Assembly: GCF_026151205.1 (NCBI RefSeq)
Contig: NC_087082.1
Span: 17,949,401-18,013,400, forward strand
Source of the DNA: Bolinopsis microptera
Lineage: Eukaryota > Ctenophora > Tentaculata > Lobata > Bolinopsidae
Length of the DNA stretch: 64,000 nt
Direction of reading: 5' to 3'
Shown: positions 1 to 64,000 of the stretch, in pieces
Layout: each line of letters starts with the position of its first letter
Position numbering within the stretch: the first letter of the stretch is position 1
Made by a program: the position numbers and the translations under genes
Notes under the pieces: generated by a model
Seen by the model: only the letters and a program-made list of their open reading frames with translations
Told to the model about the DNA's origin: nothing
The model's database searches: none

Positions 1-205
1 TTGTATGATGATTTTTACTTTTTTTGTCGTCAGATTATTTATGTGAAAATACCTTCATGTTTGATATTGCTTTTTTTTGATAATTTGAATTTGTAATGGT
101 AGAATAACCTGTATACCAAGACGAGTTCGTTAGTGTTATCCTTGGTCATTTCATGTTTAAAGTTTAATCAATTCCTGTATAATACCATTCATTACAAACA
201 TACAG

Positions 206-3200
206 CTGGAGTACTTCGTTTTCAGCGCGGAAGCACCAGAGCCCTGGGTTATCGGGTCATGGCAAACTGGAGATTCAGCAGCGACTAATATTAATCAGGT
301 AAGGACCTTTCTAATCAATGTGAATAGAAGGGTCTGAAAAGCATTTTCCTTTCATCGTGAACCATTAAAATATTATGGAAGTCGGATCAAGTGCAAATCA
401 TGATTAATATCTTGCATCTTTCTCATTATAAACGCGTTCGGAACCTTTAGATAACTCAAATTCAATTCAATAAATAAACTTGAAGATAATATTTTTGTTT
501 CAGACACAGTTGAAGGAGTTACTCCGTTCTTGGGACATGACTGAAACATCGTCCGAGTGCGAGAAATGCAAGCCAGGCTGGGTATGACTTGTTTTACCAC
601 TTCTTTGCTTCAAAGATCAGTGCTCATCAAACATGATCCCCTTGTTGTTATTTTTCACACTCACAGTATTAAAACGAAAGCCTTCCAACCAATACTCCAA
701 TGGATAACCATTTCACAGGTCGTAGACACCGTCCGAGATCAGTGTTGTTACGATTGTGTCAAGTGTGAGTTTGAGCTGTTCCAGTATACCAAACCAAACG
801 ATTTTGAGAATTGTCACAACTGCTCGACATCACAACGTGCTATCAACGGGTACATGAGTGAAGTTTCTTACCATATTACAGTTTTTTCCTCCTCGCATGT
901 TTATAATTTAATTCATATTTGTTTATAACTTAATTCATATTTAGAACTTTTTAACGAGAGTGCTGACTTACCAACTAAGGCTTAACGTTGATCAGTTTTT
1001 TTAAATCTTTCAAATCTATCACCAGTACGGGTTGCGAGGATATTGCTATCAGCCGTATATCCTTCTCTGATCCACTGGAATCAACAGTCCTCGTGTTTTC
1101 TTTTCTTGGAATCATATGTAAGTTTTTGTTGTTTTGTTGTTGTTTTGTTGCTGCTAGTAGCATTTATTGATAAAATACATAAAACGAATAAAGTAAAACT
1201 GTTGCATTTTCAAATGATAATTTCTCATCTTAATCCTCCTCAAGGTGTGTCCATGACGTATTGGTATATGTTTGTGTACAATTACTCTCCAATAGCCCGA
1301 GCCTCTGGAAGATCTTATATGTTACTGGTAGCTATCTGCACCTGTCTTATCTTCACCAGCCCACTAGTTCTTTTTGCCGGTATGTTCACCCTTCAGGTAC
1401 CAAACACATGTGACTTTCAGAATTAAGTTTCAGTCACCACCAACATAACGATTACAAATCAAAAATGTTTGTCTCTTCAACATTCAAACTACCTGTTTAG
1501 TAATACATATAAACATTTACTCTTAAACAGAAGGTTGATAGTTCAAATAAAATTATGGTTCATGACCTCAATTTTGATTAAGATGATTGATAATAATAAC
1601 AACATTGAACATCCCCAGAACCGAGTAAGTTTATCTGTATGGTGCAGCGAGTAGTCGTGGCTGGTCCTACGGTAGGCATCATAGCAGCTTGCCTTGTAAG
1701 AACCTTTTCCATTGACAGGATATTCAGGTAAGCTAAATTAAAATAATTATAGTATAGTTAGCTTAATAATTTCGCCGTCTCGTTTCCCGTGTGTTCCAGA
1801 CTAATCATTAATCCTTTTAATGTTCAGTGGATTTTATGCTGATAAAGTTATATGGTTAAAAAGTAAACACGAATGTTTGAAAAATCAATTTCAGGCACCC
1901 AGGAGTTCGCCAGAGATTACTGAGTAAGAGACTCGTGCTTCTGACAATTGCTTTCCTTATCGTTATTGAGCTGTTTATAGAGTCCATTATAATCGTGTCC
2001 ATGCCTTCCAAACCAAGGAACGATACGAAGGACTACGAGGTGAGAAACGGAATTATTAGGATTTGCATATATTATGTTAAACTGCATCGGGGTTAAAGTG
2101 ACAACTCTTAACATTAACAAAATTACTATTTCGCTTGCCCAAAATCAATGTTCATATTTTGATATTTCTAGACTGTGAGGGTGATTACATTTTCAGTCAA
2201 TAACACTGGAATGCAAGATGCCAGAGGAGGACATCATGCTGACCTTCATTTTTCCTGGGATGTTAACAATATTATGTGGAATATTTGCTCTCAGAATAAG
2301 AAAGGTAAGTGTTGGAATGGTGTGCTGAAACCACAATACACAGCATCACCGGCTTACTTATCTTATTTTCAACCACACAAGCTAGAAAAATAATGTCCAC
2401 ACAATAGGTTGTTAGTCCTTACGTTGATAAACAAGTCTAAGGAGCAACTGTGCTGTAGTAGCACCTGCTTAACTGGTGTATATTTAGAGTATCAAATACA
2501 GTTATACCTTACTTATCGTGTCAGCTATTAAGCTAGCATTAACTGGATCAATGATCTTTAGTTTCTTAAACTATTTAGCTCGTATTGTTTTCTCTCGGGA
2601 ATCTAGAAATGGACGACGTAAGAGTGATTAATTGAGTTTGGCTTGTGATTAAACAATAAATTGGGAAATCGTTCATTAAATATTATAATTGATTGATTGA
2701 AAACCTCAAGTTGATCATCGGACAATGACTTGTGAAGTCAAGATTGAAGCGTAGCTCAGAAAATATATTTATGGGATTCTTAATTGATTAAGTGATGTGT
2801 GTTGAGTTTTACATTTTTAAAGAACTTACTGACGACATAATTAGGATCAGGATATAAATGAATGATAAACTCTGTAAACTGTGAATTAACTGTCAAATAT
2901 CCAGGTTCCATCAAACTACAATGAGTCGCGATACATAATCTTCACGATAACCATCCTTACCTTCGAGAGTGTCATATTTTTCATGAGCTTCAAAGAGCTG
3001 GACTACATTTCGTACATCAGATACTCAGTCGTTTGCATAATTGTGGGAGATTACATGACCTACTTTGCTTTGTTCCTCCCAAGACTTTACATTATTATAT
3101 TCAAGCCGGAACGGAACACTCTTCAGCTCCAGTGCTCTGCTAACGGACAGTTTTTGTTGGCCAAGACAGTGGACAGGGGATGTAACACCAGCTTGTCGGT

Positions 3201-3294
3201 TGGGGAGGATGTTATGATGAGACTCAGTTCCGGAACCGAGGATGAAATGATGACAAAAATAAATGATCCCGATCAAAGGGTTTCAGCTCTTTGA
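206..3294 (+). CDS. Class C G-protein-coupled receptor (mGluR/CaSR-like), 3' part
   Basis: Nine exons join in one frame with GT-AG introns: 206-298, 504-581, 719-849, 1026-1117, 1245-1379, 1619-1727, 1895-2039, 2197-2304, 2905-3294 (427 codons including the stop). The 5' ligand-binding exons lie before the window. In order I see the end of the Venus-flytrap domain (PEPWVIGSW), a cysteine-rich linker (CEKCKPGW, then several C-x2-C pairs), and a seven-helix domain with class C hallmarks: SPIARASGRS in the first intracellular loop, FICMVQRVVV in helix 3, VPSNYNESRYI before helix 6 and LPRLYIIIFKPERN after helix 7. Class C receptors sense amino acids, GABA or Ca2+ at the plasma membrane; the ligand cannot be told here. 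The tail is short (about 60 residues) with no recognised motif. The alternative acceptor at 2172 would put the eighth exon in the wrong frame; the one before 2197 restores helix 5. Confidence 0.9.
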
Positions 3295-3346
3295 TTTTTC
3301 AATACGCATTCTCTTGAGCCAACCCATGAGCGGGATATGAATACCT

Positions 3347-3370
3347 CATTTCATTTCATTTCATTTCATT
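3347..3370. repeat. (TTTCA)n microsatellite
   Basis: About five copies of the pentamer CATTT lie just downstream of the receptor stop codon, probably in the 3' UTR or flank. Confidence 0.85.
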
Positions 3371-3956
3371 GCGTGCCTCGAATTTTTTGATTTGTTTGAA
3401 ATTGTATGAAACATTTATTTTTATTTATTGCTTAAATCTTGCTACTGTATTTATTTTGTTTGTAATTATCGATTTTCAGCTCATACTTGTTAACTTACGT
3501 ATTTTTAATTTGTTTCCTATAACTATAAAGACATGTTCATTTGAGGATATTGGTATTTGGTACACACACAAAAAATAACGTTTACGACATTAGTGGCTTA
3601 ATTTTTGCATTTATTAACCTAACATGTTCAGAAGTACTGAACATTAGCCCCGTGACCCATTATACTCCAATGCTCAGAAAGAAAATTTCTTGTTGGTGGT
3701 AGGCAACCTGTAAGCAGTCGACACTTGCTTCCCGGTTGGAAGTTTATTTGCATTTAATTAAGGGTTTGGACAATGGAAACGAGCGTGATAACAAAGGGTA
3801 CACAATATTAAACTATAAAACAACACAATGAATAATCAGACAGACTTCTACTTCAAATCCTAATTAACCAGACTCATATCGCCCAAAAGCACCCAAAGAT
3901 CTAATACTCGAATATAAAATACAGATAGCACGGTCAACTCGCCTTGACCGTGCTTT

Positions 3957-4516
3957 ACCCTATCCTTAACCTAATCTAGATGCCCTGGACCAACCACTGT
4001 TGATTCCCCTTACCCTAATCTAGATGCCTAGAATCAACCACTGTTGGTTCTTCCTCTTACTCTAATCTAGGTGCCCTGAAACAACCATTGTTGATTCTTC
4101 CTCTTACTCTAATCTAGCTTTAGCTGTATAAGTCAACCAGTGCTGACTATTCCACCCGGACTCTTACCCTTAATCTAGCTTTACCTATCTGAGTCAACCA
4201 TTGCTGACTATTCCTCCCGGGCTCTTATTCTTAATCTAGCTTTATCTGTCTAAGTCAACCATTGCTGACTATTCCTCCGGGCTCTTACTCTTAGTCTAGC
4301 TTTATCTATCTAAGTCAACCAGTGCTGACTATTCCTCCCGGGCTCTTACTCTTAGTCTAGCTTTATCTATCTAAGTCAACCAGTGCTGACTATTCCTCCC
4401 GGGCTCTTACTCTTAATCTAGCTTTATCTGTCTAAGTCAACCAGTGCTGACTATTCCTCCCGGACTCTTACTCTTAGTCTAGCTTTATCTATCTAAGTCA
4501 ACCATTGCTGACTCTC
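3957..4516. repeat. Minisatellite, about 56-61 bp unit
   Basis: Two related families follow each other: about three degenerate units built on AATCTAGATGCCC...CAACCACTGTTGATT, then about seven units of about 61 bp built on CTAGCTTTATCTATC...CAACCAGTGCTGACT. Adjacent units are 85-98 percent alike by eye. Single half-motifs (accaaccattgttga) continue to about 4575. No gene is seen in 3295-5368. Confidence 0.9.
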
Positions 4517-4589
4517 GCTCTGCCAGAGCCCAGTGTTGTTAAGACATCCCTTGGTGTCGGACCAACCATTGTTGACCCGGCCACAACCA

Positions 4590-5368
4590 AGCCTGATAAT
4601 AGTAACTACGTAATGCTCCACTATTCTACGACCGCCAATATTATACTGACCACCATAACCATCTACCTAACTGAACGACCTAACCTTAACAGGTTCTAGC
4701 TACAGAACCTGCCCGGTATCAAAATGACCCCCCTCTCGATCGGGTAAACTGGCACTCCTCTATCCCAAAAGGCTAACCCTATTTTCCTCCCGCCCCTGAT
4801 AGTCTAAACAATCCTCCATTTCCCAGGAATCGCAAACTGTCCTGTCGATAGCCACAACATTGTAACACTAGTATTCTGTAAACACTCCATAACTCAACCT
4901 CGTACTGACCAAACATATGTTAAACTGACCTCTCTGCACTTAAACTGCAATAACTGTCGTATACTAATATATGCCCAAAATGCTACCGTCACATACTGGA
5001 CACCACGACTGCCTTATTATAATCACTACACTACCTACATATTACACAATATTACCCTAAATTCATCTCAATTAATCACGGCTTACAAACCAATCAATAA
5101 TAGTATTATTGATTGGTTAAAGCTTTAAAGGAAAGGATTTTTGGGTGAATAGCCGAAATCATTTATATCTTATTTTGGTCTGAAATACCAGAAAACGTTA
5201 TATAAGAACGATACAGTTGTTTCAAATTAAGGGCAGTTGATGTCAACATTGTCACAAAAATGATACGAAATCGTAAGTTGGTTAAATTTCGAAACATTGA
5301 TGATAAAATGAGATCATGATTAACATATATTGCAAGCATTATAAATATTATAATGGTTCGGCTCACAT
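4590..5368. other. Non-genic stretch
   Basis: AC-rich then AT-rich sequence with no supported exon, RNA gene or obvious repeat. An ORF of about 115 codons on - at 5163-5510 runs into the foldback arm and resembles no family I know. Confidence 0.5.
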
Positions 5369-8300
5369 TATAGTAAGGGGAAAAGTGGCATTCCGTTGGA
5401 TTTGAATGTTCACAAGGATTTCTCAACGGAATATGGTAGTTAGGACCCCTACGAACATAATTAGACTTGTTGCCAATTTTGTATCTCAACAGAAACACCA
5501 CTTTTACCACTTTTTACCACCTTTGTACCACCTTTCTGGTTTGCCAAATATCTTTAGTTGTGAACGTCGTAGAAGGCTGCAAATTAACCTAGAATGTTTA
5601 TCTTATCAAGGAGTAAAACTTTTGTATGAAAAATTTTGACATTTGATAATCAGCTAATTGGATAATTACTAATTAGTTATTCACCAAAAAAAGTGAAAAT
5701 TTTTTATTGGCTCAAAATGATTAAAATCGTTTGAAACACGGAGAAATGTAGTTTTTAGAAAAACTTCAAAAATTGTTCACTTAAAAATTTTTTTCGAGAC
5801 TGAAAATTTTAAAATATTTTTTTCCGCCAAAAGTGATCGAATTGCATGAAACGTGGATAAAAATGCTTTGCAGAAAAACTTCGAAGATTTTTAGATTGGG
5901 GAATACTAAAATCATCAATATTTGAAGTTGGAGTTCAGTAAATCTCGACATATTTGATATTTTAGTAATTAGGAATAGCTTAGCGGAAAGGGCTGAACCT
6001 GAAAAAGGTTAACCACACAATATTAGAGTTTCATAACTAATTACAATACAGCTTTATCAAATTCCACATAAAGAAACAGCACAAAAGGACCATTTAAGAT
6101 CGAACCGATTTTACCTGCTGTACTATCATTTTATTGATTTCAATGATCAAAACCTCTGTACCGTCAATCTTGCCAATCTATACCGGGTATCTGAATGTAC
6201 CGGACCTCTTATTTACCTCTATAATTAGACCCAGTTATGCAAGAAATGCGATTTCTCACAGGGATTTCTTTTAACTGTGCACTTTTTGTCACTCTCGCAA
6301 GAGGCCCGGTATTATAGGGGGGTATAGGAAGAGAGTGTAAATATACCTTTCATCATCCACTGTGGCTTTTTTGTATTGTGAATGCGCATGCCGCTTCGTT
6401 TGCTATGCCAGATACCTCAAATACCCCCATATCTCATTGCCAGGGTCGGGATAGAGCTGGAGATAGCATCGAGAGGTTGCTAGAAATAGCTAGATTTAGA
6501 GTAAACTGGTGGTAGCTGGGTGGTGCTAGCATGGATGTAGCAGAACGTAGCTACACGGGGTTTCATTGGAGTTGGTTATTTTAATGGCCAAAGAGTGCCG
6601 GAACTAAAGTTACTTAAGATTGCAGTTGAGGGGCAGTGTAAACCACGGTGTAGTCAGGGACACAGAGCTACAGTGCAGGAGTACTGCAAAAGAACAGTGT
6701 AGGTGATACAGTCTGCAACAGTAAAACGCCGAAGAAGGAGATAAGATTGTGACTGCAGAGGAGGAGAGGAGCTGGAACCTGATTGTGTTTGGGTTGAAAG
6801 AAGAGGAGGAAGAAGAGTGTCCTTCTCTGGTAACTGCATTTTGGAAGAGGTGGAGTGAGAACTTATTTTCAAGCGACAAGGGTGGGTTGAAAGCAACCAG
6901 GTACAGCTATCCGACCTATTAAGATCACCGTCCTGAGCTTAACAGCCTTTCATCAGAATCTGATGAAAACAGAGAGACTGACCCACCCTTTTTAGATCCA
7001 ACGAAACCCTTTATATAAATCGACTTTACCGCATGAATTACTTCATGGTATCTTCTTATCAAGGCTACAGACCTTGCCGTACCGGATTTATTGATCAAAG
7101 TGAGTCTCTTTAGCCCTCTTCTTCTTTAGAGCTTTAGGTTAGTGATCAAACTCTTCGAAACTCGCTCTTCACTGGATCTATCAGGACAGATTCACATCTT
7201 TTAGGTCTCAACCAGCCTTAGTTTTCCTGTTTTCATCATGTGGTACGTTCTGCTACCTCCATTTTAGCACCACCCAGCTTCCATCAGTTCACTCTAAGTC
7301 TAGCTTCGTCGGCGTCTGCACTGTAGCTCTGTGTCCCTGACTACACCGTGGTTTACACTGCCCCTCAACTGCAATCTTAAGTAACTTTAGTTCCGGCACT
7401 CTTTGGCCATTAAAATAACCAACTCTAATGAAACCCCGTGTAGCTACGTTCTGCTACATCCATGCTAGCACCACCCAGCTACCACCAGTTTACTCTAAAT
7501 CTAGCTATTTCTAGCAACCTCTCGATGCTATCTCCAGCTCTATCCCGACCCTGGCAATGAGATATGGGGGTATTTGAGGTATCTGGCATAGCAAACGAAG
7601 CGGCATGCGCATTCACAATACAAAAAAGCCACAGTGGATGATGAAAGGTATATTTACACTCTCTTCCTATACCCCCCTATAATACCGGGCCTCTTGCGAG
7701 AGTGACAAAAAGTGCACAGTTAAAAGAAATCCCTGTGAGAAATCGCATTTCTTGCATAACTGGGTCTAATTATAGAGGTAAATAAGAGGTCCGGTACATT
7801 CAGATACCCGGTATAGATTGGCAAGATTGACGGTACAGAGGTTTTGATCATTGAAATCAATAAAATGATAGTACAGCAGGTAAAATCGGTTCGATCTTAA
7901 ATGGTCCTTTTGTGCTGTTTCTTTATGTGGAATTTGATAAAGCTGTATTGTAATTAGTTATGAAACTCTCATATTGTGTGGTTAACCTTTTTCAGGTTCA
8001 GCCCTTTCCGCTAAGCTATTCCTAATTACTAAAATATCAAATATGTCGAGATTTACTGAACTCCAACTTCAAATATTGATGATTTTAGTATTCCCCAATC
8101 TAAAAATCTTCGAAGTTTTTCTGCAAAGCATTTTTATCCACGTTTCATGCAATTCGATCACTTTTGGCGGAAAAAAATATTTTTAAATTTTTCCAAGTCT
8201 CGAAAAAAATTTTTAAGTGAACAATTTTTGAAGTTTTTCTAAAAACTACATTTCTCCGTGTTTCAAACGATTTTAATCATTTTGAGCCAATAAAAAATTT

Positions 8301-8638
8301 TCACTTTTTTTGGTGAATAACTAATTAGTAATTATCCAATTAGCTGATTATCAAATGTCAAAATTTTTCATACAAAAGTTTTACTCCTTGATAAGATAAA
8401 CATTCTAGGTTAATTTGCAGCCTTCTACGACGTTCACAACTAACGATATTTGGCAAACCAGAAAGGTGGTACAAAGGTGGTAAAAAGTGGTAAAAGTGGT
8501 GTTTCTGTTGAGATACAAAATTGGCAACAAGTCTAATTATGTTCGTAGGGGTCCTAACTACTATATTCCGTTGAGAAATCCTTGTGAACATTCAAATCCA
8601 ACGGAACCCTTAAATCGACCAATTTTCCCCTTACTATA
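5369..8638. mobile_element. Large foldback element, 1.3 kb inverted arms
   Basis: Left arm 5369-6678 and right arm 7316-8638 are reverse complements with only scattered differences. The outer ends are TATAGTAAGGGGAAAA and its complement, and each is next to TA, so a TA target duplication is possible. The central 637 bp is unique apart from a segment of about 62 bp at 7246-7308 that recurs in direct orientation at 7447-7506 (GTTCTGCTACxTCCAT...TAGCACCACCCAGCT). No transposase is visible, so this is non-autonomous. The mirror-image ORFs at 5406-5639 (+) and 8358-8591 (-) are simply the same sequence in the two arms. Confidence 0.8.
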
Positions 8639-8944
8639 AAAAGTAAGGACTGTTGAGTGTTGATTCGAAAATTCCTTTAATCATGGCAAGTGGTTGATTT
8701 AAGAGAGAGTTGACCAGTTTCTTTATGATCTAAGGGTACCATTTAACAAAAAGTTGTTTAATATGTAGATAATAGTCATACATTAATAGTCATACTATCC
8801 TATCAACATTTGAACATTTTTTGACAAATTTTGCCTAGAGGACGAACCGATTATTTCAATCTTTGGAGCTTTATAAAGTTTCATAAAAACAAAAATGTCA
8901 ACTATGCACCAGGGAACAACGAAAAAGCATCATGTAATCTTTTT

Positions 8945-9055
8945 TAAGGAAACTCGTATAAACAGTCCACACCATTAAAAGAAACTCAAATAAACAGTCC
9001 ACACCATTATAATAAGAAACATATATAAACAGTCCACACCATTAAAATAAACTCA
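8945..9055. repeat. Short tandem repeat, about 43 bp unit x3
   Basis: Three units share TAAACAGTCCACACCATTA. They lie just 3' of the tandem-exon gene on -, in its 3' UTR or flank. The rest of 8639-9110 is AT-rich with no feature. Confidence 0.7.
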
Positions 9056-9110
9056 TATTTATATATAAATATAATAACTATTTTAATATAAATAATAACT
9101 TTTTTAATAA

Positions 9111-12100
9111 CTATCTTTTATTATAATCGTTTGAACAGCTCCAGAACTGAATTCTATCTTTCAATACTATGAGAAGGTGTCTCTCAGCGGGAGTCCAAAC
9201 ACCAGGTGTCAAGTTAACAAAGTACTCTAAAATCACCTTGCCGTCCTCGTAACGACAATCTGTTTTGTCTGTATCCAGAGTACACGCTGTGACGGGAGTG
9301 TTTTGTAGTAAGCGGTACAATGATGGTTCATAGATGGTCACCTAAACTTTAAAGTCACGTTAGTGCCTTCGCTTGCGCTTGGCACTTTATCAAGTTTATG
9401 GTGCATTTTAGATAATAAGTATTGAAAATATATGCGTCATAAACACGCGAATGTACCAGTTTTATTATCATCGTCAACAGTCACCGCGATAATTTTATAA
9501 ACTCGTAAAACTACAGAAAACACTTACTTCCGTCACCCAAACACGTAACTTGATGTCTAAAACCACAAACATCATCGTTCGGTGAGTTCAGTTTTTCTTT
9601 CATTATTGCAATCGAATATTCACCAGTTGCTTCGGCAGTGCAAGGCGCTGGCTGAAATATATACCTACTGTTAAAGTTGTGACAGGTATATATCTACATT
9701 CTACAACGAGTACAAGTTTCTTTGACGAAAAAGCGGCTTATATCTTAAAAAGCGGCTTATATATAGAAAAAGCGGTTTATTTACAAGCCTCTTTTTCTTA
9801 CCTGTGAAAACTTTACAAATAAATAGAATGTAATAAATACTAAATAAATCATATAAACAGATTAACAAATAAACAAAAAAGCACCTGCTCAACAGTGTTT
9901 GCAACAACCATCTGCTGCAATCCCGTACCAGTGGACAATAGGTTTGAACAGCTCCAGAACTGAATTCTATCTTTCAATACTATGAGAAGCTCTCTCTCAG
10001 CGGGAGTCCAAACACCAGGTGTCAAGTTAACAAAGTACTCTAAAATCACCTTGCCGTCCTCGTAACGACAATCTGTTTTGTCTGTATCCAGAGTACACGC
10101 TGTGACGGGAGTGTTTTGTAGTAAGCGGTACAATGATGGTTCATAGATGGTCACCTAAACTTTAAAGTCACGTTAGTGCCTTCGCTTGCGCTTGGCACTT
10201 TATCAAGTTTATGGTGCATTTTAGATAATAAGTATTGAAAATATATGCGTCATAAACACGCGAATGTACCAGTTTTATTATCATCGTCAACAGTCACCGC
10301 GATAATTTTATAAACTCGTAAAACTACAGAAAACACTTACTTCCGTCACCCAAACACGTAACTTGATGTCTAAAACCACAAACATCATCGTTCGGTGAGT
10401 TCAGTTTTTCTTTCATTATTGCAATCGAATATTCACCAGTTGCTTCGGCAGTGCAAGGCGCTGGCTGAAATATACACCTACTGTTAAAGTTGTGACAGGT
10501 ATATATCTACATTCTACAACGAGTACAAGTTTCTTTGACGAAAAAGCGGCTTATATTTTTAAAAGCAGCTTATATATAAGCGAAAAAGCAGCTTATGTAT
10601 AGAAAAAGCGGCTTATATATAGAAAAAGCGGTTTATTTACAAGCCTCTTTTTCTTACCTGTGAAAACTTTACAAATAAATGGAATGTAATAAATACTAAA
10701 TAAATCATATAAACAGATTAACAAATAAACAAAAAAGCACCTGCTCAACAGTGTTTGCAACAACTATCTGCTGCATTCCCGTGCCAGTGGACAATAGGTT
10801 TGAACAGCTCCAGAACTGAATTGTATCTTTCAATACTATGAGAAGGTGTCTCTCAGCGGGAGTCCAAACACCAGGTGTCAAGTTAACAAAGTACTCTAAA
10901 ATCACCTTGCCGTCCTCGTAACGACAAACTGTTTTGTCTGTATCCAGAGTACACGCTGTGACGGGAGTGTTTTATAGTAAGCGGTACAATGATGGTTCAT
11001 AGATGGTCACTTAAACTTTAAAGTCACGTTAGTGCCTTCGCTTGCGCTTGGCACTTTATCAAGTTTATGGTGCATTTTAGATAATAAGTATTGAAAATAT
11101 ATGCGTCATAAACACGCGAATGTACCAGTTTTATTATCATCGTCAACAGTCACCGCGATAATTTTATAAACTCGTAAAACTACAGAAAACACTTACTTCC
11201 GTCACCCAAACACGTAACTTGATGTCTAAAACCACAAACATCATCGTTCGGTGAGTTCAGTTTTTCTTTCATTATTGCAATCGAATATTCACCAGTTGCT
11301 TCGGCAGTGCAAGGCGCTGGCTGAAATATATACCTACTGTTAAAGTTGTGACAGGTATATATCTACATTCTACAACGAGTACAAGTTTCTTTGACGAAAA
11401 AGCGGCTTATATCTTAAAAAGCGGCTTATATATAGAAAAAGCGGTTTATTTACAAGCCTCTTTTTCTTACCTGTGAAAACTTTACAAATAAATAGAATGT
11501 AATAAATACTAAATAAATCATATAAACAGATTAACAAATAAACAAAAAAGCACCTGCTCAACAGTGTTTGCAGTAACCATCTGCTGCATTCCCGTACCAG
11601 TGGACAATAGGTTTGAACAGCTCCAGAACTGAACTGTATCTTTCAATACTATGAGAAGCTCTCTCTCAGCGGGAGTCCAAACACCAGGTGTCAAGTTAAC
11701 AAAGTACTCTAAAATCACCTTGCCGTCCTCGTAACGACAATCTGTTTTGTCTGTATCCAGAGTACACGCTGTGACGGGAGTGTTTTATAGTAAGCGGTAC
11801 AATGATGGTTCATAGATGGTCACTTAAACTTTAAAGTCACGTTAGTGCCTTCGCTTGCGCTTGGCACTTTATCAAGTTTATGGTGCATTTTTAGATAATA
11901 AGTATTGAAAATATATGCGTCATAAACACGCGAATGTACCAGTTTTATTATCATCGTCAACAGTCACCGCGATAATTTTATAAACTCGTAAAACTACAGA
12001 AAACACTTACTTCCGTCACCCAAACACGTAACTTGATGTCTAAAACCACAAACATCATCGTTCGGTGAGTTCAGTTTTTCTTTCATTATTGCAATCGAAT

Positions 12101-12651
12101 ATTCACCAGTTGCTTCGGCAGTGCAAGGCGCTGGCTGAAATATACACCTACTGTTAAAGTTGTGACAGGTATATATCTACATTCTACAACGAGTACAAGT
12201 TTCTTTGACGAAAAATCGGCTTATATTTTTAAAAGCAGCTTATATATAAGCGAAAAAGCAGCTTATGTATAGAAAAAGCGGCTTATATATAGAAAAAGCG
12301 GTTTATTTACAAGCCTCTTTTTCTTACCTGTGAAAACTTTAAAAATAAATGGAATGTAATAAATACTAAATAAAGCATATAAACAGATTAACAAATAAAC
12401 AAAAAAGCACCTGCTCAACAGTGTTTGCAACACTCATCTGCTGTATTCCCGTACCAGTGGACAATAGGTTTGAACAGCTCCAGAACTGAACTGTATCTTT
12501 CAATACTATGAGAAGCTCTCTCTCAGCGGGAGTCCAAACACCAGGTGTCAAGTTAACAAAGTACTCTAAAATCACCTTGCCGTCCTCGTAACGACAATCT
12601 GTTTTGTCTGTATCCAGAGTACACGCTGTGACGGGAGTGTTTTATAGTAAG
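9111..12651 (-). CDS. Gene of tandemly duplicated two-exon cysteine-containing modules (3' end)
   Basis: Read on -, each module is a 124-nt exon (begins PAPCTAEATGEYS, ends TCLGDG) plus a 269/270-nt exon (contains EPSLYRLLQN, CTLDTDKTDC, NLTPGVWTPAE, FWSCSN; ends ANTVEQ). The pair encodes about 130 residues with six cysteines. Long exons: 9111-9342, 9885-10154, 10741-11009, 11554-11822, 12411-gap. Short exons: 9528-9651, 10341-10464, 11197-11320, 12011-12134. Acceptors and donors are consensus-like. The lowest copy diverges after FWSCSN and ends in a stop at 9111, so it is the 3'-terminal exon; the 5' part is lost in the assembly gap. Cysteines and an N-x-T site suggest an extracellular repeated domain, but I recognise no family. 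Coding status is inferred from splice sites and open frames. Confidence 0.6.
9130..12651. repeat. Dimeric tandem array, alternating about 813 and 857 bp monomers
   Basis: The same exon landmark recurs near 9130, 9942, 10798, 11612 and 12471, with spacings of about 812, 856, 814 and 859 bp. The longer monomers have extra copies of an intronic motif (AAAAAGCGGCTTATATATAG) at 10545-10640 and 12215-12300; the shorter ones have fewer at 9730-9785 and 11398-11445. The alternation means a dimer of about 1.67 kb was duplicated as a unit. Confidence 0.85.
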
Positions 12652-12751
12652 NNNNNNNNNNNNNNNNNNNNNNNNNNNNNNNNNNNNNNNNNNNNNNNNN
12701 NNNNNNNNNNNNNNNNNNNNNNNNNNNNNNNNNNNNNNNNNNNNNNNNNNN
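12652..12751. other. Assembly gap (100 N)
   Basis: Exactly 100 Ns, a conventional gap of unknown size. It cuts through a long exon of the tandem-exon gene. Confidence 0.99.

Positions 12752-12825
<74 letters not shown>
12752..12825. repeat. 74-nt G homopolymer beside the gap
   Basis: An uninterrupted run of 74 G directly after the Ns. Its position at a contig end and the homopolymer-rich sequence after it suggest a sequencing artefact rather than genomic DNA. Confidence 0.9.
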
Positions 12826-12827
<2 letters not shown>

Positions 12828-15800
12828 CGCACCTAAGACAAAATTAAAAAAAAATTTGGGCAAGGAAAAAAGGGGAAATTGGGGGCTTGTAGGGAAATTT
12901 TCGTTTTTTTCCCCATTCCCCGCGAAAAATCACGATTTTCACTTTTATTTGCCGCGACAAATTGCGATTTTCTCAGACCCTCGCGCCCAAATTGACATTT
13001 CCCTTTTAAAATTGAGGCCCAAAGCGCTATTTTCCTTAAAAATCTGGGTCGGGGGCCTTTTATTAGGCGTTCAAGTTGAGACACAGTTAAAAAAATTTAA
13101 AACTGCGGAGTCCCCTAAAATGCTATACAGCAAAAACAGAAAGCCCCAAACCAAACACTCCCCCTACGATCCAAACCACCCTAAAAACTCTCACTCTCTC
13201 TTTTCAACCCTCATTCCCCACCCTCTTGGGCACAAAAACCTTTCTAACCTATTATGCCCCCCTTAGGGGGTTCCACAAGCCCAAGGGTACATAGTTAGAA
13301 AAAAAAACAGAGAAGCCTTGTTGCCAAATCAAGGACTGAAACAGTGCAGCGAAAAAACGGATATACTTCTCCCTTACAGTCAGCGAGTGACAACTTTTGA
13401 CTGTGTCTTTTGGGGCCTTGCCCACCCCCTTCGCTATTGCACCCGCCGCCCGTATTACTCACATGCCACCCCCGGGGTTTAGTATAAAGTTTTAGCAATT
13501 CACCCAAGATGGGAGAGCTCATTTTGCAATTTGAGTCAACAGAAAACTCAGGGGGCATGGATAAAATCATCAGTTACCAACCTGACACCTTTCGGGCTTT
13601 AATCGCAATAGGGTTTCCGTCGGGCGCCCCAGCATCCCCCCTGGAACCACCATCGACCCGAGAGTCACTTGGGAACCCGTTAGAGCTCAAAAAGGGCGAC
13701 GAGATAATTTTATGGTTTCCTCTAATTTATGTGCTCTAAAGCTCCAACCTTCCTAAACTCCCACCCCTCTTTCTCGATAAAAGTAAATCCCGGAACAGGG
13801 GGCTGGCCTTTTCCCACTGTTCCGTCCCAGCTTCTTCAGCTCTCTTCCTCAAAACCCAATCCCCTCGCAGCTTCTCCAAACTCTGCGATGCGCAACCCTT
13901 TCCCCTAGCTCCAACTTCGACTGCGGCATTAAACGCCCCAAAACCTTTCGCCTGAATCTCACCCTGCAGACCATGTTCGGTCGAGTTTACTCGTGCGATT
14001 CAGCGACCGCTTTTTCAGATGGTACTGTTGCTCCCCCCAAATAACTGTCTTGCCGACCTTGAGAATACACAAGGCCCCGGCCCTCACCGTTTTTTCCCAC
14101 AATTCCGGGGAAACTTAAGTCCCCCTCAAGGTTGACGCACTATCCATCCGATCCCCATCAGGACCCCAAAACCACGACTTCCTTGGGTCGTCTGTACCTG
14201 TTTTTTTTTTTCCCAGCGGGAACAAAATAAATGAATGTCTTCCATTCCCGCCTTGTTCTTATAAGGTTCCTCGGCGACACAAGGAAAACAACCTTTCAGA
14301 GATCTGCTTCAGAAACTTGTCGGCCGCCATCAAACCCTTCCTTGACAAAGGGGCCCACCTACACCACCCAAAAATGTGTAAATGGTGCCCCCCCCTCTCC
14401 TCACATAACTTGCACTCCCCCCTCATTTTTACTCCATTTGGGAAAACCCATAGAGGGGTTAAGGGGGTGCCACCACCCTTTAGCAGAACCCAATAGTGAG
14501 CCCCCAATTTAAAAAGTGTATGCCAGCTAAAAATTTCCGTCTTCATTACGAGCTCCCCTCCACTCCCCCCCCTGCTCGCTCCCCAAGAACCACTTGCACC
14601 TCCCTCTCTTTTTCAATGTTCTCCTTCACTCTCGATACCCCCCTTCTCTTTCCCGACCCACCTCCCCCAAGGGTTTTTTTCCGTCCCCAAAACCGTGCCA
14701 ACCTTTTTTGGGGTTTGCCCCCACCCCCTCGCCCGATTCACAGCCAAAATCTCTTCTGGCCTTTTCCCAGTTCTGTCTAGGCCTCCAAACTCTACCGAAC
14801 GAATTTGGGGGCGGGGATGTTTTAATCAGGTCATCCTTAATGTCGATAAGATTGCAACGTCGCACTTCTTATATTCCTGTATCGTCAAGCTGCTCACCGG
14901 TAAGGCCAACGGGATGTTTGCTGAACAGACAAAGCCCACTCAGAGGTGCCCCACCCCTAACCACTTTCTGAAAAAACGTTGGTTTTCGTTCCCATCGGGT
15001 AATTTTTTGTGAAGGGAATTTCATAGAGGGAAGAGGCCACTTCATTTTGGAAGGACCAGATGTATCCCCGCATTCGGACCCGTAAGGAACTTTCATGGGT
15101 CCCCGAAAAAAATGTTTTAAGGTCGCCCTTTTGGTTAGTCGATGATGATTTGTCATTTCCTTCCACTTTATCCATCTCCCGGGAAATTTTTATCGCTTCC
15201 TGAACATTCGGAACACCTCACCACCAACGCAAACAAAAATCTCTCTCCCCCTCCTCCTCTCCTCCCAATACCTCCCAAACCCCCTCACCCCACTCCCTTT
15301 TCAACCCATGCCTGGTTTGGGGGACTTTAACTTAAATCTGGCCCGCCCCCATACTTCTGAAACACATTGATAACGTTTGCAATCTTCTCACGTGCGGGGG
15401 GTCAGACGTATCGCCCATAAACAGCTTCAATTGTTTTGGGTGTGTCATCCTTATGACTCAATCTTTCGGAATTTTAGACTTTAGGTGTCATGCCCAAGGG
15501 TTTTTCATGCACAAGAAAAAACAAGATGACTGATATCAACACCCCATGAAGATCCTATCCAAACTGCTGCCATTGAGTCAGTTTTTGGGGAGAACCTTCC
15601 GAATCCCCGAAAAACCCCGTAGGATAATTTTTGAAACCTTCTCGGGGACGTTGTAGAAAGGAGGCCCGGGAAATCAAACGGGGGGTACGCTCCGTAAGCG
15701 TTAGGGGTAACCATACACACTCAACCCTTTTCTTACCTTTGCCTCCTTCAAACCCCCCACATGGCACCAAAATGTCCGGCACCCAGGGACCCCGGGACAC

Positions 15801-16080
15801 CCCCCTTTGTAAAAGGGGGTTTAAAATACCTTCGAGACAACAAAGCTGGTAAACCTTTTCGCCAGGACGCCAAATAGATTTTTCCCCTTAAATTTTACCC
15901 AGGGAAATGGCGTCCTGAACTGGTGAAAAGTCGCCATCCCCTTGGTGTAACACCCTCGAAATCCTACAATTGTCGGAATTTCTTCAACATATCCGTTCTT
16001 AGCGGTCCCAAGATTTTGGCAATACCAGACATCTCTTGTACACTGGTACGGGATCCCTTGTTACCGGGCACTCTTCTCCT
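12826..16080. other. Error-dense, homopolymer-inflated sequence
   Basis: About 3.2 kb with frequent runs of 4-9 identical bases and single-base dropouts. From 13075 to 15200 it matches 17283-19460, yet it differs at many positions by homopolymer length and missing bases. That pattern fits unpolished reads better than mutation. The sequence becomes clean again near 16080. Frames here should not be trusted. Confidence 0.75.
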
Positions 16081-17275
16081 TCCTTTTTACAACCTCCTCA
16101 ACACTCCTTCTTGGATACCGTTGTGAGGTTCAAAGGCAACAGAGGGTTCAGGAGCACACTCAGGTAGACCCTCAAGGTATACCAGGGGCTGCTGCCGGGC
16201 TGGATCTCCGTATGTTCTGGCCAAGTGATCATCTAGCTCCTCCTTTGAACACTTAAGCTCACCCACTGGACTTGGATTTAGCACTCCCTTGACTGTCTTG
16301 AAAGGGTCGCGTCCAAAATCCCCTCTAACTCTCCTTATCTCTCTCTGCTTCTGTCTCCTTTTCTCAGCCTCCTCAACTTCATCAAACGACCAGCCAACAC
16401 TCTCATAATGCTTCATACCATCCTTCTCTATCTCACTCCTTGCCTTCCTTTTCTTCCTCCTCAACTGCTTCCTCTTTCCAATCAGGCTGTCAATCTCCTC
16501 CCTTCGTCTGTTCTTAAAGCTCATGGACTTCTTTCCACTACCAGCACCTACTTCAACAATACCAAACAACTTGACACCCTCGTCGTACAACTACATCACA
16601 ATGACTCACCATCTTCTCTTGAATGGTTTCCGCTTGAGAACCACTGCAAACTTCTCTACCACACATTCATCAAACCTTACTCCATCGACCATCATTGGAC
16701 GCCGGCCACTTCACCTTGTCTCTTTTGCTAGCAGGTGGTTCGACTGAAATTCTTTTGTCAAGGAGAAGCCCGGATATCTCTAGCACTGTGGTTGTTTTCC
16801 TGGCTAGATACCTCCGTCGAAGTTACAGGCATACTGCAGCCGACGACTCCCCTTCCCAAATGCACTTCATTCGACCCCCGATGGATAAACCCTGCCTTTG
16901 ACTGTGCAAACCGACGTCCACATACCAGATACAACTCTGTCCCTCTCCTGCTTCAACCGTCGAGGACTCTCGACTACCTAAGTTTGTCCTTTTCCGGAGT
17001 ACAGGTAAGTGGAGGGATGCCTACAAAGCCTTTAATTGTTAACCCGGGCAACTCGTCTCTAAATAAAGACACCCGGGCCTTAGAGAAGCAGGAGGGCGTG
17101 GGTACCGATGTAGGCTGAGGTAGCCACTTTTATGACCCCGTCTGACGTCTCTATTGCAGATCCGCCTGCAGGCTCCGACCACTACCCAACCTAAAGACCA
17201 AAACCAGGGCATACTATCTGTCTTATCATATGGGTTCTTACCCCATGGTAAGCTGGCCTATCCAGCAGTATTCCA
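13075..17275 (-). mobile_element. R2-like (RLE-type) LINE, copy A, error-ridden 3' half
   Basis: Read on -, the order from high to low coordinate is that of an RLE-type non-LTR retrotransposon: a pre-RT region (VKWPASNDGRW near 16.7 kb), RT N-terminal flank (16087-16590), reverse transcriptase (about 15.2-16.1 kb, badly frameshifted; FMGDT near 15.4 kb sits where FxDDT is expected), thumb, CCHC and restriction-like endonuclease (13.1-15.2 kb). No single ORF survives, partly or wholly because of sequence errors. The 3' end begins with the same GTTGAGACACAGTTAA motif as copy B. Confidence 0.7.
16087..16590 (-). pseudogene. RT N-terminal flank of R2-like LINE copy A
   Basis: A 167-codon open stretch in clean sequence: a strongly basic part (KRKQLRRKKRKA), then GVLNPSPVGELKCSKEELDD and HLARTYGDPARQQPL, a pattern typical of the segment just before the palm of reverse transcriptases in invertebrate R2-like elements. 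It is a fragment of the polyprotein, not a free gene; the frame breaks at 16087 where the low-quality sequence begins. Confidence 0.65.
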
Positions 17276-17282
17276 CAAAGCA

Positions 17283-19519
17283 GAGTTGAGACACAGTTAA
17301 TAAACTGCGGAGTGACTAAAATGCTATACAGCAAAAACAGAAAGCTCCAACCAAACACTCCACCTACTGATCCTAATCACCCTAACAACTCTCAAGCTCT
17401 CTCTCTTCAACCCTCATTCCCTCACTCCCTCTTGTGCACAAAACCATTCCTAACCTATGTATGTCCCCCATACGGGTTCCACAAGCCCAACGGTACATAG
17501 TTAGACGAAAAACAGAGAAGCCTTGATTGCCAGATCAAGGACTGCATCAGTAGCAGCAGCGAAATACGGATATACCTTCTCCCTTACAGTCAGCGAGCTG
17601 ACAACTATCTGACTGTGTCTTTTAGGCCTTGCCACACCACCTTCGCTATTGCATCCGCTCGCCCGTATTCACTGACACATGCCACACCTGGGTTTAGTAT
17701 GAAGATGTACGCATATTCACCCAAGATGCGGAGATGCCTCAGTTTAGCAAGTTGAGATACAACAGCAAACTCACAGGAGCATGGATCAGAATCATCAGTT
17801 ACCAACCTGACACCGTTTCGGGGCTTTAATCGCAATACGGTTTCCTGTCAGGCGCCCCAGCAGTCCACCCTTGAACCACCATCTGATCCGAGAGTCACTT
17901 GAGGAGACCCGTTAGAGCTCGCAATTGGCGACGAGATAACGTTTATGGTTCCTCTAGATGTTATAGTGAACTCTCAAGCTCCAACCTTCCTGAACTCCCA
18001 CTCCCTCTTTCTCGATAACAAGTAAATCCATCTGGAACAGTGGGCTGCCTCTTTCCCACTGTTCCGTACCAGCTTCTTCAGCTCTCTTCCTCTAAATCCA
18101 ATCCTCCTCGCAGCTCTCTCCAAACTCTGCGCAACCACTCCCCTAGCTCCAACTTCGACTGCGGCATTATAACAGCACCAACCTTTCGCCTGAATCTCAG
18201 CCTGCAGACCACTGTATCGGTCGAGTTTGTACTCGTGCGATTCGGCGATCCGCTCTTCAGATGGTACTGTTAGCTCCACCAAATAACTGTCTTTGCCGAC
18301 CTTGAGAATATCACAAGGTCCGGCCTCAGCCGTGTTTCCACAATCTCACTGGGAAACTTAAGCTGCCCCTCAAGGTCTGACAGCACTATCCAATCCCGAT
18401 ACCCACTCAGGATCCCAAAACCACGACTCTCCTTCCGGTCGTCTGTACCTGCTTTTCTTTTCCCAGCAGGAACAAAATCAATGAACTGTCTTCCATTGCC
18501 GGCCTTGTTCTTATAAGTGTTCACTCGGCGATCACAATGGAAGACAACCTGTTCAGAGATCTGCTTCAGAACCTTGTCGTGCCGCCATCTATACCTTCCT
18601 TGACTAAGGGCCACCTTACACCCAGCCAAAATGTGCTGAATGGTGCCCATCCTCTCCTCACATAACTTGCACTTCCCATCCTCATCTTCACTCCACTTGG
18701 AAACCATAGAGGGGGTTAAGAGGGTGCCGTACACAGCACTTAGCATGAACCCAATAAGTGAGTCACCATACTTAAAAAGTGTATGCCAGCTCAAATCCGT
18801 CTTCATTACGAGCTCTCTCCACTCACCCCACCTGCTCTGCATCTCCAGAGAACCTACTTGCACCTCCCTCTCTCTTTCAATGTTCTCCTTCACTCTCAGC
18901 ATAACCTCCCTCTCCTTTCCCGCTCATCCATCCTCTCCCAAGGTTTTTTCCAGTCACCAAAACCGATGCCAACTCTTTTTTGAGGTTGCGCCATCCCTCG
19001 CACCGATTCACAGACCAAATCTCTTCTGGCCTCTTCCAGTTCTGTCTCAGGCCTCCAAACTCTACCAGAACGAACTTGGGGCTGGACTGCTTTAATCAGG
19101 TCATCCTTAGATGTCTGATAAGATTGCAACAGTCGACACTTCTCTATCTTCCATGTATCTGTCAAGCTGCTCACCGGTAAGGCCACACTGGATGATTGAC
19201 TGAACAGACAAAGACCACTCAGAGTGTGCCCCACCCCTAACCACTTTCTGAGGAAACTGTTGGTATTCTGTTCCCATCTGGTAACTGTTGTGAACGGAAT
19301 ATCATAGATGGCAAGAGGCCACTTCAGTTTTGGAAGGACCATGTACTGATATCCCCAGCACTTCTGGAGTCCAGTAAGGGAACTTTCATCGAGTCTCCGA
19401 AGAAAAGTGTTAAGGTCGACCTTGGTTGAGTCGATGACTGATTTGTCATTTCCTTCCACTCTTATCCATCTCCCAAGGAATTTTATCGGCTTCTCTATAT
19501 AAGTATATAATGAAACCAA
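17283..19519 (-). mobile_element. R2-like (RLE-type) LINE, copy B, 5'-truncated and frameshifted
   Basis: Three fragments in three frames cover the C-terminal third. 18896-19519: RT thumb region (FLGRWIRVEGND, GLQKCWGYQYMVLPKLKWPL). 18270-18902: CCHC knuckle CKLC-x7-H-x4-C followed by the restriction-like endonuclease motif RPDLVIFSRSAKTVIW. 17974-18282: VELTVPSEE and the C-terminal helix. The RPD-x(n)-ELT pairing is the PD-(D/E)XK nuclease of R2/NeSL-type elements that nick specific targets. Near 18275 a one-base shift splits the nuclease. Truncation at about 19.5 kb is the usual 5' truncation. The 3' end abuts the 5' end of copy A, giving head-to-tail order. Confidence 0.8.
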
Positions 19520-20882
19520 TCACATCCACAGCCTTCCGAATGTATAGGTAAGGACTTCAGAAAACCGAAAAAATGTTTTCAGCTCATAGTCATAATGATC
19601 AAGGTAGCATGAAACATGAACTAAAGTAGTTTCTAGAAAAACTTTGAAAATGTTGACTTAGAAAATGTCTGGTCCCAGTCATTCTTGATACGTACCTTTT
19701 ATCTGAATGCAGAGCTCCCGCTTCCGAGCTCGTATTGCGAAAGGAAGGCCTGCCTTCCGAGATCGCATTACAAAGGGGAACCATCGAGGCTAAAATCGTA
19801 TAGCGAAGGGTAGGACCCTTTTCGAAAACCGAAAAAATATTTCAAAATTTTTTGAAACCTAAATAAAAAAGTTGGCCCTTTTTGGCCCCTTGCCCAGATT
19901 TTATGGGGGGGGCGATGGCCCCCCCCCCCCCCCCCCGCTTCCTACACCCCAGCCTGTACTCCTGATGCAGATGTTTAACCAAATAAATCGACTTTATAGT
20001 GCAGTAAATGTAAAACCTATTATCGAGTGACGGGTAATCACAAAACTGACAGAGCAAAACTCCCAGCGATAAACTAAATATTCCTGATTATGATACGAAT
20101 TAAATGAGTAAAGACCTCAATTTACGAGCTTGGGAAGGAATAACGCGGTCATGTCGTTAGGCCATTATATGATTTAGGTCAGTTAATTCGGACAGCAATA
20201 AATTACTGTGAAACTGAAACATCTGGTAGTGGTATCACGTGAACTATCCTGATATATATCAAAAACCCCCAGGTATCATGATATCAACTACTTTTCCTAG
20301 AATTTCTAAATTAAAAATGCAAATGATCGCACAAATTTGATGGTTCGACTGAAATAAAATCAAGTATTGCTGCGAAATTGAAAGTTTTGATGTCTTAACA
20401 AGTTATTAAGTTATAATTTGACATTTTACATGATTTTACTTAACTGATTTTATGCAAGGAACTTATGTGTATATTTAATAGGACTATAAAAATATTTAAA
20501 ATTTATGTGTTTTTCTGAGATGAGAATCTTATTAAACTTTATAAAGATTTCACTAAAAATCAATATATAATTTCAATACAAGATTCTGAAGAAGCCTATT
20601 CAAACTTACACAAACAATATTTTCCTAAATTAGAGATAATTATTTAAAAAATACGATTTTCATATCAATCACACAAACTTGGCTACAACGTGGCTACAAC
20701 TCGACCAGCTGCTAGCTGCAAACAACAGCAACTGGATCATCTGGTTGCGGGAAATACTAATAACACTATAGTATTATATGATTATAGTGAATTGCACAAG
20801 CTGTTCTGATGGCTCTGTTATTGGGTCGTGACGTCATGGTTGTCAGCAAGTATGCATGAACCTGTCATACTTCAGTAGTCAA

Positions 20883-21085
20883 TAACTACACACCACTACT
20901 ATTCAGTATTCATACTACCTATTCATACGATAGTATAGTTAATAACAGCACACCACTATTATTCATACTACCTATTCATACGATAGTATAGTTAATAACT
21001 GAACCCCACTATTATTCATACTGCATACTGCGTATTCATATTTCATACGATCGTATAGTTAATAACTGCACACCAATATTATTTA
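20883..21085. repeat. Tandem repeat, about 60 bp unit x3-4
   Basis: Units share CATACGATAGTATAGTTAAT and ACACCACTATTATTCATA, with small internal length changes. Confidence 0.8.
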
Positions 21086-22384
21086 TGCTACCCAATATGT
21101 TCCTATACGCAAATTTCTTCATTCTTTATATAATTTACACTTTATTTAATTAAAAGCACTGCATCACTACATGTGCCATAAATTACGTTATATTAGCCGG
21201 ATTAACGATAATAACACGACGTGATAAATAGTAATGCGTCTCAGAGTTGATGCAGGTATAGGATGCAAATAAAATCCTTAAATTCATATCATGATCGGCA
21301 AACAATAAACGCATCGGCATATATATACTCTTTGCGATACAGAATAAATAATCGTTTGGCCTTGTAAAGACCAAAATATGCTGCTACCCATATTAGTGGG
21401 ACTATAATGATGCGTGGGCTACTACAATAGTACAATAGTTACAACAGCTACAATATTACAGCTGTATAAAGCCGGTCCTAGCGTGCAGCATACTTAGTGG
21501 AAGTCTAATTTTGGCATTTGTCGAAGGATCTAACCATTTTATTTCACTTATACAAAACTGTATAGTTTTCAAGGGGTTAATCTGGTTTTAGGCGAATCTT
21601 GTTCAGAGATCGCTGTTTCATTACTCTTAGTCAGCTGGTGCAGCCTTTATACATACTTTTATATGTATATATTTACATATGAATTTTGCGAGCTCTTTAA
21701 ATAGAAAAAACTTTTTTTTGGGTTAATTGGTCACGTGTCCATCACTGAAATATATGCATGGCCTTCAAAGTTTTACAACATCAACATGTATAATAATTTG
21801 TATATTGTATACAGTAGGAATTACTTACTGTCACGTAAGTATGATTATACAAAACCTTGGTTATTTAAAAACATGACATGGAAGTACGCAGAGAACGTCA
21901 CAATATAAGTACAACCAGAGCTTTGCGTGTAGCCTAATTGCTAATATTATGTAAAGCTTGGTTTACTCCTAGGACATGTCCTAATTTCATCGTAATAGCA
22001 CGCACATGCCGCCAAAACGTGAACGAAATAAGACGCCTCTGCAGCAGCAGCTGTCCCTATTACTCTATTATATAAGAGCATAAGGAAATGTTGCAGTCTA
22101 AACTTTAACAGCGCTAGAAGTAAGACACATATACCGTACCATGTCTACAAGGTTTAATATTGCACGTGTATTTCAGAGACAACAATTATCTCATTAACTT
22201 TTCAAAAAGTTAACTCTGGCATTGGTTTCCCCTGACAACTATAATAGTTATGCACGAGCAAACAACCGACCCTTATTGTGCACGTGCAAACTGCGGGGTT
22301 TATAAACCAGGTACGCAGCAGAGTGTATCCATATAAAGTATAGACAGATGTTGAGAAGTTTATAAACTAGCTTTAACACCGAGT

Positions 22385-22440
22385 ATACTAGTTACTACTA
22401 CGAGTAGTAGTAACTGGTGAGGACCAGTTACTACTACTCA
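22385..22440. repeat. Hairpin plus repeated arm
   Basis: AGTTACTACTAC-GAG-(TA)GTAGTAACT forms a stem, and AGTTACTACTACTCA recurs right after it, so alternative hairpins are possible. No gene is nearby. Confidence 0.6.
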
Positions 22441-23140
22441 CACTATTCCTAAGCGAGCAGATCAGCTGCCAGGGGTGTATTTACAACGCTCATCACCGCT
22501 TCGAAAGTGGGGGGCTTATAAAAGTATAAACAACCACAAACCTCGCGTTGACACAAGTAAACGTAACATCCCCGAGATGTTACGATAAAACCTGCAAATC
22601 TCTCGTATACGCCAATTTCAAGACAGTAATCAAAGGCGAGGAGGTACCTGTAACATAACGAATAACCATAACTTGCCGACCAAACATTATGTAGCATTCA
22701 TTAATGGATTGCGATGAGGGTAAAGATCTAGTGATTCCAGTCAGCTGCTCCTACACTCCCTATACAATCCAGTAATATGTCACGTGACACTTGTAGATAA
22801 TCATGCCAGGAGCAGAGGTCCTGAGTGGAGGTCCTCAGCTCTTTCATTCTTCCGGGCTCAGTAAAATCATGAGGCAGGTTGTATAGGCAAAGAGCAAGTT
22901 TTGCAGGTATAGGCAAAGAGCAAGTCTTGTAAATAACGATTGTTGTTGGATTATGAGGCTATCTACGGTGGATCCAATGCAGTATATATAATACCAGGGT
23001 GTATATATTTAGTTTTTTGCTCTAGTTTTATCAGTAGCTTAATACTGTGTGTCATTAGTCTACTCTGTATGACTCTACTACAACAGGGGTCGCCTTGTTT
23101 AATCAGAATAGTTGGCAACTGGGCGCTCTACAGGAACGAC

Positions 23141-23229
23141 AAATGACTACAAATGACTACGAATGACTACAAATGACTACAAATGACTACGAATGACTAC
23201 AAATGACTACAAATGACTACAAATGACTC
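23141..23229. repeat. 10-bp microsatellite (AAATGACTAC)n
   Basis: Nine units, with GAATGACTAC variants at units 3 and 6, a pattern consistent with a triplet sub-array. Confidence 0.9.
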
Positions 23230-23501
23230 TTAATCTTATCTTGCTACACGAGGAGGCCGCCGATAAGGGGTTGCAACGTGTGTCAACTCTTATCTGAGAG
23301 AGAGAGAGAGAGATCCGAGCATTAAACGCACTTTGATTACATTTGCTATTATTAGTGTATTATCATATATAGACACTATCAGTTTCAAAGGGTTTAGTGG
23401 TGGCCGCATAAATTAATAGTGTGAGTTACAAAAGATCACAACAGCTCATGATAAGGGGTATTAAATGTACTTAAATCAAGAATCAAGTAGGAATAAGTTG
23501 T

Positions 23502-23528
23502 GTTTTTACTGATGACATCAGTAAAAAC
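23502..23528. repeat. Perfect 13-bp-stem palindrome
   Basis: GTTTTTACTGATG and CATCAGTAAAAAC are exact reverse complements separated by a single A. Function unknown. Confidence 0.7.
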
Positions 23529-24618
23529 ATCAGTGATGTCGATAAAGCATAAGGTATACAAGAATTACGCTCGTCGCCCATGTGTTTCCATCGATCGATT
23601 GAAATACTGATAGAAATCTGGTCGAAAAGTACAATGTCTGATTGTAAATCAGGTAAGTTTGAACATAAGTGAGTTAGTAAGAACGTGATGCTCCCTAATA
23701 AATATGAGCTATAATATTAATAAAGGGTGGATATTATCCTGAGGTTTCTGAGAAATTTAAAATCCGGATTGGAATATTATTTATGAGTTGCATAGTTGAC
23801 ATTTTTCTTGGATAGGAATTTGATAGAAATATTTGTAGATCATTAATACGATGTTGTCACATTGAAACGTTGAATAATTCCTTTCCTGATAAGAACCTTT
23901 TCCTTGTCGCATCAAACGGGATCAATAGAAATTTACCCAAGAAAAAATGTCTGAGAAATGGCACAAGAAAACATTTCTGAGAAATGTCATTATAAAACAT
24001 CTGAAATTTGACGTATTCAAATACCAATTTTATCTGTATATCCACAGTTATTCACCATTGATTTGTTTGTCCTTAAATAGATTTTCGATAAGTTTTGGAT
24101 TTAGATTGATTTGATGTATTGGGTCCAAGGAATTGCGGACATAGTTCACCATGCGTTTACCGTGTTTGGGTGCCCATCTTATTTTATAGATAGGGGCAAT
24201 ATTTTGAACGATTCTATTTTATATTAATTTATTGATGTACTCTGTAAAATTTGAAAAGTATTTAATAAAACAAGCCCGGACTGCGATTAACACAACGATA
24301 CCATGATCTGTGGAGCACAAGTGATATATTCTCGTAGTCAATAAAACAATCACGGTCATCATGGTTGTCACCTGTCTCGCCGGAACTGACATGTTTCTTA
24401 ACGGGTGATACTCGTAAAATATTTGTTCCAAATATTTGTTCCAGGACCGTCGACGAGTCCAACTCGGCGCGCGTCCTGGTAGGTTGTAAACCTACAAACA
24501 TGTTTCTCATCACCATGAAACTACAAGACGCTACCTTCCTGCTAAATTGGAGGGATCAAAAAAGATTCAATTTGTTAAAATTGTGTGTATACATATTGTC
24601 TTGTATATACATTACACC

Positions 24619-25866
24619 ATGGTTACGAGTTCTGAGAATGATGGCAGTGAAAAAGTTAAGATTATCATCGGGAAGCTTATTGATAAAGCTGAAATGCACG
24701 TTAGACCGGTTATTTCTGCTTTTGATAATTCTCAGTCGTGTGCAGCTAACACTAAGCGTTTTGATCGGTTTTCTCTCCCAATACTTGAAAATTGTGCGGA
24801 ATTCTTAAGAATTTCTCTCGCTGACAAGGACAATTTCAAGATATTTACGAAGAAAACGCTTATGGATCGTCTTTATTGTGGTTTCCAAGCTTTGATGCCC
24901 TCTAAATGTGCGGAATGTAGTGAGGACTATGTGATCGACCACGAGCCAGATGATGCACCATGTTTCACATGTTTTCGGTGTTTTAAAGGCTCGCACAGCT
25001 GTGAACGGAACACGCTACTTCATCAGACCATATCAGCGATGAACACTCCTTCCGGCTTTGTGTGGCTATGTGACACATGTTACAGTGCTGTTGATCCGAT
25101 CGAGTCCAGAAAGACAAGATCACGACATACATCTGCTTCAGATAATAATAGGAGTGGAGCTCTGTCCAGCAATTCTATTGGAGGAGATTTTTCTAATATC
25201 ATCACCCCCTCTGGAGATGGGATGTCCTCTACCCACAACCCCCAACAGCAATTCGTGTCTTTCTCTGAAGAGAATTCAAATCAAGGAACTGAAAGAATCT
25301 GCCAGAAGTTCTTGAGCTGGAACTGTCCGCACGGAATTAGCGGAAAGAAGGCAGTGAATGGAAATTGTTGTCCCCTCAAACATCCCCGAGTTTGTAATCA
25401 GTATAGAGTGTCTGGGTTTACTGGTAAGAAGGGATGTATAAAGGGTAAAAACTGTGCATTTTTTCACCCTGATATTTGCAAGGTAGCACTCGAAAGAGGA
25501 TCGTGTCTCAACAAAGAATGTTCCAAGTTTCACCCCCTTTCTTGTAGAAAGAAGAAAAAGGAAGAACCCACTCGGGACAGGAATCAGAGATCCGGTATGC
25601 AGACAACCTCTAACTATAAGTCTAACTCTTCTTCTAGTTCGAGTGGTTTTTTAGAGCTACGAGACTTGGTCACGGGGATGGCGGCCAAGTTAGCAGCTCT
25701 AGAAAAGAAAATGGATCAAAGTGCCCCGTCCTCAGTGTGCCACCCTCCAGCACAACCAGCGGGACAAATGTTCTACCCATCCCAAGCAGCTCCTGCGATG
25801 ATGAGTTTAGGTGTTCCCAGGCTACCCCAGCACCAGACTCCCTTCTCTCTTCCCTCCTACTTCTAA
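24619..25866 (+). CDS. LINE ORF1 protein with PHD-like and CCCH zinc fingers
   Basis: A 415-residue protein. The ATG at 24619 is in good context (ACACCATGG); the frame is open from 24547 but without an earlier ATG. Residues about 97-155 form a PHD-type cluster: CAEC, CFTCFRC, a His within KGSHSC, and WLCDTC. Residues about 228-310 hold three CCCH-type knuckles ending in H: CPLKHP, CAFFHP, CSKFHP. Then come a basic patch (SCRKKKKEE), a serine-rich linker and a short possible coiled coil (LVTGMAAKLAALEKKM). ORF1 proteins bind the element RNA; the CCCH array would suit that. The 3' part overlaps ORF2 in the -1 frame. Confidence 0.85.
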   Translation: MVTSSENDGSEKVKIIIGKLIDKAEMHVRPVISAFDNSQSCAANTKRFDRFSLPILENCAEFLRISLADKDNFKIFTKKTLMDRLYCGFQALMPSKCAECSEDYVIDHEPDDAPCFTCFRCFKGSHSCERNTLLHQTISAMNTPSGFVWLCDTCYSAVDPIESRKTRSRHTSASDNNRSGALSSNSIGGDFSNIITPSGDGMSSTHNPQQQFVSFSEENSNQGTERICQKFLSWNCPHGISGKKAVNGNCCPLKHPRVCNQYRVSGFTGKKGCIKGKNCAFFHPDICKVALERGSCLNKECSKFHPLSCRKKKKEEPTRDRNQRSGMQTTSNYKSNSSSSSSGFLELRDLVTGMAAKLAALEKKMDQSAPSSVCHPPAQPAGQMFYPSQAAPAMMSLGVPRLPQHQTPFSLPSYF

Positions 25867-28838
25867 ACGCTAGGAGCTTAAACCCCTCCGCTAAGAGTGC
25901 CGGGAGGTGGAAGCTGCAGGACCTTATAGGTCACTTAGACGAGAAGCGACAGGACGGACACCTGTTTCCTTTTATCGCCATCACAGAATCCTGGCTGAAA
26001 TCATACCACCATGATGCTCAGTTAGAGGTTCCAGGATACTCTCTATCTCGGTGTGATCGCAGTAAAAGGAGTGGTGGGGGAGTAATGCTGTACTCTCTAT
26101 CTTCTATCCCAGTCTCCCTATCAGAGAGTTTTGATGATAGTGTTTGTCAGGGAATCATCAATCTCTACCCCTCTGCTAAACTCTGTGTTGCAGTGGCGTA
26201 CAGACCTCCTGATGCAACGGCCGCCAGTTTCTCAAAACTATTGGACAGCTTTACTCATGTTATTGAGAACTGCGCTCCGAGCGACTACGACCTCTTCGTA
26301 ACAGGGGACTTTAACTTACCACAGGTGGATTGGGAAACGCTCCAAATCCGAAGTGGGGGGACATCAGACTCCAACCTCTCCGCTCAGTGTTTAATACGGT
26401 TTATGTCCACTCACCTGCTCAGCCAGATGGTTACAACCCCGACCAGAGGGAGCAATGTGCTGGATCTGATAATGTGCAACAACGATCGGCTGGTGTGCGA
26501 TGTAAGCTGTGAAGCTACAGAAATGTCCGATCACAACATGGTTAATGCTCTCCTCTCTTTTAACCCTGCATTACTCGAGGAAGCTAAGCTCACGTATCTG
26601 GACGAAATGAACTTTCGGGCTCTAGATTTTAACCATACTGATTTCGAGGAACTTAACGAAGCTCTCAGTAGTGTGGACTGGAAACAGGTTCGAGGTTCCA
26701 CTACCTTTGAAGAATTTCCGATAAATTTTACACGTAAAGTGCTAAACGTTTGTCTTGAAAATGTCCCAAGGAAACGACCTCCTAAAGGAAAACCGAATGT
26801 CTACAACTCGCTGAGAAGGAAGAAGTCCAGACTCAAGAATCGTCTTTCAGCGGCAGAGTGCAGCGGCGACCATGCTCGAATGAAACAGCTTGAAGACGAA
26901 ATCGGATTAATCAGCTTTGAGATTAAGGAAGCTATAGTACACCATTTTGATGAGGGCGAAAGGAGAGCGGTGAATAAGATAAAAGCTAATCCGAAATACT
27001 TTTATTCCTACGCGAAATCGTTCTCCAAAGTGAAGCAAAACATCACAACTCTTCTTAATAGTGAAAATAAGCTTGTCACAGAGAAAAAGGATCTTGCGAA
27101 CATCCTCCAGACTCAGTTTTGCTCAGTCTATAGTGACCCTAACTGCCCCTACAAATCCATGCCTGAATTTGCGGTGCCGCCCATTACTTGTCGAGATAAA
27201 GAACCTGTCCTCACTCTCGACCACGTAAAGGACGCTATATCGGAACTAAAGCTTGACTCTGCACCGGGACCCGATGGCATCCCCTCCATCCTGCTGAAAA
27301 GATGTACCTCTAGCTTAGCGGTCCCTATCTATCTCATCTGGACAGAATCGATGTCGTCTGGCATCGTCCCAAGCTACTACAAGACCGGATATGTCACTCC
27401 TCTCTTCAAGAAAGGTAGCAGATGTGAAGCTGTAAACTATAGACCTGTGACGCTGACTTCTCACGTAGTGAAGGTGTATGAAAGGGTCGTCAGAAAGCAC
27501 ATGACCCAGTACCTTGATTCTAATGATCTGTTATCGGACAAACAGCACGGATTCAGGTCAAATAGAAGCTGTCTCACCCAAATGTTGGAGCACTTTGACG
27601 ACATTTACGAAGGTTTCACGAAAGGAAATGACACCGATTCAATCTACCTCGACTTTGCGAAAGCTTTTGACAAAGTCGACTTGGATCTACTTCTTCTTAA
27701 GCTGAAAAGATATGGATTCCAGGAGAAGCTCTTAAGATGGATTCAATCCTTCTTAACTGGTCGTGACCAAGTTGTTGTCGTGAACGGTGTGCATTCAGAC
27801 AGCGCTAAGGTGTTAAGCGGGGTGCCTCAGGGCAGTGTTTTAGGTCCACTGTTCTTCCTGTTGTTCATCAACGACCTAGAGGACGTGGTTAAGCATTCTA
27901 GAGTGAGCTTCTTTGCAGACGATACTAGGGTTTCCAAGCAAATTAGCTGCCTTGAAGACTGCCAACTTCTTCAGACTGATCTTTACAGCATTATAGATTG
28001 GTCCCTATGTAACAACATGAAGTTACACGAGCAGAAGTTCGAACTCCTAAACCACCTACACAATAAAAGGAACTTATCAAGTGAACTTCCCTTTTACGTA
28101 GAAAGTCTCCTCTACAAGGTTTCTAGTGACGTCACTCTTTATCCCGTAGAAAACGTTAGAGACCTTGGTGTAAAAGTGTCAAGCGATCTGAGCTGGTCTA
28201 AACACGTCGGGGATATGGTCACGAAAGCTAGAAGTAAACTGTCTTGGGTGTTCAGTGTGTTTAAGACACGGGATAAAGTGGTTATGATGACCCTCTACAA
28301 GTCTCTAGTCAGAATTTTATTGGAGTACTGTTGTCCGCTGTGGGACCCAGTCAAGACGACAGAGATTCAGCTTTTGGAGGGGGTCCAGCGTACCTTTACA
28401 AGCCGCATTGGTGGTCTATACAGCTTAAACTACTGGGAGAGGCTAGCTCAATTGAAGTTAATGTCCCTGCAACGGAGAAGGGAGAGATACATCATCTTGG
28501 TGATGTGGAAAACGTACCATAACGTTGTTCCAAATAGCTGTAGCATCGAGTTTGTGGAAACATCCAGATATGGCACTAAAGCAGTTGTTCCTTCTCTATC
28601 AAAGTCGAGTTCGATGAGAAACCAGACACTGTATGATAGCTCGTTCGCAGTAAAAGGATCCAAACTGTGGAATAAGGTGCCGAGTGAAGTGAAAGCCGAG
28701 AAAACGTTTGCCAGCTTCAAAGTCAGTTTGTCTAAGTTTCTTGCTTTGATACCGGATAACCCTCCGGTTTCCGGTTATACGTGCAGCTGGTCGAATTCCT
28801 TGGTAGACTACACGCCATCACGGTGGTCAGACATCTGA
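25737..28838 (+). CDS. LINE ORF2: APE-type endonuclease and reverse transcriptase
   Basis: About 1,033 residues. Endonuclease motifs: LLLNARSLNP, AITESWL, VTGDFNLPQVDW, MSDHNMV. Reverse transcriptase motifs: DSAPGPDGIP, NYRPVTLTS, YLDFAKAFDKVD, SGVPQGSVLGPLF and the catalytic FFADDT near residue 725, then LGVKVSSDLSW. This is the jockey/CR1/L2 layout, acting by target-primed reverse transcription. No ATG exists in this frame before the endonuclease; the first Met comes after the LNARSLN motif, so 25737 (a GTG) is only a nominal start. The frame is -1 to ORF1, stays open well upstream inside it, and the endonuclease begins at the ORF1 stop codon. Translation therefore probably depends on frameshifting or unusual initiation. 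Confidence 0.9.
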   Translation: MPPSSTTSGTNVLPIPSSSCDDEFRCSQATPAPDSLLSSLLLLNARSLNPSAKSAGRWKLQDLIGHLDEKRQDGHLFPFIAITESWLKSYHHDAQLEVPGYSLSRCDRSKRSGGGVMLYSLSSIPVSLSESFDDSVCQGIINLYPSAKLCVAVAYRPPDATAASFSKLLDSFTHVIENCAPSDYDLFVTGDFNLPQVDWETLQIRSGGTSDSNLSAQCLIRFMSTHLLSQMVTTPTRGSNVLDLIMCNNDRLVCDVSCEATEMSDHNMVNALLSFNPALLEEAKLTYLDEMNFRALDFNHTDFEELNEALSSVDWKQVRGSTTFEEFPINFTRKVLNVCLENVPRKRPPKGKPNVYNSLRRKKSRLKNRLSAAECSGDHARMKQLEDEIGLISFEIKEAIVHHFDEGERRAVNKIKANPKYFYSYAKSFSKVKQNITTLLNSENKLVTEKKDLANILQTQFCSVYSDPNCPYKSMPEFAVPPITCRDKEPVLTLDHVKDAISELKLDSAPGPDGIPSILLKRCTSSLAVPIYLIWTESMSSGIVPSYYKTGYVTPLFKKGSRCEAVNYRPVTLTSHVVKVYERVVRKHMTQYLDSNDLLSDKQHGFRSNRSCLTQMLEHFDDIYEGFTKGNDTDSIYLDFAKAFDKVDLDLLLLKLKRYGFQEKLLRWIQSFLTGRDQVVVVNGVHSDSAKVLSGVPQGSVLGPLFFLLFINDLEDVVKHSRVSFFADDTRVSKQISCLEDCQLLQTDLYSIIDWSLCNNMKLHEQKFELLNHLHNKRNLSSELPFYVESLLYKVSSDVTLYPVENVRDLGVKVSSDLSWSKHVGDMVTKARSKLSWVFSVFKTRDKVVMMTLYKSLVRILLEYCCPLWDPVKTTEIQLLEGVQRTFTSRIGGLYSLNYWERLAQLKLMSLQRRRERYIILVMWKTYHNVVPNSCSIEFVETSRYGTKAVVPSLSKSSSMRNQTLYDSSFAVKGSKLWNKVPSEVKAEKTFASFKVSLSKFLALIPDNPPVSGYTCSWSNSLVDYTPSRWSDI

Positions 28839-28892
28839 TGACCCTTCCTGCTACGAGGATAAACCTTACCAAGTTACCAAGTTAGTTAGTTA

Positions 28893-29500
28893 ACACCCTC
28901 CATGTTTCGCCAAGAAAATGGAAATATAAGCACCTCCAATTCTCCAAATACTGATCAATATAAGCACCTCCAATTCACCAAATACTCAAATAGCTCTAGG
29001 TTGATATACTTTGATTCGAGAAACCGCGACCAACTGTAATGTTTATCCGTTCTGAATCTGATGAACAAGCAAGTGGTATGGTTAAATGATAGAAACGTTT
29101 ATAATTATTGTTGTTCGATGAAACAAGTAAAACAGCTAGCCAAGATAATAAACGGTACAAAATTACATTTAGGAATAGTCATTTACATTAGTCAACCAAC
29201 TTATTATATGTATAAATGTTTTTAAAGTCCCAGAGTCAAATGAGCGATATGACCTGTTTAAAGAATAATATCGCGGCTCTTATCGCCAACCGAAAATACT
29301 AAATCTTCTGACAATTTGGTTTTTGAAGCATACGGTAAGATTAAAAAAGACTTACTTTCAGCAAACTTCAAACCAATATATTATTATATTAGCAATTAAT
29401 CGTTATTCCCCAGTTCGTAGTACAAAATTTGTTAAAAGTGTAGGATATCAACATTATTAAACCTATCAAATCATGAAACTCATTAATTAAACTAATTAAA
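28893..29500. other. Non-genic stretch between LINE and DPP4-like copy 1
   Basis: AT-rich, with one small duplication (AAGCACCTCCAATTC at about 28930 and 28963). From 29436 onward it matches the reverse complement of the window end, so the arm may begin anywhere to the left; the other side is outside the window. Confidence 0.5.
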
Positions 29501-29506
29501 TTTATT
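29501..29506 (-). other. Polyadenylation signal of DPP4-like copy 1
   Basis: AATAAA on -, about 50 nt after the stop codon; the equivalent signal follows copy 2 at 63930-63935. Confidence 0.6.
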
Positions 29507-29554
29507 AAAGTTTGAGTTTTTCAGGTGAATTAGATTAGTAATTTATAAAGATTC

Positions 29555-32500
29555 CTAAAAGTCCGTTTTGTAGGTACCCAAATAGTCATCCTTCATGTTG
29601 AGAACGTCGAACAGCCAATCCCTCATCATTGTGTACATATGACGTCGGGTGTGCAGCCCCTTCAGGGAATGCGCTCGGTCTGAAAGTATGCACATATTAT
29701 CCTTGTAATTTAGCCTATTGTAACAAACTTATCTATAATGGTTAAGGTATTGTATTGTATGCCATTGTGAACTAGGTGGTATCCTGCAAGTTTTCCGTTT
29801 TCTGACTCGACATGGTGAATGCAATCCGAAGGTGATCGTAGCCGTTACGGAAGACTATAAGTTCTTCATTTTCCTATAATTAATGATACAGAACGATAAC
29901 ATGTAAACCCCAGAAGTTTCCAGTATCGTTATGATTTATGAATCGGTACACTGATTGAGCTCGGTTTCACAAGACTTTATAGAACAAAGTAATGGTTAAA
30001 GTAAGAGTGCTGAAATTTGTCCACTATGCTGCTAATCAACAAGCTGGGCAAGGTTGCAGATTGAAGCTTCTGCACTTTGAGTCAAGCTTCAAGCTGCACT
30101 AGCTTCAGAACAAATTGCTGATTTAGTGGCAAATCATATTTCCAACGACTGACGATCATGTGTTCGTGCGCAATGCGCATAGTTTCACGAACATCCTTCC
30201 TTGCAGGCGATTAATTCAACTTATGTTAATTGTGGCGGGGCATCAAAGCGTACAATTTTTGAGCGATAATCTAGCTGCTACCACCAACATACGTTGCACT
30301 TTAACCAAGGTTGTTAAATACGTCAAATTTTCGTGAAAGAATACGACGTATTCGGTTCTAATAAAGAATACGTCGTAATACGCCGTAATACGGTAATTTC
30401 TATGGATTGTTAAATACGTCCACGAATACGCCATAATACGCCGTAATACGCTGATTTGTCAAAATTAAACATTACAGCTGCGCGCTACCCTCATCATTGA
30501 TCATGCATTAAAGGAGTGCAGTTATACATGATAACTTAAATTTGTAATCAAATTTCATGGATAATCCGATAAGCAAACAATTTTTTGCGCGCACGACACA
30601 CCTTTTCGTAATACGTCAATTTTCGAGGATTAATACGTATTCGTATTCCAATACGTATTCCCTCCTAATACGTATTTAACAACCTTGACTTTAACTCTTT
30701 AAGCAGTCCGGCTTATAATCCTGGATTGCAACTGCAAATTCGCAATTATTGCTGATGGGCTTGATAATTTCTGGGACTGAAAGTGGCCATCAAGTTACCG
30801 AGAAGGAGGGTAACGTGGTGGCGATCAAGTAATTTAACGGGAGGGTTATGTCATTTATTACAGAATCCTTGTAAATCCAACTTCCAGTACCGTGTAATTG
30901 GGTAAAAATAAGAGGATGACGTTAACCTTCAAGTTCAGAAAAATGAGAAGTTGTACCCATAATCACGGCTAAGTACTTATGCACTTGAACTAAAGTAGTT
31001 TTAAAATGATAAATTAATAAACTAACCAGTGTAAGCATGCATCCTGAACTGAATATCGTTCTCTACTAGCTCGAAAGCAAGACGAGCCGCGTTGGTGTAA
31101 TGCACGTTGTCATCGGCGGTACCGTGTATCAGGAGATAGTTGGTACCCGTGAAGTTAGCTGCCTCGTGTAGACAGTCACCCTCATCGTACACCTTGAGAG
31201 GTTCAGTTATAAGCGGGTCCTTAGTAGCTAGGTCGCAGTTTAGAGCTATTTGGTATTATCTAACTAACCTTGGTAGGTCGCAGTTTAGAGCTATTTGGTA
31301 ATAGTTTACATTGATTTTAGATAAAGAGGCTTAATGTAATTGCAAGATATCCAGTGGGCATTGTTCAGACACCATCACCAGTTACAGACCAGACCACATA
31401 CCTTGTTGGTTGCAGGAAGACCCATGTATCTCTCAGTGTAGATAGTATCATAGAACCTGAAACTAGAAACCGGAGCAACAGCTATAGCAGCCTGCACTAC
31501 CTTCCTCCCACTTCCTGCCACCTTAGAGGACAGAAAACCTGAAAAACAGGAGATTTTCATGTGACAGATGTGATTTTGTAGCTTCATCTTAATAACTTGC
31601 TACTAATGCTTGTAAGTCTGTAGCATTGCAGGAATCGTTTTGCTCTGCTTTAGCAAAGGCCGAATATGATTCAGATTTGTAATCAATAAGGTGACTATTA
31701 GTTATGAGATCCATTTTGCAAATGGCTCCGAGTTGCATTTGACGTAAAATCATTTAACTATGCGCCAAACGTGAGAAGAATTTCTGAACTCTAATAATCT
31801 CACGAAACAGCTATATTAGCAAATTTATATTAGCCGGATTTAATGCCAAATGTAATGCAGGATGAAAATAAAGACTTCCTAAATCGATTAGATATCGTAA
31901 TGGCAATAGTTTAGTTAATTGCTTAACAGAACTGCTACAATACTTTAGAAGGTTACCCGATCTCAGAGTCGCGACAGTACCTACCTCCGTAAGACCAGCC
32001 CCAGATAGCCATCCTGGCATCGTCCACGTAATGGTACTGACTGATCCTCTCCAGGAAGTCTAGTGTGTCTTCCACTTCCGTCACTCCGAACTTTCTGGGA
32101 GGAAACTTTAGGTTAGGGGTTCCGGATTGGTTGGCCGGTAGAACCAGACAATGTTTACTCACAATATTACATAATTATATTGGCTATTAAAAAATCCACA
32201 CAAGATCAAATGTTATATAATTAATTGTTAATCACATTGATCAGAATCTGGTGGTGATATTACTTCCTAAATAACATGTATTTCTCAATGAAGTCAGAAT
32301 CTAATCTAACCAACTTCAAATAAAGTTTTATGAAATTATCAACATACTGTAATATAATTAATCGGGATTTATTCTGCTGATCCATATTCGGAAGACCCTA
32401 ATCATGGTAAAATACAGCAGTTCATGTATCACCTGTAGAGTGGGAACCTGAAGTCGTCCCCTCGGCCTATAGTACCTCGTACATCCACGTGGTAAACAAG

Positions 32501-35500
32501 GAAACTCGGCTTGTCAGGATCACCGTTAGCTAAATAGTTGTGGAAGTCTTTCCTTTGGTCTCCGTACGGGAAGTAGTCTCTGACATTCCCCGAATCTGGA
32601 CCCCCTGTCATATGATATTTTTAGCTTTAATCTATATCATCCCACTGCTCAGAAACATTGATATTCTTACTTCCTCAGCCGAACCTTTTAGACGCCCGGT
32701 AATTAACTGGCAGACATACCATAAACATAAACCAATACTGGGTATCGTTTAGTGCTGTTTTCATCAAAGTCTGGGGGAGAGATTCTCTGAACGTTAATGT
32801 CAAATCCTCCAATGCGTTCTGTCATATATTCCCTCTTGGGCAGGCTGAAGGTTCGCAGCATCATTTCTACATCGTAATTGGATTCCAAGACCTAGAAAAG
32901 AACGTTTTTTTATAGTTATGGACCTGATAAAATAATTATAAGCCATTCTAGTTCCTCTAAGCATCCTATTTCTTTCATTCAATATACATTTACGTCCGAT
33001 ACATATTCATATTAATTTTTCATTCAAAGCCTAAGCCAAGGTAACAAACGACTGAATAAAATAAAAACAACTCACATTTATCCACGGGGAGTCGACCTCC
33101 TTGAGCTGAACGTAAGGGGTAACAGGGCCGGCACAGGAGAGACGGTACATGGTCATGTCAGCACTGAAGGAGGCTCCCCCATACCCACAATACCCGTCAC
33201 ATGACAGACACGTGCTCTGAGGATAGGAGTCTTGCTACAAATCAAATTGTTTTCTTCTCGCCGATTAGAAAAACCAGTGGCAGTTCAATATTTACCACCA
33301 CAATTGCCAGTCAATTTGATGAGTACAAACCACCAATAATACACATTATACATTATAATATACATTATACATTATCACTAACCTCAGCAGTTACAATGTT
33401 CAGCTGGAAGACGTGTCTGTACATCTGTCCCCCATAACTTGCATAGTAGAACCTGTTTTATGGTTAGAAATTATTCACTGTTTTTAAGATTAGTTTTAGG
33501 CAGTGACTAAGTTATAACCATACAAACTTGTGATTTTACACTTCATAAATTGAGTTGATAATCATATTTATTATGACTTGATCATACATGACTCTTGAAA
33601 AAAAGGAACAATATTAACCTAAAAAGAGCAGTTTCCCTTGGTCGTATTTTCGGAATCATCAGACAACACTAAACGTATAAACAATCTAACTTACAAATAT
33701 TTCTTCTCTGCGGTGTTTATCGTACCGTACACGCTCAGCACATCAAATAACCCAGAGGTTAGGAACTTTCTGGACCAAGTACCATCTTCTTCCTTCGTGA
33801 AGAGACAAACATGTTTGAAGTTGCCCTCTATTCCTTGGTTGCTTGGTAGGAGGGTTGCGAAACTGTTTAACCCATCAAAGTACCTGTCAGGAGATGCAGA
33901 TATATGGTTTGTATAATTCGTTCTGAAGAATGATTATCTCAGATACCACTACCAGCATATCTATAAGATCAGAGCATAAGTGTACAGCTATAGCCAAGAA
34001 GACTAGATGCCTTTATTCAAAGAAATTGTTCACTGGTTGTCTTTTTCACATTGTTTGCATTTGGTGACGAAATTTCTAACATCTTACAAAAAGGTATATA
34101 AGAAAAAAGCTTATGATGATCAAAACCAGATCAAAGGCTTCTTATAAAATCCTCAAAAAAGGTTCCCTTACCAATGAGGAGTTTTCCACCAATCAAGCCA
34201 TCCTTCCTCGTGGCTGTCCTCGCCGAATATTTTCGTACAGCTGGTATCTGCCCTTGCTGCATTACACTGAAATAAATCGGTTAAGGAATGTTATCCAAAG
34301 TTCAAAAAGAAAACCTTGGAATCGAAAGAATGCAGATAAAAGGCATCAAGTTGAATGATATCTATGTACCTGATAAAATGAGATCTTTGTTTGTAGTCTG
34401 TTCCACCACTCACACACGACTGTATTCCTGTGGATGTGTTTTGTTTTAACACACTTCTGGTATCCTTATTATTAATTAGTCATTGTTATTCATCATATTT
34501 TATGTTAAGAAGTTAATTCTTTATTGACTTTTCTTCAAGCCCCAATCGAGTTAATTACCACTAATGTGTCATACGAAAGTAGGATTCAAAAATTTCACAA
34601 ACGCTTAAAAAATAATTTAAACGGCAACTAACTCGTTAGCCCAAGAAACAGTATAAAGGTAGTGCTCTCCCCAATCCAGAACCTCTTGTGGGGTGGGTAT
34701 CAGATACGCCTCCATATCACCCTCAGGGTCCTGTAGATCTGCCATGTAGGTCTGGATGGTAGGGTTCTTGTATCCAGCCTGGGTAGAGGGGGATCAGATG
34801 TGCAATGTCTTCTCCTCACCAGTTATTTGTGTGAGGTCGTGAAGTATTCCAGTTCGATTTCTCGCGCTATCAATAATCCTATCACGATAGTAAAATTACC
34901 TTGGGATACTCATAGTCTAATATAGTTGCGTAGTCCTCTTTTCCGTAGATAGGGAAGCGTACGTGTTGAACTCCTTTAGCGTTAGTTTTACTGAAGGCTA
35001 TAAACCGACTGTCGGGTGACGGATAATTACTGTAATAACTCGCTACAACCTCCTCTGAAAGAAAGTGTGTTGTTAAGTTATAGGTAAGTTTTATTCTTAT
35101 ATTTGTTTCCCGTGATAACGAAGCAATCTACGTTCACAGATTCTGGTGTCACTTTCAATTTGTTGGGGTCACTTGACAGATCAATTTAGCATCCACTGTG
35201 TGAAGTGCGAACCTTAGGAACCTGATTAGGGAACCTTAGGGAACCTAACTTACCTTCGTAGACCCAGTCGGGGACTCCGTTAAAGATAACGTTATCCTCC
35301 CCATCAGATGTATGTCTAGTGTACGCCCCATCCCCAGTTGCCATGGGATCTGTCTTGGAGTACACATCAAACTCTGCTACTATCACCTGAGTTGATTCTG
35401 ATCATGAATCACCAAGACTGGCAAGCAATTTAGGATCGAATGGTTGGAAAATGTAGGTTAAAAGTCATTGCTGATCGCCAAAGGTCCGTTTAACTTAAGG

Positions 35501-36973
35501 TTTAACTTAAAGTCAGTTCTGTTTTCAACCTACCACAGTGTGACCAGTTTTAGTAAAACCACAATATTGGACATTGTTGGTTCCGGTCGGATCAACAGTT
35601 ACGTTTGGACGAGACCCATTGACAGATTCGTTATTTCTGGAAAAAATTAGAATGGTAAAATCTTATTTTCAAATAATACCGTTGATAGCAAGATGAAGAA
35701 AACATAAATTGAACACAATATATACACTGTACAGTAAAAGTAATCTTTATTATAAATTAATCTACTCACAAGTCTATAAGCCAGTAATTAGCATAAAAAG
35801 AATGCCGATATTTTGCTTTTGTTATTTGATAAAGTATAGCGTATTGCTCATCAGGTGATACTTCGAAGTCCATTCCAAACTGTGGATAAGATACTGATAG
35901 ATGCTGGAAGCTTATAGGATTACTTAGAACATTAAACTATTAACAAATGAAACATGCAGTTGAGCTATACTGAAGGACTACGAACCAGTTTCAAGCTTGT
36001 CGCCCTGATAACATATTGAGCTCAGCTCGGTAAATGTATTTATTTGCAGCTGCGAAAATAATGTAAAACGTATGAGATTTAAAAAGGAATTTGATTAAAG
36101 ACCATTTTTAGAAATTAATGTATTTTCTGTTAGATTGTGCACAAGAGGATAAAACTATAAACATCTAATATCAAAATGATCTTTAAAAATGATTACCAAT
36201 TCTCTGATATCAAAGTATTTTTTTAATTTCTCCCCAGTCTTCACATTGATACTCCAAAAACCATCCTCAGTTGCTTCATAAGCATCGTGACCTGAAATCC
36301 ACAAAAGTATATTAAAATCCTGCTTCTATGAGACAATTAAAGAATTAAAGTAAACATTATTGTAACACGTGATAAATCAACTTGAATTGCATTGCAAGGT
36401 TGCCTCGAAATGAGTCCTTTGGTTCGTAAATTTCAAGCACGGAGTCATCTTAAAAATATATATAAACCCCATCCCTTTATATGGACATGAAGGTTGTCTC
36501 ACCTGACTTGGCCCAGTGTATGCCTGCATACTTTGGAGACAGCGTCAAGTTAAAGACATCTTCCCACTGGAGGTATTTCGGGCCGCTTTCCTCAGCGTCT
36601 CCTAAATTCAGCTCTGTGCAGCCTGAAATAGAGGGTTTTTTGCTGAAATAGTAAAATAAACTATGAGTGTAATGACCCTTAAAAAGGATTTTGATTTAAC
36701 GGTGATATAATTACAAAGGCATCTTTTTAACGACGTCAAAATTAAACTAATACAAAAAATCACGCACAAAAATCACGTGCTAACAGTCAGCCCTTAGTCA
36801 CGTGCTAACAGTCAGCCCTTAGTCACGTGCTAACAGTCAGCCCTTAGTCACGTGCTAACAGTCAGCCCTTAGTCACGTGCTAACAGTCAGCCCTTAGTCG
36901 GCTTCTTACCTTCGCAGAGAGCAGATGAACCAAGAAACAGGGCTTGAAGCGTGAGGCACGCTAACAGAAGCAT
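29555..36973 (-). CDS. Dipeptidyl peptidase 4-like serine protease, copy 1
   Basis: Twenty exons on -, 5' to 3': 36910-36973, 36503-36622, 36197-36291, 35986-36049, 35770-35893, 35534-35636, 35254-35386, 34900-35054, 34633-34778, 34370-34427, 34172-34266, 33695-33883, 33383-33452, 33076-33216, 32720-32891, 32433-32604, 31985-32094, 31402-31538, 31027-31219, 29555-29679. They sum to 2,466 nt (821 residues), and every exon has the same length as in copy 2. S9B family: an N-terminal beta-propeller with the DWVYEEEVV dipeptide-anchoring motif, then an alpha/beta-hydrolase with GWSYGG (Ser668), HGTADDNVH (Asp752/753) and DRAHS (His784). The enzyme would remove X-Pro/X-Ala dipeptides. The start gives a signal peptide (MLLLACLTLQALFLG), suggesting secretion. 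An in-frame ATG further upstream (37108) exists in this copy only. Confidence 0.93.
30306..30687. mobile_element. hAT-type MITE, 382 bp, arm 1 only
   Basis: Ends CAAGGTTGTTAAATACGT and its inverted copy, flanked by the exact 8-bp duplication ACTTTAAC (30298-30305 and 30688-30695). Arm 2 has the empty site, one ACTTTAAC, near 63065. An 8-bp duplication with CA-starting termini fits the hAT superfamily. The interior is rich in AATACGxxGTAATACG palindromes and has no ORF. It lies in the last intron of DPP4-like copy 1. Confidence 0.9.
31230..31310. repeat. Intronic 45-bp repeat, 2 units (arm 1)
   Basis: Unit containing GGTCGCAGTTTAGAGCTATT, adjacent to the exon 19 acceptor. Arm 2 has three units at about 62410-62530, so it is a length polymorphism between arms. 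Confidence 0.75.
36773..36899. repeat. Intron 1 25-bp VNTR, 5 units (arm 1)
   Basis: Five units of CACGTGCTAACAGTCAGCCC plus TTAGT. Arm 2 carries three at about 56795-56870. The spacer-less direct repeats rule out a CRISPR. Confidence 0.9.
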
Positions 36974-37371
36974 AACCAGTACTACTACTGTTCTCTTTGA
37001 TCCTGATCCGATACTTAAGCAGGGGAGGTGCTGGTTAGAAACGAGCTTATAACCAGAATATTCGGGGAACACAAAACAGTTCAACACTTTCTGGTCGGTA
37101 TGATACACAAAGTTATTGAATAAAGTTATTGAATAAAGTTATTGAATAAAGGTGGGTAAATTAAAGTTTTACTGTATAATCAGGTGTAAAAAGAAAAAGG
37201 AGAAGAATTGATTGTACAGATGTATGAGAGTATGAGGTTGACAATGACCAGGACGTACAACTATTAACTAATTGTACGTATAATTAACTGTACTTTTAGA
37301 ACTATAACTAGACCCCACAATGTACGAAAGGGTAAACGGTTTCTTATTCACCTATTTACGTTTCTGCCACC

Positions 37372-37402
<31 letters not shown>

Positions 37403-38698
37403 TTTTTTCTAAATTCCCTTAGTAGAGAAGGGCATAAGGAAACCGGAAAATCATCTAGAAAGTTCGAAAATTTGACAGTTAAACACAATAAATGGTCATC
37501 TAGGATACGTGAGAGCATGAAGTTCAGGTTCTCTAAGTCTAAGTGTTCGGATCGAATAACCACATTTATATACGGTTTAGAATACAAAACGATGTCCGAA
37601 TAATAATATAGTATCATTTAACCTAAACGACTAAACACTAAACAGGTAGTCGTGTACAATGTACATTTGAAAATTCAGTTTTTGTCGCCATGCTCAGATC
37701 CAGATGGAATGCTTTGTTTGCCGAATTACCGCGAGCGTGTGGATATACCAATTTTCTGACAATAGTCTATCAGTCATTCAGAATTTTGACTTTGAGAGAT
37801 GATAATGTATAAATCTTATTGTGTTCGAGTTTAACAAACCATCAACCCTCATGGTCATTATAGCTGGTGATCTCTTCATACTTTAAGTTCTACTTACCAT
37901 CTAAATATGTCCAAAGAAGGACGACCCATGATGCAGATCTAACACTCTAGCAGGGAGTCCCTACATCTCTCCACTCCACATTTTACAACAGATCCCTCCG
38001 CAACCCACAGAAGTGCACAGAGCAAGTACGATCAGCAAATCATGGCGAAAGCTCGAGATTGAGTACATTTGACAGTGATGAGTGAATGCCTTAATAAGTT
38101 AATAACGGTCAATGCCTATTGCCTTCATAAGCGAATCCTCATGGGATACAGCTATTATATATCACATATATTATATGTAAATTAGTATATGCATGTATAA
38201 TGTATATAATTATATACATTACGTATATACTGTAAGTGTAAAGACGTAGTGATATTTGAGTAGTACAACTCAGCTTTTATTGAAGTACTTTTGACGTAAT
38301 AATGAGCTGCCAGTATCATTATCATCCTCTTTAAATGAGCTGCGAACAGATTTACATAGTTATATATTGCGCATATTTTTATTTGGAATAAATTCTTCAA
38401 ATGAATTTAAAGAATTATGAAATATTTGAGGCAACGAAAAGCTCGCAATTAATTTTGCTTTAAAAGTACGTTAAATGCGTGGTGCTTTAAATATTACCAG
38501 CAGGAAAAAGTACTAGCAGGAATCCGTCTAACCCTAAAGACAAAGTGGTGTCAAGACTCAAGAGACTAAAATTATTATTACCTATTTAATTCGCGTTTAA
38601 GACACCACTGGTTGGGCACTAAAACTTTTATTCCTTGGTTAATTTTTAATTTTTTCATGCTGATTTGAGGGCCATTAAAGCTGCCATTAAAGCTCAGA
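36974..38698. other. Upstream flank of DPP4-like copy 1
   Basis: Presumed promoter and 5' UTR side of the gene, conserved in arm 2 (about 53.0-56.7 kb). It contains a C run at about 37374-37402 (G run at about 56324-56350 in arm 2), three TTATTGAATAAAG repeats at 37112-37150, and a TA-rich stretch at 38150-38235 that is the empty site for the arm 2 insertion. No TATA box or start site can be assigned with confidence. Confidence 0.5.
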
Positions 38699-39243
38699 GT
38701 AAGGAGTAAGGAGTAAGGAGTAAGAAGTAAGAAGTAAGGAGTAAGGAGTAAGGACTAGAAGTAAGGAGTAAGGAGTAAGGAGTAAGGAGTAAGGAGTAAG
38801 GAGTAAGGAGTATGGACTAGGAGTAAGGAGTAAGGAGTAAGGAGTAAGGAGTAAGGAGTAAGGAGTAAGGAGTAAGGAGTAAGGAGTAAGGAGTAAGGAG
38901 TAAGGAGTAAGGAGTAAGGAGTAAGGAGTAAGGAGTAAGGAGTAAGGAGTAAGGAGTAAATAGTAAGGAGTAAGGAGTAAGGAGTAAGGAGTAAGGAGTA
39001 AGGAGTATGGACTAGGAGTAAGGAGTAAGGAGTAAGGAGTAAGGAGTAAGGAGTAAGGAGTATGGACTAGGAGTAAGGAGTAAGGAGTAAGGAGTAAGGA
39101 GTAAGGAGTAAGGAGTAAGGAGTAAGGAGTAAGGAGTAAGGAGTAAGGAGTAAGGAGTAAGGAGTAAGGAGTAAGGAGTAAGGAGTAAGGAGTAAGGAGT
39201 AAGGAGTAAGGAGTAAGGAGTAAGGAGTAAGGAGTAAGGAGTA
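38699..39243. repeat. (AGTAAGG)n heptamer satellite, arm 1
   Basis: About 75 units of a 7-bp repeat with a recurrent interruption (TATGGACTAGG) near 38750, 38812, 39006 and 39061. In arm 2 the array is shorter (about 28 units) and uninterrupted. Because 7 is not a multiple of 3, all frames cycle through the same short peptide, giving spurious ORFs. Confidence 0.95.
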
Positions 39244-39359
39244 AAAAAAAGGGGTAATTTGGGCGAGCGAATTAGTGGGAGCACCACGCCGCGGGCCTGC
39301 CACGCACCGACGTGAGACAAAAGGCTTCCTTGTAGTTGTAACACTAACTCATAAAGTCA

Positions 39360-39706
39360 TAAGGTGCCATCTACTTAGGATGTCCGCCGCAAAATTACAA
39401 ATTTTCAGACCACCCCCCCCCCCCCCCCCCCCCCCTGTCCGGATGTGTCCGAATTTTCAAAATCACCACCTCCCCCGGACGTCCGGATTTCCAGCTACTT
39501 TTAAGAGCACAAATAAAATTTACTCAAATTCATTGTAAATAAAATTTAAAGAATTGAAATAAATGAACCTTTTTCGTTAATTTTGCCAAAATTTCCGGAC
39601 GTCCAGATTTTCAGAAACCACCCCCCTCCCCCTGTCCGGATTTGTCCGAAATACCAAAACCATCCCCCTCCCTATATGCCGGACGTCCTAAGTAGATGGC
39701 CCCTAA
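39360..39706. mobile_element. MITE with CCATCTACTTAGG termini, full-length form (arm 1)
   Basis: Inverted ends GCCATCTACTTAGGACGTCC / complement flank about 346 bp with a poly-C tract (39412-39435) and repeated GTCCGGAxxTxTCxGA motifs. The arm 2 copy (52555-52695) is about 140 bp, lacking the middle, so it is an internal deletion of the same insertion. Confidence 0.8.
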
Positions 39707-40957
39707 AGATAATAGGCAATAGTTTCGTCAACGCTATACATTAATACAGCAAGAAATACCTTACCTGTAATTTAGATAAAGTAGAACTAGAACCTCAATT
39801 TTTGCGGTTTTTTGTAAAGAAAATAGTACAACAAAATACGTCATAAGGTCAGGAATTGGTTTCTCTGGCCTGGCCAAAAAGATGGAAACAAAATGGGAGA
39901 CGCGGGGTGAGTCATGTGGAACCGAGTGGTTTCTGTAATAAAGTTGAGAAATAAAGTAATTAGTCAGGTTGAAACATATCTGAAATAGTTGAGACAAACA
40001 GTACGGGAGCCTTATGGGAGCCAAATATTAAACGGTCAGAGCGCTGATTTTATCAATCATAGGATTAAAATCTTTGGTATAAAATCTTGAATCCGCATAT
40101 ATATCAAATCAGCGCTTATAAATTATAAAATTCGGGTCACATTTAAAGCAACAGTTTATTATATAGTATCAGACAAATCATAACGCGTAATAATATATAA
40201 ATGGACATATCGATAATTTCCCATTCAAAGACAGACAATCCAGCATTCCATATGCTGCAACTCAAAATATCAATAAGCATTGCTAGATAACAAATAACCT
40301 AAACGGAACCTTCGAGTCCGACCCAGAATTCAGCCCAAATATTGTGGTATTGAATTTCACAGGAAAATATATTTGACTGGCCTGGTTAAAATTTGGACTG
40401 GAAGGAAATTCGATGAAACACGATTCGGCAGAGAGCTAATTTAATGAAATGATAAGCGAATACCCTGCAAGTTTGATCGAGCTAAAAAAGAAATTACCTT
40501 ACCAACAACCTCATTACCGGGTAACCAGAGCTCTGTTTCACATGTTCTTATTAAGAAACAAAGCCCGAAGACCAGATCATACCTACCAGATTGCAGATTG
40601 CAGAACCTTTATTATCTAATCAGTATCAGGTATGGATCAGCGTGGCGGAAATAATATAATCCTTAGTATATCGTCACGTTTTGAATCTCAGGTAGGATTT
40701 CAACAAACAAAACCAGGTATTCATGATAAGAAATCTCCGCCCTCTCTTCAATTAAAAAACAATGAGAGAATATTAATGAGTTTAAATTTGACTTAGAGAA
40801 AATTAGACAATTATCACAATCCTGTACTCAGTAGAGAACACTAAGTCTAACAGAAAAAAACAAAGAAAGGATGCGGACTCAATTAACGGGACTCATGCGG
40901 AACTCATGCGGGATGCCGCAATATATTACGAATGTAAGTGTAACAGCGTTACTATAT
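39707..40957. other. Conserved non-genic block shared by both arms
   Basis: Matches 51.3-52.55 kb in arm 2 closely. An 87-codon ORF on - at 39761-40024 is kept in arm 2 (52227-52490) with one visible residue change, but such conservation is expected from recent duplication, and no family is recognised. Confidence 0.45.
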
Positions 40958-40958
40958 A

Positions 40959-41722
40959 CCTTACTCGGGATTATTATGACCGGGATAAAGTGGCGGGTTT
41001 AGGGTAATTTCGCCATATTTTTCCCGAACCACATTTTCACCGGTCGTTAATAAACCCGCCGACTCAGCTTTTAGGGTTCCCAAGGGGTATGGGTGCTCAT
41101 ATTTTAATCGTTGTCTTATATTCACTAAAGAAGACTATTGGGACACTTGTTGTAGGTTTTTCGACTTCATTTGGCTAAAATTACAAAAAATTCACCTTTT
41201 TGCCCAATTCTTGTCATATATCCTTATTGTCAAAGTTGATTTAAATAGGCCAATTTTTAATTTCTTAGGTATTGACTATCTCTACATAATGAAATAGGAC
41301 TCAAAGTAAAAGTAACAGTTAAATTAAAACTTGAATTAATTAAAACTGTCAATAACATGAATCAGTTTCATCAGTCATTTATTCATAATTCTAAACAATG
41401 TGAACGATGCATTCTTTCGAATAAAATTATTTTCCGTCTAGTTTGATTAACCACGAGTCATTATTTCTGTCTACTTTCAACAATTATTGATAATTCGACT
41501 TGTTTCACAAGTTTTAGCAATGCGAAAATTTCTAAACTTGCTTATCTCTAATAAGGAAATTTACATCTGAGACAAAATTTTTGAATCTAAAATTGAAAGG
41601 TTGGACACCGGTAAAAAGGCGACCGGGAAAATGTGGTGGGTTTTGAGCAATTTCGCCATATTTTTCCCGAACCATATTTTAACCGGTCGTTAATAAACCC
41701 GTCGTAATAATCCCGAGTAAGG
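40959..41722. mobile_element. 764-bp TA-flanked element with inverted ends, arm 1 only
   Basis: Ends CCTTACTCGGGATTATTA and its inverted copy, flanked by TA on both sides; arm 2 has the unfilled sequence at about 51301. About 67 bp near each end is duplicated in direct orientation (40995-41062 and 41638-41703; shared core TTTCGCCATATTTTTCCCGA), so each end is itself a small palindrome-rich module. No ORF. A TA duplication would fit a Tc1/mariner-like relative. Confidence 0.75.
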
Positions 41723-41824
41723 TAGTATTAGTGTGACTCTGATACTAATAATCTCAAGATGTGTGTTTGTGTGTTCGTTCGCGTGTAATTTCTGAGCGGC
41801 TTAATCAAGAAAACGGTTAGAGTT

Positions 41825-41965
41825 AGGGGTAGTTCACATATTACGTAATCAATATTTTAGCAATTTTTACCCCTCCCCCTCCGTAATCAACCGTAATCAA
41901 AACCACCCCCCCCCCCCCCCCCTCCTGACAGCAAAATTACTTAATCATGGCCTAACCAAGCATGT
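41825..41965. mobile_element. Degenerate TACGTAAT-type MITE, shared by both arms
   Basis: Begins AGGGGTAGTTCACATATTAC, includes a 17-nt C run and ends in a partial inverse. The arm 2 counterpart lies at about 51075-51215. Presence in both arms means it predates the duplication. Related in sequence to the element at 43558. Confidence 0.65.
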
Positions 41966-42038
41966 AGTGATAGAGATCTGATATCGATCATAAATACTAA
42001 AAATACTCTAGCAATTTTTAATGCAGTTTCACAGAACT

Positions 42039-42606
42039 ATAAATATAACGTCGAGATGTATGTGGGCCTCCTGTGCATTGCAAAAGTGTACAAAGGACGA
42101 AAATGGTTAATTTATTGCTTAAAATACCTATAACTCCTAAAATATTGAATATTTTGAAATCATTCTTACAGGATCGTAATGAGCTTAATCAGACGCAACT
42201 TTTGGTACCAAAATTATAATATTTGAAGCACCAAAGTTTTTTTGAAAATTTGTTCAAAATTTTACACAAGGGGGGACCCTCGTGTTCAGATTAAAAACTT
42301 TTGAAAAAAAAATTCCTTTAAATCTTAAAATGTTAGTACTAAAAGTTTCGTCTCGATGAGCTGATTACGATACCATAATAACTATGTGATAATAATTGAA
42401 AATGTGAAAGTTATAGGCCAAAAAACTAAAAATTTGCGCGAAAAAAGCAGGCGCAGCGAACAAGTGCCGTGTAGCATTTTTAGCGAAAATTGCTACACGG
42501 TGGATTTATTTTACTCACATTTTTAGACAACTTTTGGTACAAAATTTATCGAAATCGGAGAAAAAAAGTTCTGTGCTCGCGCTTGGCGCTTATTACACTG
42601 ACTATA
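42039..42606. other. Arm-1-specific block
   Basis: About 570 bp with no counterpart in arm 2, which has an unrelated 125 bp at about 50212-50338. It includes a hairpin at 42467-42500 (CCGTGTAGCA ... TGCTACACGG). No ORF or clear termini. Confidence 0.6.
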
Positions 42607-42681
42607 CCAAACATTACAAATCTATACAACGTGCTGAATGAAGTACGACCGACCAATGTTACCAATCTATACAATCTGGGC
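42607..42681. repeat. Seed of the 45-bp satellite (under 2 units, arm 1)
   Basis: One shortened unit (with AACATTACAAATC) followed by a standard unit (ACCAATGTTACCAATC). These are the same two variants that make up the large array in arm 2. Confidence 0.85.
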
Positions 42682-43557
42682 GCTCCATCAGGAAGCCCAT
42701 GATTAATATGTACATACTGCTGCCTGATCATTCTCACCGGGGGTTATAATTGCCTGCATGTAGCGGTGTGGCAATAATATACAATATGGAGCCGGCATTG
42801 AATATTAAAATTAAATATTGATTCAGAAGCTTATAGACACGATTTGTTGTGTAATGTGTGGCAACTTTAACCATAATGAAGGTAAGGGAGATATTGAAAT
42901 TCACATTTTGACGGGTTACTTTAAAGTAGTGTACCAAATACCAATTAAACGTGCACTAGATCGTAGTTAACACTAATACAATATGTTGTTACCTCCGACC
43001 TTATTGTATCGTCGTAAGTTTTCCATTACGTCTCGTGTCGTCTCGAATAACAATTAAAAGAGAAATAAGTTTGGGCAACACCCTTCTAGTAGATAGCAGC
43101 GATTTATTCAATTAAAATTTTATTCCAATTTTATTGGTTATGTTTTTATTTCCATGGTTACGATAGGCAAGAATTTCATTCATCCTCCACTACTAAAGTC
43201 AAGGTTTATTCGAGTTTTTGGTGGTGAGCTGATCACATTTGCTCCTATGCTTGAAGGTGCCCGTATGGGAGAAAATATAAATTTCGAAGGGGTTTAAATG
43301 CTATTTCCATATCTTTTCACTTGTCAACATGTTCTCATCACATTTTTGTGGCTTAACTTAAAGTTACAACTTAATGTTACAAATGCACAACAACTACAAG
43401 TAGTACTTGAAGTACAATTGTCATTGCTTCGAAAACTTGACTACCCAGTGGCATATGTGACATACAATTACATCAAGTATACTTGAGCGAGTTTGTGCGG
43501 TCAAAATATTAAATGCACCTAAAAATTTGCATTCGACTGAATTACAGTTTCAGATAA

Positions 43558-43726
43558 GGGGTCGTTCACATATTACGTAATCATTTTTTGGAACATGTTG
43601 ACCCCCCCCCCCCCCCCCCTTCGTAATCAATTTTACACATAGCTATTGTGTCAAAATTACACTAGCGTAATCATTCGGAAACCCCCCCCCCCCCCTCAGC
43701 TGATTACGTAATATGTGAACGACCCC
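43558..43726. mobile_element. PIF/Harbinger-type MITE, 169 bp, arm 1 only
   Basis: Termini GGGGTCGTTCACATATTACG and its exact inverse, flanked by TAA on both sides (43555-43557, 43727-43729). Arm 2 has a single TAA at the matching place (47664-47666 on -). A 3-bp TWA duplication and a G-rich terminus fit PIF/Harbinger. Two poly-C tracts lie inside. No ORF. Confidence 0.85.
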
Positions 43727-44504
43727 TAAGTAAGATCAGAGTCAAGAAATCGTTCATATCGTCCGTAAGCCATATTTGATTATTTTAGACACCCCCTCCT
43801 CCCACCACTTTACGAAAAACTATTATGTAGAAATTACACTAGCATATGCAATTTCATATGGAATCAGGCATAAGCTTTTCCAAACCCCCTCCTGACTCAA
43901 GGAATATTTTATAAACGATCCCCATAGTCAAATATTCAATTAGGAGCTGAAACTTCACTAGGACAAATACAACGGAAAAGAACATCAATACCAACGTCCA
44001 CCATGCACCGAAGATATAATATAATTTTCTAGATAATTGAATCGAAATTATAATTTTTGAGGCGTCCTGAAAATTTAACGTACCACTACCGATGAGGCGT
44101 CCTTCACGTAACTTGTAACGTATCTTTTATCTGATAATTATCTGTTTAAATTTAGTCCGTGTAAAGTCTAATAATCCTGATATTGTCTGAAAATGCTTTT
44201 GTTCACAACTTTTCGGTAGTTTTATAAAAAACAACTGTACTGGTCTAAGATCACTAGTCCGATGGTACAAATGGGGCACAAACGTGGCACAGGTAAGGCA
44301 CCATTCACCAAGGCGGCTCTCATAATTGATAATGTGATAGAAATTTGAAACCAACAAACTTGTTTCTAATTAAATTTCTGTGCAATATTTGAACATATTT
44401 GTCGTAATTGAGATTTATTGCGACATGAAGGGCCCGAATAAAGGCCTACCCACATTTAAGAACCACCCAGCTACCACATCTGTACCAATAGGGGGGGGGG
44501 GCAA

Positions 44505-45025
44505 CGCCCCAAAAAGCCCCGAATTCTAGGGCCCTTTTTGGATTTTCGATATGTGTAGGGCCTTTTGGGGCCCTAGAATTAACTTAAATTTCATCAAGTT
44601 TGATATTCATATATGCTAAGTGCTTTAATGATATTATTTGACTATTTGCACAGTACTTTTATGTTTATTTGAGTGTATTTACATGGAGATTATGGTCCAT
44701 AAACACAATCAAATAGTGGTCAGGGTCAAAAGGCCCCAAAAAGCCCCGATTTCTAGGGCTTTTTTGGATTTTCGATATGTGTAGGGCCTTTTGGGGCCCT
44801 AGAATTAACTTCAATTTCATCAAGTTTGATATATGCTAAGTGCTTTAATGATATCATCTGACTACTTGCTCAGTACTTTTATGTTTATTTGAGTGTATTT
44901 ACATGGAGATTATGGTCCATAAACACTATCAAATAGTGGTCAGGGTCAAAAGGCCCCAAAAAGCCCCGATTTCTAGGGCTCTTTTCGGATTTTCGATATG
45001 TGTGGGGCCTTTTGGGGCGTCGGCC
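44505..45025. repeat. Tandem repeat, about 230 bp unit, 2.2 copies
   Basis: The motif AAAAAGCCCCGAxTTCTAGG recurs at about 44510, 44738 and 44958 with the intervening sequence (TAGGGCCTTTTGGGG...GGTCATAAACAC) repeated. A G run at about 44491-44500 precedes it. Confidence 0.85.
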
Positions 45026-45579
45026 CCCCCACCAATACCATATATTAAACTTGACGTAGCGTTCATTGTTGAGTTGAGCTGACATGATACAAGTGACAGA
45101 AAGTAACTTTTAAAACTAACTAATAAATCGCACTTCGTACAGTACAGTCTAACCTATAAATTAAAATTGCTACTAGTACTATCAATCCAAAGTATGTTCC
45201 AAAACCGTCGTAGCTGCGAATCTGATCAATATTGTAACTTCATAACTAGTAGGAAAACACAACCAGGACGAAGAAGTCAAATACACCCAAATTTATCAGA
45301 ACTTGGCTGAATCTCTTTGTTTAGCGATGTTATGTAAACTAGAAGTAGAACGCCCACAAAACACTACTACAGACACGCTTCTACATCGAAGCCAGGGTTT
45401 GTAGCACGATGTACTATTAGAGAAGGAACGGGTTGTCCGGGAAGATCCGGACCGGAACACCCCTCTCTAATCTCTATGCTCTAAACAACAGTTCATTCGA
45501 GCGCAACGACCTTCAATGATTCATTTTGTTAAAAACAGTTTCTGCGACAGTCATTTCTTGAGCAAAAAGGATCTAGCCG

Positions 45580-45697
45580 GGGTCGTTCACGTATTACGTC
45601 AGCCCGATTTGGGTTGTTTTAGACCCCACCCCTTCCACGGTCCCGAGTCCTCGCCCCTTAGGCTGCCCAAGTAATATGTGAATTTTGAACGATACCA
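45580..45697. mobile_element. Degenerate TACGT-type MITE in the spacer
   Basis: Begins GGGGTCGTTCACGTATTACG and ends with a decayed inverse (AATATGTGAATTTTGAACGA). Same family as 43558 by its termini but much older-looking. Confidence 0.55.
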
Positions 45698-46928
45698 AGC
45701 AAGAAAGTGAAACAATATTCTTAGAACAATGCGTAATTACTTTTATAATTACATTAAATCAAATACACAATCAAATACTAAGCAAACCCAGTGTAACATT
45801 TAGACTCCAGCTATGTATGTGCATTTGAGATACAAGTCTCTATTTTTTGTGACAAGAATTAAAGTCCAGGTTTCCGGAGGCATCTTGTATTTATTTACCG
45901 AGTCACTCAACAAAATGTCAGTGCAAATTACATAATATGAAGTATACATTTCCAGCTGTTTTCAAAATCACGTTTACTGTCAACTATATAAAAGTCGATA
46001 CTTTTCATTCCACGACTTCTTTAACTTTAGTGGTGATTGTTGGCTTGCAAAGTATTTAATTTAATTAATGAAGTCGATGAAAAAGTCTACATACAATTTA
46101 AACATTGATTTTCACAATCCAGGTGGCTCTTTGTGATGAATGAGGAAAAAGAGCAAATTATTTTTAAATTCTGCTGGCTACTTTGACGGACATAGTTGGT
46201 AGAAAAATACAAATTTTTTAGAAGACGTTATCGTTTTCGCCAATTACCACAAAACAAGACTAATTATGCGAATAATTAAGCGTAATACCCCAATTCTGAA
46301 CGACAGAGCACAACATAAAAAGCAGAGTGTAAACTATACTTATATATCACGCATACAACTACGGCAAAACGAGATTGTTAAACATCATCAAGACACGCAC
46401 ATTCAACGTAAACCCAACTATTTAATATTTATCTAGTAATAGAACCGATCGCAAAATTAACCAGGGAGTTCCGTTGAAAGATTTATTGCAAGATTCGGAG
46501 ATAATGAGAATAATTTTTTTCGTATAAACAAATTCTATAACACTTGTCTCGAATCGTCTCTTTTTAAGACAAATATCAGAAGTTATCGAAGAATTCAAAT
46601 TATATTATGTTTTAAAACAGTTGAAGAGATTAGACCAAAGATTGGGCATTGTTTAGCTCAAGTCTAATATTCATATAAAACTTTCAAAATGCAATTTATT
46701 TAACTTTCGATAACGTAACCAAAACCATACATAGCACAATGATACAAAAACACTGCTTTTAAAAATTTCGAATTTCCAAGCGGTCAATTTGGATTTTGGG
46801 ACCATTTTGAAACTTAAGACGCTGAAAATTGTTCTTTATTTTCATCTGCCCTGCAGTAATTGACATGTGGTGATGTGGTATCAAATTTAATATATTATTC
46901 AAACCCAACAACACAAAATCCTCCTCTT

Positions 46929-47291
46929 TTAACAAGCGGTGAAGAAGGGATATTTGTCTTGGAATCGCTGGATGAAGTTGGAGCCTCTGTTACTTTTACC
47001 ATCCCCACGTCTCTCTATTCGTAATAAGGGCATCTGGACAAGTTGTAGAGGAGATTTCTTATCCTCCAGAGCTTGGCACAGATTTAATATCTGAGAGAAT
47101 AACAGTTTTACAATTATCTCTAGTAAATTATAAACTTTATTTATCCGCGATAAATAAGTTGAAACAGTGTGTTTATAAGGTTTTAGTTTATAATTATGTC
47201 AGAATTGTCCACTGATAGCAAATATCCTCACCTGACCGCGCATTACTGAAGCTTGACGCTCGAATAGATTCTTATCAAAACCTTTGTCGTG
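46929..47291 (-). CDS. C-terminal exons of an unrecognised gene, cut off near the breakpoint
   Basis: Two exons on -: 47232-47291 (20 codons, HDKGFDKNLFERQASVMRGQ) and 46929-47090 (54 codons, beginning ILNLCQALEDKKSPLQLVQ, ending PFFTAC and a stop). Both have good splice sites (TTTCTCCTTCAG acceptor, GTGAGG donor) and phase 0 joins. A polyadenylation signal AATAAA lies about 90 nt downstream (46835-46840 on -). The peptide has the composition of a real, soluble C-terminus but I cannot name the family. Upstream exons would lie above 47291, yet arm 2 begins at about 47376 and I see no candidate in it. Either a very long intron spans arm 2 or the gene was severed by the duplication. Confidence 0.6.
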
Positions 47292-48579
47292 CTGAAGGAG
47301 AAACCAATATTACATAAACCAATATTAAATAAACCAATATTACATAAACCAATATTACATAAACCAATATTACATTTATATCTTCTGTGCATGGTGGACG
47401 TTGGTATTGGATGTTCTTTTCCGTTGTATTTGTCCTAGTGAAGTTTCAGCTCCTAATTGAATATTTGACTTTAGGGATCGTTCATATAATATTCCTTGAG
47501 CCAGGAGGGGTTTTTGGAAAAGCTTATGCCTGAGTCATATGCTATGCAAGTGTAATTTCTACATAATTGTTTTTCGTAACGTGGTGGAGGAGGTGGTGTC
47601 TAAAATAATCAAAATATATGGCTTACGGACGATATGAACGATTTCTTGACTCTGATCTTATACTTATCTGAAACTGTAATTGTCGAATGCAATTTTTTAG
47701 GTGCATTTAATATTTTGACCGCACAAACTCGGTCAAGTATACTTGAACTTTATATAATTGTATGTCACATCTGCCACTGGGTAGTCAAGTTTTCGAAGCA
47801 CTGACCATTGTACTTCAAGTACTACTTGTAGTTGTTGTGCATTTGTAAAATTAAGTTGTAACTTTAAGTTAAGCCACAAAAATGTGTCTGTGATGAGAAC
47901 ATGTTGACAAGTGAAAAGATATGGAAATAGCATTTAAAAATTAAACCCCTTCGAAATTTATATTTTCTCCCATACGGGCACCTTCAAGCATAGGAGAAAA
48001 TGTGATCAGCTCACCACCAAAAACTCGAATAAACCTTGACTTTGAGTTTGGTAGTGGAGGATGAATGAAATTCTCGCTTATCGTAACCATGGAAATAAAA
48101 ACATAGCGAATAAGATTGGAATAAAATTGTCATTAAATAAATCGCTGCTATCTACTAAAAGGGTGTTGCCCAAACTTAACTGTCATTTCTTTTCTTATTT
48201 CTCTTTTAATTGTTATTCGAGACGACACGAGACGTAATGGAAAACTTACGAATAAGGTCGGAGCTAGGTAACAACATGTTGTTTTAGTGTTTACTCCGAT
48301 CTAGTGCACGTTTAATTGGTGTTTGGTACACTACTTTAAAGTAACCCGTCAAAATGTGAATTTCAATATCTCCCTTACCTTCATTATGGTTAAAGTTACC
48401 ACACAACAAATCGTGTCTATATAAGCTTCTGAATCAATATTTAATTAATTAATATTCAATCCCGGCTCCATATTGTATAATATTGCCACACCGCTACATG
48501 CAGGCAATTATAACCCCCGGTGAGAATGATCAGGCAGCAGTATGTACATATTAATCATGGGCTTCCTGATGGAGCTCAC

Positions 48580-50210
48580 AGATTGTATAGATTGGTAACA
48601 TTGGTCGGTAGTACTTCATTCAGCACGTTGTATAGATTTGTAATGTTTGGTAGTACTTCATTCAGCACGCTGTATAGATTGGTAACATTGGTCGGTCGTA
48701 CTTCGTTCAGCACGCTGTATAGATTGGTAACATTGGTCGGTCGTACTTCGTTCAGCACGTTGTAAAGATTGGTAACATTGGTCGGTCGTACTTCATTCAG
48801 CACGTTGTAAAGATTGGTAACATTGGTCGGTCGTACTTCATTCAGCACGTTGTATAGATTGGTAACATTGGTCGGTCGTAACTCGTACTTCATTCAGCAC
48901 ACTGTATAGATTGGTAACATTGGTCGGTCGTAACTCGTACTTCATTCAGCACGCTGTATAGATTGGTAACATTGGTCGGTCGTACTTCATTCAGCACGCT
49001 GTATAGATTGGTAACATTGGTCGGTCGTACTCCATTCAGCACGTTGTATAGATTGGTAACATTGGTCGGTAGTACTTCATTCAGCACGCTGTATAGATTG
49101 GTAACATTGGTCGGTCGTACTTCATTCAGCACGCTGTATAGATTGGTAACATTGGTCGGTCGTACTTCATTCAGCACGTTGTATAGATTGGTAACATTGG
49201 TCGGTAGTACTTCGTTCAGCACGTTGTATAGATTGGTAACATTGGTCGGTAGTACTTCATTCAGCACGTTGTATAGATTGGTAACATTGGTCGGTAGTAC
49301 TTCATTCAGCACGCTGTATAGATTGGTAACATTGGTCGGTCGTACTTCATTCAGCACGCTGTATAGATTGGTAACATTGGTCGTAACTCGTACTTCATTC
49401 AGCACGCTGTATAGATTGGTAACATTGGTCGGTCGTACTTCATTCAGCACGTTGTATAGATTGGTAACATTGGTCGGTAGTACTTCGTTCAGCACGTTGT
49501 ATAGATTGGTAACATTGGTCGGTAGTACTTCATTCAGCACGTTGTATAGATTGGTAACATTGGTCGGTAGTACTTCATTCAGCACGCTGTATAGATTGGT
49601 AACATTGGTCGGTCGTACTTCATTCAGCACGCTGTATAGATTGGTAACATTGGTCGGTCGTACTTCGTTCAGCACGTTGTATAGATTGGTAACATTGGTC
49701 GGTAGTACTTCATTCAGCACGTTGTATAGATTGGTAACATTGGTCGGTCGTACTTCATTCAGCACGTTGTATAGATTTGTAATGTTTGGTAGTACTTCAT
49801 TCAGCACGCTGTATAGATTGGTAACATTGGTCAGTCGTACTTCATTCAGCACGCTGTATAGATTGGTAACATTGGTCGGTCGTACTTCATTCAGCACGTT
49901 GTATAGATTTGTAATGTTTGGTAGTACTTCATTCAGCACGCTGTATAGATTGGTAACATTGGTCAGTCGTACTTCATTCAGCACGCTGTATAGATTGGTA
50001 ACATTGGTCGGTCGTACTTCATTCAGCACGTTGTATAGATTTGTAATGTTTGGTAGTACTTCGTTCAGCACGTTGTATAGATTGGTAACATTGGTCGGTC
50101 GTACTTCATTCAGCACGCTGTATAGACTATAGATTTATAATGTTTGGTAGTACTTCATTCAGCACGCTGTATAGATTTGTAATGTTTGGTAGTACTTCAT
50201 TCAGCAAGCT
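48580..50210. repeat. 45-bp satellite, about 36 units, arm 2
   Basis: Unit CATTCAGCACGYTGTATAGA plus TTGGTAACATTGGTCGGTMGTACTT. Variants: CATT/CGTT, ACGTTG/ACGCTG, TCGTAC/AGTAC, and a shortened unit with TTTGTAATGTTTGG. In the right third a three-unit group (short unit, CAGTCG unit, CGGTCG unit) is itself repeated, so a higher-order repeat is forming. As 45 is divisible by 3, long ORFs stay open on both strands (408 codons on -, 389 on +), repeating a 15-residue peptide. Unit differences are often non-synonymous in both readings, which argues against coding. Confidence 0.93.
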
Positions 50211-50429
50211 GTTGTTTGTTTGTTTGTTGTTTGTTTATAGAACATGTACCCAATCTCGTATCGGGAAATTATGACTAAACTCAATTCTAAATGTGAATAC
50301 GGATGGTACCTGCAAGTGTATATTCATTAAGCATTTAGATAAAGTTCTGTAAAACTGCATTAACAATTTCTAAAGTATTTTTAGTATTTACGATCGATAT
50401 CAGATTTCTATCACTACGTCTACATGCTT

Positions 50430-51073
50430 CCAAAATTTAAATCTCCAACTTTCTGCACAATGTACTGGAATGTTTGAAAAAAAAATTGTGATAAAGAAAT
50501 AAAATCAACGATTTAATTTTAGGTAAGTAATATTAATTCCTCGGTTTCTTAAGTCAGCTTTAAAGTCAGAGAATCAAAGTATGTAACGTCGATACCAAAC
50601 CGATTATTGACCGATGATAGCTAAGCTAAGTAGTTCTTTCCTAGTATAGTGTAACCCGTGCCTACTATACTGCCGGAACTTTATTAGTCCAAACACACCG
50701 CGTCATCGCAATTTAATTCTGAATCTGAGTGCCCCTCGTATATTTATAATAATACTTGATAGCCAATCTTGAGGTCCACTGTCAAATTACATAATCAGAT
50801 TACGTAATCAAAATTTTTTTAAACCTTCTAGAATGTAGAATAATGACAATTTGAAGATATTTTAATTTTAATTCAAATTCCACTCAATTTCACTTTGATA
50901 TTAGTGATAAAATTTAGGAATCTATCGGGTATCTGGCTGCTAAAGTAAGTAGTTGGGAAGGTGCTTAGCCGGATATCATAACAATGATTTCGGCTCATAA
51001 TGATCAGGGTAGCATGAAACGTAGAGAAAAGCGTTTTCCAGGGAAAAAAGTCAAAAAATGGGAGGGGGGTGGG
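50430..51073. mobile_element. Arm-2-only 644-bp insertion
   Basis: The two flanks are contiguous in arm 1 (at about 41957). It contains the dispersed motif GATCAGGGTAGCATGAAACG seen also near 19.6 kb. No ORF, and no clear inverted termini or target duplication. Confidence 0.6.
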
Positions 51074-51074
51074 T

Positions 51075-51215
51075 GGTTAGGCCATGATTACGTAATTTTG
51101 CTGTCAGGAGGGGGGGGGGGGGGGTGGTATTGATTATGGTTGATTACGGAGGGGGAGGGGTAAAAATTGCTAAAATATTGATTACGTAATATTATGTGAA
51201 CTACCCCTAACTCTA
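51075..51215. mobile_element. Degenerate TACGTAAT-type MITE (arm 2 copy)
   Basis: Reverse complement of the 41825 element, with a G run at about 51108-51124; ends GTAATATTATGTGAACTACC. Confidence 0.6.
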
Positions 51216-52554
51216 ACCGTTGTCTTGATTAAGCCGCTCAGAAATTACACGCAAACGAACACACAAACACACATCTTGAGATTATTAGTATCAGAGTCAC
51301 ACTATATAGTAACACTGTTACACTTACATTCGTAATATATTGCAGCATCCCGCATGAGTTCCGCATGAGTCCCGTTAATTGAGTCCACATCCTTTCTTTG
51401 CTTTTTTCTGTTAGTGTTCTCTACTGAGTACAGGATTGTGATAATTGTCTAATTTTCTCTACGTCAAATTTAAACTCATTAATCTTCTCTCATTGTTTTT
51501 TAATTGAAGAGAGAGCGGAGATTTCTTATCATGAATACCTGGTTTTGTTTGTTGAAATCCTACCTGAGATTCAAAACGTGACGATATACTAAGGATTATA
51601 TTATTTCCGCCACGCTGATCCATTCCTGATACTGATTAGATAATAAAGGTTCTGCAATCTGCAATCTGCCAGGTATGATCTGCTCTTCGGGCTCTGTTTC
51701 TTAATAAGAACATGTGAAACAGAGCTCTGGTTACCCGGTAATGAGGTTGTTGGTAAGGTAATTTCTTTTTTAGCTCGATCAAACTTGCAGGGTATTCGCT
51801 TATCATTTCATTAAATTAGCTCTCTGCCGAATCGTGTTTCATCGAATCTCCTTCCAGTCCAAATTTTAACCAGGCCAGTCAAATATATTTTCCTGTGAAA
51901 TTCAATACCACAATATTTGGGCTGAATTCTGGGTCGGACTCGAAGGTTCCGTTTAGGTTATTTGTTATCTAGCAATGCTTATTGATATTTTGAGTTGCAG
52001 CATATGGAATGCTGGATTGTCTGTCTTTGAATGGGAAATTATCGATATGTCCATTTATATATTATTACGCGTTATGATTTATCTGATACTAATAAACTGT
52101 TGCTTTAAATGTGACCCGAATTTTATAATTTATAAGCGCTGATTTGATATATATGCGGATTCAAGATTTTATACCAAAGATTTTAATCCTATGATTGATA
52201 AAATCAGCGCTCTGACCGTTTAATTTTTGGCTCCCATAAGGCTCCCGTACTGTTTGTCTCAAATATTTCAGATATGTTTCAACCTGACTAATTACTTTAT
52301 TTCTCAACTTTATTACAGAAACCACTCGGTTCCACATGACTCACCCCGCGTCTCCCATTTTGTTTCCATCTTTTTGGCCAGGCCAGAGAAACCAATTCCT
52401 GACCTTATGACGTATTTTGTTGTACTATTTTCTTTACAAAAAACCGCAAAAATTGAGGTTCTAGTTCTACTTTATCTAAATTACAGGTAAAGTATTTCTT
52501 GCTGTATTAATGTATAGCGTTGACAAAACTATTGCCTATTATCTTTAGCCTTAG

Positions 52555-52695
52555 GGGCCATCTACTTAGGACGTCCGGCAAATAGGGAGGGGGGATGGTT
52601 TTGGTATTTCGGACAAATCCGGACATGGGGAGGGGGGTGGTTTCTGAAAATCCGGACGTCCGGAAATTGTGGCAAAATAAGTAGATGGCACCTTA
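52555..52695. mobile_element. CCATCTACTTAGG MITE, internally deleted form (arm 2)
   Basis: Both termini are present, but about 200 bp of the interior, including the poly-C tract of the arm 1 copy, is missing. Confidence 0.75.
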
Positions 52696-52792
52696 ATATG
52701 ACTTTATGAGTTACAAGGAAGCCTTTTGTCTCACGTCGGTGTGTGGCAGGCCCACAGCGTGGTGCTCCCACTAATTCGCTCGCCCAAATTAC

Positions 52793-52990
52793 TCCTTACT
52801 CCTTACTCCTTACTCCTTACTCCTTACTCCTTACTCCTTACTCCTTACTCCTTACTCCTTACTCCTTACTCCTTACTCCTTACTCCTTACTCCTTACTCC
52901 TTACTCCTTACTCCTTACTCCTTACTCCTTACTCCTTACTCCTTACTCCTTACTCCTTACTCCTTACTCCTTACTCCTTACTCCTTACTC
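52793..52990. repeat. (CCTTACT)n heptamer satellite, arm 2
   Basis: About 28 perfect units, the shorter counterpart of 38699-39243. Confidence 0.95.
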
Positions 52991-53602
52991 TGAGCTTTAA
53001 TGGCCCTCAAATCAGCATGAAAAAATTAAAAATTAACCAAGGAATAAAAGTTTTAGTGCCCAACCAGTGGTGTCTTAAACTCGAATTAAATAGGTAATAA
53101 TAATTTTAGTCTCTTGAGTCTTGACACCACTTTGTCTTTAGGGTTAGACGGATTTAAAGCACCACGCATTTAACGTACTTTTAAAGCAAAATTGCGAGCT
53201 TTTCGTTGCCTCAAATATTTCATAATTCTTTAAATTTATTCCAAATAAAAAATATGCGCAATATACTAAAACTATGTAAATCTGTTCCCAGCTCATTTAA
53301 ATAGGATGATAATGATAGTGGCAGCTCATTATTACGTCAAAAGTACTTCAATAAAAGCTGAGTTGTACTACTCAAATATCACTACGTCTATACACTTACA
53401 GTGTATACACGTAATGACATATAATTATATACATTATACATGCATATACTAATCACAGTGCTGGCAAGCACGACCGTTGCATTTATTGTGGGTATACTAT
53501 GTTCCCCATTTACTATTATACCCCCTTTACTATTATACCCCCTTTACTATTATACCCCTTTTACTATTATACCCCCTTTGGTACACGTTACAAGCCTCTT
53601 TT

Positions 53603-53666
53603 GTGCACGCGAAGCGTGCACTCCGGCCGGAGGCGGCGGCCGAAGGCCGCCGCCTCCGGCAGGAGT
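53603..53666. repeat. GC-rich double hairpin with GAA loops
   Basis: Hairpin 1: GTGCACGC-GAA-GCGTGCAC (53603-53621). Hairpin 2: a 22-bp stem (53620-53641 with 53645-53666, one mismatch) closed by GAA at 53642-53644, core GGAGGCGGCGGCC. The two share two bases. It is strikingly GC-rich against AT-rich surroundings and resembles the double-hairpin elements known from some mitochondrial genomes. Confidence 0.85.
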
Positions 53667-55065
53667 TTTCCAGGCATTAAGACTCATCGGAAGTCGTTCA
53701 GCAGATTTATTTTTAGTTCAAAACATTCTAATTTGATGTCAAAGAGGACAGGAATAAGAATAGTTATGTTCAGAATTTTAAGAAATTTGCATAAAATACT
53801 CGCCAGCACTGTTATACGAAATTCGGTAAAAAACCCAAAATCGCCATATTCAGGTGCCCTAAAAACCATGTTAAAATTGAGTTAGAGATCTGAAATTTTT
53901 CAGGGCGTCTAGACGTTGACCAAATTGACTGCAAAAAAAGTTTCAGGTTTCAGGAGCATCGGGAAATGGGTTTTCTAGAACCCCTGTTTTACGACAGATT
54001 GTCGGGACATATACATACAGATATACAGATATATATATTCAGGGATAGACGCTTTGCCAGTCAATTGTAGCCTGTATTTAAGTGTCCATAGATTCAAAAG
54101 TATAAAAGATACAGCCATTTCCGACCACAGGTCTTGCAAATAATTGTTTACACTTTAGTTTACATTGTATAAAAAATTTATTTGACGTCATAAACACCCC
54201 TTGATGACGTCATCAAGTTAACCGTTTTTAAAACTTGATTTTTGACAAAGTAATAACTTTTAAAATTAATTTTAACCCATTAAGGAGTAATTTTATTCAA
54301 AATCTGAGGAAATTTTCATCTTAGATAATTGTTCAAGCATTCTGAAAATCTACCGGAAAGTTTTTCTAGCTTGCTCCTTCATAAAGATATTTGTCATTAA
54401 AGTTTGTGCTTTTTTGAAGAATTATTTTATAAAAACGTCAATTTTGCGATTTAGTATTCTTTGGTGTTGGGCCATGCCTTGGGTTGTGGAGCTCAGTTCT
54501 GCTTCCTATAGGTATAAATTGTGCATTAGGCTAGTTTTAAAGTTGAAAATCGAAAAGATGCACACGTGGGGACACGCCCAAATTGATAGAAAATTGCTAA
54601 AATCACTGAAAATTGCTGTTTTCGTCATTTTCTGTCAACTTTAGAGTGCCGTTGTGATTACAGTTCTTCTTGAAATACTTTGAAACTTTGCATGCTTATC
54701 AAGCTATATATAAAACAATTACATGCAAAAATTTACGGCGATTCAATATTGGATGCGCATGCAACGTCCGCTCAAAGTTTGCACGTGCGAAAGGTGAGAA
54801 TTTTGCTCATTCGTGATTTCCAACAAATTCTGCTTTGCCACGACAGTTTAATGTCATTATATATGAATTTAATGTCAACTTGAATGAGTATTAAGTGGTA
54901 TATTCAGTCAGTGATGGACCGATATGCTTACCTAAACACAAGGAAATGTTTTTAAAGGAAAAATTTCGAAATCGTTGAAACTTCCTCCTTATTATAATGA
55001 AGATATCAGTTTATATTTCGACTTTATAAAGTACCCTGACATTATAATCAAAAAGAGATGATATT

Positions 55066-55569
55066 TTACCAAAACCCATAATCATGGGTAGAGTGGACCG
55101 CTGCCAGTGGCTCTCTTTCCCAAACAAAAGGAAATGATATTAATTTGATTGACCGTTCTCAAATGCAAAATGATACCGAGAATGAAATCGGTCGCTCGCT
55201 TTTCCCATTCATTTACAATTGTAATAGATTAAGAAGAACTACCCAAAGGCAGCTGTACTCGGCAATAAAGATTCAATAAACTTCAGCTAATGCAATAAGT
55301 GATAACTACCACCCTTACCCCGAAATACTAGGTATCGACCCGAACGCAACCCAAAGAGATTTTTACAGCATCTGATTGACATGTGATCAATCGAAAATTA
55401 TTACAATTCGTAAGCCGTGAATGAATGGGAAAAGCGAGCGACCGATTTCATTCTCGGTATCATTTTGCATTTGAGAACGGTCAATCAAATTAATATCATT
55501 TCCTTTTGTTTGGGAAAGAGAGCCACTGGCAGCGGTCCACTCTACCCATGATTATGGGTTTTGGTAAAA
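55066..55569. repeat. 150-bp inverted repeat inside the arm 2 insertion
   Basis: 55066-55218 and 55421-55569 are near-exact reverse complements (outer ends TTTTACCAAAACCCATAATC) around about 200 bp. It may be a foldback element in its own right or a duplicated Helitron end. Confidence 0.85.
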
Positions 55570-56720
55570 TTTACATATAATATATGTGATAAATAATAGC
55601 TGTATCCCATGAGGATTCGCTTATGAAGGCATTGACCGTTATTAAGGCATTCACTGTCAAATGTACTCAATCTCGAGCTTTCACAATGATTTGCTGATCG
55701 TACTTGCTCTGTTCACTTCTGTGGGTTGTGGAGGGATCTGTTGTAAAATGTGGAGTGGAGAGATGTAGGGACTCCCTGCTAGAGTGTTAGATCTGCATTA
55801 TGGGTCGTCCTTCTTTGAACATAATTAGATGGTAAGTAGAACTAAAAGTATGAAGAGATCACCAGCTATAATGACCGTGAGGGTTGATGGTTTGTTAAAC
55901 TCGAACACAATAAGATTTATACATTATCATCTCTCAAAGTCAAAATTCTGTATGACATAGACTATTGTCAGAAAATTTGTATATCACACGCTCGCGGTAA
56001 TTCGGCAAACAAAGCATTCCATCTGGATCTGAGCATGGCGACAAAAACTGAATTTTCAAATGTACATTGTACACGACTACCTGTTTAGTGTTTAGTCGTT
56101 TAGGTTAAATGATACTATATTATTATTCGGACATCGTTTTGTATTCTAAACCGTATATAAATGTGGTTATTCGATCCGAACACTTAGACTTAGAGAACCT
56201 GAACTTCATGCTCTCACGTATCCTAGATGACCATTTATTGTGTTTAACTGTCAAATTTTCGAACTTTCTAGATGATTTTCCGGTTTCCCTTATGCCCTTC
56301 TCTAATATGGGAATTTAGAAAACGGGGGGGAGGGGGGGGGGGGGGGGGGGGTTGGCAGAAACGTAAATAAGTGAATAAGAAACCGTTTACCCTCGTACAT
56401 TGTGGGATCTAGTTATAGTTCTAAAAGTACAGTTAATTATACGTACAATTAGTTAATAGTTGTACGTCCTGGTCATTGTCAACCTCATACTCTCATACAT
56501 CTGTACAATCAATTCTTCTCCTTTTTGTTTTTACACCTGATTATACAGTAAAACTTTAATTTACCCACCTTTATTCAATAACTTTGTGTATCATACCGAC
56601 CAGAAAGTGTTGAACTGTTTTGTGTTCCCCGAATATTCTGGTTATAAGCTCGTTTCTAACCAGCACCTTCCCTGCTAAAGTATCGGATCAGGATCAAAGA
56701 GAACAGTAGTAGTACTGGTT

Positions 56721-59700
56721 ATGCTTCTGTTAGTGTGCCTGACGCTTCAAGCCCTGTTTCTTGGTTCATCTGCTCTCTGCGAAGGTAAGAAGCCGACTTA
56801 GGGCTGACTGTTAGCACGTGACTTAGGGCTGACTGTTAGCACGTGACTAAGGGCTGACTGTTAGCACGTGATTTTTGTGCTGTTGAGCATTATTTTGTAT
56901 TAGTTTAATTTTGACATCGTTAAAAAGATGCCTTTGTAATTATATCACCGTTAAATCAAAATCCTTTTTAAGGGTCATTACACTCATAGTTTATTTTACT
57001 ATTTCAGCAAAAACCCTCTATTTCAAAAACCCTCTATTTCAGGCTGCACAGAGCTGAATTTAGGAGACGCTGAAGAAAGCGGCCCGAAATACCTCCAGTG
57101 GGAAGATGTCTTTAACTTGACGCTCTCTCCAAAGTATGCAGGCATACACTGGGCCAAATCAGGTGAGACAACCTTCATGTCCATAGAAAGGGATGGGGTT
57201 TATATATATTTTTAAGATGACTCCGTGCTTGAAATTTACGAACCAAAGGACTCATTTCGAGGCAACCTTGCAATGCAATTCAAGTTGATTCATCACGTGT
57301 TACAATAATGTTTACTTTAATTGTCTCATAGAAGCAGGATTTTAATATAGTTTTGTGGATTTCAGGTCACGATGCTTATGAAGCAACTGAGGATGGTTTT
57401 TGGAGTATCAATGTGAAGACTGGGGAGAAATTAAAAAAGTACTTTGATATCAGAGAATTGGTAATCATTTTTAAAGATTATTTTGATATTAGATGTTTAT
57501 AGTTTTATCCTCTTGTGCACAATCTAACAGAAAATAAATTTATTTCTGAAAATGGTCTTTAATCAAATTCCTTTTTAAATCTCATACGTTTTACATTATT
57601 TTCGCAGCTGCAAATTAATACATTTACCGAGCTGAGCTCAATATGTTATCAGGGCGACAAGCTTGAAACTGGTTCGTAGTCCCTCAGTATACTGTATAGC
57701 CCAACTGCACGTTTCATTTGTTAATAGTTTAATGTTCTAAGTAATCCTATAAGCTTCCAGCATCTATCAGTTTCTTATCCACAGTTTGGAATGGACTTCG
57801 AAGTATCACCAGACGAGCAATACGCTATACTTTATCAAATAACAAAAGCAAAATATCGGCATTCTTTTTATGCTAATTACTGGCTTATAGACTTGTGAGT
57901 AGATTAATTTATAATAAAGATTACTTTTACTGTACATTGTATATATTGTGTTCAATCTATGTTTTGTTCATCTTGCTATCAACGGTTTTATTTGAAAATA
58001 AGATTTTACAATTCTAATTTTTTTCCAGAAATAACGAATCTGTCAATGGGTCTCGTCCAAACGTAACTGTTGATCCGACCGGAACCAACAATGTCCAATA
58101 TTGTGGTTTCACTAAAACTGGTCACACAGTGGTAAGTTGAAAACAGAACTAACTATAAGTTAAACCTTGAGTTAAACGGACCTTTGGCGATCAGCAATGA
58201 CTTTTAACCTACATTTTCCAACCATTCGATCCTAAATTGCTTGCCAGTCTTGGTGATTCATGATCAGAATCAACTCAGGTGATAGTAGCAGAGTTTGATG
58301 TGTACTCCAAGACAGATCCCATGGCAACAGGGGATGGGGCGTACACTAGACATACATCTGATGGGGAGGATAACGTTATCTTTAACGGAGTCCCTGACTG
58401 GGTCTACGAAGGTAAGTTATGTTCCCTAAGGTTCCCTAATCAGGTTCCTAAGGTTCACACCTCACAGAGTGGATGCTAAATTGATCTGTCAAGTGACCCC
58501 AACAAATTGAAAGTGACACCAGAATCTGTGAACGTAGATTGCTTCGTTATCACGGGAAGCAAATATAGGAATAAAACTTACCTATAACTTAACAACACAC
58601 TATTATTTCAGAGGAGGTTGTAGCGAGTTATTACAGTAATTATCCGTCACCCGACAGTCGGTTTATAGCCTTCAGTAAAACTAACGCTAAAGGAGTTCAA
58701 CACGTACGCTTCCCTATCTACGGAAAAGAGGACTACGCAACTATATTAGACTATGAGTATCCCAAGGTAATTTTACTATCGTGATAGGATTATCGATAGC
58801 GCGAGAAATCGAACTGGAATATTTCACGACCTCACACAAATAACTGGTGATGAGAAGACATTGCACATCTGATCCCCCTCTACCCAGGCTGGATACAAGA
58901 ACCCTACCATCCAGACCTACATGGCAGATCTACAGGACCCTGAGGGTGATATGGAGGCGTATCTGATACCCACCCCACAAGAGGTTCTGGATTGGGGAGA
59001 GCACTACCTTTACACTGTTTCTTGGGCTAACGAGTAAGTTTATATTTCCGTTTAAATTATTTTTTTAAGCGTTTGTGAAATTTTTGAATCCTACTTTCGT
59101 ATGACACATTAGTGTTAATTAACTCGATTGGGGCTTGAAGAAAAGTCAATAAAGAATTAACTTCTTAACATGAAATATGATGAATAACAATGACTAATTA
59201 ATAATAAGGATACCAGAAGTGTGTTAAAACAAAACACATCCACAGGAATACAGTCGTGTGTGAGTGGTGGAACAGACTACAAACAAAGATCTCATTTTAT
59301 CAGGTACATAGATATCATTCAACTTGATGCCTTTTATCTGCATTCTTTCGATTCCAAGGTTTTCTTTTTGAACTTTGGATAACATTCCTTAACCGATTTA
59401 TTTCAGTGTAATGCAGCAAGGGCAGATACCAGCTGTACGAAAATATTCGGCGAGGACAGCCACGAGGAGGGATGGCTGGATTGGTGGAAAACTCCTCATT
59501 GGTGAGGGAACCTGTTTTGAGGATTTTATAAGAAGCCTTTGATCTGGTTTTGATCATCATAAGCTTTTTTTCCAATTAGTTATTATATACCTTTTTATAA
59601 GATGGTAGAAATTTCGTCACCAAATGCAAACAATGTGAAAAAGACAACCAGTGAACAATTTCTTTGAATAAAGGCATCTAGTTTTCTTGGCTATAGCTGT

Positions 59701-62700
59701 ACACTTATGCTCTGATCTTATAGATATGCTGGTAGTGGTATCTGAGATAATCATTCTTTAGAACGAATTATACAAACCATATATCTGCATCTCCTGACAG
59801 GTACTTTGATGGGTTAAACAGTTTCGCAACCCTCCTACCAAGCAACCAAGGAATAGAGGGCAACTTCAAACATGTTTGTCTCTTCACGAAGGAAGAAGAT
59901 GGTACTTGGTCCAGAAAGTTCCTAACCTCTGGGTTATTTGATGTGCTGAGCGTGTACGGTACGATAAACACCGCAGAGAAGAAATATTTGTAAGTTAGAT
60001 TGTTTATACGTTAAGTATTTTCTGATGTTTCCGTAAATACGACCAAGGGAAACTGCTCTTTTTAGGTTAAGATTGTTCCTTTTTTTTCAAGAGTCATGTA
60101 TGATCAAGTCATAATAATTATGATTATCAACTCAATTTATGAAGTGTAAAATCACAAGTTTGTATGGTTATAACTTAGCCACTGTTTAAAACTAATCTTA
60201 AAAACAGTGAATAATTTCTAACCATAAAACAGGTTCTACTATGCAAGTTATGGTGGACAGATGTACAGACACGTCTTCCAGCTGAACATTGTAACTGCTG
60301 AGGTTAGTGATAATGTATAATGTATATTATAATGTATAATGTGTATTACTGGGGGTTTGTACTCATCAAATTGACTGGCAATTGTGGTGGTAAATATTGA
60401 ACTGCCACTGGTTTTTCTAATTGGCGAGAATAAAACCATTTAAGACCTTGACTGAGAAAACAATTTGATTTGTAGCAAGACTCCTATATCCTCAGAGCAC
60501 GTGTCTGTCATGTGACGGGTATTGTGGGTATGGGGGAGCCTCCTTCAGTGCTGACATGACCATGTACCGTCTCTCCTGTGCCGGCCCTGTTACCCCTTAC
60601 GTTCAGCTCAAGGAGGTCGACTCCCCGTGGATAAATGTGAGTTGTTCTTATTTTATTCAGTCGCTTGTATCTTTGGCTTAAGCTTTGAATGAAAAATTAA
60701 TATGAATATGTATCGGACGTAAATGTATATTGAATGAAAGAAATAGGATGCTTAGAGGAACTAGAATGGCTTATAATTATTTTATCAGGTCCATAACTAT
60801 AAAAAACTTTCTTTTCTAGGTCTTGGAATCCAATTACGATGTAGAAATGATGCTGCGAACCTTCAGCCTGCCCAAGAGGGAATATATGACAGAACGCATT
60901 GGAGGATTTGACATTAACGTTCAGAGAATCTCTCCCCCAGACTTTGATGAAAACAGCACTAAACGATACCCAGTTTTGGTTTATGTTTATGGTATGTCTG
61001 CCAGTTAATTACCGGGCGTCTAAAAGGTTCGGCTGAGGAAGTAAGAATATCAATGTTTCTGAGCAGTGGGATGATATAGATTAAAGCTAAAAATATCATA
61101 TTACAGGTGGTCCAGATTCGGGGAATGTCAGAGACTACTTCCCGTACGGAGACCAAAGGAAAGACTTCCACAACTATTTAGCCAACGGTGATCCTGACAA
61201 GCCGAGTTTCCTTGTTTACCACGTGGATGTACGAGGTACTATAGGCCGAGGGGACGACTTCAGGTTCCCACTCTACAGGTGATACATGAACTGCTGTATT
61301 TTACCATGATTAGGGTCTTCCGAATAAGGATCAGCAGAATAAATCCCGATTGATTTTATTACAGTATGTTGATAATTTCATAGAACTTTATTTGAAGTTG
61401 GTTAGATTAGATTCTGACTTCATTGAGAAATACATGTTATTTAGGAAGTAATATCACCACCAGATTCTGATCAATGTGAATAACAATTAATTTTATAACA
61501 TTTGATCTTGTGTGGATTTTTTAATAGCCAATATAATTATGTAATATTGTGAGTAAACATTGTCTGGTTCTACCAACCAACAATCCGGAATCCCTAACCT
61601 AAAGTTGCCTCCCAGAAAGTTCGGGGTGACGGAAGTGGAAGACACACTAGACTTCCTGGAGAGGATCAGTCAGTACCATTACGTGGACGATGCCAGGATG
61701 GCTATCTGGGGCTGGTCTTACGGAGGTAGGTACTGTCGCGACTCTGAGATCGGGTAACCTTCTAAAGTATTGTAGGAGTTCCGTTAAGTAATTAACTAAA
61801 CTATTGCTATTACGATATCTAATCGATTTAGGAAGTCTTTATTTTCATCCTGCATTACATTTGGCATTAAATCCGGCTAATATAAATTTGCTAATATAGC
61901 TGTTTCGTGAGATTATCAGAGTTCAGAAATTCTTCTCACGTTTGGCGCATAGTTAAATGATTTTACGTCAAATGCAACTCGGAGCCATTTGCAAAATGGA
62001 TCTCATAACTAATAGTCACCTTATTGATTACAAATCTGAATCATATTCGTCCTTAATGCTAAAGCAGAGCAAAACGATTCCTGCAATGGTACAGACTTAC
62101 AAGCATTAGTAGCAAGTTATTAAGATAAAGCTACAAAATCACATCTGTCACATGAAAATCTCCTGTTTTTCAGGTTTTCTGTCCTCTAAGGTGGCAGGAA
62201 GTGGGAGGAAGGTAGTGCAGGCTGCTATAGCTGTTGCTCCGGTTTCTAGTTTCAGGTTCTATGATACTATCTACACTGAGAGATACATGGGTCTTCCTGC
62301 AACCAACAAGGTATGTGGTCTGGTCTGTAACTGGTGATGGTGTCTGGACAATGCCCACTGGATATCTTGCAAATACATAAAGCTTCTTTATCTAAAATCA
62401 ATGTAAACTATTACCAAATAGCTCTAAACTGCGACCTACCAAGGTTAGTTAGATAATACCAAATAGCTCTAAACTGCGACCTACCAAGGTTAGTTAGATA
62501 ATACCAAATAGCTCTAAACTGCGACCTAGCTACTAAGGACCCGCTTATAACTGAACTTCTCAAGGTGTACGATGAGGGTGACTGTCTCCACGAGGCAGCT
62601 AACTTCACGGGTACCAACTATCTCCTGATACACGGTACCGCCGATGACAACGTGCATTACACCAACGCGGCTCGTCTTGCTTTCGAGCTAGTAGAGAACG

Positions 62701-63881
62701 ATATTCAGTTCAGGATGCACGCTTACACTGGTTAGTTTATTAACTTATCATTTTAAAACTACTTTAGTTCAAGTGCATAAGTACTTAGCCGTGATTATGG
62801 GTACAACTTCTCAGTTTTCTGAACTTGAAGGTTAACGTCATCCTCTTATTTTTACCCAATTACACGGTACTGGAAGTTGGATTTACAAGGATTCTGTAAT
62901 AAATGACATAACCCTCCCGTTAAATTACTTGATCGCCACCACGTTACCCTCCTTCTCGGTAACTTGATGGCCACTTTCAGTCCCAGAAATTATCAAGCCC
63001 ACCAGCAATAATTGCAAATTTGCAGTTGCAATCCAGGATTATAAGCCGGACTGCTTAAAGAGTTAAAGTGCAACGCATGTTGGTGGTAGCAGCTAGATTA
63101 TCAAAAATTGTACGCTTCGATGCCCCGCCACAATTAACATAAGTTGAATTAATCGCCTGCAAGGAAGGATGTTCGTGAAACTATGCGCATTGCGCACGAA
63201 CACATGATCGTGAAACTATGCGCATTGCGCACGAACACATGTGAAACTATGCGCATTGCGCACGAACACATGATCGTCAGTCGTTGGAAATATGATTTGC
63301 CACTAAATCAGCAATTTGTTCTGAAGCTAGTGCAGCTTGAAGCTTGACTCAAAGTGCAAAAGCTTCAATCTGCAACCTTGCCCAGCTTGTTGATTAGCAG
63401 CATAGTGGACAAATTTCTGCACTCTTACTTTAACCATTACTTTATTCTATAAAGTCTTGTGAAATCAAGCTCAGTCAGTGTACCGATTCATAATTCATAA
63501 CGATACTGGAAACTTCTGGGGTTTACACTTTACATGTTATCGTTCTGTATCATTAATTATAGGAAAATGAAGAACTTATAGTCTTCCGTAACGGCTACGA
63601 TCACCTTCGGATTGCATTCACCATGTCGAGTCAGAAAACGGAAAACTTGCAGGATACCACCTAGTTCACAATGGCATACAATACAATACCTTAACCGTTA
63701 TAGATAAGTTTGTTACAATAGGCTAAATTACAAGGATAATATGTGCATACTTTCAGACCGAGCGCATTCCCTGAAGGGGCTGCACACCCGACGTCATATG
63801 TACACAATGATGAGGGATTGGCTGTTCGACGTTCTCAACATGAAGGATGACTATTTGGGTACCTACAAAACAGACTTTTAG
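56721..63881 (+). CDS. Dipeptidyl peptidase 4-like serine protease, copy 2
   Basis: Twenty exons on +: 56721-56784, 57043-57162, 57366-57460, 57608-57671, 57771-57894, 58029-58131, 58279-58411, 58612-58766, 58888-59033, 59246-59303, 59407-59501, 59801-59989, 60233-60302, 60496-60636, 60820-60991, 61107-61278, 61616-61725, 62174-62310, 62538-62730, 63757-63881. All phases agree and the product is 821 residues. Signal peptide MLLLVCLTLQALFLGSSALC; beta-propeller with DWVYEEEVV (Glu234-236, binding the substrate N-terminus); TCLSCDGYCGYGG cysteine region; hydrolase domain with FEVED-like TEVEDTLDF, GWSYGG (Ser668; the last Gly codon is split by an intron), TERYMGLP, HGTADDNVH and His784. All catalytic residues are present, so an active X-Pro dipeptidase is likely. 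For exon 14 the acceptor before AGCACGTG is chosen because the earlier AG breaks the frame. An upstream in-frame stop in this copy supports the chosen start. Confidence 0.94.
56795..56870. repeat. Intron 1 25-bp VNTR, 3 units (arm 2)
   Basis: Reverse complement of the arm 1 VNTR (ACTAAGGGCTGACTGTTAGC), with two units fewer. Confidence 0.85.
62410..62530. repeat. Intronic 45-bp repeat, 3 units (arm 2)
   Basis: Each unit ends in CCAAGGTTAGTTAGATAATA, so an AAG|G acceptor-like sequence recurs just before the true exon 19 acceptor. Arm 1 has two units. Confidence 0.75.
63150..63275. repeat. Last-intron repeat, 3 units (arm 2)
   Basis: GTGAAACTATGCGCATTGCG followed by CACGAACACATG is present three times; arm 1 has one copy near 30160-30195. 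ATGCGCATTGCGCA includes a small palindrome. Confidence 0.8.
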
Positions 63882-63929
63882 GAATCTTTATAAATTACTA
63901 ATCTAATTCACCTGAAAAACTCAAATTTT

Positions 63930-63935
63930 AATAAA
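63930..63935 (+). other. Polyadenylation signal of DPP4-like copy 2
   Basis: AATAAA about 50 nt after the stop codon, matching the arm 1 signal. Confidence 0.6.
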
Positions 63936-64000
63936 TTTAATTAGTTTAATTAATGAGTTTCATGATTTGATAGGTTTAATAATGTTGATATCCTACACTT

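What the first reader, a model, noticed from the sequence alone, without database searches (positions are those of the whole stretch)
29436..64000. Giant palindrome: over 14.5 kb arms around a 3.4 kb spacer, each with an intact protease gene
The arms match base for base in order, with a few percent divergence plus discrete insertions. Coding differences I can see are mostly synonymous (for example two in exon 11, one in exon 9), so both genes have stayed functional. It could be a real inverted duplication kept by gene conversion, or two haplotypes fused tail to tail; allele-like divergence and many TE presence/absence differences keep the second option open.
Basis: partly seen in the sequence, partly recalled or inferred. 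Interest (0 to 1): 0.8.

Follow-up and report, generated by a model that had tools for sequence, protein, structure and literature searches.

The report
Two gene copies fused by assembly
In what is probably a comb-jelly genome assembly, a 58-kb stretch reads as a giant mirror-image duplication with two protease genes, but it is most likely the two parental copies of one locus joined tail to tail by the assembly software, so it should not be counted as a real palindrome or gene duplication without read-level proof.

Summary
The inverted repeat is real in the sequence and larger than reported. The left arm spans window 12785-44019. The right arm runs from 47376 to 5,645 bases past the window end (scaffold G000:C11). 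The spacer is 3.36 kb. Both arms lie in one 57,978-base contig between two 100-N gaps; arms plus spacer fill 98% of it. Over 17,388 aligned columns the arms differ by 1.79% substitutions, plus one-sided insertions and repeat-copy-number changes. Each arm carries an apparently intact DPP4/FAP-type peptidase gene (20 synonymous, 2 nonsynonymous differences in 778 codons). Assembly statistics fit Bolinopsis microptera, a diploid ctenophore assembled with wtdbg2, HiRise, TGS-GapCloser and Purge Haplotigs, which does not remove duplicates within one contig. The divergence is close to the 2% SNP heterozygosity published for another ctenophore, Hormiphora. Two genome searches found no third full-length copy. 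The left arm is cut by its contig end inside a poly-G tract, so no outer duplication breakpoint can be read. I judge this an inverted false 'heterotype' duplication, two alleles joined tail to tail (about 0.78). A genuine inverted duplication (about 0.2) is not excluded: no N gap lies between the arms, and no reads could be inspected.

The parts
12652..12751 (.). 100-N scaffold gap; left end of the contig that holds the whole palindrome (the right gap is at 70730-70829 in window numbering, outside the window)
12752..12825 (+). poly-G tract (74 G) on which the left contig end is cut; its mirror in the right arm is a poly-C tract ending at 69645
12785..44019 (+). left arm of the inverted repeat (31.2 kb including one-sided insertions)
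13073..19493 (+). left-only 6.4-kb insertion; part of it is 72-73% identical to a reverse-transcriptase-like element in the right-hand neighbouring contig, and it holds a 2.1-kb direct repeat whose copies differ by 142 single-base indels, which looks like poorly polished long-read sequence (inference)
24579..28956 (+). left-only non-LTR retrotransposon (endonuclease + reverse transcriptase, ORF 25638-28835, 1066 aa) bounded by a 5-bp GTTAA duplication; the right arm holds the empty site
29588..36973 (-). left copy of the DPP4/FAP-type dipeptidyl peptidase gene (18 coding blocks plus C-terminal exon)
40959..41728 (.). left-only element with 18-bp terminal inverted repeats; absent from the right arm
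43559..43730 (.). left-only MITE-like element with terminal inverted repeats; absent from the right arm
44020..47375 (.). spacer, not self-complementary beyond matches of 20-27 bp; contains a dispersed repeat (about 44503-45018) and a 15-bp x 5 tandem repeat at its right edge (47301-47375)
47376..64000 (-). right arm of the inverted repeat; continues outside the window to 69645
48584..50212 (+). 45-bp minisatellite, about 36 copies in the right arm against about 1.5 copies in the left arm
53454..55567 (.). right-only 2.1-kb insertion, nature not determined
56721..63848 (+). right copy of the DPP4/FAP-type dipeptidyl peptidase gene

Best explanation
The palindrome is an inverted false 'heterotype' duplication. 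The two arms are the two parental haplotypes of a single locus in a heterozygous diploid ctenophore (most likely Bolinopsis microptera), joined tail to tail in one contig. The loop is sequence that only one haplotype's end contributes, because one allele's contig or read reaches further than the other before the false join. Because both alleles sit in one contig, haplotig purging could not remove either. Shown here: one contig between two gaps, allele-sized divergence, one-sided insertions, two full-length copies in the assembly, no readable outer breakpoint. Inferred: that the arms are alleles, where the false join lies (47366-47376 next to the 15-bp tandem repeat, or about 44020), and which software step made it.
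For: Both arms and spacer fill 98% of one 57,978-bp contig with 100-N gaps at both ends. Four 100-N gaps fall in the 124 kb examined, against 21.1 kb of Ns published for the whole 265-Mb assembly, i.e. roughly one gap per 1.25 Mb if all are 100 N. Left-arm homology runs to the contig's end, which breaks inside a poly-G tract, so no outer breakpoint is visible on that side. The 1,084 bp beyond the right arm have no other copy in the genome apart from matches of under 90 bp to a short repeat inside them. Two queries (7,001 and 2,903 bp) found two full-length copies, the arms themselves, and otherwise only short matches or dispersed repeats (each scored its best 40 candidates). Substitution divergence is 1.79%, pS 3.7% and pN 0.11%; the published SNP heterozygosity of Hormiphora californensis is 2%, or about 3.2% with indels (PMC8527503 passages). 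Divergence is overdispersed, 6 to 29 substitutions per kb, as alleles with varying coalescence times would be. There are filled/empty insertion sites and tandem-repeat length differences. [quoted passage not shown]
Against: There is no N gap between the arms, whereas false duplications are most often separated by one; an unsupported gap fill or a chimeric join has to be assumed. The spacer is not self-complementary, so a simple fold-back read is not the cause. No reads, depth or Hi-C could be examined. This species' own heterozygosity was not found (search, passages of one of its three papers), and my attempt at an in-genome yardstick from unplaced scaffolds was uninformative. Two full copies are also what a real duplication would give. 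Species identity is inferred from assembly statistics, one of which disagrees: 232 sequences here against 346 scaffolds published.
Confidence: 0.78

Rival explanations
1. A genuine inverted segmental duplication at least 22-31 kb long, fixed or polymorphic in the species, with two functional divergently transcribed DPP4-type genes, diverging without much gene conversion.
For: The arms are joined without Ns across a 3.36-kb spacer that is not self-complementary. Both gene copies look intact and differ almost only at synonymous sites (20 synonymous, 2 nonsynonymous). A real large palindrome would also make an assembly break up locally, as seen.
Against: Its divergence would have to match allelic heterozygosity by coincidence. 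No outer breakpoint is visible: left homology runs to the contig end. The whole structure is confined to one small contig between gaps. Divergence varies several-fold along the arms, though unrecognised coding sequence may explain part of that.
Confidence: 0.17
2. A real palindrome homogenised by arm-to-arm gene conversion, as in primate sex-chromosome ampliconic palindromes (that comparison is recalled).
For: Divergence is patchy, 0.6-2.9% per kb, and the six longer outer blocks are more alike than the two spacer-proximal blocks (0.7-1.9% against 3.0 and 4.3%), a gradient that conversion could give.
Against: At 1.8% divergence, with a 4.4-kb retrotransposon, a 6.4-kb insertion, a 2.1-kb insertion and smaller elements each in one arm only, conversion is not keeping the arms alike.
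Confidence: 0.03
3. A palindromic fold-back artefact of a single molecule (missed sequencing adapter or amplification chimera).
For: Such reads are a known source of inverted joins (recalled, not from a call).
Against: The arms differ by 1.8% and by kilobase-sized insertions and are therefore not the same molecule; the loop is not self-complementary.
Confidence: 0.02

Closest known systems
False heterotype duplication in genome assemblies (PMC9516828; passages seen)
   Same: Two allele-like copies on one scaffold of a haploid reference from a heterozygous diploid, gaps at the edges of the region, a false extra gene, and a purge tool that does not act within a contig.
   Different: Here the second copy is inverted and joined without an N gap. 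In that paper's main text the words 'orientation' and 'inverted' do not occur, so this geometry does not seem to be described there.
Ampliconic palindromes of mammalian sex chromosomes (recalled, no call)
   Same: Large inverted repeat, spacer, functional gene in each arm.
   Different: Those arms are typically over 99.9% identical through gene conversion (recalled). Here the arms differ by 1.8% with several one-sided insertions, on an ordinary large scaffold of a hermaphroditic animal (if the species is right).
DPP4/FAP family (peptidase S9B) genes
   Same: Pfam DPPIV_N + Peptidase_S9, WGWSYGG motif; best PDB matches are DPP4, then FAP.
   Different: From a ctenophore (inferred); nothing unusual noted.

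Membership tests
False heterotype duplication | Copies differ at the level of the individual's heterozygosity | tested here: inconclusive
   1.79% substitutions against 2% SNP heterozygosity in another ctenophore, Hormiphora; the value for this individual was not found
False heterotype duplication | Haploid (half) read depth on both copies | not testable with these tools
   no reads available
[quoted passage not shown]
   The N-gap form is tested and absent. The depth-gap form, which describes as arising from incorrect gap filling, needs reads. The pipeline included a gap closer
False heterotype duplication | No further copy of the locus in the haploid assembly | tested here: met
   two full-length copies only in two searches; does not by itself separate alleles from paralogues
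Gene-converted palindrome | Arms nearly identical through ongoing conversion | tested here: not met
   1.79% substitutions and several one-sided insertions
Genuine inverted segmental duplication | Outer breakpoints where homology stops inside continuous sequence | tested here: inconclusive
   No breakpoint could be observed: left homology ends at the contig end, and the right overhang has no left counterpart to compare
DPP4/FAP (S9B) peptidase | DPPIV N-terminal region and S9 catalytic domain with catalytic motifs | tested here: met
   Pfam hits to both domains on the right copy; motifs in both arms

The most novel reading that the evidence does not exclude
A genuine palindrome with arms of at least 22-31 kb on a ctenophore chromosome, holding two functional, divergently transcribed DPP4-type protease genes around a 3.4-kb spacer on their upstream side.
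Probability: 0.2. Interest if true: 0.4.

Novelty: not a real feature. Interest (0 to 1): 0.15.

Why it matters
If it is an artefact, as I think, a published reference counts one DPP4-type gene twice, and any palindrome or gene-family survey that uses it will be misled. The contig is also a useful example of an inverted false duplication that purging misses. As a by-product it gives about 17 kb of aligned allele pairs, with insertion polymorphisms. If it were real, it would be a large palindrome in an animal lineage where I know of none described (recalled; not searched for as such).

Tried and rejected
Fold-back of one molecule: rejected, since the arms differ by kilobase-sized insertions and the loop is not self-complementary.

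Gene-conversion palindrome: kept only as a weak rival.

Continuation of the arm in the neighbouring contigs: none found. The 1,084-bp right overhang has no inverted match in the flanks examined and no long match elsewhere in the genome.

Yardstick from unplaced scaffolds: 4-kb pieces of five unplaced scaffolds were fetched. Three of the five were searched; their matches were dominated by repeats, so they say nothing about haplotig divergence. The searches with the other two did not complete.

Species confirmation by 18S rRNA: not completed. Bolinopsis heterozygosity: 3 papers held the words. I saw passages of one (PMC12221973), with no value for Bolinopsis; the other two were seen in the listing only. 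A paper on Mnemiopsis populations (PMC13231562, passages) gave no number in the passages shown. Searches for print on inverted or palindromic haplotype contigs: no paper held all terms in two searches; two searches were read as listings only. A search for ctenophore and dipeptidyl peptidase gave 4 papers, seen as a listing, none on the topic by title or the abstract start shown. A promoter scan of 201 bases was uninformative. Two ORFs from the outer arms had no Pfam match.

The script stopped before checking L046 for gaps, so L046 was not examined; L045 has none.
Full report
WHAT IS THERE. The window lies on G000:C11:17949401-18013400, in a 264,652,675-bp assembly of 232 sequences; C11 is 20,825,282 bp long. 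Self-comparison of the window and its fetched flanks shows one chain of inverted blocks. The left arm is 12785-44019. The right arm is 47376 to 69645 in window numbering, so the last 5,645 bases lie outside the window in L009. The spacer is 44020-47375. The 12 blocks align 17,388 columns with 311 substitutions, 1.79%. The six longer blocks between 19570 and 40958 (737 to 7,615 alignment columns) differ by 0.7 to 1.9%. The other six are 9% at the extreme left end (294 columns), 0% (29 columns), 2.2% (233 columns), 8% (75 columns), and 3.0% and 4.3% beside the spacer (1,006 and 294 columns).

THE CONTIG. The structure sits in a single contig, 12752-70729 (57,978 bp), between 100-N gaps at 12652-12751 and 70730-70829. 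Arms plus spacer make up 98% of it. Two further gaps lie at -5616 and 99871, so four gaps occur in the 124 kb examined. The published assembly of Bolinopsis microptera has 21.1 kb of Ns in 265 Mb (table in PMC11797021, passages), roughly one gap per 1.25 Mb if all are 100 bases. The left arm is homologous to the right arm to the end of its contig, which breaks off inside a 74-base poly-G tract. The right arm's matching poly-C tract is followed by 1,084 bp that have no other copy in the genome beyond short matches to a repeat inside them. So the point where homology truly ends cannot be seen on the left, and the right flank cannot be compared with anything. The left contig end also looks like poorly polished long-read sequence: inside the 6.4-kb left-only insertion, two 2.1-kb direct repeats are 85% identical and differ by 142 single-base indels (116 of them missing bases in the outer copy) in 2,267 columns, and the edge block holds 13 indels of one or two bases in 294 columns. 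The ten other comparisons of the arms show 27 single-base indels in about 17,150 columns (all). That the left end is unpolished is an inference; two old copies of an element could also differ.

WHAT DIFFERS BETWEEN THE ARMS. Left-only: a non-LTR retrotransposon with endonuclease and reverse transcriptase domains (24579-28956), bounded by a 5-bp GTTAA duplication with the empty site in the right arm; the 6.4-kb insertion; a 770-bp element with 18-bp terminal inverted repeats; and a 172-bp MITE-like element. Right-only: a 2.1-kb insertion of unknown nature, a 656-bp stretch, and a 45-bp minisatellite expanded to about 36 copies. Other tandem repeats differ in copy number: the 7-bp repeat about 79 against 29 copies, the 25-bp repeat 5.1 against 3.1.

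THE GENE. Each arm holds a DPP4/FAP-type dipeptidyl peptidase gene, both transcribed away from the spacer. Eighteen coding blocks (778 codons compared, one codon with a gap set aside) show 20 synonymous and 2 nonsynonymous differences, pS 3.7% and pN 0.11%. The set-aside gap is a 2-bp indel just before a good acceptor (CTCAG|AGC) and most likely intronic; that splice site is my inference, and block ends elsewhere are by eye. Pfam finds DPPIV_N and Peptidase_S9 on the right-arm blocks. The nucleophile motif, the HGTADDNVH motif and the C-terminal exon occur in both arms. PDB sequence matches are best to DPP4, then FAP. No transcript evidence was available.

WHICH ORGANISM. Size 264.65 Mb, this scaffold's length of 20.83 Mb (published N50 20.8 Mb), window GC 39% (from the counts) and hits at megabase coordinates on C1-C13 fit B. 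microptera (265 Mb, 13 chromosomes, GC 38.5%). The sequence count does not (232 against 346), and no marker gene could be checked because the genome search stopped answering. The identification is an inference. The published pipeline is wtdbg2 contigs, HiRise scaffolding, TGS-GapCloser, Purge Haplotigs and Pilon, from a hermaphroditic animal whose k-mer spectrum is diploid (PMC10232365, passages).

ALLELES OR PARALOGUES. For alleles: 1.79% divergence is close to the 2% SNP heterozygosity (about 3.2% with indels) of another ctenophore, Hormiphora californensis (PMC8527503, passages). Divergence outside the listed coding blocks is overdispersed (264 substitutions in 14,776 columns; index 1.92 in 59 windows of 250 columns, reached by 1 of 5,000 shuffles; 6-29 per kb in 14 windows, reached by 0 of 5,000), as different coalescence times would give. 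For that count I left out columns left of 19494 and the 18 coding blocks, but not the C-terminal exon or any unrecognised gene, so part of the dispersion may be constraint. Two queries of 7,001 and 2,903 bp found two full-length copies genome-wide, the two arms themselves. A real duplication in a haploid reference would also give two, so this excludes only a third, separately assembled copy. The related Mnemiopsis leidyi project judged 127 of 129 unplaced scaffolds to be alternative haplotypes (PMC11797021, passages), so retained alleles do occur in such assemblies. Purge Haplotigs removes only duplicates on different contigs (PMC9516828, passages), which would explain why a fused pair survived. 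Against: there is no N gap between the arms, the spacer is not self-complementary and, apart from a dispersed repeat, the searched part of it (44500-46500) is found nowhere else, and no reads could be inspected.

HOW IT MOST LIKELY AROSE. Both alleles were carried as separate contig ends or graph paths and were joined tail to tail on the upstream side of the gene. The loop is the stretch by which one allele's sequence outran the other. That predicts a single false junction at one edge of the loop only. The right edge coincides with a 15-bp x 5 tandem repeat (47301-47375), a plausible place for a wrong join; at the left edge I saw no such feature. This step is inference. The means could be a chimeric read used for gap filling, or a wrong path in the assembly graph.

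VERDICT. The interpretation best supported is an assembly artefact, with a genuine inverted duplication left at about one in five.

Noticed in passing
window 5391-6678 and 7316-8606: A smaller inverted repeat, 1.29 kb arms at 99.4% identity around a 0.64-kb spacer, in the neighbouring contig.
   Followed up: no
window 9129-12651: Tandem array (copies offset by about 0.8 and 1.67 kb, 96-99% identical) with repeated open frames on the minus strand, running into the gap at 12652; probably why the neighbouring contig stops there.
   Followed up: no
window 62412-62528 (right arm) and about 31229-31303 (left arm): A 45-bp tandem repeat near an intron-exon border of the protease gene: about 2.6 copies in the right arm and one fewer in the left.
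   Followed up: partly
window 24579-28956: A non-LTR retrotransposon with a 1066-aa open frame (endonuclease and reverse transcriptase) and a GTTAA target-site duplication; present in one arm only, so probably young.
   Followed up: partly
L009, 72745-75051 in window numbering: Open frame of about 769 aa, reverse-transcriptase-like by eye, in the right-hand neighbouring contig; a relative of part of the left-only 6.4-kb insertion.
   Followed up: no
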